A stretch of 44,998 nucleotides of DNA from a virus. The stretch is from IMG/VR virus record IMGVR_UViG_3300037485_001620, positions 1 to 44,998 of that record. One strand, 5' to 3'. The position numbers were made by a program, and so were the translations under genes. This document shows positions 1 through 44,998 of this stretch, in pieces. Position 1 is the stretch's first letter; the number at the start of each line of letters is the position of its first letter. Below the pieces are notes generated by a model. That model searched no databases. It saw only the letters and a list, made by a program, of their open reading frames with translations, and was not told the origin of the DNA.

Positions 1-163
1 TTTTTTCCCTGTCCACTCTGAGACCCCCTGAAAAAAACCAGGATCAAGCCAACCTCTCACCCGCACCAAAAATGCTCCGGGATCAAGGCTGACTATCGCC
101 CACCACGTCCAGCTTGAAGAGCTTGCCGACGAAGCCCGCGCCAGCGCGGACTATGGCCCCGCC

Positions 164-550
164 GTGGCCGCCCTCAAGGCAGCCGCCACCCTGCGCGCCG
201 AGGCCGAGCTTGCGGCCGATGCAGACCACTGGGCCCGGCAGCCGAAGAGCGCGCAGATCCGCCGGGCCGTCGGCCTCGCGCTGGCCAAGGGCAGTTGGGT
301 CGCGTACCAACGCCTGATGCTCGACCTCGAGCGCGCCGAAGCCGAAGAGCGGTCAGCCCTCACCGCCGAAGCCGCAGCCGCCGACGACGCCACGCCCGAC
401 GGCGCCCTGATCGCCGCAGCCGTCGATCCCCTCGCCAGCCTCCCGCGCCACCTCGCCGTTGAAGCCTTCCGCCAGTTGGGGGCCCGCCTCTACCTGCCCA
501 CGGCCTACGCCGACGGCTCCCCGATTGCGCCCCTGGACGGCGCCCCATGA
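164..550 (+). CDS. Terminase small subunit, probably N-terminally incomplete
   Basis: Likely small terminase, the DNA-recognition partner of the large subunit that follows. The visible protein is Ala/Glu-rich and helical, with a stretch reading through Y-G-P-A-V-A-A-L-K-A, a pattern common in the central domain of small terminases. The first ordinary start is GTG at 164, but the same frame is open back to base 32 (stop at 29-31) and reads LTIAHHVQLEELADEAR just upstream, which looks like the same domain. The usual N-terminal helix-turn-helix is not visible, so the gene is either cut by the sequence end, frameshifted near base 90, or begun at a non-standard codon. The stop overlaps the large-subunit start (ATGA). 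Family call rests mainly on position. Confidence 0.6.
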   Translation: MAALKAAATLRAEAELAADADHWARQPKSAQIRRAVGLALAKGSWVAYQRLMLDLERAEAEERSALTAEAAAADDATPDGALIAAAVDPLASLPRHLAVEAFRQLGARLYLPTAYADGSPIAPLDGAP

Positions 551-2076
551 CCACCGCCGACGCCACCCCGGCCGCACCCTTCGACCGCGCCGCCCTGCTC
601 GCCGCCACCCACGGGGCCGTCGCCGCAGTCGAGCGGATGCAGGCCAAAGTGAAGCGCGACCCCGGCGGATACTACCGCTGGCTCCCGCGGCAAGACCGCT
701 TCCTGCGCGACCCCTCCCGCCGCAAGCTCATCCGGGCCGGCAACCAGCACAGCGGCAAAACCACCGTCGCGCTCTACGAGCTGATCGGCCGCTGCCTCGG
801 CACCCATCCGCACCTCAAGACGCGCCGCCCACCCATCCGGGCTTGGGTCGTCTGCGCCCGCGTAGACCAGTCGATCCCGATCCAACAGAAGTTCGTGGAC
901 CTGCTACCAGACGGCGTCCTCGACAACCTTGACCGCTTCGACCCTGGCGCCGGCTTCCGCAACGAAGCCCGCGAAGCCGTCTTCAAGAACGGCAGTCGCG
1001 TCAAGTTTATGACGACCGGGCAGGATCCGATCGCCTTCGCGGGCGCCACCCTTGACGTCGTCCTCTTCGACGAGCCCCCGCCACAGCGCGTTTTCCACGA
1101 AGCCAACAAACGCCTCATGCGACGAAACGGCGTGATGCTGATGAGCCTCACCCCAATCAACGCGGGCCCGATGGATTGGCTCCAGGAACTCACCGAGCGG
1201 AACCCGCCCGTCATCAAGGACATATGGGAACCACTCACCCCCGCGAGCTTCATCCCCGTCGGCTCCACCGAACCCCTACAACTTGACGACGGCACCGTGC
1301 TCAACGCTGCTTTCATCAAGCGGCTCGAAGACGAAGGCGACCCCTACGAGAACCCCATCACCGTCCACGGCGAGTGGAACCCGCGCACACAAGGGCAAGT
1401 GTTCAGCACCTTCGCCATCCAAGAGCACGTCGTCGGCGCGATCGAGACCAAGCCCGGCGAGCATTGGTCCGTCTGCATCGGCGTAGACCACGGCGAGATC
1501 GCAGGCAAGGAAGCCGCGATCCTCGCCTTCGTGCGCCGCATCCCGCAGGCCGAGGGCGGCGGTGAACAGGTCTACGTCGCGGCCGAGTACGTCGGCGGGT
1601 CCGACATCACGATCGACGCCGACGCCGAGGGCATCATCAGCATGCTCGCCCGCTATGGCCTGGATTGGGGCAGCGTAGACAGCGCCTGGGGCGACAAGAC
1701 CACGACCGACAGCGCGTGGCGCAGCAAGGGCAACCGTGACCTCATCGCCGCGATCCGCAAGGCGATGGACCGCAAGAAGCCCGGATCGGGTCGAATGATC
1801 ACCAAGCGCAACGAGTTCCAACAAGTCAAGGTCGGCGAGGGCCGCGCGCAGGGCTCGGTGAACCTCGGCGTAAAGTACGTCAACCAGCGGATCCTGCGCC
1901 GCGGACAGTTCATGGTCCACGACTCCTGTAAGCACTTGATCAAAGCGTTGCAGGAATGGGACTACCATCCAAGGCACCCAGGGAAAGACATCATCGACGC
2001 ACTGCGCTACAGCCTGAACGACTTCATCTTTGAGGGCCGGCGCCTCGCCGTCATCCCCCACCTCTCCGCCTCGTGA
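547..2076 (+). CDS. terL: Terminase large subunit (packaging ATPase-nuclease)
   Basis: Motor that pumps DNA into the prohead and cuts the concatemer. At 509 residues it has family-typical length. The ATPase half shows a Walker A of the form GNQHSGKT (residues 65-72) and a Walker B ending LFDEP with D175-E176. The C-terminal RNase H-like nuclease half shows the first metal-binding Asp in GVDHG (D314) and a late acidic residue in IIDALRY (D484). The ATG overlaps the preceding stop. The downstream portal gene confirms a standard packaging module. Family is clear; packaging mode (cos or pac) cannot be told from sequence alone. Confidence 0.95.
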   Translation: MTTADATPAAPFDRAALLAATHGAVAAVERMQAKVKRDPGGYYRWLPRQDRFLRDPSRRKLIRAGNQHSGKTTVALYELIGRCLGTHPHLKTRRPPIRAWVVCARVDQSIPIQQKFVDLLPDGVLDNLDRFDPGAGFRNEAREAVFKNGSRVKFMTTGQDPIAFAGATLDVVLFDEPPPQRVFHEANKRLMRRNGVMLMSLTPINAGPMDWLQELTERNPPVIKDIWEPLTPASFIPVGSTEPLQLDDGTVLNAAFIKRLEDEGDPYENPITVHGEWNPRTQGQVFSTFAIQEHVVGAIETKPGEHWSVCIGVDHGEIAGKEAAILAFVRRIPQAEGGGEQVYVAAEYVGGSDITIDADAEGIISMLARYGLDWGSVDSAWGDKTTTDSAWRSKGNRDLIAAIRKAMDRKKPGSGRMITKRNEFQQVKVGEGRAQGSVNLGVKYVNQRILRRGQFMVHDSCKHLIKALQEWDYHPRHPGKDIIDALRYSLNDFIFEGRRLAVIPHLSAS

Positions 2077-2084
2077 GGCCACAC

Positions 2085-2381
2085 ATGAACGCCACCGCCC
2101 GACCCAGCCCCCTCGGCCCCATCCTCGCCGCCCTGCTCGCCACCGCCTGCGCCGACCGCAACGACAGCGCCGGCAGCGAGGCCTCGACGCCGCAGACCAT
2201 CACGATCCAGATGCTCACTGCCGACGACGTCACCGCGGGCGTCCCTGCCGACGGGATCATCGTCAGCGTCCACGCCTGCCAACCCGGCCCGCGCTGTGAG
2301 CCCGTCGAGTGGTACGTCACCGATGGGATGCTCTACCCGGTCGCGCCGCACCCCGACTTCCGCGTCGTGTGGCTCCGGTAG
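2085..2381 (+). CDS. Predicted small lipoprotein between terminase and portal
   Basis: A 98-residue protein with a secretion signal: a short N-terminal segment, a hydrophobic core (LGPILAALLATAC) and a lipobox-like L-A-T-A-C, so Cys about 22 would be lipidated after signal peptidase II cleavage. The mature part is small, acidic at its start, and has a second Cys pair (ACQPGPRCEP) that could form a disulfide, fitting an extracytoplasmic location. I chose ATG 2085 because it gives the clean signal peptide; GTG 2073 is possible. A membrane lipoprotein is unusual between terL and portal. Function unknown; phage lipoproteins of this size can block receptors against superinfection, which is only inference here. 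Confidence 0.7.
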   Translation: MNATARPSPLGPILAALLATACADRNDSAGSEASTPQTITIQMLTADDVTAGVPADGIIVSVHACQPGPRCEPVEWYVTDGMLYPVAPHPDFRVVWLR

Positions 2382-2395
2382 CGTTGCCCTGCCCG

Positions 2396-2410
2396 CCGTG
2401 CTAAGATCGC
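2396..2410 (+). promoter_or_regulatory. Possible extended -10 promoter before portal
   Basis: CCGTGCTAAGATC contains an extended -10 (TG-C-TAAGAT, hexamer 2402-2407), nearly the same as elements before the capsid gene (5315) and the 17604 gene. No good -35 lies at 17-18 bases; a TTGCCC at 2384 is only 12 bases away. A ribosome binding site (CGGAG) follows at about 2414, before ATG 2429. Confidence 0.4.
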
Positions 2411-2428
2411 CCCCGGAGCCCTACCTAC

Positions 2429-4276
2429 ATGGACGACATCAAGCAGGCCCAGGTCAACGCCGACAGCAAGCGCCGCAGCATTCCGCTCCCCCCGGACGGC
2501 GGCGAGTACTCGCGCGTCCGAGGCACTCGCGCCCGCCGGTCGATGCTCGACGGCAACTGGGCCTCGCTCCTGGCCGAGCGCACCCGCGCCGTCCTGGGCA
2601 CCGAGCGCGCCGGGATGCAGGCCGATCCGTCCCTGTCGCTCAACCCGTTCAAGAGCACGTGCCGGACGCTCGCGGTCTTGTACGACGGCGAGCCCACGAT
2701 CAACCACCCTCGCGCCACCGCCGAAGACCTGAGCACCCTGACCGCCCGCCTGCGCCGCGCCGCCCTCTGGCCCACGATGCAGCGGACCCAACTGTACTGC
2801 CTCGGCCTGCGCGAGATGTTCAAACACGTCGCCGTCGATCCATCCGACGCCAGCGGCGCCCTGATCTTCCGCGACGTGTACCCCGACATGGTCATCGCCC
2901 GCGCCACCGAGGCCCGCCCCGACGTGCCCGCCCGGATCGAGGAACTCCGCGAGCGGTCGGCCGACTTCCTCCGCTCCAAGGGTATCGCGATCGCGGCCAA
3001 CGCTGACAAGGTGTGGACCGTGGATCTGTACGACCTCAGCGGCCCCCAGCCCGTTCACGCGGTCTACCTGCTCAGCGGCAACGGCACCGGCCAGACCTGG
3101 GGCCTCGGTGCCGACATCACCGAGCAGGTCTACGGCCGCCGCATGTCGGGCGAGGACTACCCATTCCGAGCCACCCCGACCCAGCCCGAACTGCGGAAGG
3201 ATCCCGAAGCCCTCGGCAAGCCAATCCTGCCCTACGTCCTCTACCACGCCGCCCCGAACGCTGATCGCCTGTTCGACCCGAACGATTGGATCGAGCTTGT
3301 GGACGGTACGCTGAACGTCGGCGTCGTCAACGGCTTCCTGCTGCACCTCTTGGGCGACGCATCCTGGCCGCAGAAGTACCTGATCGGTGGGATGCCCATC
3401 GCCGCCAAGGTCCAGATGGAGTCCGGCGACGACTCGGCCCCGCGCGTCCAGTACGTGCCCAGCGACCCGACGTCGGTCCTGATCATCGCGAATCAGCCCG
3501 ACTTCACCGGCCAGCCCAGCGCGGGTCAGTGGGAGCCGGGCGGGTCCATCATGGAGGTCGAGACCGTCCTCGCCAACATGATCAGCGCGCTCATGGAGTC
3601 CGCCGGCATCCCGGCGTCGGACATCCAGCGCCTGTCCGGCAACGCCCGCAGCGGCGCCGCCCTGTCGATCACCAACGAAGGCAAGCGCGAACTCCAACGC
3701 CGCTACCAGCCCATCTTCGAGAACGCAGATCAGCAACTGATCCGCATCTGCGCGATCCTACTGAACCGCCACAGCGACGCGATCGAAGCCGAAGCCGAAG
3801 CCGCTGGCGACCCGATCCCGCCCCGCTACCGCTACCCCGAGGGCGGCTACAGCCTGACCTACGCCAAGATCCCGCGCTCCCCGAGCGAACTCAAGGAACA
3901 CCGCGAGCACGTCCTCGCCTTGCTCGACCGGGGCATGATGAGCCCGGTTGAAGCCTACGCCGCGCTGAACGACGTCCCCGTCGAGATCGCCGCAGTCCGC
4001 CTGCTCGCCCTCCAAGCCGAGGCCAACGCCGCGACCGCCGCCCGCGCCCCCGAGGCCACCCCCGCGCCAGCCCCCACCAACGCCCCGGCGCCCGAGCAGC
4101 CCGCCACCGACAGCACGATGGATGACCTCGACGACATCATCGACGACCTCGACGACGGCGCCACCCTCGCCGAGATCCGGGCTGCCCTGATCGCCCTGCG
4201 CGGGTCCGACCCCAACGCCAGCGACGACGGCGAAGACGACGAAGACCCCCCAACCGCCCCGCCCGCCGATGCCTGA
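2429..4276 (+). CDS. Portal protein
   Basis: Forms the dodecameric ring at the capsid vertex through which DNA passes. At 615 residues it matches the SPP1 gp6-like portal group. Recognisable regions are a central SGIPASDIQRLSGNARSG segment followed by a long helix (residues about 390-440), resembling the portal stem and crown. The C-terminal tail is Pro/Ala-rich and then strongly acidic, with repeated Asp-Asp dipeptides and D/E runs. The start is preceded by CGGAG and a possible extended -10 promoter. The end overlaps the next gene by 8 bases, suggesting translational coupling. Position between terL and the scaffold/capsid pair supports the call. Confidence 0.9.
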   Translation: MDDIKQAQVNADSKRRSIPLPPDGGEYSRVRGTRARRSMLDGNWASLLAERTRAVLGTERAGMQADPSLSLNPFKSTCRTLAVLYDGEPTINHPRATAEDLSTLTARLRRAALWPTMQRTQLYCLGLREMFKHVAVDPSDASGALIFRDVYPDMVIARATEARPDVPARIEELRERSADFLRSKGIAIAANADKVWTVDLYDLSGPQPVHAVYLLSGNGTGQTWGLGADITEQVYGRRMSGEDYPFRATPTQPELRKDPEALGKPILPYVLYHAAPNADRLFDPNDWIELVDGTLNVGVVNGFLLHLLGDASWPQKYLIGGMPIAAKVQMESGDDSAPRVQYVPSDPTSVLIIANQPDFTGQPSAGQWEPGGSIMEVETVLANMISALMESAGIPASDIQRLSGNARSGAALSITNEGKRELQRRYQPIFENADQQLIRICAILLNRHSDAIEAEAEAAGDPIPPRYRYPEGGYSLTYAKIPRSPSELKEHREHVLALLDRGMMSPVEAYAALNDVPVEIAAVRLLALQAEANAATAARAPEATPAPAPTNAPAPEQPATDSTMDDLDDIIDDLDDGATLAEIRAALIALRGSDPNASDDGEDDEDPPTAPPADA

Positions 4277-4604
4277 CACCGTCACCCCGCCCGCCGCAGT
4301 CCAGGCCGCCGCACGTCGGGGCCTTGAGCTACGCGCCGATCAGCCCCCGTCAAACCGGGCCGGCACAAGCGTTGGTCTGCGCCGCGCAAGCCAACTGGCC
4401 AACGGTCAGCCTGTTAGTCTGTCCACCCTCAAGCGCATGGTCAGCTTCTTTGCCCGGCATGAGGTAGACAAGCAGGGCGAAGGCTGGGGCGTCGACAGCC
4501 CCGGTTACCAAGCGTGGCTCCTGTGGGGCGGCGACCCCGGCCGCACCTGGGCCGCCCGCATGATCCGCCGACTTGAGCGCGCTGCCAAGCGCACCACCTC
4601 CTGA
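4269..4604 (+). CDS. Conserved head-module protein, function unknown
   Basis: A 111-residue basic protein. Its pattern (AARRGLELR, then LSTLKRMVSFFARHEVDK, then AWLLWGGDPGRTWA) matches a small domain that I recall recurring in phage head-assembly regions, often near or fused to portal, protease or scaffold proteins. Biochemical role is not known to me. It starts inside the portal gene and ends 24 bases before the scaffold start, so it belongs to the head-morphogenesis operon. An assembly or scaffold-accessory role would be inference. Confidence 0.75.
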   Translation: MPDTVTPPAAVQAAARRGLELRADQPPSNRAGTSVGLRRASQLANGQPVSLSTLKRMVSFFARHEVDKQGEGWGVDSPGYQAWLLWGGDPGRTWAARMIRRLERAAKRTTS

Positions 4605-4613
4605 TCCACCCAC

Positions 4614-4631
4614 CATCGGAGAGCCCCGATG
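4614..4631 (+). promoter_or_regulatory. Hairpin holding RBS and start codon of scaffold gene
   Basis: CATCGG (4614-4619), AGAGCC, CCGATG (4626-4631) is a perfect 6-base inverted repeat. The GGAG ribosome binding site lies in the 5' arm and loop, and the ATG ends the 3' arm. The same 18 bases recur at 6403 and 9541. If it folds in mRNA it would mask initiation until opened by ribosomes or a protein. Confidence 0.6.
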
Positions 4632-5288
4632 TCCGAAGACATGGTCCCCCGCGCCCGCCTGAACGAAGAGATCGCCAAGCGCCGCGAACTTGAGGCCGAT
4701 CACACCGCCCTCAAGGCCACGCTCACCGCAACCCAGGCCACCGCCGCCGAGGCCGAAGCCCTGCGCGCCCAGCTCGCCACCGCGACCGCCGAGCATGAGA
4801 CGTTCCGCGTCGGCGTCGAAGCGGGGATCACGGACCCCGAGGGCCTCGACTTGGCCCGGTACTTTTACGACAAGGTCCAGCCCGCCGAAGGCTCCGAGCG
4901 CCCCACGTTCAGCGACTTCATGGGCAAGCTCAAGACCGACCCCACCGCGCGCCCCAAGGCCCTCGGCGCGTACTTCTCCGACACCGCCGCCCCGGCCACC
5001 CCTGCCCCCGCCAGCGCCCCGCAGGCCGCCCCAGGCAAGCCCGGCGCCCCGCAGGCCGCCGCCCCAGCCACGCCCGCTCCGGCGGCCCCCATCGCCCCCC
5101 AGCGCACCGCCGCGCCCCTGCCCGGCCTGCACACCGGCGCCACCCCCGCCCCGAGCCCCGCGCCCGCCGCCGGAGGATGGACCGCCGCCCAGCTCGCCAG
5201 CATGAGCCCCGGCGAGTACGCCACCCATCGGGCCGAGCTGCTACAGCAGGCCGGCGCCGACTTCACCGGCATGCTGGGTCGCCGCTGA
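4629..5288 (+). CDS. Capsid scaffolding protein
   Basis: A 219-residue protein directly before the major capsid gene. Residues about 8-65 form a likely coiled coil (heptads of Leu/Ala with Glu and Arg), followed by a short folded region (FRVGVEAGITDPEGLDLARYF) and then a Pro/Ala-rich low-complexity linker (about 120-185). The C-terminal end is compact and helical (WTAAQLASMSPGEYATHRAELL). Coiled coil, disordered middle and terminal capsid-binding helix are typical of scaffold proteins that direct prohead assembly and then leave. Translation starts in a hairpin (4614-4631). Confidence 0.85.
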   Translation: MSEDMVPRARLNEEIAKRRELEADHTALKATLTATQATAAEAEALRAQLATATAEHETFRVGVEAGITDPEGLDLARYFYDKVQPAEGSERPTFSDFMGKLKTDPTARPKALGAYFSDTAAPATPAPASAPQAAPGKPGAPQAAAPATPAPAAPIAPQRTAAPLPGLHTGATPAPSPAPAAGGWTAAQLASMSPGEYATHRAELLQQAGADFTGMLGRR

Positions 5289-5291
5289 TCT

Positions 5292-5320
5292 TGCAGCCGA
5301 TCGGGCGCCGTGCTACGATG
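5292..5320 (+). promoter_or_regulatory. Promoter for major capsid gene
   Basis: TTGCAG (5292-5297), a 17-base spacer, then extended -10 TG-C-TACGAT (hexamer 5315-5320). It lies just after the scaffold stop and gives the capsid gene its own start of transcription, fitting the need for excess capsid protein. Confidence 0.7.
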
Positions 5321-5330
5321 AGCCCGAGGC

Positions 5331-5345
5331 CCACGGTCGCACCGT
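5331..5345 (+). other. Leader hairpin before capsid gene
   Basis: CACGGT-CGC-ACCGTG is a perfect 6-base stem with a 3-base loop just after the predicted transcription start. A run of A follows, not U, so it is not a terminator on this strand. A 5' stabilising hairpin for the capsid mRNA is plausible. Confidence 0.45.
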
Positions 5346-5399
5346 GTAAAAAAGCGTAGGCCGGTCAAACCAACCAACGCCCCACCTACGAGGTGCACT

Positions 5400-6317
5400 G
5401 TGGCCAACGAAATCCTCGCCGCATCGTCCAACTTCCTTGTCGCTTCGGTTCTTGAGCTTGAGATCCTGACCAAGCTCAACAGCCTGCTCAACCTGCGCGG
5501 CTCGCCCGCCCTGGTCGACTTCTCCCCGATGGCCGCCCGCGGCTCGCTCACCCTGGCGATCCCCCTCGCCGGCTGGGATGCGCTCGTGATGACCGCCCCC
5601 GGTGAGGCGACCGGCGTCTCCAACACGGCGCTTGACAGCAGCCAGATCACGCTGACCATCGCCCGTCAGGCCATTCAGCTTGAGGTGAGCGACGAGCTTC
5701 TGATCAGCACCCTCGGCGGCGCGGTCGGCGTCGAGCGCCTCGCCGGCTCGGCCGTCAGCGCCTACATCAACCGCCACAACGACCTGACGGTCGGCCTCTT
5801 CTCCGGCGTCACCGCCAGCGCCGGCACCTCCGGCTCCGACCTGACCCTTGATGACGTGGTCGATGCGACGCAGACCCTGATGCGCGCGAACAACGTCGAT
5901 GGCATCTACTGCATGCTCCACGGGCAGCAGATGGGCGACCTCCAGAACAGCCTGCGCGGCGAGGGCGGCGCGCTGATGTTCTCCGCCCCGACCGCCGAGA
6001 TGATCGCGGCCAAGGGCAAGGGCTACGCCGGTTCGTTCCTGAACGTGGACTTCTGGGTCAACAACCGGGTCGCCACCGCCAACAGTGGCGCCGATCGCGC
6101 GGGCTGCATGTGGAGCCGCGGCGCCTTCGGGTACGCCGAGGCCACCCACCCCTTGTCGCAGTTCCGCGCCTCCGTGAACCCGCAGGTCGTGTCGCCCGTG
6201 CTGATCGAGTTTGAGCGCGGCGCCTCCACCGGGCTCAACAAGGTCATCGCTTCCGCCTTCCTCGGCGTGGCGATGGTCGAAGATGCGCGCGCCGTCAAGA
6301 TCGTGACCGACGCCTGA
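5400..6317 (+). CDS. Major capsid protein (HK97 fold)
   Basis: A 305-residue protein immediately after the scaffold, beginning MANEILAASS. It shows the organisation of HK97-fold capsid proteins of the non-cleaved, scaffold-dependent type: N-terminal helix, a strand-rich region with GSLTLAIPLAGWDA, and a helical A-domain. Start is GTG at 5400 with a GAGG ribosome binding site about 8 bases upstream. It has its own promoter (5292-5320) and is followed by a strong GC hairpin (6330-6358). No protease gene is seen in the head module, consistent with a separate scaffold rather than a cleaved delta domain. Confidence 0.9.
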   Translation: MANEILAASSNFLVASVLELEILTKLNSLLNLRGSPALVDFSPMAARGSLTLAIPLAGWDALVMTAPGEATGVSNTALDSSQITLTIARQAIQLEVSDELLISTLGGAVGVERLAGSAVSAYINRHNDLTVGLFSGVTASAGTSGSDLTLDDVVDATQTLMRANNVDGIYCMLHGQQMGDLQNSLRGEGGALMFSAPTAEMIAAKGKGYAGSFLNVDFWVNNRVATANSGADRAGCMWSRGAFGYAEATHPLSQFRASVNPQVVSPVLIEFERGASTGLNKVIASAFLGVAMVEDARAVKIVTDA

Positions 6318-6329
6318 TAGGCATGCCAA

Positions 6330-6358
6330 CCCGGCGGGCACTCACCCCGCCCGCCGGG
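6330..6358 (+). terminator. Hairpin after capsid gene
   Basis: CCCGGCGGGC (6330-6339), a 9-base loop, then GCCCGCCGGG (6349-6358), a perfect 10-base stem. No U tract follows, so it may attenuate transcription or protect the capsid mRNA 3' end rather than fully terminate. Confidence 0.55.
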
Positions 6359-6402
6359 CTTGCCGCGGGTCAACCGATACCCGCCCCCCTTCGTCCACCC
6401 AC

Positions 6403-6420
6403 CATCGGAGAGCCCCGATG
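6403..6420 (+). promoter_or_regulatory. Hairpin holding RBS and start codon (second copy)
   Basis: Identical to the element at 4614-4631, including the upstream CCACCCAC. The 3' arm CCGATG supplies the ATG of the next gene at 6418. Confidence 0.6.
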
Positions 6421-7080
6421 CCGCTGCCTACCCGCCGCCCCGCCGAGACCGCCATCCGAGGCGAAGCCGTTGCCTCCCTTGACCGCACCGAGCGGATCCG
6501 CCTGGACCCCACGCCGGGCTTCCTGCTGTCCTGCTCGCCGGAGAGCTACGAGCTGAGCGAGATCGACGGCCAGCCCGTCTATCTGCCCACGATTCAGAAG
6601 CACGAAACCAGCCCCGGCAGCAACGGCGTGGACAAGAACGGCGGCACCGCGCACCTTCAGGCCAACCTGACCACGCGCGGCCAGATCCTGATCCAGCCGA
6701 CCCAATGCCCGCCGGAACTGACCCCCGACGGTCGCCCCGGCTACCTGCGCCGCTACGAGTGCGTCGGCGGCTACACGCACTTGGAGTCCTGGGTCGCCGT
6801 CCTGCCCGCCCCCGGCGGCAAGCACGCGGCCCAACTCACCAAGGCCAACGAGCAGTTGTTCCGCAGGTGGCGCCTTTGGCTGATGGAGTCCGGCGCCGTT
6901 CCGTTCCCGGCCGAGGATTGGATCCAGCGGTACGAAGACCGCCTCGGCGAGCGCGCCCACCGCCGCGCCGCGCAGGCTTCCGCCCCCGAGATCAAGGCCG
7001 AGCGCGCCGCCGAGGCCGACGCCCAGCTCAAGAAGGCCCGCAAGGCCCGCGCCACCGTGAGCGAGGTGACCGATGGGTGA
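6418..7080 (+). CDS. Unknown head-module protein
   Basis: A 220-residue protein I do not recognise. The N-terminal two thirds look globular, with aromatic and Pro content and a stretch GYLRRYECVGGYTHLESW; three Cys residues occur. The last 60 residues are a highly charged Ala/Arg/Lys/Glu helix (about 170-212), probably an extended or coiled-coil tail. It follows the capsid gene and shares the scaffold gene's translation-start hairpin, so it may be made together with scaffold. A role in head completion or decoration is inference. The stop overlaps the next start by 8 bases. Confidence 0.7.
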   Translation: MPLPTRRPAETAIRGEAVASLDRTERIRLDPTPGFLLSCSPESYELSEIDGQPVYLPTIQKHETSPGSNGVDKNGGTAHLQANLTTRGQILIQPTQCPPELTPDGRPGYLRRYECVGGYTHLESWVAVLPAPGGKHAAQLTKANEQLFRRWRLWLMESGAVPFPAEDWIQRYEDRLGERAHRRAAQASAPEIKAERAAEADAQLKKARKARATVSEVTDG

Positions 7081-7255
7081 GAACCCCAACGCCCGCCGAG
7101 CGATGGACGAAACGACCCGCCGCCTCGTCGATGAGGGCATCCGGCCCGATCGCGCCGCCGAGATGGCCCGCGACAGCGCCCGCCGCATCGACATCCGCGA
7201 GCAGGGCGGCACCCCTCCGCGCCGGCCGGATGCCGGCAGCACCCCGCGGCGATAG
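7073..7255 (+). CDS. Small charged protein, unknown
   Basis: A 60-residue protein, mainly Arg/Asp/Glu, predicted helical over residues 5-45 and ending in a Pro/Arg tail. It overlaps the previous gene by 8 bases and keeps the same strand and codon style, which supports translation. No motif is recognisable. Confidence 0.55.
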   Translation: MGENPNARRAMDETTRRLVDEGIRPDRAAEMARDSARRIDIREQGGTPPRRPDAGSTPRR

Positions 7256-7279
7256 CGCCGCGCCCGGCTTGACCGGGCG
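7247..7279 (+). other. Two adjacent hairpins at gene end
   Basis: CGCGGCG-ATAG-CGCCGCG spans the stop codon of the 7073 gene, and GCCCGG-CTTGA-CCGGGC follows directly. Both stems are perfect (7 and 6 bases). No U run follows, so they are better read as mRNA-processing or attenuating structures than as full terminators. Confidence 0.4.
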
Positions 7280-7290
7280 GGAGACACCCC

Positions 7291-7746
7291 ATGTCCGCTG
7301 GACCCCTCCGCTTCCGCAGCGCCGTTGGCGCCGCCTTCCGCAAACTGACGATCTGGACCGCCCCGTCCGAAGAGAAGATCGCCACCTCGCCGACGCTCAC
7401 CAGCGGCAGCGGCGCCCCCAGCGCCACCGAGCCCAACGGCTCGGTCTACCTCCGCACCAACGGCGCCGCGACCACGACTCTCTACGCCCGCATCAGCGGA
7501 GCCTGGGTGGCCGTCACCGCCTCGGCCCTCCCCGCCGCCAGCGTGTTTCTGAGCGCCGAGATCACCGGCAACGGCTCCGCGCAGAACACCGCCCACGGCC
7601 TCGCCACGGTGCCCGCCCTGGTCTTCGCGATCCCCAGCAACATGACCGCCGGGGCCTTCGTGGTCACCTACGGGACGCACACGGACACCAACGCGATCGT
7701 CACCGTCACCAACGGCGAGAAGTACCGGGTCATCGCCTTCAAGTGA
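7291..7746 (+). CDS. Structural protein, head-fibre or decoration-like
   Basis: A 151-residue Ala/Thr/Ser/Gly-rich protein. The C-terminal part, with GSAQNTAHGLATVPALV followed by short strands, resembles small beta domains seen in phage fibre and decoration proteins. The N-terminal part has GSVYLRTNGAATTTLY, also common in fibre-type beta structures. It lies between capsid and connector genes, so a capsid decoration or head fibre is more likely than a tail fibre. The assignment is by pattern and position only. Confidence 0.55.
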   Translation: MSAGPLRFRSAVGAAFRKLTIWTAPSEEKIATSPTLTSGSGAPSATEPNGSVYLRTNGAATTTLYARISGAWVAVTASALPAASVFLSAEITGNGSAQNTAHGLATVPALVFAIPSNMTAGAFVVTYGTHTDTNAIVTVTNGEKYRVIAFK

Positions 7747-7769
7747 TCGGCCCAACGTAGGAGCCACCA

Positions 7770-8510
7770 ATGTCCGCGACCCTCTACACCGCGCGCCTGA
7801 CCGGCCCGACCCTACTTGAGAAGGGCCGGGACACCGTCATCACGTGCCCGGTGTATCGGGACAACGCCTTGGTGGTTCCCTCCGCGGTCGCCGTCTCGAT
7901 CTGGACGGCGGCCGGCGTCTCTGTGGTGGCGGCAGCGGCCGGGACCGTGACGGGCTCTATCGCCACCTACACGGTCGCCGCCGCCTCCACCTCTGCCCTC
8001 ACCTACGGGGCCGACTGGCGGATCGAGTGGTCGCTGACCCTGGCCGGGGTGGTCGAGGTCATCCAGACCGACGCCGCGTTGGTCCGCAACGCTATCCGCA
8101 GTCCCATCGCAGACACCGACCTGTTCAGCCGTGAGCCCTCGCTGAACCCCAACGGCGGCGCCCCGATCCACAGCCTGTCCACGTTGCAGCCCTTCATTGA
8201 CGACGCCTGGGTCACCCTGATCCAGCGCCTGCTCAGCGATGGGCAATACCCTTGGAAGATGCCCAGCGCCGCCGTTCTGCGTGAGGCGATGCTCTGCCTC
8301 ACCCTCAGCCGAATCTTCATGGCCTTCACTACGGGTCTCAATGAGTCCTACGGCAAGAGCGCCGAAGCCTACGGCAAGCAGTACCACGAAGCCTACCGGA
8401 CGATCCGCTACACCGAAGTCCGCGACCCTGACCAGCCGAGCCCCAACGGCCAGCGAACGTCCGTGATCCCGAGCTTCTACCTGGGGCAACCCAAGCGCCG
8501 GTCCTTCTGA
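7770..8510 (+). CDS. Head-tail connector (adaptor) protein
   Basis: A 246-residue protein. The first 110 residues are beta-rich and low in charge; the second half is helical (PFIDDAWVTLIQRLL and AAVLREAMLCLTLSRIFMAF), as in adaptor proteins that bind the portal from below. The position, after the capsid region and directly before the tail-completion and tube genes, is where connector proteins are encoded. It overlaps the next gene at TGATG. The N-terminal beta domain seems an addition to the usual all-helical adaptor. Confidence 0.65.
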   Translation: MSATLYTARLTGPTLLEKGRDTVITCPVYRDNALVVPSAVAVSIWTAAGVSVVAAAAGTVTGSIATYTVAAASTSALTYGADWRIEWSLTLAGVVEVIQTDAALVRNAIRSPIADTDLFSREPSLNPNGGAPIHSLSTLQPFIDDAWVTLIQRLLSDGQYPWKMPSAAVLREAMLCLTLSRIFMAFTTGLNESYGKSAEAYGKQYHEAYRTIRYTEVRDPDQPSPNGQRTSVIPSFYLGQPKRRSF

Positions 8511-8968
8511 TGAGCATCACGACCTCCAGTGTGATCGACCGCTTCGGCGACCACCTCGTCGCCACCCTCCCGAGCAGCCCGGTAGCCGAGCGGTGGACCC
8601 GCTCGCGCTTCCTGCCCCCGTCCCTCGGCCAAGACACCGAGGCGAAGCTGTCCCGCTGTTGGTCCGTCTGGAGCCCCAGCGGCACCAAGATCGACCCCCG
8701 CGAGCGCCAGAAGCTCAGCGAGGGAAGCGTCTTCGACAGCACGATCGAGGTGGGCTTTAGCTACGCCCTGCGCCAAGACGCCCAAGCCGCAGACTACACC
8801 GCTGCCCTCGCCGCCGAAGACGTCCTGATCCGTGCTACGCTCAGCGTCAACCGCGTCGATCTGCCCCGCGTGCTCTTGACCGGCATCCGCCGCGACACCC
8901 AAGGCGACGGCCGAACCCTCGTGACCACCCTGACCCTACAGGTCGCCCACACCATCCCGCTACAGTAA
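8510..8968 (+). CDS. Tail completion or tail terminator protein
   Basis: A 152-residue protein directly before the tail tube gene, the usual place for the protein that caps the tail and joins it to the head. An N-terminal helical start (VIDRFGDHLVATL) and alternating beta segments (TLVTTLTLQVAHTI) fit the alpha-beta fold of tail terminators. There is no diagnostic motif, so the call is from order, size and general composition. Confidence 0.55.
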   Translation: MSITTSSVIDRFGDHLVATLPSSPVAERWTRSRFLPPSLGQDTEAKLSRCWSVWSPSGTKIDPRERQKLSEGSVFDSTIEVGFSYALRQDAQAADYTAALAAEDVLIRATLSVNRVDLPRVLLTGIRRDTQGDGRTLVTTLTLQVAHTIPLQ

Positions 8969-8977
8969 GGAGCCGAC

Positions 8978-9481
8978 ATGGCCCTCAGCACCGTCACCAA
9001 GCATTTCACGGACGGCTCCATCACCCTGAAGGATGGCACCGGCACCCCTCTCACGCTCACCGTCGCCCTGTCGGTCGGCGACCTTACGATCTCCGGCCTG
9101 GAGACCGACACCCTCGGCCGGGCCACCAACGCCTACGAAACCCGCGGCGTCCTCCGCTCCCTGCGCCGCGGCGCCCGCGTCTACCCGACCGTGTCGTTCA
9201 GCGCCCACCTCGCCGACGTGACCGACGCGACCGACAAGACGCTGTTTGACTTCCTGCTCAAGCGCAACGCATCCTCGGCCAACGTCTCGACCACCGCCGG
9301 GACCGGCGACGTCTACACGCTGGACGTGGTCTTCACCATCGAGGGCACGGACCTCGGCGACGCCGCCGACCATGTGATCACCCTTGAGGACGTCCACTTT
9401 ACCAGCGACCTCGCGGAAGGCGAGCCCAACACGATCAGCGCCAGCGGCACCATCTACGGCACCGTCGTCGGCACCACCTGA
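8978..9481 (+). CDS. Major tail tube protein
   Basis: A 167-residue beta-rich protein. Features typical of tube proteins are a starting KHFTDGSITLKDGTG, a central RGARVYPTVSFSAHL strand pair and a C-terminal ITLEDVHFTSDLAEGEPNTISASGT segment. It precedes the chaperone pair and tape measure, as in most siphoviruses. No sheath gene is present, so the tail is non-contractile. It is followed by a strong hairpin (9488-9513). Confidence 0.85.
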   Translation: MALSTVTKHFTDGSITLKDGTGTPLTLTVALSVGDLTISGLETDTLGRATNAYETRGVLRSLRRGARVYPTVSFSAHLADVTDATDKTLFDFLLKRNASSANVSTTAGTGDVYTLDVVFTIEGTDLGDAADHVITLEDVHFTSDLAEGEPNTISASGTIYGTVVGTT

Positions 9482-9487
9482 TCCCCA

Positions 9488-9513
9488 GCGGACGGGCCCC
9501 ACCGCCCGTCCGC
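9488..9513 (+). terminator. Hairpin after tail tube gene
   Basis: GCGGACGGGC (9488-9497), 6-base loop, GCCCGTCCGC (9504-9513): a perfect 10-base stem. As after the capsid gene there is no U tract. The two most abundant structural mRNAs thus both end in very stable hairpins. Confidence 0.55.
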
Positions 9514-9540
9514 CTCGCCCCATCGACCCAAGCCCACCCC

Positions 9541-9558
9541 CATCGGAGAGCCCCGATG
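9541..9558 (+). promoter_or_regulatory. Hairpin holding RBS and start codon (third copy)
   Basis: CATCGGAGAGCCCCGATG again, identical to 4614-4631 and 6403-6420. Its ATG starts the tail assembly chaperone at 9556. Confidence 0.6.
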
Positions 9559-9909
9559 TCCGACCCCGTCACCTACCCCGAGACGATCACGATCGCCGGT
9601 GGAACCTACCGCCTCCACAAGCCAAAGTCGGCCGCCCAAGCCGCCACGGTCTTGGGGGCCGAACTTCCAATCCACGTCCAAGCCGCCGCCCTGATCGGCC
9701 TCTGCGCCGACTGCCACGGCATCCCCTGGGGCGGCAAGGCCCTTGCGTTCGGCGAGCGCGTCTTCGACGTACTGATGGGCAAAGGCGCGACGTTCCAGAC
9801 CATCACCACGACCGGCGCGACCCTGTACGGGCTCACCGCCAGCGTGGTACTCCTGGAGGCCGAGGTGGCCGAGGTCGAGGGTTTTACCGCAGCCCCGCAG
9901 GCCGGTTAG
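9556..9909 (+). CDS. Tail assembly chaperone, short form (G-like)
   Basis: A 117-residue protein in the position of lambda gpG. The zero-frame product ends at TAG 9907-9909. Short and long chaperones bind the tape measure and recruit tail tube subunits, then leave. Residues GEVAEVEGF-type acidic helix near the end lead into the frameshift site at 9879-9885. Translation begins in the repeated hairpin element, so chaperone, scaffold and the 6418 protein may share translational control. Confidence 0.8.
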   Translation: MSDPVTYPETITIAGGTYRLHKPKSAAQAATVLGAELPIHVQAAALIGLCADCHGIPWGGKALAFGERVFDVLMGKGATFQTITTTGATLYGLTASVVLLEAEVAEVEGFTAAPQAG

Positions 9910-10079
9910 ATTTCCAAACGCTTGAAATCTGCCGACTGTGGGGCCAGCCCCCCGACTGGTACGCCGGACTCCCGCGCGCCCAACAGATCGACCTGATGGC
10001 ATGGTGGCGCGTCCACATCGACCCCGACCGCGGCGCCAAGCCACCGCCACCCCAGCCCCCCACCGCCCGCCGGAGGTAG
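9556..10079 (+). CDS. Tail assembly chaperone, long form by -1 frameshift (G-T-like)
   Basis: Same start as the short form. After 110 codons the ribosome can slip back one base on GGGTTTT, giving 64 further residues and stopping at 10077-10079 (174 residues in total). The added part reads YRSPAGRLDFQTLEICRLWG and onward, a Trp-rich segment with no start codon of its own, which shows it is made only by fusion. This arrangement is known for tail chaperones of many siphoviruses. The join is 9556-9885 then 9885-10079. Confidence 0.8.
9879..9885 (+). promoter_or_regulatory. Programmed -1 frameshift slippery site GGGTTTT
   Basis: In zero frame the codons are GAG GGT TTT ACC; G-GGT-TTT fits the X-XXY-YYZ rule, and slipping gives GGG TTT T. 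The -1 frame stays open to 10077 and encodes the T-like domain. No pseudoknot was worked out. Confidence 0.8.
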
Positions 10080-10083
10080 CGAC

Positions 10084-10641
10084 ATGGCCGGCTACCGCGC
10101 AAGGCAAGGCAAGGTCACGGTCGAACTCGACAGCGCCTTGTCTGACACGATCGACGAGATGCTGCGCGACATGGCCCCAACCGTGATGAACGAACTCAAC
10201 AGGTTCATCGCCAAGGCCAAAGCCTACGTCGCCGCCGAGTACCCGCGCCCGAACGATCCGCGCTTCAAGACGGCCACCGGGAACAGCCTTGAGGCGTTTA
10301 GCTACCCCATCACGATCGAGCAGCGAAACGGCGGCATGTTCCTACAGGTCAGCATCGAGAACGACGCATCGAACTACGGCAAGATCAGCCGCCTGAAAGC
10401 GCGCCGCGCCGAGCTACAGGCGCGGCTTGAATCGGGCTACAAGCTCGACAGGGATGAGTATCGCGAGATGCGCGTGATCATGGCCCTGGAGAACCTGAAA
10501 GGCCGCAAAGCCCTGATCCCCTACGTTGTCTTCGTCCACCGGGGCAAGTACTGGCAGGCCCTGCGGAAGATGCGAAAAGAGGCAGAGCGGGCTATAGTCG
10601 GGGCAGCCGCGGCAGAACTGCGCCGCATCGCCGGGAGTTAG
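10084..10641 (+). CDS. Unknown tail-module protein
   Basis: A 185-residue basic, mostly helical protein between chaperones and tape measure. It has KAKAYVAAEYPRPNDPRF, a central KLKARRAELQARLESG-type charged helix, and a region IPYVVFVHRGKYWQAL. The combination of a helix followed by a V-F-V-H-R-G strand loosely recalls HK97 gp10-type tail-completion proteins, but the gene order is different. Its stop is one base before the tape-measure start region, so it is part of the tail operon. Function left open. Confidence 0.6.
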   Translation: MAGYRARQGKVTVELDSALSDTIDEMLRDMAPTVMNELNRFIAKAKAYVAAEYPRPNDPRFKTATGNSLEAFSYPITIEQRNGGMFLQVSIENDASNYGKISRLKARRAELQARLESGYKLDRDEYREMRVIMALENLKGRKALIPYVVFVHRGKYWQALRKMRKEAERAIVGAAAAELRRIAGS

Positions 10642-10642
10642 G

Positions 10643-12562
10643 ATGGCCGCAGACGTCGCAACCCTGACCCTCCGCGCGGACATCTCCGAGCTACAGCGGC
10701 AGCTTCGGTCCATCCCCGAGAACGCCGACGGTCAAGCCAAGCGCATGGCCGTCAGCCTTGAGCGCGCCTTCAAGCGGGCCGAGCAGGCATCCCGCGCCGC
10801 CGCCAGCAACAGCGCCAAGGCGCAGGTAGCCGCCGCCAAAGAGGCAGAGCGCGCCGCCACTGAGGCCAGCAAGAACATGGCCGAGGGGCTCAAGGGCTTC
10901 GGCGAGCTGATCGGCTTGCCTGTCGACAAGATCGAGAAGTTGGGCCACGCCTTCGGGGTCGCTGGCGGCACCTTCGGCGCCGTGGCCGGCGGGGCTGCCC
11001 TTGCGTCGCTCGCCATCGCAGGCACCGCCGCCGCAGTCTTCGGACTCGTTGACGCCGCGATCGACCTGGAGAAAGAACTCGGCCCACTGCGTGACAAGGG
11101 CCTCCTGCCACCGCTTGACCCCACCTTCGCAACCAACCTGAGCCAAGCCGAGCAGGCGATGGCCGGCGCCGAGATCGCCGCCAAGAACGCCGCAGTCCAG
11201 ATCGGCGCCAGCCTCGCCCCGGCGGTTGAGTACGGGGCCGTCGTCGTCGCCGAGATCGCCGACGCCATGACGATGGCTGGTGAGACCTTCGCCGGCTTCG
11301 GGGCTGCGCTCAAGAGCGGCGTGATCGTGTACCTCCAGACGGTCGCCGATTGGGGCCTCGCCATCCCGACCATCTATGCCAACATGGCCAAGATCGTCGG
11401 CGGCGCCCTGTCTGCGCTCGGAGTGGACAGCGTCGGCGGCAAGTTGACCGCCCTTGCCGATGGGTTCCTCGACTTCAAGAACAGCGTCGGTAGCGGCTTC
11501 GTGGAGAACTTCACGACCGGCCTTGACCTCATGGGCCGTGCCGCCGACGTGGACGGCGAGAAGTTCCACGCCTTGGGTGCCGCAGCGCAGGACGCCAACG
11601 ACCGCCAAGCCAAGTCGGCAGCCAAGGCAGCGGACGCCAGCAAGGCCAAAGCCGAAGCCGACCGCGAGCAAGCCGCAGCCCTCGACAAGATCCGCGGCAT
11701 CGCCACCGCCACCGAAGCCGCCAGCGCCAGCGCCGAGCGCAAGTTGGGCATGGCCGCCGCTGAGCAGATCAAGCAACTCAACGCGATCAGCGAGCAGTAC
11801 GCCGAGCAGCCCGAGATCATCGCCGCAGCGTCGGCCGCCGAGGATGAGGTCAGAACCAACCTGCTCAACCAACTCAACGATCTCCGCAACGAGCAGGACC
11901 GCGAAGCCGAGGCCAAGCGCACCCAGTTCCTACAGCGCGAGACCGACGCTCGGATGCGCGCCGAGCAGAAGATCCATGACAAGCGCACAGCGAACGCGCA
12001 GGCGTTCTATGACACCTCGATCGCCTTCACAACCGGCGTCGCCGACCTACTGAACGTCGTCGCCAAAGAGACCGCCAAGCGCGACAAAGAGTTGGCCTTG
12101 CGGCAGTTCAAGGTCGCCAAGGCGGCCGGCATGGCCCAAGCCTTGATCAACGGCGCGGTCGCGGTGACCCGCGCACTGGCCACCCTCGGCCCCATCCTGG
12201 GCCCCATCGCCGCGACCGGCATCGCCGCCACCACCGCCGCACAGGTCGCCACGATCGCGGCCCAAAAGCCCGCCTTCGACCGCGGCGGCATGATCCAGGG
12301 CGGGACCGCGATGGCCGACCAAGTCACGATCAACGCCCTGCCCGGAGAGGCCGTCCTGTCTCGCGGCGCCGTCCGCGACCTCGGCGGACAGTCCGGCGTG
12401 GACCGCCTCAACCGCGGCAACGCAACCGGGCAGAACGTCGTGATGGTCCCAGTTTACAAGCACTTCGGCCGCTTCGTTCAGGATGAGCTACAGCGGTCCT
12501 CCGTCCTCCAAGGTGCTATGATGTCCGGGCGCCAAGTCGGCGTCCTGGGGTACAGCCGATGA
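10643..12562 (+). CDS. Tape measure protein
   Basis: A 639-residue, Ala-rich helical protein that sets tail length. The N-terminal 100 residues are coiled coil (ADISELQRQLRSI, repeated Ala/Glu/Lys), followed by a glycine/alanine hydrophobic segment (about 105-145). A second charged coiled coil covers about 310-470, and a further hydrophobic stretch lies near 510-545, as in proteins that help form the DNA channel in the host membrane. By the usual relation of about 0.15 nm per residue the tail would be near 95 nm. It overlaps the next gene at ATGA. Confidence 0.88.
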   Translation: MAADVATLTLRADISELQRQLRSIPENADGQAKRMAVSLERAFKRAEQASRAAASNSAKAQVAAAKEAERAATEASKNMAEGLKGFGELIGLPVDKIEKLGHAFGVAGGTFGAVAGGAALASLAIAGTAAAVFGLVDAAIDLEKELGPLRDKGLLPPLDPTFATNLSQAEQAMAGAEIAAKNAAVQIGASLAPAVEYGAVVVAEIADAMTMAGETFAGFGAALKSGVIVYLQTVADWGLAIPTIYANMAKIVGGALSALGVDSVGGKLTALADGFLDFKNSVGSGFVENFTTGLDLMGRAADVDGEKFHALGAAAQDANDRQAKSAAKAADASKAKAEADREQAAALDKIRGIATATEAASASAERKLGMAAAEQIKQLNAISEQYAEQPEIIAAASAAEDEVRTNLLNQLNDLRNEQDREAEAKRTQFLQRETDARMRAEQKIHDKRTANAQAFYDTSIAFTTGVADLLNVVAKETAKRDKELALRQFKVAKAAGMAQALINGAVAVTRALATLGPILGPIAATGIAATTAAQVATIAAQKPAFDRGGMIQGGTAMADQVTINALPGEAVLSRGAVRDLGGQSGVDRLNRGNATGQNVVMVPVYKHFGRFVQDELQRSSVLQGAMMSGRQVGVLGYSR

Positions 12563-15500
12563 CGACCACCACCCGCCCGCAGCACCCGGCCCTCGTGGTC
12601 ATGGACCCCCGCCTCGACGCGGTGACCGACCTGTGGGCCGCCCACAGCACAGTCACCGAGGCGTCGCCCCGCGCGGGTATGCCGGTGCCCGCCAGCACCT
12701 ACGCGGGCAGCCTCCGGGGCGCTGGCGTGCCCACAGAGGCGACGACGATCCGAGTGCAGAGCGCCGGCCTACCCGGCGGCGAGCAGGGCGCAGCGACCTT
12801 CGTGGCGAGTCCTGATGGATCGACCAACTGGAGCGGCTGGGAGGGCCCCGGCGCGATCAGTCAGTGGGAGGCCCTGAGCTACAGCTCGACCGCCGCCAAC
12901 TACCGGATCACCCCGCACGTCGCCGTCTCACCCCTGGGCTCCCTGATCGCCACGGCCCGCGTAGGATCGGGCAGCGGCATCGTCTTGGAGAGCTACACCC
13001 GCACCGCCGGATCGACGACCTGGGGCAGCGCCGTAACCGTGGACGCCCGCGGACAGACGCCATACGCGCCCTGCTCCCTCGCGGTCGGCTCCAAGTTGAT
13101 GCTCTTCGCCGCCGTCGAAGACACCGTCAGCGGGCTCGCTTACCTCTGGTCATGGTCGAGCGCAGACGACGGCGCAACGTGGTCGATCGCCGCAGCCCCG
13201 GCCGCCCGTGACTTCGCGACCGTGCTCGGTGTGACCGGCGCCTCGATCCGCCGCATCCGGGCCGCCTACGCCAACGGTCAGATCATTCTGTTCCTGCACA
13301 CCCTCAGCGGCACTACCAATACGACCTACCAATACGCATCCTCCGACCTCGGCGCGTCGTTCCAGCGCGTCGCCACCCTGGCGGGTGAAGGCTTCGGCGA
13401 CGTGATCGCCGTTGACGGGCAGTTTCTGCACATCTCGGGAGTGTTCGGCGCGGTGTCCGCCAGTAGCTACTCGACGCGGATCCGCCGCTACGGGTCGGCC
13501 TACCAAGGCCCGCAGTCCGCAGTCGTCACGACCGCCCTGAGTGGGACCACCGCGCTTGGCTCAAGCTACCTGACCGACGCAGGCTCAGCGACCGTCAGCC
13601 TACACAACGGATTCGCCTTGGTCCGCGACGACACCGGCGTCGTCTACGCTTTCGGCGTCCACTACACCACCGACCCTGATGCCAAGACTCACCGCGGACA
13701 GGTCATCTTCAGCGAAGACGTCGGGCAGACGTGGGCCCCCTGGGGCGTCGATACCTACAGCGCATCCGACGCAGGCGGATACGACTACAGCGCCCGGTGG
13801 TGGGGCCCCAACACAGCAGCCTCGACCGCCACCCCCGAAGCGGTGTCCCCGACGGCGATCTCGGCGGTCTACTGGCGCGGCCGGGTCGCAGTCGCCCACA
13901 ACTGGCGCGCCCCAACGTCGACCCTCGGCAACTCGCTCGGGATCGCGTACCTGGGCGGAATGTCGCGCACCGTGACCCTGCCCCCCACCGTTCGCGCGGG
14001 ACGCTATGCCGACCAAGCAAGCTACGATCAACAGTGGCTCCCCTTCGAACTTCCAGCGAACCTGCCCCAATCCATGACCTTTACGCAGGCGCTCACCGGC
14101 GCCGCCTCGCTGGCCTCGCCGGGCCGGCTCAACATCACTTCGAGCGGAATCGGCGGGACCGCCTTCGTCACGATGAATGACCCCTACGCATCCTCGGCCG
14201 CCGTCCGCGCAAGCGAAGGCGACACCCTGATCGCCGAGTGTGCGTTCCGGGCGATGACCAACCCGGACACCTCGACCGACCGGATCGCCTTCAAGTGTAG
14301 GGTCGACAATGGGGTCTACGGCTACCAGATCAGCGTGCGGCAGAACACCGTCGCCATCGTGGTCTACGATGACATCACGGGCCTCGTGATCGCCTCGACC
14401 GGACTCATCGACGAAGATATCAAGTCGATCCGGGTTGGCATGGACGGCGCATCCGCATCCGTCGCGATCTTCTGGCGCTACTGGAAAGACGACGACACCC
14501 GCGGCTGGACCCACCTCGGCACCGTGACCGGACTCACCAGCGACGGCGGCACGGTCGGCAACCACCGGATCCAATGGGGCCAGTTCAGCGGCGCTTTCGC
14601 CACCACCATCGCCTCTCGCTGGTACTTCGCTGCGGCATCCTTCGGCGACCGGGCCGGCTACGCCAACGTGGGCTCGTCCTACCATTGGGATGACTACAGC
14701 GCCGGCACCATGCCAACCCAGCTCACCGGCCGCCAGATCGCCCCCGCTCCCCTCTCCGTCTTCGCCCGCGCCAGCCTGTCGATCAGTGCGCTCCGAGGCC
14801 CGTTCTTCACGGGTCAGACGTGGACCGTCAGCCCCGACGCCGCCTATGCAGCCCGGCGAGTCCTGCCCCAGATCGCCCGGTCCCCCCGCATCGGCTGGCG
14901 CTCCACCGCCGACAACGTCGAGCTCAAGCTTGCGTTTCAACTGCAAGCCACGGGCGCCGACAGCACGCCGGTCGCCCCCGTCATGGCTGTGATCTTGCGC
15001 GGCATCAACTGGCGCACGGGCGCGATCGAGGCCCGAGTCGGCGGCACGTGGACCGAGGTTGCCGCGATCGACAGCGCGCTGAACGGCGTCAGCCACGCCT
15101 TCGCCCGCAACGGCGACACAATCACCGCGACCGGCTACGCCGCCGGAAACCCCTACTTTGCCACGGGTGAGCTTCGGGGTTGGACCGCACAGGTCAGCAC
15201 CGCCCGCCGCCGCATCCGCCACAACACGGAGGGCAAGATGAGCGGCACCACCTACACCGGCCCGCTGTGCCGCATCCTCATCGAAGGCGCCGACGCCGGC
15301 ACCCCGACCAGCGGCAACCTTCACCTGTGGTCGCCCGACATCGCCGTCATCTTCCCGTTCACGCAAAACGCCGACGGCTGGCGGATTGTCATCGACGCGC
15401 AGAACACCGCCGATGACTACTACACGATCGGCCAACTGATGATCGGCCCGGTCCACCTGCTCGCTCAGCCCTACTCCTGGGGCCGCACGCAGACCACCGA

Positions 15501-15909
15501 GCGCGGCTCCGTGATCCAGATCCAACCCGACCGCACAACCTACCTCGCCCGCCCCGCCCCCGCGCGCCGCGTGATCCAGATGACTTGGGCCGACGGTGTG
15601 GACGAAACGCAGATGTGGGCCGCCAGCCCATCCCCGGACTACCCCGACTTCGACAGCGGCGACGCCACCAACGCCGACGCAGCCACCCTCCAGAGCCTGT
15701 CCGGCTTGCTGAACGAAGCCGACGGCCGGATGGTCGCCCTCATCCCACGCCTTGACCTGCCCCTGACCACGACCCGCACGATCTACCGCAAGGCCGGGCT
15801 CATCGTCGGGACCGCATCGGCAGAAGACCAGATCGACACGATCCAGGGCGAAGAGCTCAACGACGAGGTGGTGCGCTCCGGCAACCTTGTGATCACCGAG
15901 GAGGTCTGA
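12559..15909 (+). CDS. Large tail protein with sialidase-type Asp-box repeats
   Basis: A 1116-residue protein after the tape measure, where distal tail and receptor-binding proteins lie. Residues about 80-400 carry sialidase-like Asp boxes (S-x-D-x-G-x-T-W): SADDGATW near 202, SSDLGASF near 260, SEDVGQTW near 384 and a looser SPDGSTNW near 84. These mark a beta-propeller of the sialidase/BNR type. The later part has lectin-like beta stretches (about 500-720) and a C-terminal region with conserved WADGVDETQMW. Asp boxes are structural, not catalytic, so binding or cleaving a surface sugar is an inference. It could combine distal-tail and tailspike roles. Confidence 0.75.
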   Translation: MTTTTRPQHPALVVMDPRLDAVTDLWAAHSTVTEASPRAGMPVPASTYAGSLRGAGVPTEATTIRVQSAGLPGGEQGAATFVASPDGSTNWSGWEGPGAISQWEALSYSSTAANYRITPHVAVSPLGSLIATARVGSGSGIVLESYTRTAGSTTWGSAVTVDARGQTPYAPCSLAVGSKLMLFAAVEDTVSGLAYLWSWSSADDGATWSIAAAPAARDFATVLGVTGASIRRIRAAYANGQIILFLHTLSGTTNTTYQYASSDLGASFQRVATLAGEGFGDVIAVDGQFLHISGVFGAVSASSYSTRIRRYGSAYQGPQSAVVTTALSGTTALGSSYLTDAGSATVSLHNGFALVRDDTGVVYAFGVHYTTDPDAKTHRGQVIFSEDVGQTWAPWGVDTYSASDAGGYDYSARWWGPNTAASTATPEAVSPTAISAVYWRGRVAVAHNWRAPTSTLGNSLGIAYLGGMSRTVTLPPTVRAGRYADQASYDQQWLPFELPANLPQSMTFTQALTGAASLASPGRLNITSSGIGGTAFVTMNDPYASSAAVRASEGDTLIAECAFRAMTNPDTSTDRIAFKCRVDNGVYGYQISVRQNTVAIVVYDDITGLVIASTGLIDEDIKSIRVGMDGASASVAIFWRYWKDDDTRGWTHLGTVTGLTSDGGTVGNHRIQWGQFSGAFATTIASRWYFAAASFGDRAGYANVGSSYHWDDYSAGTMPTQLTGRQIAPAPLSVFARASLSISALRGPFFTGQTWTVSPDAAYAARRVLPQIARSPRIGWRSTADNVELKLAFQLQATGADSTPVAPVMAVILRGINWRTGAIEARVGGTWTEVAAIDSALNGVSHAFARNGDTITATGYAAGNPYFATGELRGWTAQVSTARRRIRHNTEGKMSGTTYTGPLCRILIEGADAGTPTSGNLHLWSPDIAVIFPFTQNADGWRIVIDAQNTADDYYTIGQLMIGPVHLLAQPYSWGRTQTTERGSVIQIQPDRTTYLARPAPARRVIQMTWADGVDETQMWAASPSPDYPDFDSGDATNADAATLQSLSGLLNEADGRMVALIPRLDLPLTTTRTIYRKAGLIVGTASAEDQIDTIQGEELNDEVVRSGNLVITEEV

Positions 15910-17555
15910 TGCCCGGTCCCCAGCGCGCCGACGCCGACATCATCTGGCTCCTCACCGTTGAGTTGACCGGGCTTACCTTCCGTCTGTCCACCCAGCCCAT
16001 CACCATCTACGACGCCACCACCGCCGCGCCGGTCCCCTACGATGGCGGCCTGTCCGCCGTCGATTACGCCGAAGAGATCGACATTCTGCGCGCCGAGCCG
16101 GCGTCTCAGCAGGTCGCAGTCGAGGGCTACCTCGACATCCCGACCGCCACCCTCCGCGCCCGCGGCTACGATCTGCGCGAAGCCCGTGCCACGTTGGGCT
16201 ACGTCATCGCCCCCTACCTACCGAGCGGCGCACAGCACACCCTGACCACCGCCGACGTGCAAGTCGTCGCGGCCGGCGTTCTCGCGCAGCCCGTGACCGA
16301 CGACCCCGAACGCCCGTCGGGTTGGTTCGCCGCGTCCTTTGAGGCGGTGCCCTGGGGCAGCGGCGCCAAGTTGCTCGACAGCCGCGCGATCATCACCAAG
16401 ACCGACTTTCCCGACGCGCACGAAGACGCCATCAACGTCGTGATGCCGCTCGTCATCGGCCAACCCGGCGCGACCGGCACCACGGCAACCTACGCAACGC
16501 CGGCCTATGTGATCGATCAGTTCGGCGCCTTCGCCACGAAGCTTCTGATCGCCGGATACGACGCCCGCATCCAGACCTCGACCGGCTCCGCGCGCACAGT
16601 GGAGATCCACGACGGAACCGCGGGAGCCTTCGTCTACAACGTCGATCAGGGCATCACCACGTCGGGCCTGTTCTACTTCTACGTTGACCTCGGCGTCGAT
16701 CTCACCGATCCCATCGACCGCATCGACGCACGGTACTCGGTCTACTGGGGCGAGGCGTCCGGCGTCGCTGCGGTGACCCGGAGCCGCACGCGGGCCGGCG
16801 CAGGCGAGGCCCTGGTCTACCTCTTGGCCCGCGCGGGGATGGCTGTGGACGTCGTCGCAAGCGCCCCAGCCCTGGAGCGCCTGCGCGCGATCTCATTCAA
16901 CGGCTACCTCAACGACCCGGACGTCTCCGCTTGGGAGTACGTCAGCACCCAAGTCCTGCCCTACCTACCGCTCACCGTTCGCCAGGGTCAAGACGGGCTC
17001 ATCTTCGGATACCTCGATCACGACGTGGGCCCCGCCGGTTGCGTCGCCCGCATCGACGTTGCCGCCGAAGGTTGGGCCCGTCTCTCTGCGATCACCCAAG
17101 ACGAAGCCCGCCCGCCGCTGTCTCTGTCCATCACGGGCGGCGTGAACGCCGTGTCCGGGCTTGCGTCGTCGATCGCCCTCTTCGATCCGCTGGCCGTCGC
17201 GGGCGCCACGGATACGCGCGTCCCGATCAACATCGGCGCACGGGTCGCCGCCGGATTGAACCGCCTCAACGTCATCGAGCCGATCCGCCAGAAGATCTAT
17301 CTGCCCTGGTGCGACGATCAACGCAGCCTGTACGCGATCGGCCTCATGTGGATGAGCTTCCGCGCGTCGCCGTCATCGACGGCCGAGTACTCAGCCCCGC
17401 CCGTCTGGGCGCACCTTGCCCCCGGCGACGCCGTCGCGGTGACCGACCCAACCCGCGGCTGGGCCGACCGGGTGTGTTGGGTCAAGTCCCGCCGCTGGGA
17501 CGCGGGCCGGTGGCTCTTCACGCTGTGGACCATCGACCGCCCCGCCTGGGCGTAG
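15909..17555 (+). CDS. Tail tip or baseplate hub-like protein
   Basis: A 548-residue protein beginning directly at the stop of the Asp-box gene (TGATG). It begins with beta strands (LLTVELTGLTFRLST) and contains SAWEYVSTQVLPYLPL and HLAPGDAVAVTDPTRGWADRVCWVKSRRWDAG near the end, a pattern seen in hub-like tail proteins where a late domain describes surface-exposed loops. Length and position fit the central tail tip (Tal/hub) family. I see no peptidoglycan hydrolase motif. Confidence 0.6.
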   Translation: MPGPQRADADIIWLLTVELTGLTFRLSTQPITIYDATTAAPVPYDGGLSAVDYAEEIDILRAEPASQQVAVEGYLDIPTATLRARGYDLREARATLGYVIAPYLPSGAQHTLTTADVQVVAAGVLAQPVTDDPERPSGWFAASFEAVPWGSGAKLLDSRAIITKTDFPDAHEDAINVVMPLVIGQPGATGTTATYATPAYVIDQFGAFATKLLIAGYDARIQTSTGSARTVEIHDGTAGAFVYNVDQGITTSGLFYFYVDLGVDLTDPIDRIDARYSVYWGEASGVAAVTRSRTRAGAGEALVYLLARAGMAVDVVASAPALERLRAISFNGYLNDPDVSAWEYVSTQVLPYLPLTVRQGQDGLIFGYLDHDVGPAGCVARIDVAAEGWARLSAITQDEARPPLSLSITGGVNAVSGLASSIALFDPLAVAGATDTRVPINIGARVAAGLNRLNVIEPIRQKIYLPWCDDQRSLYAIGLMWMSFRASPSSTAEYSAPPVWAHLAPGDAVAVTDPTRGWADRVCWVKSRRWDAGRWLFTLWTIDRPAWA

Positions 17556-17556
17556 G

Positions 17557-17586
17557 TTGCCCATCCCTGCGCCACCGTGCTATGAT
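17557..17586 (+). promoter_or_regulatory. Promoter before 17604 gene
   Basis: TTGCCC (17557-17562), 18-base spacer, extended -10 TG-C-TATGAT (hexamer 17581-17586). Of the TGCTANGAT elements in the late region this has the best -10. It sits over and just after the stop of the hub gene and would drive the fibre genes separately. Confidence 0.65.
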
Positions 17587-17603
17587 CCCGGCGTGAGGTG
17601 CTC

Positions 17604-17927
17604 ATGGCAACGACCATCACGGGCAGCGGCCCATTCAAGACGGTACGGGTAGACCTCGGCGCCACCGCGGCCAAGGTCGAGGCGATCACGCTCCCACGTT
17701 GGGCGCGCGAGGTTGAGGTGTCGGTCTACGCATCCGACAACACGACCGCCACCGCCGGCACGTTCTCGTCAAGCGGCACAGACGGCGCCAACCCGGACGC
17801 CGCAGCGATCCGCATCGACAGCGCCGAGCGCAAGTTCTTTGGCTTTGCTCCGTCCGAAAGCGCCGTCGTCATCTACGTTTCCGGTGACGTGATCAACGCC
17901 GTCGCCCATGTCCGCGTGACGTCGTGA
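17604..17927 (+). CDS. Small structural protein, unknown
   Basis: A 107-residue beta-rich protein (MATTITGSGPFKTVRVDLG; later ESAVVIYVSGDVINAVAHVRV). ATG 17604 is preferred because GAGG lies 6 bases upstream; GTG 17598 in frame is possible. The mRNA from the promoter at 17557-17586 would have a leader of only about a dozen bases. It overlaps the following fibre gene at GTGA. Likely a virion surface or fibre-attachment protein; inference from neighbours. Confidence 0.6.
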   Translation: MATTITGSGPFKTVRVDLGATAAKVEAITLPRWAREVEVSVYASDNTTATAGTFSSSGTDGANPDAAAIRIDSAERKFFGFAPSESAVVIYVSGDVINAVAHVRVTS

Positions 17928-19633
17928 GGTCGCGCACCCGCATTGTGGTGCAACGCATCGTCACGGGCGGCGCTGACCTCACCGCCCCAACCCCGCCCGC
18001 CGCGCAGTCGCTGGCCGGATCGGCGACCACGGCATCGGTCACCTACACCCATCCCGGCGCACCCGGCGGCACCACCTACGCCCTCACCGTCACCGATGAA
18101 GCCGACGCCAGCGTCACCCCCTCGTCGGGCAGCGGCCTCGGCCCTTGGGTCTTCCCGGTGGCGTCAGACAAGGCATACAAGGCCCGCCTGCGCGCCACCG
18201 GCACCGATGGACAGGTCGCCGACGGCGTCGCGCTCGTGATGGTACAGCCCGCTGACCCGCTCGCCTGGGCCGCGCCCGCCGCGGCCCTCGTGACCGCCGG
18301 CACCACCTCCGGCGTCGTGACGTGGGCCACCCCCACGGGCGGCACGCCCGGCTACACCTACGGCGCCGCCGGCATCGTCAGCGACTCGGCCGGGGCCTCG
18401 ACCACCGCCACTGTGGCCACCGCTGGCACCGCGCCCGGCGCCACCACCGTCTCGGGCCTCGTGAACGGGCAGACGGTCGTCATTCAGCGCACCGCGACCG
18501 ACGCCGACGGCGCGCAGGTCACGATCCAGGCCGCCGTCACCGTGGCCGCCACCGCCGCGGGAGTCACCGCCGGCACCGCACCCGCGGGGCAGTCGCTGGC
18601 GGCGGGCACCACCTCGGCCACGATCGGCACCTGGGGCGCCCCGAGCGGCGGCACCGGACCCTATACCTACGCAGTCACGGACCCCACCGGCGCGACCACG
18701 ATCAGCGGGTCGGGCCTCGGCCCGTGGACTGTGGCGGGTCTCACGGATGGCGTCACCTACGCCTTCCTGCTGACCATCACCGACAGCGCGAGCGCCAAGG
18801 GCTACAGCGTCGTAACGATCAGCGTTGCCGCCGCCGCTTCGGTTGGATCGTGGGAAGTCGTGGGTGAAACCGACTTCACGGATGGTGACTGGACCGCGCT
18901 CACCAGCACCTCCGCGACCGCCGCCACGCCGCAGCACCTGCTCTATGCGGCGGACGGCACGACTCAGCGGGCGTTCACCCGGAACACCAACACGGCGGCC
19001 CGAACGCTGATCCTCGACGGCGACGGCGTGACGCTGCGGAACGGATCGACCGCTGTCCAACCCTCGGTTGGTGTCGTGCCCGGCGGGTGGGCAGGCATCA
19101 TCGCCGCGTCGCGACGGGACGCCCACATCCTCCAGATGCAGGTCTCCGGCTATGAAGTCGCCGGCACCAGCAACTTCGTTCATATCGCCGGCATCTCCAC
19201 AACCTCGACCATCACGAGCCCCATGATGGGCGTCCGAGTGGTCAACACTGGGTCCGATCTTCGGATCAACTTCTACAGCTACTACCTCACCGATGACGTC
19301 GTGCTGCGGACCATCCCGACCGGCGCCGATCGGCGTTGGGTGGTGGACTTCCAACTGATGATCTTGGACGGCGGCAGCGGCCATCGGGCCTACGTCACTT
19401 TCAATCCGACGGCCTGGGCCGACCCGATGACCGGGCAGCGCGTCTCGATTCAGGGGGCAGCCCGTGCCCTGACGCTGGGCGACTGGCCCACCGCGACCAC
19501 CTGGTTCTCGGGCACCGACTCCGGCACCCCCGCGGTCATCCTGTACCACGACGGCGGCAGCGCCACGCTGACCGACTCCGGCGTGCTGGTCACGCGGTGC
19601 CGCCACCTCCGACTGCCGAACGGGAGCCTCTGA
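17924..19633 (+). CDS. Tail fibre-like protein with Ig-like repeats
   Basis: A 569-residue protein starting at GTG 17924. The first 300 residues contain three related Ig/Fn3-like units of about 90 residues, each rich in Thr, Ala, Gly and Val, with recurring TAGTTS and GSGLGPW motifs (GSGLGPWVF near 66, GSGLGPWTV near 263). The last 250 residues form a different, lectin-like beta domain (SWEVVGETDFTDGDW, then HLLYAADGTTQRAF). Repeats followed by a C-terminal binding domain suggest host-surface adhesion. Amplified GC-rich repeats here may also recombine. Confidence 0.7.
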   Translation: MRSRTRIVVQRIVTGGADLTAPTPPAAQSLAGSATTASVTYTHPGAPGGTTYALTVTDEADASVTPSSGSGLGPWVFPVASDKAYKARLRATGTDGQVADGVALVMVQPADPLAWAAPAAALVTAGTTSGVVTWATPTGGTPGYTYGAAGIVSDSAGASTTATVATAGTAPGATTVSGLVNGQTVVIQRTATDADGAQVTIQAAVTVAATAAGVTAGTAPAGQSLAAGTTSATIGTWGAPSGGTGPYTYAVTDPTGATTISGSGLGPWTVAGLTDGVTYAFLLTITDSASAKGYSVVTISVAAAASVGSWEVVGETDFTDGDWTALTSTSATAATPQHLLYAADGTTQRAFTRNTNTAARTLILDGDGVTLRNGSTAVQPSVGVVPGGWAGIIAASRRDAHILQMQVSGYEVAGTSNFVHIAGISTTSTITSPMMGVRVVNTGSDLRINFYSYYLTDDVVLRTIPTGADRRWVVDFQLMILDGGSGHRAYVTFNPTAWADPMTGQRVSIQGAARALTLGDWPTATTWFSGTDSGTPAVILYHDGGSATLTDSGVLVTRCRHLRLPNGSL

Positions 19634-19842
19634 TGCGCGTCATCTACGAAGAGCAGTACCCGCCGCCGGCCGGCGTCGTCTGCGTTCAGGTGCGCCTGAC
19701 CCATGACGAGGCCGCCGCCCTCATCGCCGCGACCACCGACAGCGCGAGCACCCCCCTGGCCGCCGACGCCCGCGCCATCGCCCGACCCATCGGGCTGGCG
19801 CTCCGGGCTGCGGTCGACGACGGCTCCCTGGTGCTCCCGTGA
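19633..19842 (+). CDS. Small unknown protein
   Basis: A 69-residue protein starting at the stop of the fibre gene (TGATG). It has an N-terminal strand (MRVIYEEQYPPPAGVVCVQVRL) and an Ala-rich helical remainder. Unrecognised. Overlap at both ends (next start GTGA at 19839) shows it is translated as part of the operon. Confidence 0.6.
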   Translation: MRVIYEEQYPPPAGVVCVQVRLTHDEAAALIAATTDSASTPLAADARAIARPIGLALRAAVDDGSLVLP

Positions 19843-20171
19843 CCACCGCCCTCGCCCTCGCCGACTGCGGCCCCTGCTCCGGCACGGGCGCCCACGTCCG
19901 CGACCACCTCCCGCCGACGCTCAGCCCCGAGGCCCGCGGGCTGATCCTGACCCGCCTCGAGCACGGCGAGCAGACCTATGGCGCGCCCCTCCGTGTGGGC
20001 TGGCGACCGGCGGCGGTCGAGCGCGTCCAAGAGCTTTGCGACGCCGTCGCCTACGCCGTCGCCGATCCCGACTGCCCAGCCGAAGACCTCGCCGCCATCG
20101 TCTCCCTGTGCAACCGCGCGACCCGACAGGCGATCCAGTCGGGCGCCGTCCTCGATCGGAGCCCCCGATGA
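19839..20171 (+). CDS. Small protein resembling phage YGTPL-type proteins
   Basis: A 110-residue protein with RLEHGEQTYGAPLRVG followed by a helix ERVQELCDAVAYAVAD. This resembles a group of short phage proteins carrying YGTPL...E-x-x-D-x-x-x-Y that are distantly related to MazG-type nucleotide pyrophosphohydrolases. Only one Glu-x-x-Asp-like pair is visible, so activity is doubtful. Placement before the lysis genes gives no further hint. Confidence 0.5.
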   Translation: MTTALALADCGPCSGTGAHVRDHLPPTLSPEARGLILTRLEHGEQTYGAPLRVGWRPAAVERVQELCDAVAYAVADPDCPAEDLAAIVSLCNRATRQAIQSGAVLDRSPR

Positions 20172-20608
20172 GCGGCTATGCCTGGAGCGGCACGTCCACC
20201 GCCCGCCTCCTGACCTGCCATCCTCTGCTCGTGGCGCTGTTCCGGCGGGCGATCAGGCGGCCCGACCTCAAGCGCGACCTCACCGTGGTCTACGGCCATC
20301 GCAGCGACGCCGAGCAGGCCGTGCTCTACGCCAAGGGCCGCACCACCCCCGGCCCCATCGTCACCAACGCCAAGCCCGGCAGTTCGCGACACAACACCAC
20401 GCCGAGTCAAGCCATCGACGTGGTGCCGCTTTTCGGCGGCAAGGTGTCGTATCAGTGGCCGGACTACCACGCGATCGCCCCGAGCATCAAGGCCGAGTGG
20501 GCCGACATGCAGGCCGAGGGCTTGATCCCCGACGGTGTCACTCTGGAGTGGGGCGGCGACTGGCGCAAGCCCGACGGCGCGCACTGGCAACTGAACGGGT
20601 TAGGCTGA
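20168..20608 (+). CDS. Endolysin, M15-family zinc peptidase
   Basis: A 146-residue peptidase likely to cut peptidoglycan peptide stems at the end of infection. The zinc-binding pattern is present: SRHNTTPSQAID gives H75 and D84, and the late EWGGDW...HWQL segment gives E127 and H139. The gap between His and Asp is two residues longer than in the common SxHxxGxAxD form but matches the SxHNxxPSxAxD variant I recall for phage M15 proteins. No signal peptide or wall-binding domain is visible, so release probably needs a holin. Start ATG 20168 lies in a weaker version of the start hairpin (ATCGG...CCGAT). Confidence 0.85.
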   Translation: MSGYAWSGTSTARLLTCHPLLVALFRRAIRRPDLKRDLTVVYGHRSDAEQAVLYAKGRTTPGPIVTNAKPGSSRHNTTPSQAIDVVPLFGGKVSYQWPDYHAIAPSIKAEWADMQAEGLIPDGVTLEWGGDWRKPDGAHWQLNGLG

Positions 20609-20612
20609 CCCC

Positions 20613-20945
20613 ATGATGCCCGTCGCCCTCCCCATCCTCGCCCAGCTCGTCCCCGCCGCCGACACCCTCGCCAGCGTCAGCCCCGAGGCCCTCGCCAGCG
20701 TCAGCCCCGAGGCCCTCGGGGGCGGCGCAGTCGGCGCGCTCGGAATCAGCGGCATGGTCGCCGGCCTGCTCCGCTGGGCCGCGGGCGCCGTGCTCAAGCG
20801 GCTCGACGCGCAAGACGTCCGCATCGTCGCGCTGGAGGCCGCTCTCGCCGACCTGCGGGGCGACGCGCGCGTGGCTGCGGAGCGGGACAGGCACTTGCGC
20901 GAGTTGTTGACCGCCATCAAGTCGACCGTGGAGCACAGCCGATGA
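20613..20945 (+). CDS. Small membrane protein, holin candidate
   Basis: A 110-residue protein next to the endolysin. It has a hydrophobic N-terminal part, a Gly/Ala-rich membrane segment (GGGAVGALGISGMVAGLLRW, about 36-55) and a charged C-terminal coiled coil (LDAQDVRIVALEAALADL). This resembles holins or spanin-like proteins, but no family motif is present. It contains an exact tandem repeat (LASVSPEA twice; see 20668). Two start codons adjoin (20613, 20616), which recalls the dual starts of some holins, without proof. Confidence 0.55.
   Translation: MMPVALPILAQLVPAADTLASVSPEALASVSPEALGGGAVGALGISGMVAGLLRWAAGAVLKRLDAQDVRIVALEAALADLRGDARVAAERDRHLRELLTAIKSTVEHSR
20668..20715 (+). repeat. 24-base tandem repeat inside holin candidate
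   Basis: Two exact copies of a 24-base unit beginning CTCGCCAGCGTC give LASVSPEA twice. Perfect identity at the DNA level points to recent slippage duplication. Confidence 0.75.
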
Positions 20946-21520
20946 GCCGCTACAAGCCGCCCGGCGCCGTCCGGCTAAAGGTCATCCCCGCCGACCTGTC
21001 CGTGGCCATGCGCCGATGCCGCGAGCATCACCGGCACCTGCCCCGCGTCCTCGGCGGGCTGTGCGCGTTCGAGGTGCTACGCCTTGATCGCGACCATCCG
21101 CAGGGGTCGCTCTACGCCCCGCGCATTGGCGAGCCCTGCGCCTGGGCCATCGTCGGGCGCGCCGTCGCTCGCGTGCTCGACCAGGACGGCTGGTGCGAAC
21201 TGACCCGCTCGATCTGCCCCGAGGGTGCCCCGCCGGGCTGCGCTTCGGCCCTGCTCGGCGCCGCGGCCCGATGGTCGCGAGCGAGCGGAAACCCCATCGT
21301 GACGTACACCCTGGCGCACGAGGGCGGCACGTCGCTCCGGGCCGCCGGATGGATCGCCGTCGGCACTACGCGCGGCGGGCAGTGGAGCGTGCCCAGCCGG
21401 GTCCGCGCCATCCGTCCCGACGCCATCGCCGCACCGAAAACCCGATGGGTGCCGCCACACGTCCTCCCCCTCGCCATCGCCCGCGGCTGGGCTCCGACCG
21501 CCGCAGAGGTAGCCGCATGA
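20942..21520 (+). CDS. XF1762-type GNAT acetyltransferase-like protein
   Basis: A 192-residue protein with the pattern of the XF1762 family: VRLKVIPADLSVAMRRCREHHRHLP, then AWAIVGRAVARVLDQDG, CASALLGAAARWS, and VTYTLAHEGGTSLRAAGW followed by PSRVR. These are GNAT-fold segments; the substrate of the family is unknown to me. It lies within the lysis region, overlapping the holin candidate by 4 bases and the next small membrane gene, so it is expressed late. It could modify a phage or host protein at lysis; speculative. Confidence 0.75.
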   Translation: MSRYKPPGAVRLKVIPADLSVAMRRCREHHRHLPRVLGGLCAFEVLRLDRDHPQGSLYAPRIGEPCAWAIVGRAVARVLDQDGWCELTRSICPEGAPPGCASALLGAAARWSRASGNPIVTYTLAHEGGTSLRAAGWIAVGTTRGGQWSVPSRVRAIRPDAIAAPKTRWVPPHVLPLAIARGWAPTAAEVAA

Positions 21521-21729
21521 GCCCGTCCCTGGCCCTCTCCACCGCCACTGACCCGGCCGAGCCCACCGGCCCGCACCTGCGCTCGGTGCCGCAGCCGTGG
21601 CACCTCGGCGACGCCCGGCGCGCCGTTCTGGTAGCCCTGCTGGGCCTCGCGCTGGCGGCCCTCCCGCCGGCAGTTGACGGAGACCCACCCGCACCCGCGC
21701 CGCCCCTCCGGCCGCGCCCCGAGGCCTGA
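21517..21729 (+). CDS. Small single-span membrane protein
   Basis: A 70-residue protein starting in the acetyltransferase stop (ATGA). One hydrophobic segment (AVLVALLGLALAALP, about 37-51) is followed by a Pro-rich tail. This is the layout of an inner-membrane spanin or a pinholin but without a lipobox partner nearby. Lysis role inferred from position only. Confidence 0.5.
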   Translation: MSPSLALSTATDPAEPTGPHLRSVPQPWHLGDARRAVLVALLGLALAALPPAVDGDPPAPAPPLRPRPEA

Positions 21730-21731
21730 CC

Positions 21732-22091
21732 ATGTGCCGTCCCGACTCCTGCTGGAGCCCGCCCGTCTGCGTCAACCCGCTCGCCCTTCCGGCTGCCCGC
21801 CGCTTCGACCTCGTGTGGAGCCGCTCCATCCCCGGCAACCCCGTTGGCTGGGGCGAGTCCACCGGCACGGGCGAGCAGGTCACCTCGGGCGAGTGGGCCA
21901 GCATCACCGGGGCCGCGCTCACGTCGTCGGCCGCGATGCTCGGGGCCCTCAACGCCAGCGCCGCCGCGCCCGCCTGGGCCCGCGCCGAGGCCAAAGCCCA
22001 CGCCCACGGGGGCCAGCCCGCGGTCGATGACCTTGTCGCGCTCATGTGGGCGCGCGCGAAGAGGTGGAACGGGAAGCCCCTCGACTGGTGA
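21732..22091 (+). CDS. Unknown protein at end of late operon
   Basis: A 119-residue protein with Cys/Pro-rich start (MCRPDSCWSPPVCVNPLALP), a Gly/Ser/Thr middle and a helical C-terminus (DDLVALMWARAKRW). No signal peptide. It is the last rightward gene; its stop (22089-22091) touches the stop of the opposing gene with no terminator between. Confidence 0.5.
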   Translation: MCRPDSCWSPPVCVNPLALPAARRFDLVWSRSIPGNPVGWGESTGTGEQVTSGEWASITGAALTSSAAMLGALNASAAAPAWARAEAKAHAHGGQPAVDDLVALMWARAKRWNGKPLDW

Positions 22092-22322
22092 TCAGCGGCT
22101 TAGCCGCCCCCACGCGACTCCGCTGCGCCACGCGAGCCACACCGCCGCGCCCATGACACCGCGCCCGGTGACCAGCATGGCGAGCAGTAGGGCCGACACC
22201 GCCGCGTGAACCCGCCACCCGTCTGCGTCTTCGGTGCGCTCGGCCGCCGCCGCCTTGTCGATGCTCGCCCGCACGTCGAGTCCGAGGATGGTGTGCAGCC
22301 GCTCGACTTCGGTCTCGGGCAT
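22092..22322 (-). CDS. Small membrane protein, leftward
   Basis: A 76-residue protein with a charged N-terminal helix and a hydrophobic stretch (HAAVSALLLAMLVTGRGVMGAAVWLAW, about 39-65), probably one or two membrane spans. It is the last gene of the leftward block and converges stop-to-stop with the late operon. The start codon lies in an inverted repeat (GCATCCGG 22319-22326 with CCGGATGC 22358-22365). Function unknown. Confidence 0.5.
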   Translation of the reverse strand: MPETEVERLHTILGLDVRASIDKAAAAERTEDADGWRVHAAVSALLLAMLVTGRGVMGAAVWLAWRSGVAWGRLSR

Positions 22323-22365
22323 CCGGCCCCCACGGCGGCGCGCGGCTCGGGGTGAGCCCGGATGC
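22319..22365 (-). promoter_or_regulatory. Inverted repeat over start codon, with -10-like TAGACT upstream
   Basis: GCATCCGG and CCGGATGC are perfect 8-base complements separated by 31 bases; the distal arm contains the ATG of the 22322 gene. About 20 bases further upstream (near 22391) reads TAGACT, the same -10 as the module promoters, but no CTATTGC -35 is present. This region otherwise holds nothing. Confidence 0.35.
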
Positions 22366-22412
22366 GCGGAGCCTGTGGGGGCAGTCTACCCCGGAGAGGT
22401 ACGGAGCGGGTT

Positions 22413-22769
22413 TCAGGGGGTGACGGGGTCGATCTGGTCCATCGCCGCGTCGAAGTCGGCCCACACATCAGCCATCAGCCCGGTCGGCTTCACCGGGCAG
22501 GCGCGCGCCTCGGCGATGGCCTCTGCCCATGCTTGCCGAGCAGCCTCCGGCCCCCTACCTCGCCAGTTCTCGAGCGCGTCACGAAGCGCCTCGATCTCCG
22601 TCGGCGCCACACCGACCACGCCCCGCCGGCCCGACACCACGCGCCATCGGTCCAGCCCCGGCGCACGCTGCAGGCCGACGTGGTCGGTGTGCAGTTCGGG
22701 GTCGGCGTAGACCTCGCGAACTCGGGCGAGCAGCCGGTTGCGCTCGGCGCCATCGGTCGGGTCAGCCAT
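22413..22769 (-). CDS. Unknown protein
   Basis: A 118-residue acidic, mainly helical protein (ERNRLLARVREVYADPELHTD; later ENWRGRGPEAARQAWAEAIAEARAC). A short strand region DRWRVVSGRRGVVGVAPTEIEALRDAL resembles small proteins in which a beta pair precedes a helix. No motif known to me. It overlaps the upstream gene by 8 bases. Confidence 0.5.
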   Translation of the reverse strand: MADPTDGAERNRLLARVREVYADPELHTDHVGLQRAPGLDRWRVVSGRRGVVGVAPTEIEALRDALENWRGRGPEAARQAWAEAIAEARACPVKPTGLMADVWADFDAAMDQIDPVTP

Positions 22770-23307
22770 CGGTCACCTCCGCGGGCTGGGCCTCGGCCAG
22801 CATCCGTCCGCACATCTCCCGGACATAGGCTGCCACATCCTCCGACTGCGCCCCGTCCGGCAGCGCTGCCAGACACTCAGGCCGCAGCGCCCCCAGCAAC
22901 GGCACGGGGCTACACAGCAACACATCATGCGTCTCCGGCCCCAGCGCCATGATCGCCAGCGTCGTCACTACCGCCCGGTCGGCCCGCAGCCGCACCACCT
23001 CAGCCTCAGCCGCTGCGGCTCGCTGCTCGGCGGCCTCGGCGCGGGCGATGGCCGCGTCGCGCTCGGCCTTGGCCGTCTCCCAGCGGGTCACCAGCGCGTC
23101 GATCGCCATCTTGCTCAGCCAATCCGGCGAAGCGGCCGCATCCCGCGCGTGCTGAACCAACAGGGCGATGTCCTCCACGTCGATCCGGCCCCATGCCCTG
23201 CGGTTTCCGTTGACGACGTCGCCCACGATCGCCTCGACGCGCCCTGCGGCCGCTGCGGCCTTCTCTATCGTCGCGCTGCCGTGATGCAGCCGGAACTCAC
23301 CCCCCAT
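22762..23307 (-). CDS. Unknown protein with central coiled coil
   Basis: A 181-residue protein. Residues 80-110 form an Ala/Glu/Arg coiled coil (AKAERDAAIARAEAAEQRA). The first 70 residues contain WGRIDVEDIALLVQHARDA, and the C-terminal 70 are helical with four Cys residues. This looks like the small ead/ea-type accessory genes found in early regions of phages. Function unknown. Confidence 0.5.
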   Translation of the reverse strand: MGGEFRLHHGSATIEKAAAAAGRVEAIVGDVVNGNRRAWGRIDVEDIALLVQHARDAAASPDWLSKMAIDALVTRWETAKAERDAAIARAEAAEQRAAAAEAEVVRLRADRAVVTTLAIMALGPETHDVLLCSPVPLLGALRPECLAALPDGAQSEDVAAYVREMCGRMLAEAQPAEVTDG

Positions 23308-23503
23308 CGCTCACCTCCCACCGCGCCACCGCGCGGCTCGCTTGCGTCGTCGCACTCAGGCACCCCATCAACGCTGACAGGGCGACCACCGCCACTACCA
23401 CCGCGACCACCGCCCACCGCATCCCCGACAGCCGGGCCTCGGCGTCGAGGCGGGCGTCGTGCTCGCGCAGGTAGAGGGCGCGCCAGTCCACGTCGGGGGT
23501 CAT
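23297..23503 (-). CDS. Small membrane protein
   Basis: A 68-residue protein with a charged N-terminus (WRALYLREHDARLDAEARL) and one clear membrane span (WAVVAVVVAVVALSALMGC, about 30-48). It overlaps neighbours on both sides. Function unknown; an Rz-like or early membrane protein are both possible. Confidence 0.55.
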   Translation of the reverse strand: MTPDVDWRALYLREHDARLDAEARLSGMRWAVVAVVVAVVALSALMGCLSATTQASRAVARWEVSDGG

Positions 23504-23661
23504 TCCTCACCCCCTTCGCCGTCGTCGGCGCAGTCGTCGTCCTCATCGAGCGGCGTGCCGTACTCATCGCACAGCGGACGCCGGGCCGCGGCCCTGCTCT
23601 GGCGGGCCTCCCAAGCGGGGTCGGGGCCGTCGTACCCCTCGGCGCTGAACACGCGGCTCAT
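23500..23661 (-). CDS. Small acidic protein
   Basis: A 53-residue protein. I start it at ATG 23661, which overlaps the upstream stop, rather than at codons further upstream. It ends in a very acidic tail (DEDDDCADDGEGGEE). The acidic end could mimic nucleic acid, but at this length nothing firm can be said. Confidence 0.45.
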   Translation of the reverse strand: MSRVFSAEGYDGPDPAWEARQSRAAARRPLCDEYGTPLDEDDDCADDGEGGEE

Positions 23662-23873
23662 CGCTGCCCCCGCTGCGCCTTGCGCGCCGCCTTCTGCGCC
23701 CGTTGCCGCTTCCGGCGGCGCTCGTCTGCGTCGGCGGCCCGCATTGCCTTGGAGCCCCAGCCCGTGCGGCCGCCCCTCGATGGCCCCCGGTTGAGCGGCC
23801 ACGGCGGGCCGTCGGTGCCGATAAGGGCGGCCATGCTGGCGATGATGCCGGACATCACGATGCGGTCGGTCAT
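23658..23873 (-). CDS. Small basic protein
   Basis: A 71-residue protein: hydrophobic N-terminal 20 residues (IVMSGIIASMAALIG), then a strongly basic C-terminal helix (ERRRKRQRAQKAARKAQRGQR) likely to touch nucleic acid or membrane lipids. Overlaps the next gene by 4 bases. Unknown. Confidence 0.5.
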   Translation of the reverse strand: MTDRIVMSGIIASMAALIGTDGPPWPLNRGPSRGGRTGWGSKAMRAADADERRRKRQRAQKAARKAQRGQR

Positions 23874-23922
23874 GTCGTCTCCGTGGCCCCGGTCGGGCCG
23901 TGGCGCTCGCGGCGCCGATGTT

Positions 23923-23947
23923 GGCCGCCCCTCAGGGCCGGGCGGCC
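23923..23947 (-). terminator. GGCCGCCC/GGGCGGCC terminator
   Basis: Perfect 8-base stem just after the stop of the 24204 gene. The surrounding 28 bases recur almost unchanged after the 27591 gene, so it is a reused terminator cassette. No long U run. Confidence 0.55.
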
Positions 23948-23961
23948 GGTGGCCCGTGGGG

Positions 23962-24204
23962 TCAGTAGCCGCAGGCGGCGGCGACTTCGTGGAAGGCGCC
24001 GGCCAGGGCGTTGTCGGCGCCGTTGCCGTAGAACACCCGCTCGCTGGCCTGCACCTCGATCACGTTGACCCGGTCGATGAGGCCAATGCTGGCGCGCGGG
24101 TACTCGGCCTGCAAGGCGCGCTCCAGGCGGGCGAGCTTGGCCTTGTGGGCGGACCCGTCGCGGTTGGAGAGGGCGTGCGGGGTGCTGATGAGAACGGCGG
24201 TCAT
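23962..24204 (-). CDS. Unknown small protein in its own transcription unit
   Basis: An 80-residue protein, starting MTAVLISTPHALSN, with mixed alpha-beta pattern (RASIGLIDRVNVIEVQ) and a C-terminal AGAFHEVAAACGY. It has a dedicated promoter (24249-24300), a GGAGCCGACC ribosome binding site, and a hairpin terminator (23923-23947). Such a self-contained unit suggests early, independent expression. Not recognised. Confidence 0.6.
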   Translation of the reverse strand: MTAVLISTPHALSNRDGSAHKAKLARLERALQAEYPRASIGLIDRVNVIEVQASERVFYGNGADNALAGAFHEVAAACGY

Positions 24205-24248
24205 GGTCGGCTCCGTGGTCGGTGGGGGCTTGAGCGCCCCGCGCTTCC

Positions 24249-24300
24249 GACACCACCACTCTATCCAGCCCCCTCACAGCGCGCAATAGCAAGCCGACAG
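24249..24300 (-). promoter_or_regulatory. Early promoter module 1
   Basis: On the minus strand: CTATTGCGC with TTGCGC at 24281-24286, 17-base spacer, TAGAGT at 24258-24263, and GTGTC at 24249-24253; TTCT-N2-CG lies upstream. Drives the 24204 gene. Confidence 0.8.
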
Positions 24301-24302
24301 AA

Positions 24303-24337
24303 TAAAACAGAAAGACCGAGAAGCCGCAGCCCCTCGG
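24303..24337 (-). terminator. Rho-independent terminator after 24984 gene
   Basis: Minus-strand CCGAGGGGC-TGCG-GCTTCTCGG forms a 9-pair stem with two G-U pairs, then TCTTTCTGTTTTATT. It abuts promoter module 1, so terminator and promoter are fused in about 90 bases. Confidence 0.75.
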
Positions 24338-24345
24338 CCTTCCGG

Positions 24346-24984
24346 TCACTCTCCGAGCAGCGCCCGCACGTCGGCGGCGGTCCACCGGCCCTTGAGCCTG
24401 CCCGAGACCATCTCGCGGTTCGGGGCGCAGCGCGGATCGCAGAGGTTGCCGAGCTGCACGGCGATCACCTCGGCCGACGTCGCCACCGATCGCAAGTGAC
24501 GGGCGACGCGCCACGGGTCGATGCCATCCGTGCTCCCGCCGGTGCCGTCGATCCACAACTCCGGGCGCGGCGCGCAGGCAGGGCGCGGGCCGTAGTCTCG
24601 GCCCCTCCGCGTCGATGTCGGCAGCGGCACCGGGGGCGGCCTCGGGGTCTGCGCCACGGGCCGCGGCTTCGGCTCGGGCGGTGGGGCGTCGGCGTTGGCC
24701 GCTTGAGTCGCCCCACGGAGCGCCGAGGCAGACCGATAGGCGCCCTGGGTGCCGATCTTGCTCCGGTCCCGCAGGCCACGGATCCGGGTGTCGATCGCCG
24801 AAGCCGTCCGCCCCAGCGACACGATCAGCTCAGCGGCGAGGGCCACCGCAGCAGGCGCTGCCCTGCCAGCGACCGGCACCAAGCGCCCGCATTGGCGCAC
24901 GAAGTCGAGCAGCAGCGCGTCATCGTCGATCGTCCACGGGCCCCGATGCTGGCCCCTGCGCGGGTCGGTCTGCGGCGCGGTCAT
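24346..24984 (-). CDS. Putative DNA-binding protein with Myb/SANT-like domain
   Basis: A 212-residue protein. Residues 15-75 start W-T-I-D-D-D-ALLLDFV and end LGRTASAIDTRIRGLR, the spacing of Myb/SANT-type helix-turn-helix domains (a conserved Trp, an acidic first helix and a LGRT turn before the recognition helix). A Pro-rich linker follows, then a basic C-terminal domain with two Cys residues (NLCDPRCAPNRE). Start ATG 24984 overlaps the thyX stop. It could be a phage regulator; its immediate neighbour is a nucleotide-synthesis gene. Confidence 0.55.
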   Translation of the reverse strand: MTAPQTDPRRGQHRGPWTIDDDALLLDFVRQCGRLVPVAGRAAPAAVALAAELIVSLGRTASAIDTRIRGLRDRSKIGTQGAYRSASALRGATQAANADAPPPEPKPRPVAQTPRPPPVPLPTSTRRGRDYGPRPACAPRPELWIDGTGGSTDGIDPWRVARHLRSVATSAEVIAVQLGNLCDPRCAPNREMVSGRLKGRWTAADVRALLGE

Positions 24985-25880
24985 CGGTCGGCCCCAAACA
25001 TCGCCCGGAAGTCGCGCCACTCCCGCGCGCTCATGCCCACGTCTTCGGCGGTGGTCGGCTGGCCGCGCATCATCCGGCGGATCGCCTCGACCTCCATGCG
25101 GCTCATGCTGTAGCCGTCGCGCCGGTAGTCACAGAAGGCGGCCCACGTCTCGGGCACCCACTGCTCGACGATCCGGGCGATGGCCTCGGCGTAGCGCCTG
25201 ATCTCCAACTGCGCGTGGCCGTCAAGGCGCAGCGCCAAGAAGTGCAGCAGGTTGTGAAGGTCCATCGACACGGTCATCTCGGTGTATTGACACACCGGCC
25301 CCACCATGCGGGCGATCTCCGGGGCGACGGCGGGCAAGTTGAAGGCGCCGGGACCGTGGATCGGATCGGCCGGAACTCCGGTGGTGAGCGCCTTCACGGC
25401 GCGGACGGCACCATCGGCAGCGCTGACCATCTCGCCCCATGCCTCCTGGGCCTCGCCGGTCGGCAGCGGCTTGCCCCGGCCCTGTTTGTTGTCGGTCGGG
25501 GGCCCGGCCATGTCGCCAAGATCAGGCACATAGACGTCATCCGGGAGGGTGGTGTAGCGCGCCGAGGCTTCGTTGTAGCTACCGGCCCGATGGCGCATCC
25601 ACTGGCGGGCGACGAAGATCGGCAGCCGGACGTGGAGGACAAGGCGCGCCATCTCAAAGGGCGACGTGTGCCGGTGGCGCATCAAGTACCGGATCAACTT
25701 GGCGTCGGCCTCGGGCGCGCGCTCGGCGTCCTGGCGGGCGTAGCTGACACGGGCGGCGCGGGCGACCGAGGCGTCGTTGCCCATGTAGTCAACGACCCGG
25801 ATGAACCCGGTTCCGTTGTCGAGAACGTCGAGGGGGACGCCGATCAGGGGTGAGATCGCGGAGGAACGGGGGCGGGTCAT
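24981..25880 (-). CDS. thyX: Flavin-dependent thymidylate synthase
   Basis: Makes dTMP from dUMP using methylene-tetrahydrofolate and FAD. The signature RHRAGSYNEASARY (residues 96-109) fits the ThyX motif RHRxxSxNExSxRY exactly. Other family segments are FARQWMRHR-type upstream residues, and CQYTEMTVSMDLHNLLHFLALR. I start at ATG 25880, preceded by GGAGCCGACC, giving 299 residues; an upstream TTG is less likely. Together with the reductase at 37408 and the MazG-like gene it lets the phage supply dNTPs. The downstream gene overlaps by 4 bases. Confidence 0.95.
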   Translation of the reverse strand: MTRPRSSAISPLIGVPLDVLDNGTGFIRVVDYMGNDASVARAARVSYARQDAERAPEADAKLIRYLMRHRHTSPFEMARLVLHVRLPIFVARQWMRHRAGSYNEASARYTTLPDDVYVPDLGDMAGPPTDNKQGRGKPLPTGEAQEAWGEMVSAADGAVRAVKALTTGVPADPIHGPGAFNLPAVAPEIARMVGPVCQYTEMTVSMDLHNLLHFLALRLDGHAQLEIRRYAEAIARIVEQWVPETWAAFCDYRRDGYSMSRMEVEAIRRMMRGQPTTAEDVGMSAREWRDFRAMFGADR

Positions 25881-26236
25881 GGTCGGCTCCAAAGGCTGAG
25901 TTGGCGGGGGTCAGGGGTAGGGGCGGCGGTCGGTTCGGGCGCTTCGTCGTCGGGCTCTGGCTCCGGCTCCGGTTCGGCGGCCGGTGCCGAGGCGATCAAG
26001 CGCAGCGGCGGGCGTGGGGCAGTCGGCTCCCACCCGTCGGCGGCGGCGATGGCTGCGGCTTCGGTGGGGTGGCGGCCGAGGCTGGCCCAATCGTCCGGGT
26101 TGCCCCGGTGTGTGGCGGCGATCCAGTCGCCGGAGGGCAGGCGTTCCACCACGAGGTGCCAGCCGTCGGCGCAGGTGCGGATCAGGCGGTCGGCGCGGAT
26201 GCCGGGGGCATGGACCCAGTCGGGGTGGGTGGTCAT
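25877..26236 (-). CDS. Unknown protein with DUF-like small domain
   Basis: A 119-residue protein. Residues 15-75 hold DGWHLVVERLPSGDWIAATHRG...ASLGRHPTEAAAIAAADGW, a compact beta-alpha pattern. The tail is Pro/Glu (EPEPEPEPDDE) and disordered. Start ATG 26236 overlaps the upstream stop. Unknown function. Confidence 0.5.
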   Translation of the reverse strand: MTTHPDWVHAPGIRADRLIRTCADGWHLVVERLPSGDWIAATHRGNPDDWASLGRHPTEAAAIAAADGWEPTAPRPPLRLIASAPAAEPEPEPEPDDEAPEPTAAPTPDPRQLSLWSRP

Positions 26237-26712
26237 GCCGCACCCCGCTCGGCCGCTTCCTTGCGCGCCAGGGCGCCGCGGAGGGCGCGGGCAAGGTCGC
26301 CGGTCTCGCGCCACTCCGCCACCCACGTCACCGGCAGCGCCTCGGGCCGACCTATGCGGGTGAGCATGGCGCCGAGCTGGGCGTGGTGCTCAAGCTCCGG
26401 GTAGCCCGCCAGCAGGCGGCTTTGCAGCGCCTCGATGACCCGCATGGCGCCGCTGCTATCGCACGCCGCCCACATCTCCTCCAACTCAAAGGCGACCCAC
26501 TGCAGCGCCGCCGCCTTGCCGTCTGCTCGCCCCTCCTGGCGCGCGTCGAGGAGCTGATAGGCCAGCCCCTGCGCCTTGTGGCGACACTCCAGGAGCCTCG
26601 CGTAGACAAGCTCGTTCAGCTCCTTGTTGTCGTCGTACACCTTGCGCCAATGGGCCTCCCGCTCCTGGGACTTGGCCAGCGCCGCCCGCAGCTCCTCCAC
26701 CTCGGCGCTCAC
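26233..26712 (-). CDS. Unknown protein with N-terminal coiled coil
   Basis: A 159-residue helical protein: a coiled coil at 3-45 (EVEELRAALAKSQEREAHWRKV), helices in the middle with one Cys, and a basic C-terminal helix (LARALRGALARKEAAERG). It overlaps both neighbours by 4 bases. No motif recognised. Confidence 0.5.
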   Translation of the reverse strand: MSAEVEELRAALAKSQEREAHWRKVYDDNKELNELVYARLLECRHKAQGLAYQLLDARQEGRADGKAAALQWVAFELEEMWAACDSSGAMRVIEALQSRLLAGYPELEHHAQLGAMLTRIGRPEALPVTWVAEWRETGDLARALRGALARKEAAERGAA

Positions 26713-27347
26713 CCCTCACCCCCGGCACGCCGGACGTAGAGCGACGGGTGCGGCAGGGCGATCGGTTCGTCGTCGTCGAGCAGGACGATCAGTGGGCAGG
26801 TGGGCGACTGCGGGATGATCACGGTGCCGGTCTTGCCGAGCACGGTGCCGTAGAGCCGCAGCCCGCTGATCACGCCGAGGTCATACGGGCTGTCTTCGTC
26901 GCCGATCCGCACCCGGTCGCCGACTTGGAACTGCTCGCCGCAGCCCACGCCGTAGGGGTAGGGCGGCAGGACCGCCGCGCGCTGGTAGGCAGCGATGCCT
27001 CGGCGCTGGGCGGCGGTGAGGCCGTCGGCGGCTTCGATCTGCTCGGCGAGGGGTGCGGCGCTGTCGATGAGGGCGTCGGTGGCGCGCAGGTAGGCGGCGG
27101 CGTCGAGGTCGTTGAGTTGATCGGCGAGGGTCTGCGCCTTCGACCAACCGGCGTCGGTCACGGGGAAAACGATGTAGCCCAGGCGATCCGAGGTGTTCCA
27201 GATCACGGCGGCCTCACGGTCGCCGAGGATGCGATCGGCGACCTCGCCGGTCAGCGGGGTCAGGTCGCGGTCGGCGATGATGGTGTTGTCGAGGGCGTTG
27301 TCGAGGCGGACGGTGAAGCGGTCGAGGCTCAGGGGGTCGGGGGTCAT
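26709..27347 (-). CDS. Unknown two-part protein
   Basis: A 212-residue protein. The first half is mixed alpha-beta (DRFTVRLDNALDNTIIADRDL). The second half is a beta-rich domain with EQFQVGDRVRIGDEDSPYDLGVISGLRLYGTVLGKTG, a pattern like small SH3-type barrels (KOW/DUF-like). It has a GGAG site 8 bases before ATG 27347 and no module promoter directly upstream, so it is probably read from promoter module 2 through the 27591 gene. Confidence 0.5.
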   Translation of the reverse strand: MTPDPLSLDRFTVRLDNALDNTIIADRDLTPLTGEVADRILGDREAAVIWNTSDRLGYIVFPVTDAGWSKAQTLADQLNDLDAAAYLRATDALIDSAAPLAEQIEAADGLTAAQRRGIAAYQRAAVLPPYPYGVGCGEQFQVGDRVRIGDEDSPYDLGVISGLRLYGTVLGKTGTVIIPQSPTCPLIVLLDDDEPIALPHPSLYVRRAGGEG

Positions 27348-27380
27348 GGTCGGGCTCCGTTGGTGTTGGTGGCGCAAGCG

Positions 27381-27405
27381 GGCCGCCCCTTCGGGCCGGG
27401 CGGCC
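27381..27405 (-). terminator. GGCCGCCC/GGGCGGCC terminator, second copy
   Basis: Perfect 8-base stem with a 9-base loop, directly after the 27591 gene stop. The neighbouring GGGCCGGGCGGCCGGTGG is shared with the copy at 23923-23947. Confidence 0.55.
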
Positions 27406-27420
27406 GGTGGCCCGTGGGGT

Positions 27421-27591
27421 TCAGGCTGCGTACTTGGCGGCCAAGGCGGCGATCACCTTGGGGCCGGTGCAGCTTGCGGCAAGCACGCGGGCCAGGGCGT
27501 CGGCAGGGGTCAGGCCACAAGCGATCCAGCCGTCAACCTTGGTGCTCATGCTGGTCATCATGTCGGCGAAGAGGCGATCGTGGCTGGTCAT
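27421..27591 (-). CDS. Small helical protein in its own transcription unit
   Basis: A 56-residue protein that starts MTSHDRLFADMMTSMS and ends AALAAKYAA. A middle WIACGLTPADALARVLAAS is helical. It has a promoter (module 2), a GGAG ribosome binding site 10 bases upstream and a terminator, so the unit looks intentional despite its size. Unknown function; too small to classify. Confidence 0.65.
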   Translation of the reverse strand: MTSHDRLFADMMTSMSTKVDGWIACGLTPADALARVLAASCTGPKVIAALAAKYAA

Positions 27592-27638
27592 GGGGCCGCT
27601 GCTCCGGTCTGCGCGGGGTCGGCTTCGTTGCCCCCCGG

Positions 27639-27695
27639 CGACACACAGACTCTATCGGCTCGCGCTCAACCATGCAATAGCTTTGCGGTAGAATA
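27639..27695 (-). promoter_or_regulatory. Early promoter module 2
   Basis: CTATTGCAT with TTGCAT at 27672-27677, 17-base spacer, TAGAGT at 27649-27654, GTGTC at 27640-27644, TTCT-N2-CG upstream. Drives the 27591 gene. Confidence 0.8.
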
Positions 27696-27722
27696 ATCAC
27701 ACAAAGCCGGGAAGCCGCACGG

Positions 27723-28529
27723 TTACGCCGTCTTCGCCGCTGCCCACAGCGCCACACCCAGGGCCTCGCCGAGATCGACGGGGAGGTCTGCGCCGCTTGA
27801 GCCGATCGGCAGCCCGAAGCGCGCGAGCAGGTCGAGCGGCCAGCCTCCGGCGAGCTGGGCGCCCATCGCGGCAGGGCACGGCTTGACGTCGCGGCAGACC
27901 GACCGCTTCCTGCGCTGGCTCGCGTGGGGTGCCGCCGTGGCGCGCCATTCCGACGGGGCGGGGCGACCGAGGGGCTTGCTCACGACGTCGATCAGGGGCC
28001 CGGACACCAGCCCGGCGAGCCACGCCACCCCGAGGCCGGCGGCGGCGAAGCGTCCGCTGTACTGGCGCTCGCAGGCGCCATAGATCGGGAGGTCGGCACT
28101 GGCGGCCTTGGAGGCCTCAACCGCGAGCGCATCCCCGATCATGTGTAGACTCAAGGGCATCGCGCTGGCCGCGGGCCACCACGTCGGCTCATAGACCGTG
28201 CCCAACTTGCGCTGGCGCTCAGTCCAGAACACCGCAGCCACCAAGGCTGGCGGGCCTGACGCGCCGCAGCGCAGGATCACGGCCGCCCCGGTCGCGCCGG
28301 GGTCGATCCCGACGACGATCCGGGGGGTGGCGCCGAAGCTCAGCGGCAACGGGGCCTGCGGCTCGGCCTGCACCTTGGGGGCCTTGGCGCGCTTCTGGCG
28401 GGCCGGCTTCGGGGGTGCGGCGTCGGCCGGGGCTACGTCGGCGGGCGTGGCCTTGGGGGCACGCCGGCGGGCAGGGGCGCGGCGTGGCAGGGCGGCGTCG
28501 GGAAGGTCGGCTGAGCGGCGGCGGGTCAT
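27723..28529 (-). CDS. RuvC-like resolvase
   Basis: A 268-residue protein with a 68-residue basic, Pro/Ala-rich N-terminal extension and then IVVGIDPGATGAAVIL (D76), the first strand and catalytic Asp of RuvC/RNase H-fold nucleases. A late LGEALGVALWAA segment fits the end of such folds. It would cut Holliday junctions or branched packaging substrates. The extension is unusual for the family and may bind DNA. Working with YqaJ exonuclease and RecT-like protein is inferred. Confidence 0.8.
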   Translation of the reverse strand: MTRRRSADLPDAALPRRAPARRRAPKATPADVAPADAAPPKPARQKRAKAPKVQAEPQAPLPLSFGATPRIVVGIDPGATGAAVILRCGASGPPALVAAVFWTERQRKLGTVYEPTWWPAASAMPLSLHMIGDALAVEASKAASADLPIYGACERQYSGRFAAAGLGVAWLAGLVSGPLIDVVSKPLGRPAPSEWRATAAPHASQRRKRSVCRDVKPCPAAMGAQLAGGWPLDLLARFGLPIGSSGADLPVDLGEALGVALWAAAKTA

Positions 28530-28723
28530 CGTGACTGCCGAAGGTGCGGCGGCACGTCACGGGATCGGTCACTCAGCGCCGAGATCAGCCGGTCATCCCA
28601 GGCCGTCGGGCGCTCGCGGCGGCGCAGGCCGGGGGCGCCTTCGTCGCGGTCGGCTGCGGCGGCGCAGGCGGCGCGGCGCTCGGAGGTGGTGCGCGTGCGG
28701 CGCATGATGAGGCGGCGGGTCAT
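28526..28723 (-). CDS. Small Arg-rich protein
   Basis: A 65-residue protein (ATG 28723, overlapping the HNH stop) with a basic N-terminal half (MTRRLIMRRTRTTSERR) and a DRLISAL...RDVPPHL tail. Not recognised; nucleic-acid contact possible. Confidence 0.45.
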   Translation of the reverse strand: MTRRLIMRRTRTTSERRAACAAAADRDEGAPGLRRRERPTAWDDRLISALSDRSRDVPPHLRQSR

Positions 28724-29202
28724 CGGACGTGCCCCCATGCTTTTCCGGTGTTGATGTAGCTGATCACCGGAGGCGTCACCCCAAAATCATCCGCGATCAC
28801 CCGTTGAAGATCCCCGGCCGCCAGCCGTTGCCGGATAGATCGCACGTCATCCTCGCATAGTTTGCGAGTTCCAGACCTCTCACCTCTTGGGGTATTGGCG
28901 CGGCCCTTTGCTACCTTGTCGCGGTGGTTCTGCGCTGGCGTTCCGAGCCACAAGTGCTTCGGATTGACGCAGCATGGATTGTCGCAGCCGTGGCAGACAT
29001 GAAGCGGTCCAGGATCAGCCACGAAGGCTGCATAGGAAACACGGTGCGCGCCCTTGTACTTCCGGCCATTCGGTCCCCAGTAAAGCACGCCGTATCCGCC
29101 TCCGTCCTTGTTCCCGGTCCAAAGCCAGCATCCGGTGGATCGACTCACCAGGACGTTTCGCTTGATAAGCGCCTGCGTTTCCTTGGTTGATCTGGCGCTC
29201 AT
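28720..29202 (-). CDS. HNH homing endonuclease
   Basis: A 160-residue free-standing HNH protein. The core reads GAHRVSYAAF ... HVCHGCDNPCCVNPKHLWLGT, the HNH-3 pattern with paired Cys residues for zinc. The last 50 residues look like a helix-turn-helix DNA-binding module (LQRVIADDFGVTPPVISYI). Base composition is visibly lower in GC than neighbouring genes, suggesting arrival by transfer. It sits within an overlapping gene string, so it did not break the local operon. Confidence 0.9.
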   Translation of the reverse strand: MSARSTKETQALIKRNVLVSRSTGCWLWTGNKDGGGYGVLYWGPNGRKYKGAHRVSYAAFVADPGPLHVCHGCDNPCCVNPKHLWLGTPAQNHRDKVAKGRANTPRGERSGTRKLCEDDVRSIRQRLAAGDLQRVIADDFGVTPPVISYINTGKAWGHVR

Positions 29203-29585
29203 CGGTCACCTCGCGCCGCATGGGCATCAACGACCGCCCGCACGATGCCGGCGATCCCGTGCGGGTCGATCGCGCCCCACTCGCGCAGAAGCGGCAGCAT
29301 CCCTGGCGGAAGGGTCGCCGCGCTCAGCCACAGTTGCGCGCCGTGGGCAGCATCGGCGGCAGGAGGGGGGCACGGGGTCGGCGCTTCGGGCGGCACGCCG
29401 GGCAGGCGCGCAGGGGTTGACGTGCCGGGAGCGCAGGGCCAGATCGCGGCGAGGGCTGCGGCCGGGGTGGCGTGGCCGATGGAGCGCAGGTAGCCCACGC
29501 GGGCGGCGCCGATGTTGATCCCGGCGGCGTCGCGGGTCAACCGGCGGACGGTCGGCACGTCGTCGGGGGCGAGGTCGTCGATCAT
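29199..29585 (-). CDS. Unknown protein
   Basis: A 128-residue protein with an N-terminal part DDVPTVRRLTRDAAGINIG, a Pro-rich middle and a helical C-terminus (PGMLPLLREWGAIDPHGIAGIVRAV). Start ATG 29585 overlaps the upstream gene. A weak helix-turn-helix in the first 45 residues is possible. Confidence 0.45.
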   Translation of the reverse strand: MIDDLAPDDVPTVRRLTRDAAGINIGAARVGYLRSIGHATPAAALAAIWPCAPGTSTPARLPGVPPEAPTPCPPPAADAAHGAQLWLSAATLPPGMLPLLREWGAIDPHGIAGIVRAVVDAHAARGDR

Positions 29586-29947
29586 GGGGTGTCTCCGTCG
29601 GCGGCCGGGGCCCACGTCGGCGGGGCCTGCCACTCAAGGGGCGGCGCAGGGGCCTTGGGGCGCACCACGTCGGCGGGCGCCCACGGGGTTAGGTCTGCGC
29701 CCGTTGCAGCGGCGAGGGTCGCCACGTCGGGCCACAGCGCGTCCGGCACGTCAAGCCCGCGGAAGGGCGCGATCGGCGGGGTGCGCGTCCGGCGCCACGC
29801 TGAAACGGCCGTGCGGGTGCAGCCGATCAGCGCGCCGAGGGCGGCATCGGGAATCCGGCCAGCCAAGGCAAGGCGGGCCGGGTCATCTTTGGCGGGGTAC
29901 TGGCGCCGCGGCCTGTCTGGCGCGGGCGCCGGGCGGGTGCGCGGCAT
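29582..29947 (-). CDS. HTH DNA-binding protein
   Basis: A 121-residue protein with a likely helix-turn-helix at 25-65 (LAGRIPDAALGALIGCTRTAVSAWRRT), where IGCTRTAVSAWR is a typical turn and recognition helix. The N-terminus is basic. It is the first gene after promoter 8 (29966-29994), so it could be an early regulator of downstream genes (resolvase, HNH) or of its own promoter. Confidence 0.65.
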   Translation of the reverse strand: MPRTRPAPAPDRPRRQYPAKDDPARLALAGRIPDAALGALIGCTRTAVSAWRRTRTPPIAPFRGLDVPDALWPDVATLAAATGADLTPWAPADVVRPKAPAPPLEWQAPPTWAPAADGDTP

Positions 29948-29965
29948 GGGGGCTCCTTTCGTGGC

Positions 29966-29994
29966 AGGGTAGCCCAGCGGGTGAGGGCGCGCAA
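29966..29994 (-). promoter_or_regulatory. Early promoter 8
   Basis: CTATTGCGC with TTGCGC at 29989-29994, 17-base spacer, TACCCT at 29966-29971. The flanking TTCT and GTGTC parts are absent. It overlaps the 3' end of the RecT-like gene region. Confidence 0.65.
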
Positions 29995-30004
29995 TAGCAG
30001 GGCG

Positions 30005-31315
30005 CTACATGCTGCGGAGCGTCTTCACGGCCTCGGTGACCACCCATTCAGCGGCGGCGGGCGAGATGTCGTCGTCGTTCCAAGTGCCGCCCTTTTTGAC
30101 AGTCCCAGCGGCAGCGCGGCGCAGGGTGGAGGCCATCGCCTCACCGACGTCGTCCCAACTGAACTTCGACTGTTGCCCACCAACGGCAGCCTCGATCCGG
30201 TCGCGGATGTCAGCGACGCCGATCGGGCGTGGCGCGGGCTGCTCGGGCTGCTCGGGCTCGGCGGGCGCTTCGGGCTGGGGGCGGGCCTGGATGTCGGCCA
30301 GCGCCCCGGCGACCATCTTGCGATGCTGGTCATGGGTGAGGTTGTCGCGATCGACGGTCTCTCCGGTGGTTCGGCTGGCGATCTGGAGCAAGGCAAACTG
30401 CTTCGACAGCGCCCGCTCCACGATCTCGCCGTCGGGGGCCTGGGCGCCCAGCCAGCCCCTCACATCGGCGAGCGCCGTGTAGATCGTCAGTCCGGACGGG
30501 CCGCCGGTGGGCTCCGGGGTGGGCTCAGGCTCCGCGGGCGGCGCCGCGGCGGGCGTGGGCTCGGCGGCGAGTTGGCGCGGGGCGGCGGCAGCCTCGATCG
30601 TCAGGGCGCGCGGGGCGACGGGTCCGTGGGCGCCGACGATGCTCGGGATGAGGCTGGCCTGAGGCACGATGCCACGGGAGACGGCGATCGAGATCGCCTT
30701 GGTCGCGGCCATGCCGACGGCATCGGTGGCCCAGCCGCCGCCACGGTCGGAGCCTTTGTCTTTGCGACTGCCGATCTCGGCGGCGCTCACCCAGGCGGTG
30801 ATCCGCTCGCCCGTCCGCAGGTCATCGACCCGCACAGCCACGCCACGGATGTCTCCCCATGCCACGGGGCGGTCATCGGGGTGGAGGTCGAGGTGCGCCA
30901 CGTCGCCGTCTTCGGTCAGCTCCAGCTTGTCCGACCGCCCAACCACGATCGCCCGGACGTTGGCCCCGGCCGCGCGCGCCATCGCCAGCCGGCCGCGGGG
31001 ACTGGGGCGCCCGGTCGGCCCACCGCCCTTCTGGCGGAACAGGTAGCCGGTCGCGCCGGGGTCCGACTGCCCACCGGGGATCAGGCCGTCGCGGGCCAGG
31101 GCGTAGAGCGCGGACCCGATCTGGTCCTCGGGGGCGGTGTGCCACTGAACGGCCTCCTTGCCGTCGATCGACGCGCCGGCAAGGCCCGCCACAGCGGCGG
31201 CAAAGGCGCGGGCGTAGGCCACGACGGCCGGCGGCGCGGTCGAGGTCGGGCCCTGGTGACCGCAGGCGAAGAGGGCCGTGATGCCGGCGGTCTTGGTGAT
31301 CTCTTTGATGTCCAT
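30005..31315 (-). CDS. RecT-like single-strand annealing protein
   Basis: A 436-residue protein. Residues about 60-215 resemble RecT/Bet recombinases: QIGSALYALARDGLIPGG and ATGYLFRQKGG, then strands with VRAIVVGRSDKLELTEDGDVAHLDL. A Pro/Glu/Ala linker (about 250-275 and 350-370) separates two extra helical domains, the last ending WVVTEAVKTLRSM. It would pair with the YqaJ-type exonuclease at 33278-34540, forming a phage recombination system. Larger than classical RecT because of the extra C-terminal domains. Divergent, so family assignment is by pattern. Confidence 0.7.
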   Translation of the reverse strand: MDIKEITKTAGITALFACGHQGPTSTAPPAVVAYARAFAAAVAGLAGASIDGKEAVQWHTAPEDQIGSALYALARDGLIPGGQSDPGATGYLFRQKGGGPTGRPSPRGRLAMARAAGANVRAIVVGRSDKLELTEDGDVAHLDLHPDDRPVAWGDIRGVAVRVDDLRTGERITAWVSAAEIGSRKDKGSDRGGGWATDAVGMAATKAISIAVSRGIVPQASLIPSIVGAHGPVAPRALTIEAAAAPRQLAAEPTPAAAPPAEPEPTPEPTGGPSGLTIYTALADVRGWLGAQAPDGEIVERALSKQFALLQIASRTTGETVDRDNLTHDQHRKMVAGALADIQARPQPEAPAEPEQPEQPAPRPIGVADIRDRIEAAVGGQQSKFSWDDVGEAMASTLRRAAAGTVKKGGTWNDDDISPAAAEWVVTEAVKTLRSM

Positions 31316-31352
31316 GATTGATCCGGGGTGGTTTGGTTTGGTGGGGCGCGGG

Positions 31353-31490
31353 TTATCGGCGCGTGATGTTGGCGTGCTGCTCGGCCATCTCGTCGATGGT
31401 CCGCAGGATGCCGGTGGTAGGGTGCGCGCCGGAGCCGGGCGGCGCGCAGGGGTTGGCGTCCTCGGCGCCGTGGTGGGCTACATCCAGCCG
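31353..31490 (-). other. Protein-like open frame without ordinary start
   Basis: Between the 20-residue ORF and the RecT-like gene a frame reads DVAHHGAEDANPCAPPGSG then TTGILRTIDEMAEQHANITRR and stops at TAA 31353-31355. The C-terminal part looks like real protein, but I find no ATG or GTG upstream except an internal ATG at 31388. It might be entered by reinitiation or by a shift at the 20-residue ORF's end. Confidence 0.3.
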
Positions 31491-31540
31491 CCGTTGCAGG
31501 CGGCGGCGAGGGCGGCGAGGATGGCGGCGAGGGTGCTCAT
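31478..31540 (-). CDS. Possible 20-residue leader peptide
   Basis: MSTLAAILAALAAACNGGWM, with an AGGAG site 6 bases before the ATG. It is the first open frame after promoter module 3 and its stop region overlaps the next frame. A hydrophobic start and short length suit either a small membrane peptide or a translated leader of the recombinase mRNA. Confidence 0.35.
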   Translation of the reverse strand: MSTLAAILAALAAACNGGWM

Positions 31541-31638
31541 GGGGGCTCCTGGGGTCAGCGCCGGGCCCGGCGGCGCTGCGGTGTTGGTGAGGGCGCCGGG
31601 TCGCCCAGGGGGGTCAGGTGGGGCTGCGTCGCCCCGAC

Positions 31639-31695
31639 ACACTGGGTCTATCGGGTCGGCACCGGGCTTGCAATAGGCGCGCGGCAGAATGATAG
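31639..31695 (-). promoter_or_regulatory. Early promoter module 3
   Basis: CTATTGCAA with TTGCAA at 31668-31673, 17-base spacer, TAGACC at 31645-31650; GTGTC ends near 31636 and TTCT-N2-CG lies upstream. Drives the 20-residue ORF and the RecT-like gene. Confidence 0.8.
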
Positions 31696-31721
31696 CGGAA
31701 AGTCGGGAAGGGCGAGGGGCG

Positions 31722-31747
31722 GGCCGCCTGGGGGTGGGGCGGCGGCC
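31722..31747 (-). terminator. GGCCGCC/GGCGGCC terminator
   Basis: Perfect 7-base stem with a 12-base C-rich loop, right after the stop of the 32114 gene and before promoter module 3. Confidence 0.55.
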
Positions 31748-31760
31748 GGGCCCCGGCGGC

Positions 31761-32114
31761 TCAGTTGAAGAAGCTCGCCAGCATCTCGGGGTTGCTCTGG
31801 ACTTGCTGGGCCAGCGTCTCGGCGCCCGATACCAGGGCGGCGATCGCCTCGGCCTGCGCCATGTTGACGCAGCGGGGCAGCGCGTCCGAGCAGAAGTCGG
31901 CCACCCATTCAAGCTCGGCCGCCGCGTTGGCCTTGTTCTTGCCGGTGGCGATGACCAGCTCAGCCTTCTTGAGCGCGCTCAGCATCTCGTGGCGAGCGTG
32001 CTTCGTGACACCGGGGACGCTCCAGTCGGCGCGGCTGGCGACTTTCATCAGGTGGAACAGGTCGGACTCGAAGCGGTTGACGGGGTTGCTCTTGATGTGG
32101 AAGTGCGTGGTCAT
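31761..32114 (-). CDS. Unknown protein in its own transcription unit
   Basis: A 117-residue helical protein: MTTHFHIKSNPVNRFESDLF, then MLSALKKAELVIATGKNKANAAAELEWVADF, and a C-terminal helix ending PEMLASFFN. Promoter module 4 and a hairpin terminator frame it. The ribosome binding site is GGAGCAGACA. Not recognised. Confidence 0.6.
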   Translation of the reverse strand: MTTHFHIKSNPVNRFESDLFHLMKVASRADWSVPGVTKHARHEMLSALKKAELVIATGKNKANAAAELEWVADFCSDALPRCVNMAQAEAIAALVSGAETLAQQVQSNPEMLASFFN

Positions 32115-32159
32115 TGTCTGCTCCGGGTCTGCGGTGCGCTCCGTGCGCCCCGTCTTTCT

Positions 32160-32218
32160 GACACCACGAGTCTATCCAGGCCGGCTAAGCCTTGCAATAG
32201 CAAGGCGCGAGAAAGTTA
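32160..32218 (-). promoter_or_regulatory. Early promoter module 4
   Basis: CTATTGCAA with TTGCAA at 32192-32197, 17-base spacer, TAGACT at 32169-32174, GTGTC at 32160-32164, TTCTCGCG upstream. Best matched to module 5: the two share most bases from the CTTTCTCTAAC upstream box to the -10. Confidence 0.85.
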
Positions 32219-32244
32219 GAGAAAGTCGAGAAGGCTGATCAATA

Positions 32245-32275
32245 GGCCACCCTGGTGCCGAAGCGCAGGGCGGCC
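32245..32275 (-). terminator. Terminator after 32675 gene
   Basis: GGCCGCCCTG and CAGGGTGGCC pair over 10 bases with one G-U, 11-base loop, after the stop of the zinc-finger gene; the weak TATTGATC tail follows. Confidence 0.6.
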
Positions 32276-32288
32276 GGGCCCCGGTTCG

Positions 32289-32675
32289 TCAAACCCGGAG
32301 GGCGGCCTGGAGGGCGGCCTGGACCGCAGCGCGCTGGCCGCGCAGGCCGTCGCTGACCACGAGGTCGGAGATCCGGCCGCCCTTGACCGCGAACCAAGCG
32401 GCGGCGCGGCCGATGTCAGCCTTGAAACCGGAACCGTCGCGCTCGATGAAAGCCGGCCCAAGGGCGCCCAGAACCACCTCGCGGCAGGCAGGCGCCGGGA
32501 CGCTGGGGCCGACCTTGACCCAGGGGTTCGTCGCGCCGACCGGGGCAAGGCCGGTCCCGCCGCAGCGGAAGCACAGGCCGTTGTGGATGCTTGAGAACGC
32601 CATGATCCGGCCGGAGCCGTCGCACTTGTCGCAGGGGGTCTCGATCTTGGCAGCGGTCTGGGCGGTGGCGTTCAT
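32289..32675 (-). CDS. DnaJ-type zinc-finger protein
   Basis: A 128-residue protein whose first 42 residues carry two C-x2-C-x-G-x-G motifs: CDKCDGSG (C15, C18) and CFRCGGTG (C35, C38), the zinc-binding pattern of DnaJ. There is no J domain. The rest is mixed alpha-beta with GFKADIGRAAAWFAVKGG and a C-terminal helix. Such short zinc proteins occur in phage early regions and may act as adaptors to host chaperones or as regulators. Transcribed by module 5. Confidence 0.7.
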   Translation of the reverse strand: MNATAQTAAKIETPCDKCDGSGRIMAFSSIHNGLCFRCGGTGLAPVGATNPWVKVGPSVPAPACREVVLGALGPAFIERDGSGFKADIGRAAAWFAVKGGRISDLVVSDGLRGQRAAVQAALQAALRV

Positions 32676-32717
32676 GGTCTGCTCCGGTCGGCGGGGCTTG
32701 GTTCGGCGCCCCCCACA

Positions 32718-32775
32718 CCAGCAGTCTATCCAGGCGCCTTACACCTTGCAATAGCAAGGCGCGAGATTGTTAGAG
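32718..32775 (-). promoter_or_regulatory. Early promoter module 5
   Basis: CTATTGCAA with TTGCAA at 32746-32751, 17-base spacer, TAGACT at 32723-32728, a GTGTG variant downstream, ATCTCGCG upstream. Drives the zinc-finger gene. Confidence 0.85.
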
Positions 32776-32823
32776 AAAGGTCGGGAGCGGCGCGTGGCTC
32801 GATGTTCCCGGCGATGGAGGCGG

Positions 32824-33249
32824 CTACTCGGGGGCGGCCAGACGGTCGTGTAGTTCGTGGGCGAGCTTGGCGACGTCGCCGCCAAGCTCGGTCATGTAGT
32901 ACCGCTTGCCCCGGATCACGTCCTTGTGGACCGACAGCAGCCCACGTCGGGCCATCGTGGCGTTCAGCAGGTAGTCCGCCGACGGACCGCCAGACAGCAG
33001 CGCGTCGATGATCTCTGGCTGGTCAGCCAGTCGGGCGAGGGCCGCGGCTGCGTCTTCCCGGCGGTCGTTCTTGGTGTAGGCTCGGCACGCTTCATCCCAA
33101 GCGGCCTCGGCGCGAATGGCAGCGCCTTGGGCCTCGGTGTGTGCATCTTGTGTGCGGTTCTTGGCCTCGGTGAGGCCGGCGGCGACGCCCTGGGCCTCTC
33201 TCAGGACGTTCTTGGCGAGGCTGGCGATGGTGTCGGGCTTCTTGGTCAT
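32824..33249 (-). CDS. Unknown coiled-coil protein
   Basis: A 141-residue protein. Residues 1-60 are a charged helix (AKNVLREAQGVAAGLTEAKNRTQ), followed by helices and a small winged-helix-like end: LLNATMARRGLLSVHKDVIRGKRYYMTELGGDVA, which fits a DNA-binding wing. Start ATG 33249 has GGAGCCGACC upstream. Directly follows the YqaJ-type exonuclease gene (28-base gap) and probably shares its mRNA. Confidence 0.55.
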   Translation of the reverse strand: MTKKPDTIASLAKNVLREAQGVAAGLTEAKNRTQDAHTEAQGAAIRAEAAWDEACRAYTKNDRREDAAAALARLADQPEIIDALLSGGPSADYLLNATMARRGLLSVHKDVIRGKRYYMTELGGDVAKLAHELHDRLAAPE

Positions 33250-33277
33250 GGTCGGCTCCGTTGGGATTGGGCGGCGG

Positions 33278-34540
33278 CTACCAGTCGGCGCCGAGGTCGG
33301 CGGCCAGGGCGGCGAGCAGGTCGGCCGGCAGGGCAGCGGCGGGCGCGCTGGCGACGTCTGCGGCGTCGTCGCGCAGCTCGGCGACGGTGACGCCCCGGAC
33401 GATGATGGGCTCGATCGGGGCGTCATGGATGTCTGGCAGGGTGGAGGGGTCGGCATCGGCCAGCCAACCGGCGGTGACCCGGAGGCCACGGGAGATCGTG
33501 ATCTTGCCCGGCTTGCCCTCGCGGTCGGCCTTGCGGGAGGCCAGCGGGTTGGCGTTGGGGTCCGGGATGACCAAGCGGTCGGCCCCGACGCGCTGGGCGG
33601 CAGTGAGCAGGATGGCTTTGGCGGCGGCCTGCTCGGCCTCCAACCTCTTGATCGCGGCGCCAAGGTCGGCGTAGCGGGCGGCCGTGGCGGCGAGGCCGGG
33701 GGCCTCGTGCTGGCCCTCGGCGGACCAATAGCGGACGGCGATCGCGGCATCGTCGGCACAGGTGATCGGGTGGGGTTCGCCGTCGATCACGAAGCGGCGG
33801 CGCCACTCGGCGAGGGCGGCGATCAGGGCGGCGAAGGCGGCGTCTGCGCCGTCATCCCAGAGCAGGCGCACGCGGCGGTGCGAGTGAGGCCCAGCCCAGG
33901 CGAAAAGGTCCGTGTAGCCGACCGGGGCGCCGCAAGCGCGCATCACGCCCATCTGGGCGATGACTTGCAGGACGTAGTCTCGGGGCGCGACCGGACCATC
34001 GGGATCGGCGAGGGTGGCGGCGATGCCGTAGCCGTCGGGCGAGTCGGGGGCGTACTCGCCGAGGCCCCAAGGCGTCCGAAGGACTTTGATCTCGGCAAGC
34101 CCGACGGCTTGATCGAACGGCTCATCCGGGTACGCGCACCACTCGCTCGGAACGTATGCCAAGATCGCGTCGGGGGAGACAGACAGCCACGGGTGATCCG
34201 GGTGCGTCCATCGGGTGATGTCAGCCCACGTCGAGGGGGCATCTTCGGCGCCGTTGTGGATCAGTTCGTACTCAGCGAGGGCGATCGACTCGAACCGCTG
34301 CCCGGTGGCGCGCAGACCGTTCGGCGAGGTGTCCTCGGGCTCTCGCGGGGCGATGCCGCGCATGATCGCGGCGGTCTCGGCCGGGCTGCGGAAGCCGCAG
34401 CCGAAGATCGAGGCGACGTCACTGGCGCCGATCGAGGGGCCTCCGTCGGGCGCGGTGGCGGCGCGATCGGCGAGCCAGTCGGCGCGCGAGGCGTAGACCC
34501 GGAAGTTGCGGGCGCGGGGCGCGGTGGTGCGGTCGGTCAT
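33278..34540 (-). CDS. YqaJ/lambda-exonuclease-type recombination nuclease
   Basis: A 420-residue nuclease that would chew DNA ends to give single strands for the RecT-like protein. Family residues are visible: SIGASDVASIFG (36-47), acidic E84 in RFESIALAE, D124 in VSPDAIL and E150-x-K152 in GLAEIKVLR. The second half has extra helices, including a long coil near 285-325. Paired exonuclease and annealing protein are a standard phage recombination module. Leader contains an 8-base hairpin (34620-34647). I see no module promoter upstream. Confidence 0.85.
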   Translation of the reverse strand: MTDRTTAPRARNFRVYASRADWLADRAATAPDGGPSIGASDVASIFGCGFRSPAETAAIMRGIAPREPEDTSPNGLRATGQRFESIALAEYELIHNGAEDAPSTWADITRWTHPDHPWLSVSPDAILAYVPSEWCAYPDEPFDQAVGLAEIKVLRTPWGLGEYAPDSPDGYGIAATLADPDGPVAPRDYVLQVIAQMGVMRACGAPVGYTDLFAWAGPHSHRRVRLLWDDGADAAFAALIAALAEWRRRFVIDGEPHPITCADDAAIAVRYWSAEGQHEAPGLAATAARYADLGAAIKRLEAEQAAAKAILLTAAQRVGADRLVIPDPNANPLASRKADREGKPGKITISRGLRVTAGWLADADPSTLPDIHDAPIEPIIVRGVTVAELRDDAADVASAPAAALPADLLAALAADLGADW

Positions 34541-34619
34541 CGTGGCTCCTGGCGGGCGCTACGGGGCGCCCTGGCGGCTCGCGCTGTGGCGGCCGGGTGT
34601 GCGGTCGTTCGGTGGAGAG

Positions 34620-34647
34620 GCCCGCCCTGAGTGACCGTGGGGCGGGC
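34620..34647 (-). other. Hairpin in leader of YqaJ-type gene
   Basis: GCCCGCCC and GGGCGGGC form a perfect 8-base stem with a 12-base loop, about 80 bases before the start codon. The rest of 34541-34737 shows no promoter or gene. It may be an attenuator or an upstream terminator. Confidence 0.4.
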
Positions 34648-34737
34648 GGCACGGGGCCCAGGCGAGGGCCAGCGTCGGCGCGGCGGCAGACCACCGCAGA
34701 GGCGCGGCGCCGATGGGACTCTGCGGCGTGGAGGAAG

Positions 34738-34763
34738 GGGGCCGCCTTGGTGGGGCGGCGGCC
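34738..34763 (-). terminator. GGCCGCC/GGCGGCC terminator
   Basis: Perfect 7-base stem after the stop of the 35406 gene, the same stem as at 31722-31747, followed by CCCCTTCC. Ends the first leftward unit. Confidence 0.6.
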
Positions 34764-34776
34764 GGGCCCGTGGGGG

Positions 34777-35406
34777 CTACTTCGCCAGGAGCGCGATCAG
34801 GTCGTTCGCGGCCTTGATGCGGGAGTCGCGCTCGGCTTGCAGCGCAACCAAAGCAGCCCGGTGAGCGTTGATCATCGAGATCAGCGCGTCGTTGCTCATT
34901 CCGCCAATGTCGGGGACCACGCCGGGCGGATCGGCTTGCGCGGCTTCGGACGGGACAGCGGCATCTTCGGATCGCTCGCTCCACAGTGTGCGGCCACTGT
35001 TCCCGGACCAAACCCCGGATCGGCCACTGAGGAACGCGGCGGCCGAGACCTCAGCCTTCGCGGTCGCCAGGATGTGGTCATCCGTCACACCAGACTCAAA
35101 GGCGCGCCAAAAGACCCGATGACCACTGATGCGCTGAATCGGGTTGGGGACAGACATGATCCCGTAGCACCGGGCCACTCGAACACCCTCGATGTTGTCG
35201 ATGAACACTTCCCCGATCGTAGACATGTAGCCAGCGCCGCGCTTTGGGTTGGGGATCCCGATCATGCGGCGAAATGCGGACGTCGAGCCCCGTGACTTGT
35301 AGCCGGTGACCTTGGCTGCAACCTCGGTGTCGAGGGGCTCCCAGCTTCGGGTGCTAATGATGGACAGGAGGCTCTTGATTGAGATCGAAGGGTTTCTGTA
35401 GACCAC
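34777..35406 (-). CDS. Unknown protein, first leftward gene at divergent promoter
   Basis: A 209-residue protein starting at GTG 35406 with GAGG 7 bases upstream. It includes VAAKVTGYKSRGSTSAFRRMIGIPNPKRG, a basic region with helix-turn character, and ends in a coiled coil (MINAHRAALVALQAERDSRIKAANDLIALL). GC content looks lower than that of neighbours. Divergent transcription from the MazG-DnaN-reductase block makes it a candidate regulator, but no clear DNA-binding motif is certain. Confidence 0.5.
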   Translation of the reverse strand: MVYRNPSISIKSLLSIISTRSWEPLDTEVAAKVTGYKSRGSTSAFRRMIGIPNPKRGAGYMSTIGEVFIDNIEGVRVARCYGIMSVPNPIQRISGHRVFWRAFESGVTDDHILATAKAEVSAAAFLSGRSGVWSGNSGRTLWSERSEDAAVPSEAAQADPPGVVPDIGGMSNDALISMINAHRAALVALQAERDSRIKAANDLIALLAK

Positions 35407-35447
35407 GGTGTCCTCGTGTCGGCTGGCGGCTTCATCGCCGCCGCTCC

Positions 35448-35510
35448 CGACACCCTCAGCCTATCGGGGCACGGTTGGGCGCGCAATAGCTGGCCGGTAG
35501 AAAGTGTGAA
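35448..35510 (-). promoter_or_regulatory. Early promoter module 6 (leftward side of divergent pair)
   Basis: CTATTGCGC with TTGCGC at 35481-35486, 17-base spacer, TAGGCT at 35458-35463, GTGTC downstream and TTCT-N2-CG upstream. Drives the 35406 gene. Confidence 0.8.
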
Positions 35511-35559
35511 GATTGTTGAGGGTGCCGTGATGGTCGGCGCTTTGGTGTTTGTGGCGCGC

Positions 35560-35595
35560 GGCTATTGCGCTGCGGTGGACGGTGGGGTAGGATGG
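35560..35595 (+). promoter_or_regulatory. Early promoter 7 (rightward side of divergent pair)
   Basis: CTATTGCGC with TTGCGC at 35565-35570, 17-base spacer, TAGGAT at 35588-35593. The only rightward copy of the CTATTGC module, about 80 bases from module 6. Drives MazG-like, DnaN-like and probably the reductase gene. Confidence 0.8.
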
Positions 35596-35650
35596 CTGGG
35601 CGCTGCGGCGGGCTCGGAGGGACCGGGTCGGCGGCGACGGAGGGCAGACG

Positions 35651-36148
35651 ATGCCGATCGGGTTTGTGGAGTACGTCGATTTCGTGGAACAGACGAGCGA
35701 CTATGCGCCGAGCAGCCGCAGGGAGAGCGGACTGTGCGGGGTGATCAGCGAAGTGGGCGAGGTGCTCGCGCTCTTTGATGAGCGCCGGATCAAGCGCAAG
35801 GGGCTGCCCTCGCGCGAGGTCATCTTGTCGGAGCTGGGTGACGTGCTCTGGTATGAGGTCTGGCGCGCGGGCTGGGATGCTCGGGAGTCTGGCCATTGGA
35901 ACGACTCGCCCTTGATGGACGTGTCGGAAGATCCGGTCCTCGCGCGGAGCGCCGTGCGGCAGGTGTTTATGAGCCCCCGGATCGACGCCGAAGCCAAGAG
36001 CGGCACGCGCAGGATGCTGATGTCGTTCGGGTTCACGATCGCCGAGATCGCCGAGGCCAACGTGGCGAAGCTCAAGGCCCGGCGCGAGGCGGGCACCCTG
36101 CACGATCGCGAGGCGCGCGCGGTCGCGGCCGTCGAAGGGGGTGAGTGA
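35651..36148 (+). CDS. MazG-like nucleotide pyrophosphohydrolase
   Basis: A 165-residue protein with the MazG metal site: ISEVGEVL gives E34 and E37, and SELGDVLWY gives E61 and D64 (E-x2-E ... E-x2-D). A later NVAKLKARREAGTL is also typical. Enzymes of this group cleave NTPs or dNTPs to monophosphates; in phages they may trim dUTP or lower host alarmone. GGAGG precedes ATG 35651. First gene of the rightward nucleotide/replication operon. Confidence 0.85.
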   Translation: MPIGFVEYVDFVEQTSDYAPSSRRESGLCGVISEVGEVLALFDERRIKRKGLPSREVILSELGDVLWYEVWRAGWDARESGHWNDSPLMDVSEDPVLARSAVRQVFMSPRIDAEAKSGTRRMLMSFGFTIAEIAEANVAKLKARREAGTLHDREARAVAAVEGGE

Positions 36149-37314
36149 TGACCCTCTCGATCAACGCGCCGATCGGCGTGATTGGCCCTATGCTGCGCCG
36201 GGCTCAAGGCGTGGCGCCGGCCAAGGCAGACCGGCCGATCCTGGGCTGCGTGCTGTTGTCGGCGGGGCATGACGGGGTGCTCACGGTGACAGCGAGCAGC
36301 GGCACGATGACCCTGATCCAGCGGGTGTCGCTCGGGCTTGATGCCGTGCGGGACTCTGGCGAGGTCGCGGTGGATGCCCGGCGGCTCGCGGACGTGGTCG
36401 GCGGGCTGCCCCGTGGTGACGTGGCGCTCGCGCTCACCGGCAAGACCGGCAAGGGTATCGTCGAGGTCAAGGGCGGCGGTTCGCGCTACCGGCTGAACGC
36501 GGACGATGCGGCGGACTATCCGCCCAGCGGCAGCGACTCGGGCGAGGGCCCGGCCGACGTGACCGTCATCAAGGGCGGCGACCTGGGCCGGATGATCTCA
36601 GAGACGACGTTCGCGATCTGCGAAGACGCCAACCGCTACGGTCTGAACGGACTGCTGATCGAGTCGGTTGAGGCGGGCGCCGATGGCGGGGCGCGGCTGC
36701 GCTTTGCGACCACCGACGGGTCGCGGCTGTCTTGGTCGGAGGGGTCGGCGTCGCAGCCGATCGCGCTCAACAAGCGCAAGAAGCTGCTTTCCCGCGCGTT
36801 TCTCGCCGAGCTTGGGAAGCTCATCAGCGGGCCGGATCAGGAGTGGACGATCACGATCGGGGCGCGGTGGATCAGCGCCCGGTGCGGCGATGTCGAGTTG
36901 AGCGGCGTTCTCGTTGAGGGCGAGTTCCCGGACTACCGGATGGTCCTACCCGCTGGCGGGCCCAAGCGCGTGGCGACGGTCGGCGGGCCTGACCTGTCGG
37001 CGGCGCTCAAGCGGGCGGCGCTCATGGCGAGCGACCGGAACACGTCGGTTCGGCTGGCCTTCGGTGAGTCGGTCCTGACGATCTCGGCGCAGGACTTGCA
37101 GGCCGGGAGCGTCGTCGAGGAGGTCGCGTGCGTGCTGGAGGGTCGGCCGATTGAGACGGGGTTCAACGCCCGGTATCTGCTCGACATCTTGGGCGCGACG
37201 CGGGCGGCCGAGGTGCGGATCGAGATGGGTTCGGGCGCGCTTGATCCGGTGATCATCAAGGCCGACGGGCGCGCGGATGCCGTCTTCGTCGTGATGCCGA
37301 TGCGGCTCGACTGA
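36148..37314 (+). CDS. dnaN: DNA polymerase sliding clamp (DnaN-like)
   Basis: A 388-residue beta-clamp protein that would encircle DNA and tether a polymerase. Family segments: RPILGCVLLSA...LTVTAS, SRYRLNADDAADYPP, FAICEDANRYGLNGLLIE, VEGEFPDYRMVLP, FNARYLLDILG, and a VVMPMRL end equal to bacterial DnaN. Length fits three clamp domains. Few phages carry a bacterial-type clamp, and no phage polymerase is seen here, so it may load host polymerase III onto phage DNA. ATG 36148 overlaps the MazG-like stop. Confidence 0.93.
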   Translation: MTLSINAPIGVIGPMLRRAQGVAPAKADRPILGCVLLSAGHDGVLTVTASSGTMTLIQRVSLGLDAVRDSGEVAVDARRLADVVGGLPRGDVALALTGKTGKGIVEVKGGGSRYRLNADDAADYPPSGSDSGEGPADVTVIKGGDLGRMISETTFAICEDANRYGLNGLLIESVEAGADGGARLRFATTDGSRLSWSEGSASQPIALNKRKKLLSRAFLAELGKLISGPDQEWTITIGARWISARCGDVELSGVLVEGEFPDYRMVLPAGGPKRVATVGGPDLSAALKRAALMASDRNTSVRLAFGESVLTISAQDLQAGSVVEEVACVLEGRPIETGFNARYLLDILGATRAAEVRIEMGSGALDPVIIKADGRADAVFVVMPMRLD

Positions 37315-37349
37315 TCAGGCTCGCAGGGGTGGACCGGCCCCCGGCGTGT

Positions 37350-37360
37350 GGTACGCTGGG
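37350..37360 (+). promoter_or_regulatory. Possible promoter before reductase gene
   Basis: GTGTGGTACGCTG gives an extended -10 (TG-G-TACGCT) about 50 bases before the start, in a 93-base gap. No convincing -35 is present. GGAGG lies at 37397-37401 before ATG 37408. Reading through from promoter 7 is equally likely. Confidence 0.35.
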
Positions 37361-37407
37361 GGTCTTCGTGCGGTTTTTGGTGGCGCCGTCGGGCGTCGGA
37401 GGTGTGC

Positions 37408-39519
37408 ATGGGTGACGTGGTGATGGGCGCTGGGGCGCTCGATCGGGTGGTGGGGCCTCGGGGTGAGCGGGTGCCGGGGCTGCTCTGGGCGCCGACGTGG
37501 GATCAGGACCGCGCGGGGTGCATGGCCGAGGTGACTGAATGGCTGGCCGATCTCAGTGATGACGACGGGGTCAAGGGCCTGCCCGCCGGGGTGCGGCTGG
37601 CCTCGGAGGTGGTGCGCTTGCGGACCTATGCCAAGGTCAAGGCCGATGGCGAGCGCGAGACGTGGCGGGAGACGGTGATCCGGTGGGGTGCCTACATGCT
37701 CCACCGGCTGTGGATCACGACCACCGATAGCGGGGCGCTGAGCGAGCTTGAGCGGGCCGTGCGGGCGGTGTTTCGGCGCGAGGTGATGCCCAGCATGAGG
37801 GCCTTATGGTCGGCCGGTGACGTGCTCGACTCCAACGACATCGCGCTCTACAACTGCGCTTTTGCCCCGGCTGACAGCGTCGCGGTGTTCTGGGAAAGCC
37901 TGTACATCTTGATGCACGGGACCGGCTTTGGGTTCAGCGTTGAAGAGCAGTTCGTGTCGAGGTTGCCGATCCCGGAGGTGCCGCGCGGGACCATGCCCCA
38001 GCCTCACGTCATCGAAGACTCCACCGAGGGCTGGCGGAACGCGGTAGAGGTCGGCGTTTTGACGTGGTTCGACGGTCAGGGGATCACGTTTGACTACTCG
38101 CAGATCCGGCCCGCCGGGGCGAAGCTCAAGACCAAGGGCGGCGAAGCGTCCGGCCCGGAGCCCTTGCGGCGCTACTTGGAGGGGTTGCGGGAGGCAATCC
38201 AGCGCGCCGGGGCCGTGCGGCGGCAGTTGACCACGGTTGAGGTGCATGACTTGCTGTGCCTTGCGGCCCGCGCTGTGCAGGTCGGTGGGGTGCGGCGCTC
38301 GGCGATGATCTCGTTCAGCGATCGGGATGACGTCAAGATGCGCTGGGCGAAGCACTACCCGGCGGCCTATGGGCTCGGCGTCGCCATTCCGGCCGAGCGG
38401 ACCCAGGCGAACAACAGTTGGGTGTGGCTTGACGGCACCACGCGGGCCGACTTCGATCAGGAGTGGGCGGTGCTCCAGACCAGCAACGCGGGCGAGCGGG
38501 GGATCTTCTCGCCGGCCCGGATGGCGTACCGGGGCGTTGACCTGCGCGCGAACCCGTGCGTCGAGATCGGCTTGGCTTGGCGCGATGCGGCCGACCCGAT
38601 GGGCGGCGACGGCGGCGGGCAGTTTTGCAACCTGACCAACGTCATCCTGCGCCCGTGGGACGACCTCGAAAGCGCGCGCGCCAAGGTCGCTTTGGCTTCG
38701 TTCCTCGGCACGCTCCAGGCTTCGTGCACCCGCTTCAACGGCCTCCGCGCTGGGTGGACTGACATCACGCGCCGGGATGCGTTGCTCGGGGTCGGGCTCA
38801 GCGGGCAGGCGGACTGCCCCCAGGTCACGTCGTCGATCGCGAAGCTCGCCGACCTCAATGCGCTCGCCGTCGATGCGAACGCTTGGTGGGCCGGGGTTCT
38901 CGGCATTTCGCAGGCGGCCGGGGTGACGTGCGGCAAGCCCGACGGCAACTCGTCGGCGTTCTTGGGCTGCGCTTCGGGCATCCACGCGCACCACGATCGC
39001 TACTACCTCCAGCGGATCACGGTGTCGGCTCAGTCGCCGATCTGCGCGGTGCTCCGCGAGGCCGGGGTGCCTTGCATCCCTGGCACTCCGGGCGAAGTCG
39101 AGCCGAACGCTTGGCTCTTTGAGTTCCCGATGGCGGCGGCTCCGGGGGCGCTCTTGCGGACCCAAGAGACGGCCTTGAGTCTGCTCGATCGGCTCGACGT
39201 GGTCAATCGGGGGTGGCTCGCCGAGCGCGGGCACAACCAGTCGGTCACGGTCAACGTTCGGCCCGATGAGTGGGACGGGGTGAAAGAGCGGATCTGGGAG
39301 CGGGGCGACGCGGGCGAGCTTGGCGGGGTGTCGTTCTTCCCGGACGAGGGCGCGGTCTACTACGGGCAGCCCCGGACGTCGCTGAGCGTTGAGGAGTACG
39401 AGGCCCGCCTTGCTGCGCTCCCCGCGGTCGATTGGGCGCGGCTCGCGGAGTACGAGACCGGCGTGTCGGAGGGCGCTCAGATGTTGGCCTGCGGTGGCGG
39501 GGCGTGCGAGCTGCGGTAG
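37408..39519 (+). CDS. Class II (B12-dependent) ribonucleotide reductase
   Basis: A 703-residue monomeric reductase of the RTPR/NrdJ type, making deoxynucleotides with adenosylcobalamin. Cys residues fit the known set: C150 in YNCAF, C384 in NPCVEI (with N382 and E386), C407 in FCNLTN, and C695/C700 in the C-terminal CGGGAC. The spacing between C384 and C407 is larger than in classical enzymes because of a Gly/Asp-rich insert, which may matter for function. Needs cobalamin from the host. Third gene of the rightward block; strong hairpins follow. Confidence 0.93.
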   Translation: MGDVVMGAGALDRVVGPRGERVPGLLWAPTWDQDRAGCMAEVTEWLADLSDDDGVKGLPAGVRLASEVVRLRTYAKVKADGERETWRETVIRWGAYMLHRLWITTTDSGALSELERAVRAVFRREVMPSMRALWSAGDVLDSNDIALYNCAFAPADSVAVFWESLYILMHGTGFGFSVEEQFVSRLPIPEVPRGTMPQPHVIEDSTEGWRNAVEVGVLTWFDGQGITFDYSQIRPAGAKLKTKGGEASGPEPLRRYLEGLREAIQRAGAVRRQLTTVEVHDLLCLAARAVQVGGVRRSAMISFSDRDDVKMRWAKHYPAAYGLGVAIPAERTQANNSWVWLDGTTRADFDQEWAVLQTSNAGERGIFSPARMAYRGVDLRANPCVEIGLAWRDAADPMGGDGGGQFCNLTNVILRPWDDLESARAKVALASFLGTLQASCTRFNGLRAGWTDITRRDALLGVGLSGQADCPQVTSSIAKLADLNALAVDANAWWAGVLGISQAAGVTCGKPDGNSSAFLGCASGIHAHHDRYYLQRITVSAQSPICAVLREAGVPCIPGTPGEVEPNAWLFEFPMAAAPGALLRTQETALSLLDRLDVVNRGWLAERGHNQSVTVNVRPDEWDGVKERIWERGDAGELGGVSFFPDEGAVYYGQPRTSLSVEEYEARLAALPAVDWARLAEYETGVSEGAQMLACGGGACELR

Positions 39520-39532
39520 ACTGAGCCGACCA

Positions 39533-39597
39533 CGCCGGGGTGAGTAGCCCCGGCCCGACGGCCGCTCCGGTGACTCGGGGCGGCCGTCTTCTTTGGG
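39533..39597 (+). terminator. Tandem hairpins and terminator after reductase gene
   Basis: First hairpin GCCGGGG-TGAGTAG-CCCCGGC (39533-39553), then GACGGCCGC (39557-39565) with GCGGCCGTC (39580-39588), perfect 9-base stem, followed by TTCTTT. Good rho-independent terminator. Confidence 0.8.
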
Positions 39598-39598
39598 C

Positions 39599-39651
39599 TT
39601 GCGCGCCGTCAAGTCAGCAGATACCATACATGTGCGTGTGTGTGTTAGGAT
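39599..39651 (+). promoter_or_regulatory. Promoter(s) after the reductase terminator
   Basis: TTGCGC (39599-39604), 17-base spacer, TACCAT (39622-39627). A second extended -10, TG-T-TAGGAT (hexamer 39646-39651), follows a GTGTGTGT run. They read into a short segment without a convincing protein gene. Confidence 0.6.
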
Positions 39652-39713
39652 CTGCATCCTGACGACGCTCTGAGGGCTGTCCAGCGGAAACTGGGCGGCC
39701 CTCTTTGCGTTTG
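39635..39713 (+). ncRNA. Candidate small RNA
   Basis: About 75 bases between the promoter at 39599 and a terminator-like hairpin at 39672-39703 (GAGGGC...CCAG / CTGG...GCCCTC, then TTTGCGTTT). Inside is a small hairpin, AGGAT-CTGC-ATCCT. No start codon with a binding site lies in it. Isolated promoter, two hairpins and terminator suggest a structured RNA, not proven. Confidence 0.45.
39672..39713 (+). terminator. Terminator of candidate small RNA
   Basis: GAGGGC (39672-39677) pairs with GCCCTC (39698-39703) and inner CCAG with CTGG; tail TTTGCGTTT. The region to 39818 contains no further gene I can support. Confidence 0.6.
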
Positions 39714-39818
39714 GGGACTCGGCGAGGTAGCAGAGGACAGCGCATCCGCCACGCGCGGAAGGCGTCACGAGGCCGTCGGGGGATGCTCCGGCGGCCTCAG
39801 CTTTGGGCGGCAAGCGAA

Positions 39819-39845
39819 GGCCCCGCGCGGCGAACCGGCGGGGCC
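39819..39845 (-). terminator. Terminator after methyltransferase gene
   Basis: GGCCCCGC and GCGGGGCC, perfect 8-base stem with an 11-base loop; on the minus strand TTCGCTT follows. It ends the second leftward block, facing the rightward terminators. Confidence 0.6.
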
Positions 39846-39870
39846 TTGGTGGGGCGGCGAGGGGGTCGGG

Positions 39871-41175
39871 TTAGAACAGGCGGCCTTGAACGGGTGGGGT
39901 CCATGCGGGCGGGCGGTTCAACGTGACCCACTCCCGCTTTTGTTTACTGAACGTCCGGGCCTGTCCGATCCTTTCACCCGTGATCTCAACGGCGTGCCAG
40001 CCCTCGGCGACCAGCTCGGGGATCGGCTCGGCTTCACTGATCGCGACCACCGCCCCAGCGGCGGCCCAGCGGCGGGCGAGAATGACCACCTCGGCGCGGC
40101 CGAGATTGTCCGCATAGCCGGTGGTCCCGACGTAACTTGGGTCCATGTAGGCCACGGTGCCGGGCGGGAGCGCGGGCGGGTCGATGTCGCGGGCGTCGGG
40201 GTGGATGAGGGCGCCGTCGATGGTGTCGAGCGCGTGAAGGGCGGGCGCCGTGATGCTAATGGCCGGGTTGCCAGGATACCGCTCGCCGGTCTTGGGGTTG
40301 TGTCCGTACCGCTCAAAGAACGTCGGGCCGTGGCCGTAGTCCCCGAGGATGCTGCCCGCCTGAACGGTCGCCCACCTCGCCACCTCGCGCGGGTCCACCT
40401 CGCGGGCATCGGGGTGGATGAGGGCGGGCACGTCGCCGGGCGCTGCGTCGAAGGCCTCGGCAGTGCGCTCCGGGGGCGAGCAGAACGCCGCGCCGCCGAA
40501 GGTGCACCCGCCGTCGCCCGTGTTGATCCAGCGGCCCTCGGCGTCCGACCATGCGGTGTTGATGAGCCGGTTGGAGGCGGTGATCTGCGCCCAGCGCGCC
40601 ACCTCGCGCGGGTCGATGTGCCGGGCGTCGGGGGTGATGGTGGCGGGGAGGGTTGTGGTGCTGGCGACGTTGCAGGCGAGCGTCTCGCGGCTGATCGCGC
40701 GCCCGGCTGATCCGTCTGGTGTCTCCTCGCGCGATCCAATGAAGTCGCCATCGGTGATGCCGCGCGCCCACGCTTGGGGCACCGCCCGCGAGACAACAAA
40801 GGCCCACCGCGCCACCTCCCCTGCGGCCACCGGCCCCTCCGGCAACCGCGGCGGCCCCTCGGCGCGCAGGCGCTCCCACAGCGCGCGCGGGTCTTCGGCG
40901 GCCCACCCGCGGATGATGGCGGCGGCGGCGCGGGCCAGGGTGGCGTCGCGGTAGGCGTGGAGGAGGAGGCGCACGCCGGGGTCGGGCTCGCACCACAGGT
41001 AGGCGGCGGCGCGCTGGCCGGGGATGAGGCCGAGGATTCTTAGCAGGCAGTCGGAATATCCCGACTTACTTCCCATCCGGCTAACGGGTGGCTTTGCCCC
41101 GGCGCGGTGGAGCCGCAGGCTGAGCGCGGCGGTTCCGGCGCAGAGTTCGACGAAGAGCGGGATGGGGGTGGTCAT
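39871..41175 (-). CDS. Adenine-type DNA methyltransferase with internal repeats
   Basis: A 434-residue enzyme. The SAM site is at the start (FVELCAGTAALSLRL), a D12-class feature MGSKSGYSD follows near 35, and the catalytic motif DPSYVGTTGY lies near residue 345, so DNA N6-adenine methylation is likely. Between them an insert has three related units, HPDAR-x-x-DPREVARWA-type, near residues 180, 252 and 323 (the third partial). This is unusual for D12 enzymes and could be a target-recognition region. It may protect phage DNA from restriction. GGAG lies 8 bases before the ATG. Confidence 0.8.
   Translation of the reverse strand: MTTPIPLFVELCAGTAALSLRLHRAGAKPPVSRMGSKSGYSDCLLRILGLIPGQRAAAYLWCEPDPGVRLLLHAYRDATLARAAAAIIRGWAAEDPRALWERLRAEGPPRLPEGPVAAGEVARWAFVVSRAVPQAWARGITDGDFIGSREETPDGSAGRAISRETLACNVASTTTLPATITPDARHIDPREVARWAQITASNRLINTAWSDAEGRWINTGDGGCTFGGAAFCSPPERTAEAFDAAPGDVPALIHPDAREVDPREVARWATVQAGSILGDYGHGPTFFERYGHNPKTGERYPGNPAISITAPALHALDTIDGALIHPDARDIDPPALPPGTVAYMDPSYVGTTGYADNLGRAEVVILARRWAAAGAVVAISEAEPIPELVAEGWHAVEITGERIGQARTFSKQKREWVTLNRPPAWTPPVQGRLF
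40165..40640 (-). repeat. Degenerate internal repeats in methyltransferase gene
   Basis: Three stretches (about 40165-40205, 40370-40417, 40595-40640) share the plus-strand sequence CGGGTC-GA/CA-CCT/TGT-CGCGGGCATCGG-type and code for PDAR-x-ID/VDP. They are similar but not identical, so the duplications are not recent. Confidence 0.65.
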
Positions 41176-41357
41176 GGCGTCGGCTCCGTTAGCAGGGCTT
41201 CAATCTCGCGCTCCAGCACGTCAAGCGCGCTGCTCGCCGCACTCGGGTCGTACAGGCACAACCGCTCCTGCTCGCGGGCGCGCCGATAGGCGGCCCGAAC
41301 CAAGGCGAGCGCCAGCATGATGGCGCGGCGGTGGGCGGTGGCTTCGTCGGGGGTCAT
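41172..41357 (-). CDS. Small helical protein, unknown
   Basis: A 61-residue, almost wholly helical protein (AHRRAIMLALALVRAAYRRAREQ and SSALDVLEREIEALL). It overlaps the methyltransferase start by 4 bases and lies 2 bases from the SSB stop, so it is within the replication operon. Unknown. Confidence 0.55.
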   Translation of the reverse strand: MTPDEATAHRRAIMLALALVRAAYRRAREQERLCLYDPSAASSALDVLEREIEALLTEPTP

Positions 41358-41359
41358 GG

Positions 41360-41830
41360 TCAGAAGGGTAATCCATCATCGTCTCCGCCCCAGCCGTCCG
41401 ACTGCGCCGGGGCCTCGGGCTGGCTCCGGCCGGTGCCGCGGCTGCGGTCGGGCGCCGGGCGGTCGGTCCTCACGGTGGTGCCTCCGTCCTCGCGGACTTC
41501 GTCGCCCTTGCCGCCCAGCATGCGGATCTCATTGGCGACGACTTCGGTGGACCAACGCTTGTTGCCGTCTTTGTCGTTGTACTCGCGGGTTTGGAGCCGG
41601 CCCTCGATGTAGAGCATCTTGCCCTTCTTGCCCCACTTCTCCATAACCTCGGCGGTCTTGCCGAAGGCGACGACGCTGTGCCACTCGGTGTGGTCTTGCC
41701 AGGAGCCGTCCTGGGCCTTGCGCCGGTCGGTGGTGGCGAGCCGGAGGTTGGCGATCACGGTGCCGCCGCCGTTGCGGATCTCGGCGTCTTTGCCGAGGTT
41801 GCCGACGAGGATGACTTTGTTGACGGTCAT
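41360..41830 (-). CDS. ssb: Single-stranded DNA-binding protein
   Basis: A 156-residue SSB. The OB fold shows MTVNKVILVGNLGKDAEIR, IANLRLATTDRRK, TEWHSVVAFGKTAEV, KKGKMLYIEGRLQTREYNDKDGNKRW, all hallmark segments. A disordered Arg/Pro/Gly region precedes the acidic tip DDDGLPF, which normally recruits partner proteins. It would coat single strands in replication and recombination by the phage helicase, RecT-like and YqaJ-type proteins. Confidence 0.95.
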   Translation of the reverse strand: MTVNKVILVGNLGKDAEIRNGGGTVIANLRLATTDRRKAQDGSWQDHTEWHSVVAFGKTAEVMEKWGKKGKMLYIEGRLQTREYNDKDGNKRWSTEVVANEIRMLGGKGDEVREDGGTTVRTDRPAPDRSRGTGRSQPEAPAQSDGWGGDDDGLPF

Positions 41831-42183
41831 GGGGTCTCCGAGGGGTTGTTGATGGTGGCACGGTAGGCTTCGGCGGTCTTTTCCTGGCGGTCGATGAGGT
41901 CGATGAGCAGGTCGGCGATCTGCCTACCAACACCCTCGGGGTACCGCTTGCCGGCCCAGCCGAAGCGGGTCGGTGCGCGGAAGGTGGAGACCCAGTCGAG
42001 GCCGGTCGCGCCGAAGCCGGTGAGCAGGTCGCGGGCGCCTTCGGGGTGGATGTCGCGCAGGTGGGGGACGAATGGAGCGAGGGCGGCGCGTACTTGGTCT
42101 CCGGTGCACGCCTCGACGTGGGCGTCTTCGGCGGCGTCGAGGGTGTCGTAGTCGGGATCGGGCTCGGTGGGCTCGGTGGTCAT
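41827..42183 (-). CDS. Unknown acidic protein
   Basis: A 118-residue protein (MTTEPTEPDPDYDTLDAAEDA...) with an acidic start and a more basic second half, including GLDWVSTFRAPTRFGWAGKRY and GRQIADLLIDLIDRQEKT. It overlaps ssb by 4 bases and is the first gene after promoter 9 (42219-42247). Not recognised; replication accessory role possible from context. Confidence 0.55.
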   Translation of the reverse strand: MTTEPTEPDPDYDTLDAAEDAHVEACTGDQVRAALAPFVPHLRDIHPEGARDLLTGFGATGLDWVSTFRAPTRFGWAGKRYPEGVGRQIADLLIDLIDRQEKTAEAYRATINNPSETP

Positions 42184-42218
42184 GGGGGCTCCGGGTGCCG
42201 GGTGTTGCTGACCTGGGG

Positions 42219-42247
42219 AGTGTAGCGCGGGCGGGGATGGGGCGCAA
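42219..42247 (-). promoter_or_regulatory. Early promoter 9
   Basis: CTATTGCGC with TTGCGC at 42242-42247, 17-base spacer, TACACT at 42219-42224; ATCTCGC upstream resembles modules 4 and 5. Drives the 42183 gene, ssb and methyltransferase. Confidence 0.75.
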
Positions 42248-42262
42248 TAGGAGCGAGCGAGA

Positions 42263-42634
42263 TTAGGCGGGATGGGCCGGCTGGCCGAAGGGGTCTCGGC
42301 CCATGTGGGTGGTGAACAGGCGGCGGATGAAGCGCGGATCGTCAAAGTCGGGCTGGCCGGCTTCGACGTGGCGGCCGTAGACTTCGGCGGCGGCGAGCAG
42401 GCCTGGGCAGATCGACTCGGCGGTGCGGCGCATGAGGCGGGCAGCCTCGACTTCGCCATCCATCACGGCGCCGTCGATGGACTCCCAGCGCAAGAGCACG
42501 CCGCACGCGTCGTCAAGGGACTGACCGCAGGCGCTCCAGGCTGCCTCAAGGTGCTCCATGAGGCTGATCAAGGCGGCACACTCGGCGTTGATCTCGGGCG
42601 CTTGGGTCGGGTTGGTGGGGTCGATGGTGGTCAT
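42263..42634 (-). CDS. Unknown protein
   Basis: A 123-residue helical protein (INAECAALISLMEHLEAAWSACGQSLDDACG; later RLMRRTAESICPGLLAAAEVY) with four Cys residues. Start ATG 42634 overlaps the helicase stop. Unknown; no metal-binding arrangement is evident. Confidence 0.5.
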   Translation of the reverse strand: MTTIDPTNPTQAPEINAECAALISLMEHLEAAWSACGQSLDDACGVLLRWESIDGAVMDGEVEAARLMRRTAESICPGLLAAAEVYGRHVEAGQPDFDDPRFIRRLFTTHMGRDPFGQPAHPA

Positions 42635-44238
42635 GCGGGCTCCTGTTGGCTGCGGGCTCGCAGCTCGGCGGCGGTGAGGGGGTCGATCGCGGGCGGGAAG
42701 GCCGGGCGCGGCTCGGGCCACGTCCATCGGGGGGCGCCGGCCCAGGTGCCGCGCTCTTGGAAGTACGCGCGGGCAGCGGCGCGGGTCTCGGCGCTTTCAT
42801 CCTGCGCCCAGATCAGCAGGTCGATCAGCAGGGTCGCTTGGTGGCGGGACAGGGCGCGGCGGGCGACGGCAGCGCGCACCCGGTCGCGGGTCTCCTTGCA
42901 GGGGTAGCCGCGCAGGGGGCCTTGACCGCCTGCCAGTCGTTCCAGTCGGCCCCATTGGGCGCTGGTAGCAGTCGGCGCTCCGGCGGTGCCCAGGCCCGCA
43001 AGGGCGGCCGTGAGGTAGGGGCGTCGGGTGGCGTCGTTGTTGAGGGCGGGCGTCGCCGGGTCGATGGCCTCGCGCAGCCAGTCATCGACGGGCATGGTCT
43101 TGACCGCAGACTTGCCGACCTTCTCTCCCCGCCCGGTCGCTGCACTGCGCTCGGTGGCCTCGGTCGCGGTGAGGGCTTCGACGACGTCGCCGAGGGCGTC
43201 GGCGTGATCAAGGCCCCACTTGCTCATCAGGGCCAGCGGGTCGAAGATGACACCCTCGCGCTTGCCGGTCGAGGGCTCGGAGCGCAGAACGCGGCCGACC
43301 TCTTGCACGAATCGGACCTTGGCTCCGACGTTCCGGCGCAGGGCGAGTCCGCGCAGCCAAGGAAAGTCGGCACCTTCTGACAGCATGGAGACGTGGACCA
43401 AGACTGACAGACGGCCCGCGCGCAGGTCGTCGATCCGCTGAGCCTGCTCGGTCGCGCTGATTCGGCTGTGGATCGACGCGGCGGGCCAGCCCTCGGCGGT
43501 CAAGCGCCGGGCGAAGTCTTCGGCATCTTCGATGGACGTGGCGTTGGTCAGGGTCGGGCCCGGCAAGCCGTGGGCGCGGAACAGGGCGATCAGCGCGTCA
43601 TCGACGTCGGGCAGGGCGTCGTCAGGCCATTCAATGACGCGCCACGGGACGATGACGCCTTCGGAGACGCCGCGCCGCCAGTCGTACCGATAGACCACTT
43701 CGTCCCACAACGTCAGACTTTCCCCGCGCTGGGAGCGGTAGGGGGTGGCCGTGACTGCGACCCGGAACCGGGCGGCGATGCGCTCAATCCCTGCCTTGAC
43801 TCCGTCGCCTTCGGAGCCGTGGGCCTCGTCAACGAGCAGAAGATCGCAGGTTAGGCCCTTCTCTGTGAAGGCGTCGATCAGGCTGTCAAGGCTCGCGTAG
43901 CAGGCGACCGTGGCGCGGCCGATCTTCTTGCGCGCGCCGTACCATTGGCCGGTGCCGGGCACGAAGATGCCGATGGTGTCGGCCAACTGGCGCACAAGGT
44001 TCTGACGTGGGGTGAGGATGACGACCCGCAGTCCTTTCAGGCAGGCAGCGCGGCTGACCTCGGCCAACAGGACCGACTTTCCAGCGCCCATGAAGGCGTG
44101 GATCACAGGGCGCTGGCGCTTGGCGAGGGCGCGCCGGATCGCGTCAAGGGCTTCGGTCTGCCATGCCCGGAGCGGAAACGGCGGGGCGTCCGGGATCGGG
44201 ATGATCGCGCCAGCCGGGGTGCGGCGCTGGGCGTTCAT
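42631..44238 (-). CDS. SF2 DEAD/DEAH-type helicase
   Basis: A 535-residue helicase. Motif I GAGKS with K54, motif II DEAH (D137-H140), TATPYR (motif III), and QEVGRVLRSEP (motif VI) are all visible, with SMLSEGADFPWLRGLAL as motif V. The last 150 residues are helical and specific. Such phage SF2 proteins open DNA at origins or forks; with SSB and clamp nearby, replication is the likely role. It overlaps the HNH gene by 4 bases. Confidence 0.88.
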   Translation of the reverse strand: MNAQRRTPAGAIIPIPDAPPFPLRAWQTEALDAIRRALAKRQRPVIHAFMGAGKSVLLAEVSRAACLKGLRVVILTPRQNLVRQLADTIGIFVPGTGQWYGARKKIGRATVACYASLDSLIDAFTEKGLTCDLLLVDEAHGSEGDGVKAGIERIAARFRVAVTATPYRSQRGESLTLWDEVVYRYDWRRGVSEGVIVPWRVIEWPDDALPDVDDALIALFRAHGLPGPTLTNATSIEDAEDFARRLTAEGWPAASIHSRISATEQAQRIDDLRAGRLSVLVHVSMLSEGADFPWLRGLALRRNVGAKVRFVQEVGRVLRSEPSTGKREGVIFDPLALMSKWGLDHADALGDVVEALTATEATERSAATGRGEKVGKSAVKTMPVDDWLREAIDPATPALNNDATRRPYLTAALAGLGTAGAPTATSAQWGRLERLAGGQGPLRGYPCKETRDRVRAAVARRALSRHQATLLIDLLIWAQDESAETRAAARAYFQERGTWAGAPRWTWPEPRPAFPPAIDPLTAAELRARSQQEPA

Positions 44239-44957
44239 TCTGCACCGTCGGGGGCGGTCTTCTGGGGCTTGGCGGCCTTGCGCGCCTTCGTAGTGGCCTT
44301 GTGACAGGGGCCGCAGAGGGCTTGGTAGGTGCCGGCGCGGATCATGTCAGCGAAGCGGTCAAGCGGGCGATCGGGATGCTCGGCGAGGTGATCGCGCAGG
44401 CGGTTGTTCTCGCCGTGGCGCCAGCGGTAGCCCCACCAATCGGCTTCGGCGTCGGGGCTCAGCGACAGCAGAAGGTCGTTGACCATCTCGGCGTGTTGCG
44501 GGGTGACGTGATCGACCTCGTAGCCGAGGGACAGATCGGCGGCGCAGTCGGGCGCTTGGCAGGTCTTCGGCGAGCCCAGGCTGGCGAAGACCTCGGCGCG
44601 CATGGCGCTCCAGACGTCGCGGAGCGTTGAGCCGATAAGGGAGCGCGGCGTGCGGTCGTTGAAGCGAGGCGAGCGGTAGCAGCCGCCGATCCAAGCCATC
44701 CGGGCCAGCGGATCGACGTAGCCGCGGCCGTCGGGCGGCGCATCGTTCGGGCGCCAAGCGAAGTGGTCGCAGGTCATGCCGCTCATGATGGCGAGCGGGT
44801 GAGCGTCTTGGAAGGCGAGCAGGTCAGGATCGGCGCAGCGCGTGCCGGCGCGGTAGTCCTGCCCGCGGTTGTGGTTCGGCAAGGCGTCGTCGAGGATCGC
44901 CTTGGCGCGGACAGCAGAGATCGTTCCGGCCTTGCGACCGGATTCCTTCGGTTTCAT
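44235..44957 (-). CDS. HNH-like nuclease domain protein
   Basis: A 240-residue protein. The second half contains CQAPDCAADLSLGYEVDHVTP and CGPCHKATTKA, an HNH-type site with paired Cys residues for zinc (C-x4-C and C-x2-C) and D-H core. The first half is unknown, with TCDHFAWRPNDAPP. Composition is close to that of its neighbours, unlike the other HNH gene. GGGG upstream of ATG 44957 is the likely binding site. It could be a homing enzyme or a replication-linked nuclease. Confidence 0.7.
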   Translation of the reverse strand: MKPKESGRKAGTISAVRAKAILDDALPNHNRGQDYRAGTRCADPDLLAFQDAHPLAIMSGMTCDHFAWRPNDAPPDGRGYVDPLARMAWIGGCYRSPRFNDRTPRSLIGSTLRDVWSAMRAEVFASLGSPKTCQAPDCAADLSLGYEVDHVTPQHAEMVNDLLLSLSPDAEADWWGYRWRHGENNRLRDHLAEHPDRPLDRFADMIRAGTYQALCGPCHKATTKARKAAKPQKTAPDGAE

Positions 44958-44998
44958 GTTGTTACCCCTACCTGCGTACCTCCTGCCCGGCCCGCCCC
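44958..44998 (-). other. Leader at right edge
   Basis: Only the ribosome-binding region of the HNH-like gene (GGGGTAACAAC before ATG) and a GC-rich stretch are present. The window ends before any promoter is seen. Confidence 0.5.

Follow-up and report, generated by a model that had tools for sequence, protein, structure and literature searches.

The window, the whole 44,998-nucleotide stretch of virus DNA that we analysed, carries a reiterated promoter module that is real and recurs in related phages. We favour the view, on the strength of its sequence and with a probability of about 0.55, that the module comprises strong σ70-type promoters for the host RNA polymerase, furnished with UP-like boxes and a protective 5′ stem-loop, and placed before small early genes. 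Across both strands of the entire window, CTATTGC is found nine times and nowhere else: on the minus strand the copies start at 24289, 27680, 29997, 31676, 32200, 32754, 35489 and 42250, and on the plus strand at 35562. All nine had been recognised in the initial annotation, on the correct strands, but its −35 starts miss these positions, the displacement being 8 bases for the minus-strand sites and 3 for the plus-strand site. The strict spacing that it described is indeed constant, but not in the form given (CTATTGC, 17 bases, TANNNT), which has no match; the distance from CTATTGC to TANNN(T/C) is always 19, i.e., 17 between the hexamers TTGCNN and TANNNT. Nor does TANNNT describe every site, as 31676 ends in TAGACC; the pattern common to the nine is TANNN(T/C).

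The match CTATTG-N20-TANNN(T/C) was observed 9 times, against 0.017 expected from Markov-1 simulations of the window, and the core appears 5, 9, 7 and 8 times (29 in total) in four IMG/VR relatives, against 0–0.08 expected per record. Each of these 38 sites in five records reads TTGCNN or TTGACC, 17 bases, TANNN(T/C), and none overlaps a predicted gene, save for a 6% overlap with one mispredicted start. Equal numbers of hits inside coding sequence had been proposed as grounds for abandoning the module, and the module withstands that test: in six records, the broader pattern TTG(A/C)-N19-TANNNT occurs at 41 intergenic positions just upstream of predicted starts and at none inside predicted genes, with 11 further matches elsewhere outside genes or straddling them. 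The predicted transcript start typically lies 15–53 nt from the start codon. The −35 element of two relatives reads CTATTGACC, i.e., near-canonical TTGACC, at identical spacing, and it is for this reason that we assign the CTATTGC sites to the σ70 type; a strict promoter scan, whose consensus is that of E. coli, did not call them.

Two classes can be distinguished. Class A consists of the first six sites of the initial annotation (24289, 27680, 31676, 32200, 32754 and 35489), here named P1–P6:

24258–24316, minus strand: class A promoter P1; box1 CTTTCT, box2 ATTCTGTCG, CTATTGC, TAGAGT
27649–27707, minus strand: class A promoter P2; box1 CTTTGT, box2 ATTCTACCG, CTATTGC, TAGAGT
31645–31703, minus strand: class A promoter P3; box1 ACTTTCC, box2 ATTCTGCCG, CTATTGC, TAGACC
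32169–32227, minus strand: class A promoter P4; box1 ACTTTCT, box2 TTTCTCGCG, CTATTGC, TAGACT
32723–32781, minus strand: class A promoter P5; box1 CTTTCT, box2 AATCTCGCG, CTATTGC, TAGACT
35458–35516, minus strand: class A promoter P6, leftward from a divergent region; box1 ACAATCT, box2 TTTCTACCG, CTATTGC, TAGGCT

Class B (29997, 42250 and 35562) shares only the −35 and −10 elements, with CTA before TTG; a capsid-gene promoter is listed with it as a comparison class:

29966–30011, minus strand: class B promoter; CTATTGC...TACCCT, lacking box1 and a leader hairpin; before a small HTH-like gene
42219–42264, minus strand: class B promoter; TAATCTCGC, CTATTGC...TACACT; before the gene at 41827–42183 and the SSB gene
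35535–35593, plus strand: promoter reading rightward, back to back with P6 in the divergent region; TTTGTGGCG, CTATTGC, TAGGAT; serving the gene at 35651–36148
5291–5319, plus strand: capsid-gene promoter; TTGCAG-N17-TACGAT, without CTA

The P6 site is present in relative G001, and the class B promoter at 42250 in both G001 and G002. Motif scores separate class A (51–74 bits) from all other sites (13 or less), and no shuffled genome scored above 9. Conservation at class A spans about −65 to +5: CTA at −38 to −36 is invariant, the −10 element is ATAGNNT, and an invariant G occupies the expected start, 7 bases past the end of the −10. The additional boxes reported earlier are borne out, TTCT-N2-CG being exact at five of the six sites and GTGTC lying 4 bases past the −10 at five of six, with one mismatch per box at P5 (site 32754), as described. 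The upstream part resolves into two T-rich boxes centred near −61 and −50 (about −63 to −59 and −52 to −48), a direct repeat one helical turn apart with a separation of 10 or 11 bases, and with AT contents of 66% and 51% in a 70% GC genome.

From this conservation outside the −35 and −10 elements, which stands, the initial annotation had suggested a common regulator or a modified polymerase. Upstream conservation need not imply a regulator, because the boxes lie where the α subunits of RNA polymerase can touch DNA; most likely, the two boxes act as a UP-like element that raises polymerase binding through those subunits. Some features point against a UP element: box1 is asymmetric, keeps a single orientation throughout, has conserved C residues and extends to −65, beyond the standard element, and box2 continues into GC-rich GCGC, both boxes holding conserved C/G. 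Together with the invariant class A CTA, these features would suit a specific DNA-binding protein at least equally well. A common regulator is thus a live rival, one that we consider possible: the promoters would again be of the σ70 type, but the boxes, perhaps with CTA, would be sites at which a dedicated regulator, from phage or host, sits as two direct-repeat units one turn apart and activates or shuts off a regulon of nonstructural genes. Such a protein would account for boxes that are strictly oriented and sequence-specific, and for a CTA that precedes TTG at 32 of the 41 promoter-like sites and is absent from the capsid-gene promoters, whose core is otherwise that of classes A and B; moreover, for the similar ESAS promoters of Adephagia, repression by an unknown regulator has been proposed (PMC11373665). 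The one-base variation in box spacing, on the other hand, suits flexibly tethered α-CTDs. A candidate regulator is encoded after a class B promoter, both here and in relatives:

29582–29947, minus strand: predicted helix-turn-helix protein, 121 aa; candidate regulator

Structure prediction gives it a three-helix HTH at residues 23–54 (local pLDDT about 80); its Pfam HTH support is weak (best HTH E-value 0.02).

As for the polymerase, an RNA polymerase or sigma factor of extended footprint, either encoded or modified by the phage, might read the whole module, which would explain conservation from about −65 to +5; we judge this very unlikely, and that part of the earlier suggestion finds no support here. 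The TTGACC-N17-TANNNT of relatives is ordinary σ70, and this core recurs in the class B and capsid-gene promoters. Furthermore, a modified polymerase is not needed, because no phage sigma-factor gene was found: sigma region 4 (Sigma70_r4) was absent from six records, which may be incomplete, with a control positive in 14 of 14 genomes. A search for RNA polymerase families in these possibly incomplete records also returned nothing, though its positive control did not work. In favour of a special polymerase, CTATTG(A/C)C-N18-TANNNT shows no enrichment across 21 genomes related to the candidate host (6 matches, against more than 20 for the reversed pattern); this candidate is a Sphingomonadaceae MAG, linked to the phages by phage contigs in that one MAG.

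Other promoter types were considered. No class A site has TTAA upstream, as CtrA-regulated alphaproteobacterial promoters (TTAA-N7-TTAA) would, and a σ54 (−24/−12) reading of TTGC lacks the conserved GG ten bases upstream. ACTTTCT might be taken for the U-tract of an upstream terminator, but a stem abuts it at G003 40016, G003 38018 and window site 24289 and not at most sites. Two pattern-scan matches in IMG/VR (L006 and L025) are apparent chance matches on unrelated contigs.

From one relative to another the module persists but the genes that follow it change; sites 24289, 32200 and 32754 group as a family of 81-nt repeats, and about 40 nt are nearly identical between window site 32754 and G003 40016. 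These observations would suit repeats that are mainly recombination junctions or mobile cassette ends for swapping small genes, with promoter activity secondary. We regard this as the most improbable of the explanations, given that conservation falls mainly on promoter elements, between which the spacers are free, and not on a continuous repeat, and that the −35 and −10 letters, their spacing and the distance to the start are promoter-like. Closed cassettes with a specific 3′ hairpin were also entertained: hairpins follow many class A genes, but with shuffle-corrected scores close to those of other genes (p = 0.09). Neither the capsid protein nor a conserved 615-aa structural protein, probably the portal, has a match among isolate phage records, and this uncultured group is apparently undescribed.

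Downstream of the promoter, the predicted 5′ end of the class A transcript folds as a GC-rich stem-loop just before the Shine-Dalgarno sequence:

24215–24253, minus strand: P1 leader stem-loop, GTGTCGG...CCGACCAC, before GGAG and ATG 24204
27605–27645, minus strand: P2 leader stem-loop, before ATG 27591
31620–31635, minus strand: P3 leader stem-loop, GGGGC...GCCCC; GTGTC outside the minimum-energy fold
32125–32165, minus strand: P4 leader stem-loop, before ATG 32114
32686–32719, minus strand: P5 leader stem-loop, before ATG 32675
35416–35453, minus strand: P6 leader stem-loop, GTGTCGG...CCGACAC, fold z = −5.2, before GTG 35406

Class A leaders have a mean fold z of −1.49, versus −0.71 for other gene leaders (p = 0.003), and, assuming the predicted start, their first 7 nt are paired with probability 0.78 versus 0.51. 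The stable stem lies at or within a few nucleotides of the predicted 5′ end, save for weak or offset hairpins at 31676 and G003 38018. Own legs out-pair swapped legs, the real value being reached in 627 and 205 of 20,000 permutations under two leg definitions; class B leaders gave no such effect. Given 12 leaders in a plain MAFFT alignment, which carry indels, RNAalifold found no consensus structure, and a search of Rfam gave no match. The sequences lend moderate covariation support to the hairpin. GTGTC had been put forward as a DNA box; in relatives G004 and G008 its letters are replaced by GGGGCC or similar and the hairpin is retained, which makes an RNA element, one leg (5′) of the leader stem-loop, the better account of GTGTC.

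In the reading that we prefer, host RNA polymerase would use this promoter family mostly before small, fast-changing genes of the presumed early region. At each class A copy it would engage the −35 (CTATTGC or CTATTGACC), the 17-base spacer and the −10, and is predicted to start about 7 bases on, at the invariant G. The GC-rich stem-loop most likely protects the short messenger from 5′-end-dependent decay, and the shared promoter of about 60 bases, with the small hairpin after it, would most likely serve as a strong joint switch-on of many unrelated small genes early in infection. A more elaborate possibility, which we hold to be doubtful, is a composite control unit new to phages, in which a dedicated regulator reads the tandem box (−65 to −44, plus CTA) of every class A promoter and the RNA hairpin controls message life or translation; if so, a portable cassette would set timing, strength and stability for any small gene behind it. 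The module gives an uncultured phage group a transcription map, its exact motif allowing early-type genes to be located; their products, small unknown proteins, are likely candidates for host takeover. It also makes the choice between α-CTD and regulator a directly testable question.

Several known systems invite comparison, the closest being the early promoters of T4 and, in cluster K mycobacteriophages, the ESAS promoters. T4 middle promoters likewise form a phage set whose conserved sequence, specific to the phage, overlaps the −35 region, but there the MotA box, centred at −30, takes the place of the −35 element (PMC2988021), whereas here the −35 keeps its σ70 position, with 17-base spacing and TTGACC in relatives. 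A hairpin at the 5′ end impedes RppH and can make mRNA more stable, as for bla with an added hairpin, ompA and papA (PMC3997798); our stems resemble these in lying at or near the predicted 5′ end, before the ribosome-binding site, but are attached to a phage promoter family, and their stabilising effect is presumptive.

T4 early promoters have been described as ‘uber’ UP/−35/TGn/−10 promoters with additional consensus regions (PMC2988021). In both systems many host σ70 promoters, strong and early in T4 and presumably so here, are conserved outside the hexamers, including the α-CTD/UP region. T4 has A/T-rich UP sequences (about −40 to −60) and TGn; here we find CTTTCT and ATTNTGCGC-like boxes that are 51–66% AT with conserved C/G, box1 lying past −60, together with CTA ahead of TTG and a 5′ hairpin, TGn being absent.

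The ESAS module of Adephagia, TM4 and relatives is an intergenic element of about 50 bp with SigA-like −35 and −10 sequences at 17–18 spacing (PMC3203893, PMC11373665). It too exists in several intergenic copies with extra conserved sequence and different small genes behind, and is conserved across subclusters. Its extra sequence, however, is an imperfect inverted repeat of 15–17 bp, for which an RNA hairpin is poorly supported, whereas ours is an upstream direct repeat and, downstream, an RNA hairpin; ESAS adjoins a 13-bp start-associated sequence, GGGATAGGAGCCC, and the leaders here end in GGAGCAGACC- or GGAGCCGACC-type start regions. Host group and genome also differ. The present module is a second, independent example of one extended promoter reused before unrelated small genes, in this case with a 5′ hairpin.

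The motif CTATTGC occurs exactly nine times in the window, as initially annotated. The spacing of 17 bases described at the time separates TTGCNN from TANNNT, the two hexamers, and does not apply after CTATTGC itself, where at all nine sites the gap to TANNN(T/C) is 19; the coordinates were also off by 8 bases on the minus strand and by 3 bases on the plus strand. In Markov-1 simulated genomes, CTATTG-N20-TANNN(T/C) is expected 0.017 times. The sites, numbered by the start of CTATTGC, form two classes:

24289, 27680, 31676, 32200, 32754 and 35489, minus strand: class A (promoters P1-P6), with extra boxes that match their earlier description
29997 and 42250, minus strand, and 35562, plus strand: class B, with the common -35 and -10

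This 44,998-base IMG/VR record has a GC content of 70% and, judged by gene content, reads as a tailed phage. Genes were called with a home-made codon-usage predictor, so start codons are approximate:

1-22 kb, rightward: terminase, capsid and tail genes
22-35.4 kb, leftward: genes that are mostly small
A further block, rightward: includes beta clamp and B12-type ribonucleotide reductase
Another block, leftward: includes SSB and helicase

Within the searched region, only ThyX, the FAD-dependent thymidylate synthase at 24981-25880 (minus strand), resembles isolate phages at the DNA level, namely Rhodobacter and Synechococcus phages.

Protein and pattern searches of IMG/VR yielded related records; every record comes from a metagenome and may be incomplete:

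G001: 37.9 kb
G002: 49.0 kb
G003: 48.3 kb
G004: 52.1 kb
G005: 27.0 kb
G008: 44.2 kb, more distant than the others

Phage contigs of this group (L052, RFPL01000023.1; G019 contigs C16 and C30; GC 62-65%) also lie inside a Sphingomonadaceae MAG, the only host hint, which may reflect a binning error.

The -35 is CTATTGC in G001 and G002 and, at most sites of G003 and G004, CTATTGACC or CTATTGAC, with the spacing exactly unchanged. TTGACC-N17-TANNNT has the form of an ordinary sigma70-type promoter; the core is thus identified by comparison and not merely by resemblance. All 38 core sites across the five main records are intergenic (one overlaps a mispredicted start by 6%), and most are followed by a gene start after a few tens of bases. 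An RNA polymerase family search of the phage records, run without a positive control, gave no match.

Around this core, class A is laid out as follows (the invariant G taken as +1):

-65 to -58: box1, ACTTTCTT-like
-52 to -44: box2, (A/T)(A/T)TNTGCGC-like
-38: CTATTG(A)C, the -35 region
Ending at -7: ATAGNNT, the -10

The T-rich cores of box1 and box2 are separated by 10 or 11 bases. A weight matrix splits class A off fully: the 22 sites whose flanks are complete reach 51-74 bits, and no score exceeds 13 elsewhere in five genomes or 9 in shuffled genomes. Building the matrix from these same sites inflates the absolute scores, but the gap is still wide. The scan of the five genomes turned up no class A site without CTATTG.

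The class A module is kept among relatives and the gene products behind it differ (20-209 aa in the window, mostly 56-150 aa in relatives), with almost no family matches. The class A gene at 32289-32675 (minus strand) encodes a CxxC zinc-ribbon region whose weak match to Anti-TRAP does not reach the Pfam cut-off, and G002 also has a zinc-ribbon-like gene behind a class A promoter. The first frame after P3 is a 20-codon open frame, MSTLAAILAALAAACNGGWM (31478-31540, minus strand), which might encode a leader peptide or a small membrane protein; comparable tiny frames in G002 and G003 end in CNG or CNGGW. A 40-base repeat forming a strong GC hairpin (23923-23962 and 27381-27420, 95% identical) follows immediately on the stop codon in each of two class A genes, which end at 23962 and 27421.

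GTGTC, initially annotated as a conserved box downstream of the -10, is present as described, but is better read as the 5' leg of an RNA hairpin. The predicted class A transcript start lies within GTGTCGG or its equivalent, and the complement (CCGACAC, CCGACC or equivalent) follows 25-35 bases downstream, immediately ahead of GGAG. Class A leaders have the stabler folds, with a mean z of -1.49 against shuffles, versus -0.71 for other gene leaders (p = 0.003). Swapping 5' and 3' legs among class A leaders weakens pairing: under two leg definitions, the real value is reached in 627 and 205 of 20,000 permutations; the same test on class B leaders had no effect. Pairing probability of the first seven bases is 0.78 in class A versus 0.51 in class B. 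In G004 and G008, GTGTC is lost and a hairpin is kept at the same position. Two class A leaders, 31676 in the window and 38018 in G003, fit the hairpin poorly. Support from these sequences for an RNA hairpin element is real but moderate, because a plain RNAalifold run on the leaders gave no consensus structure.

Class B has neither box1 nor the strong hairpin; a T near -48 is kept in most copies, and equivalents of 35562, 29997 and 42250 precede the corresponding genes in relatives. A wider scan found a TTG(A/C)-N19-TANNNT core without CTA ahead of the capsid genes of four phages; thus CTA marks nonstructural promoters. Directly 3' of the TTGC-N19-TA promoter, the window's capsid-gene leader (5288-5399, plus strand) includes a noncoding segment, CCCACGGTCGCACCGTGTAAAAAAGCGTAGGCCGG, that shows strong conservation (G002, G003 and G004 have closely similar versions), with a CACGG/CCGTG hairpin.

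There is good support for the outline of the model, in which class A sites are strong host-polymerase promoters joined to a leader stem-loop; their timing and strength are inferred. We favour contact of the upstream boxes by the RNA polymerase alpha subunits, since the boxes are rich in AT although the genome is rich in GC, are spaced by one turn of the helix, allow a shift of one base and fall near the UP region; the extended consensus of T4 early promoters is of the same kind (PMC2988021). A serious rival is that the boxes are sites of a dedicated regulator: box1 is strictly oriented, has conserved C residues and extends past -60, and capsid-gene promoters lack CTA. A small protein with a predicted three-helix HTH (29582-29947) is a candidate regulator, nothing more. 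The hairpin most likely shields the 5' end of short messages, the role that 5' stem-loops have in E. coli and Bacillus (PMC3997798); given the nearby Shine-Dalgarno, it may play a part in translation.

The closest match in the literature is the ESAS promoter set of cluster K mycobacteriophages, of which Adephagia has seven intergenic copies of 46-47 bp that combine SigA-like hexamers with an inverted repeat, and for which control by an as yet unnamed regulator was proposed (PMC11373665, PMC3203893). Because our module has neither an inverted repeat nor a start-associated sequence, we place it outside ESAS; the likeness lies in one extended promoter reused ahead of unrelated small genes.
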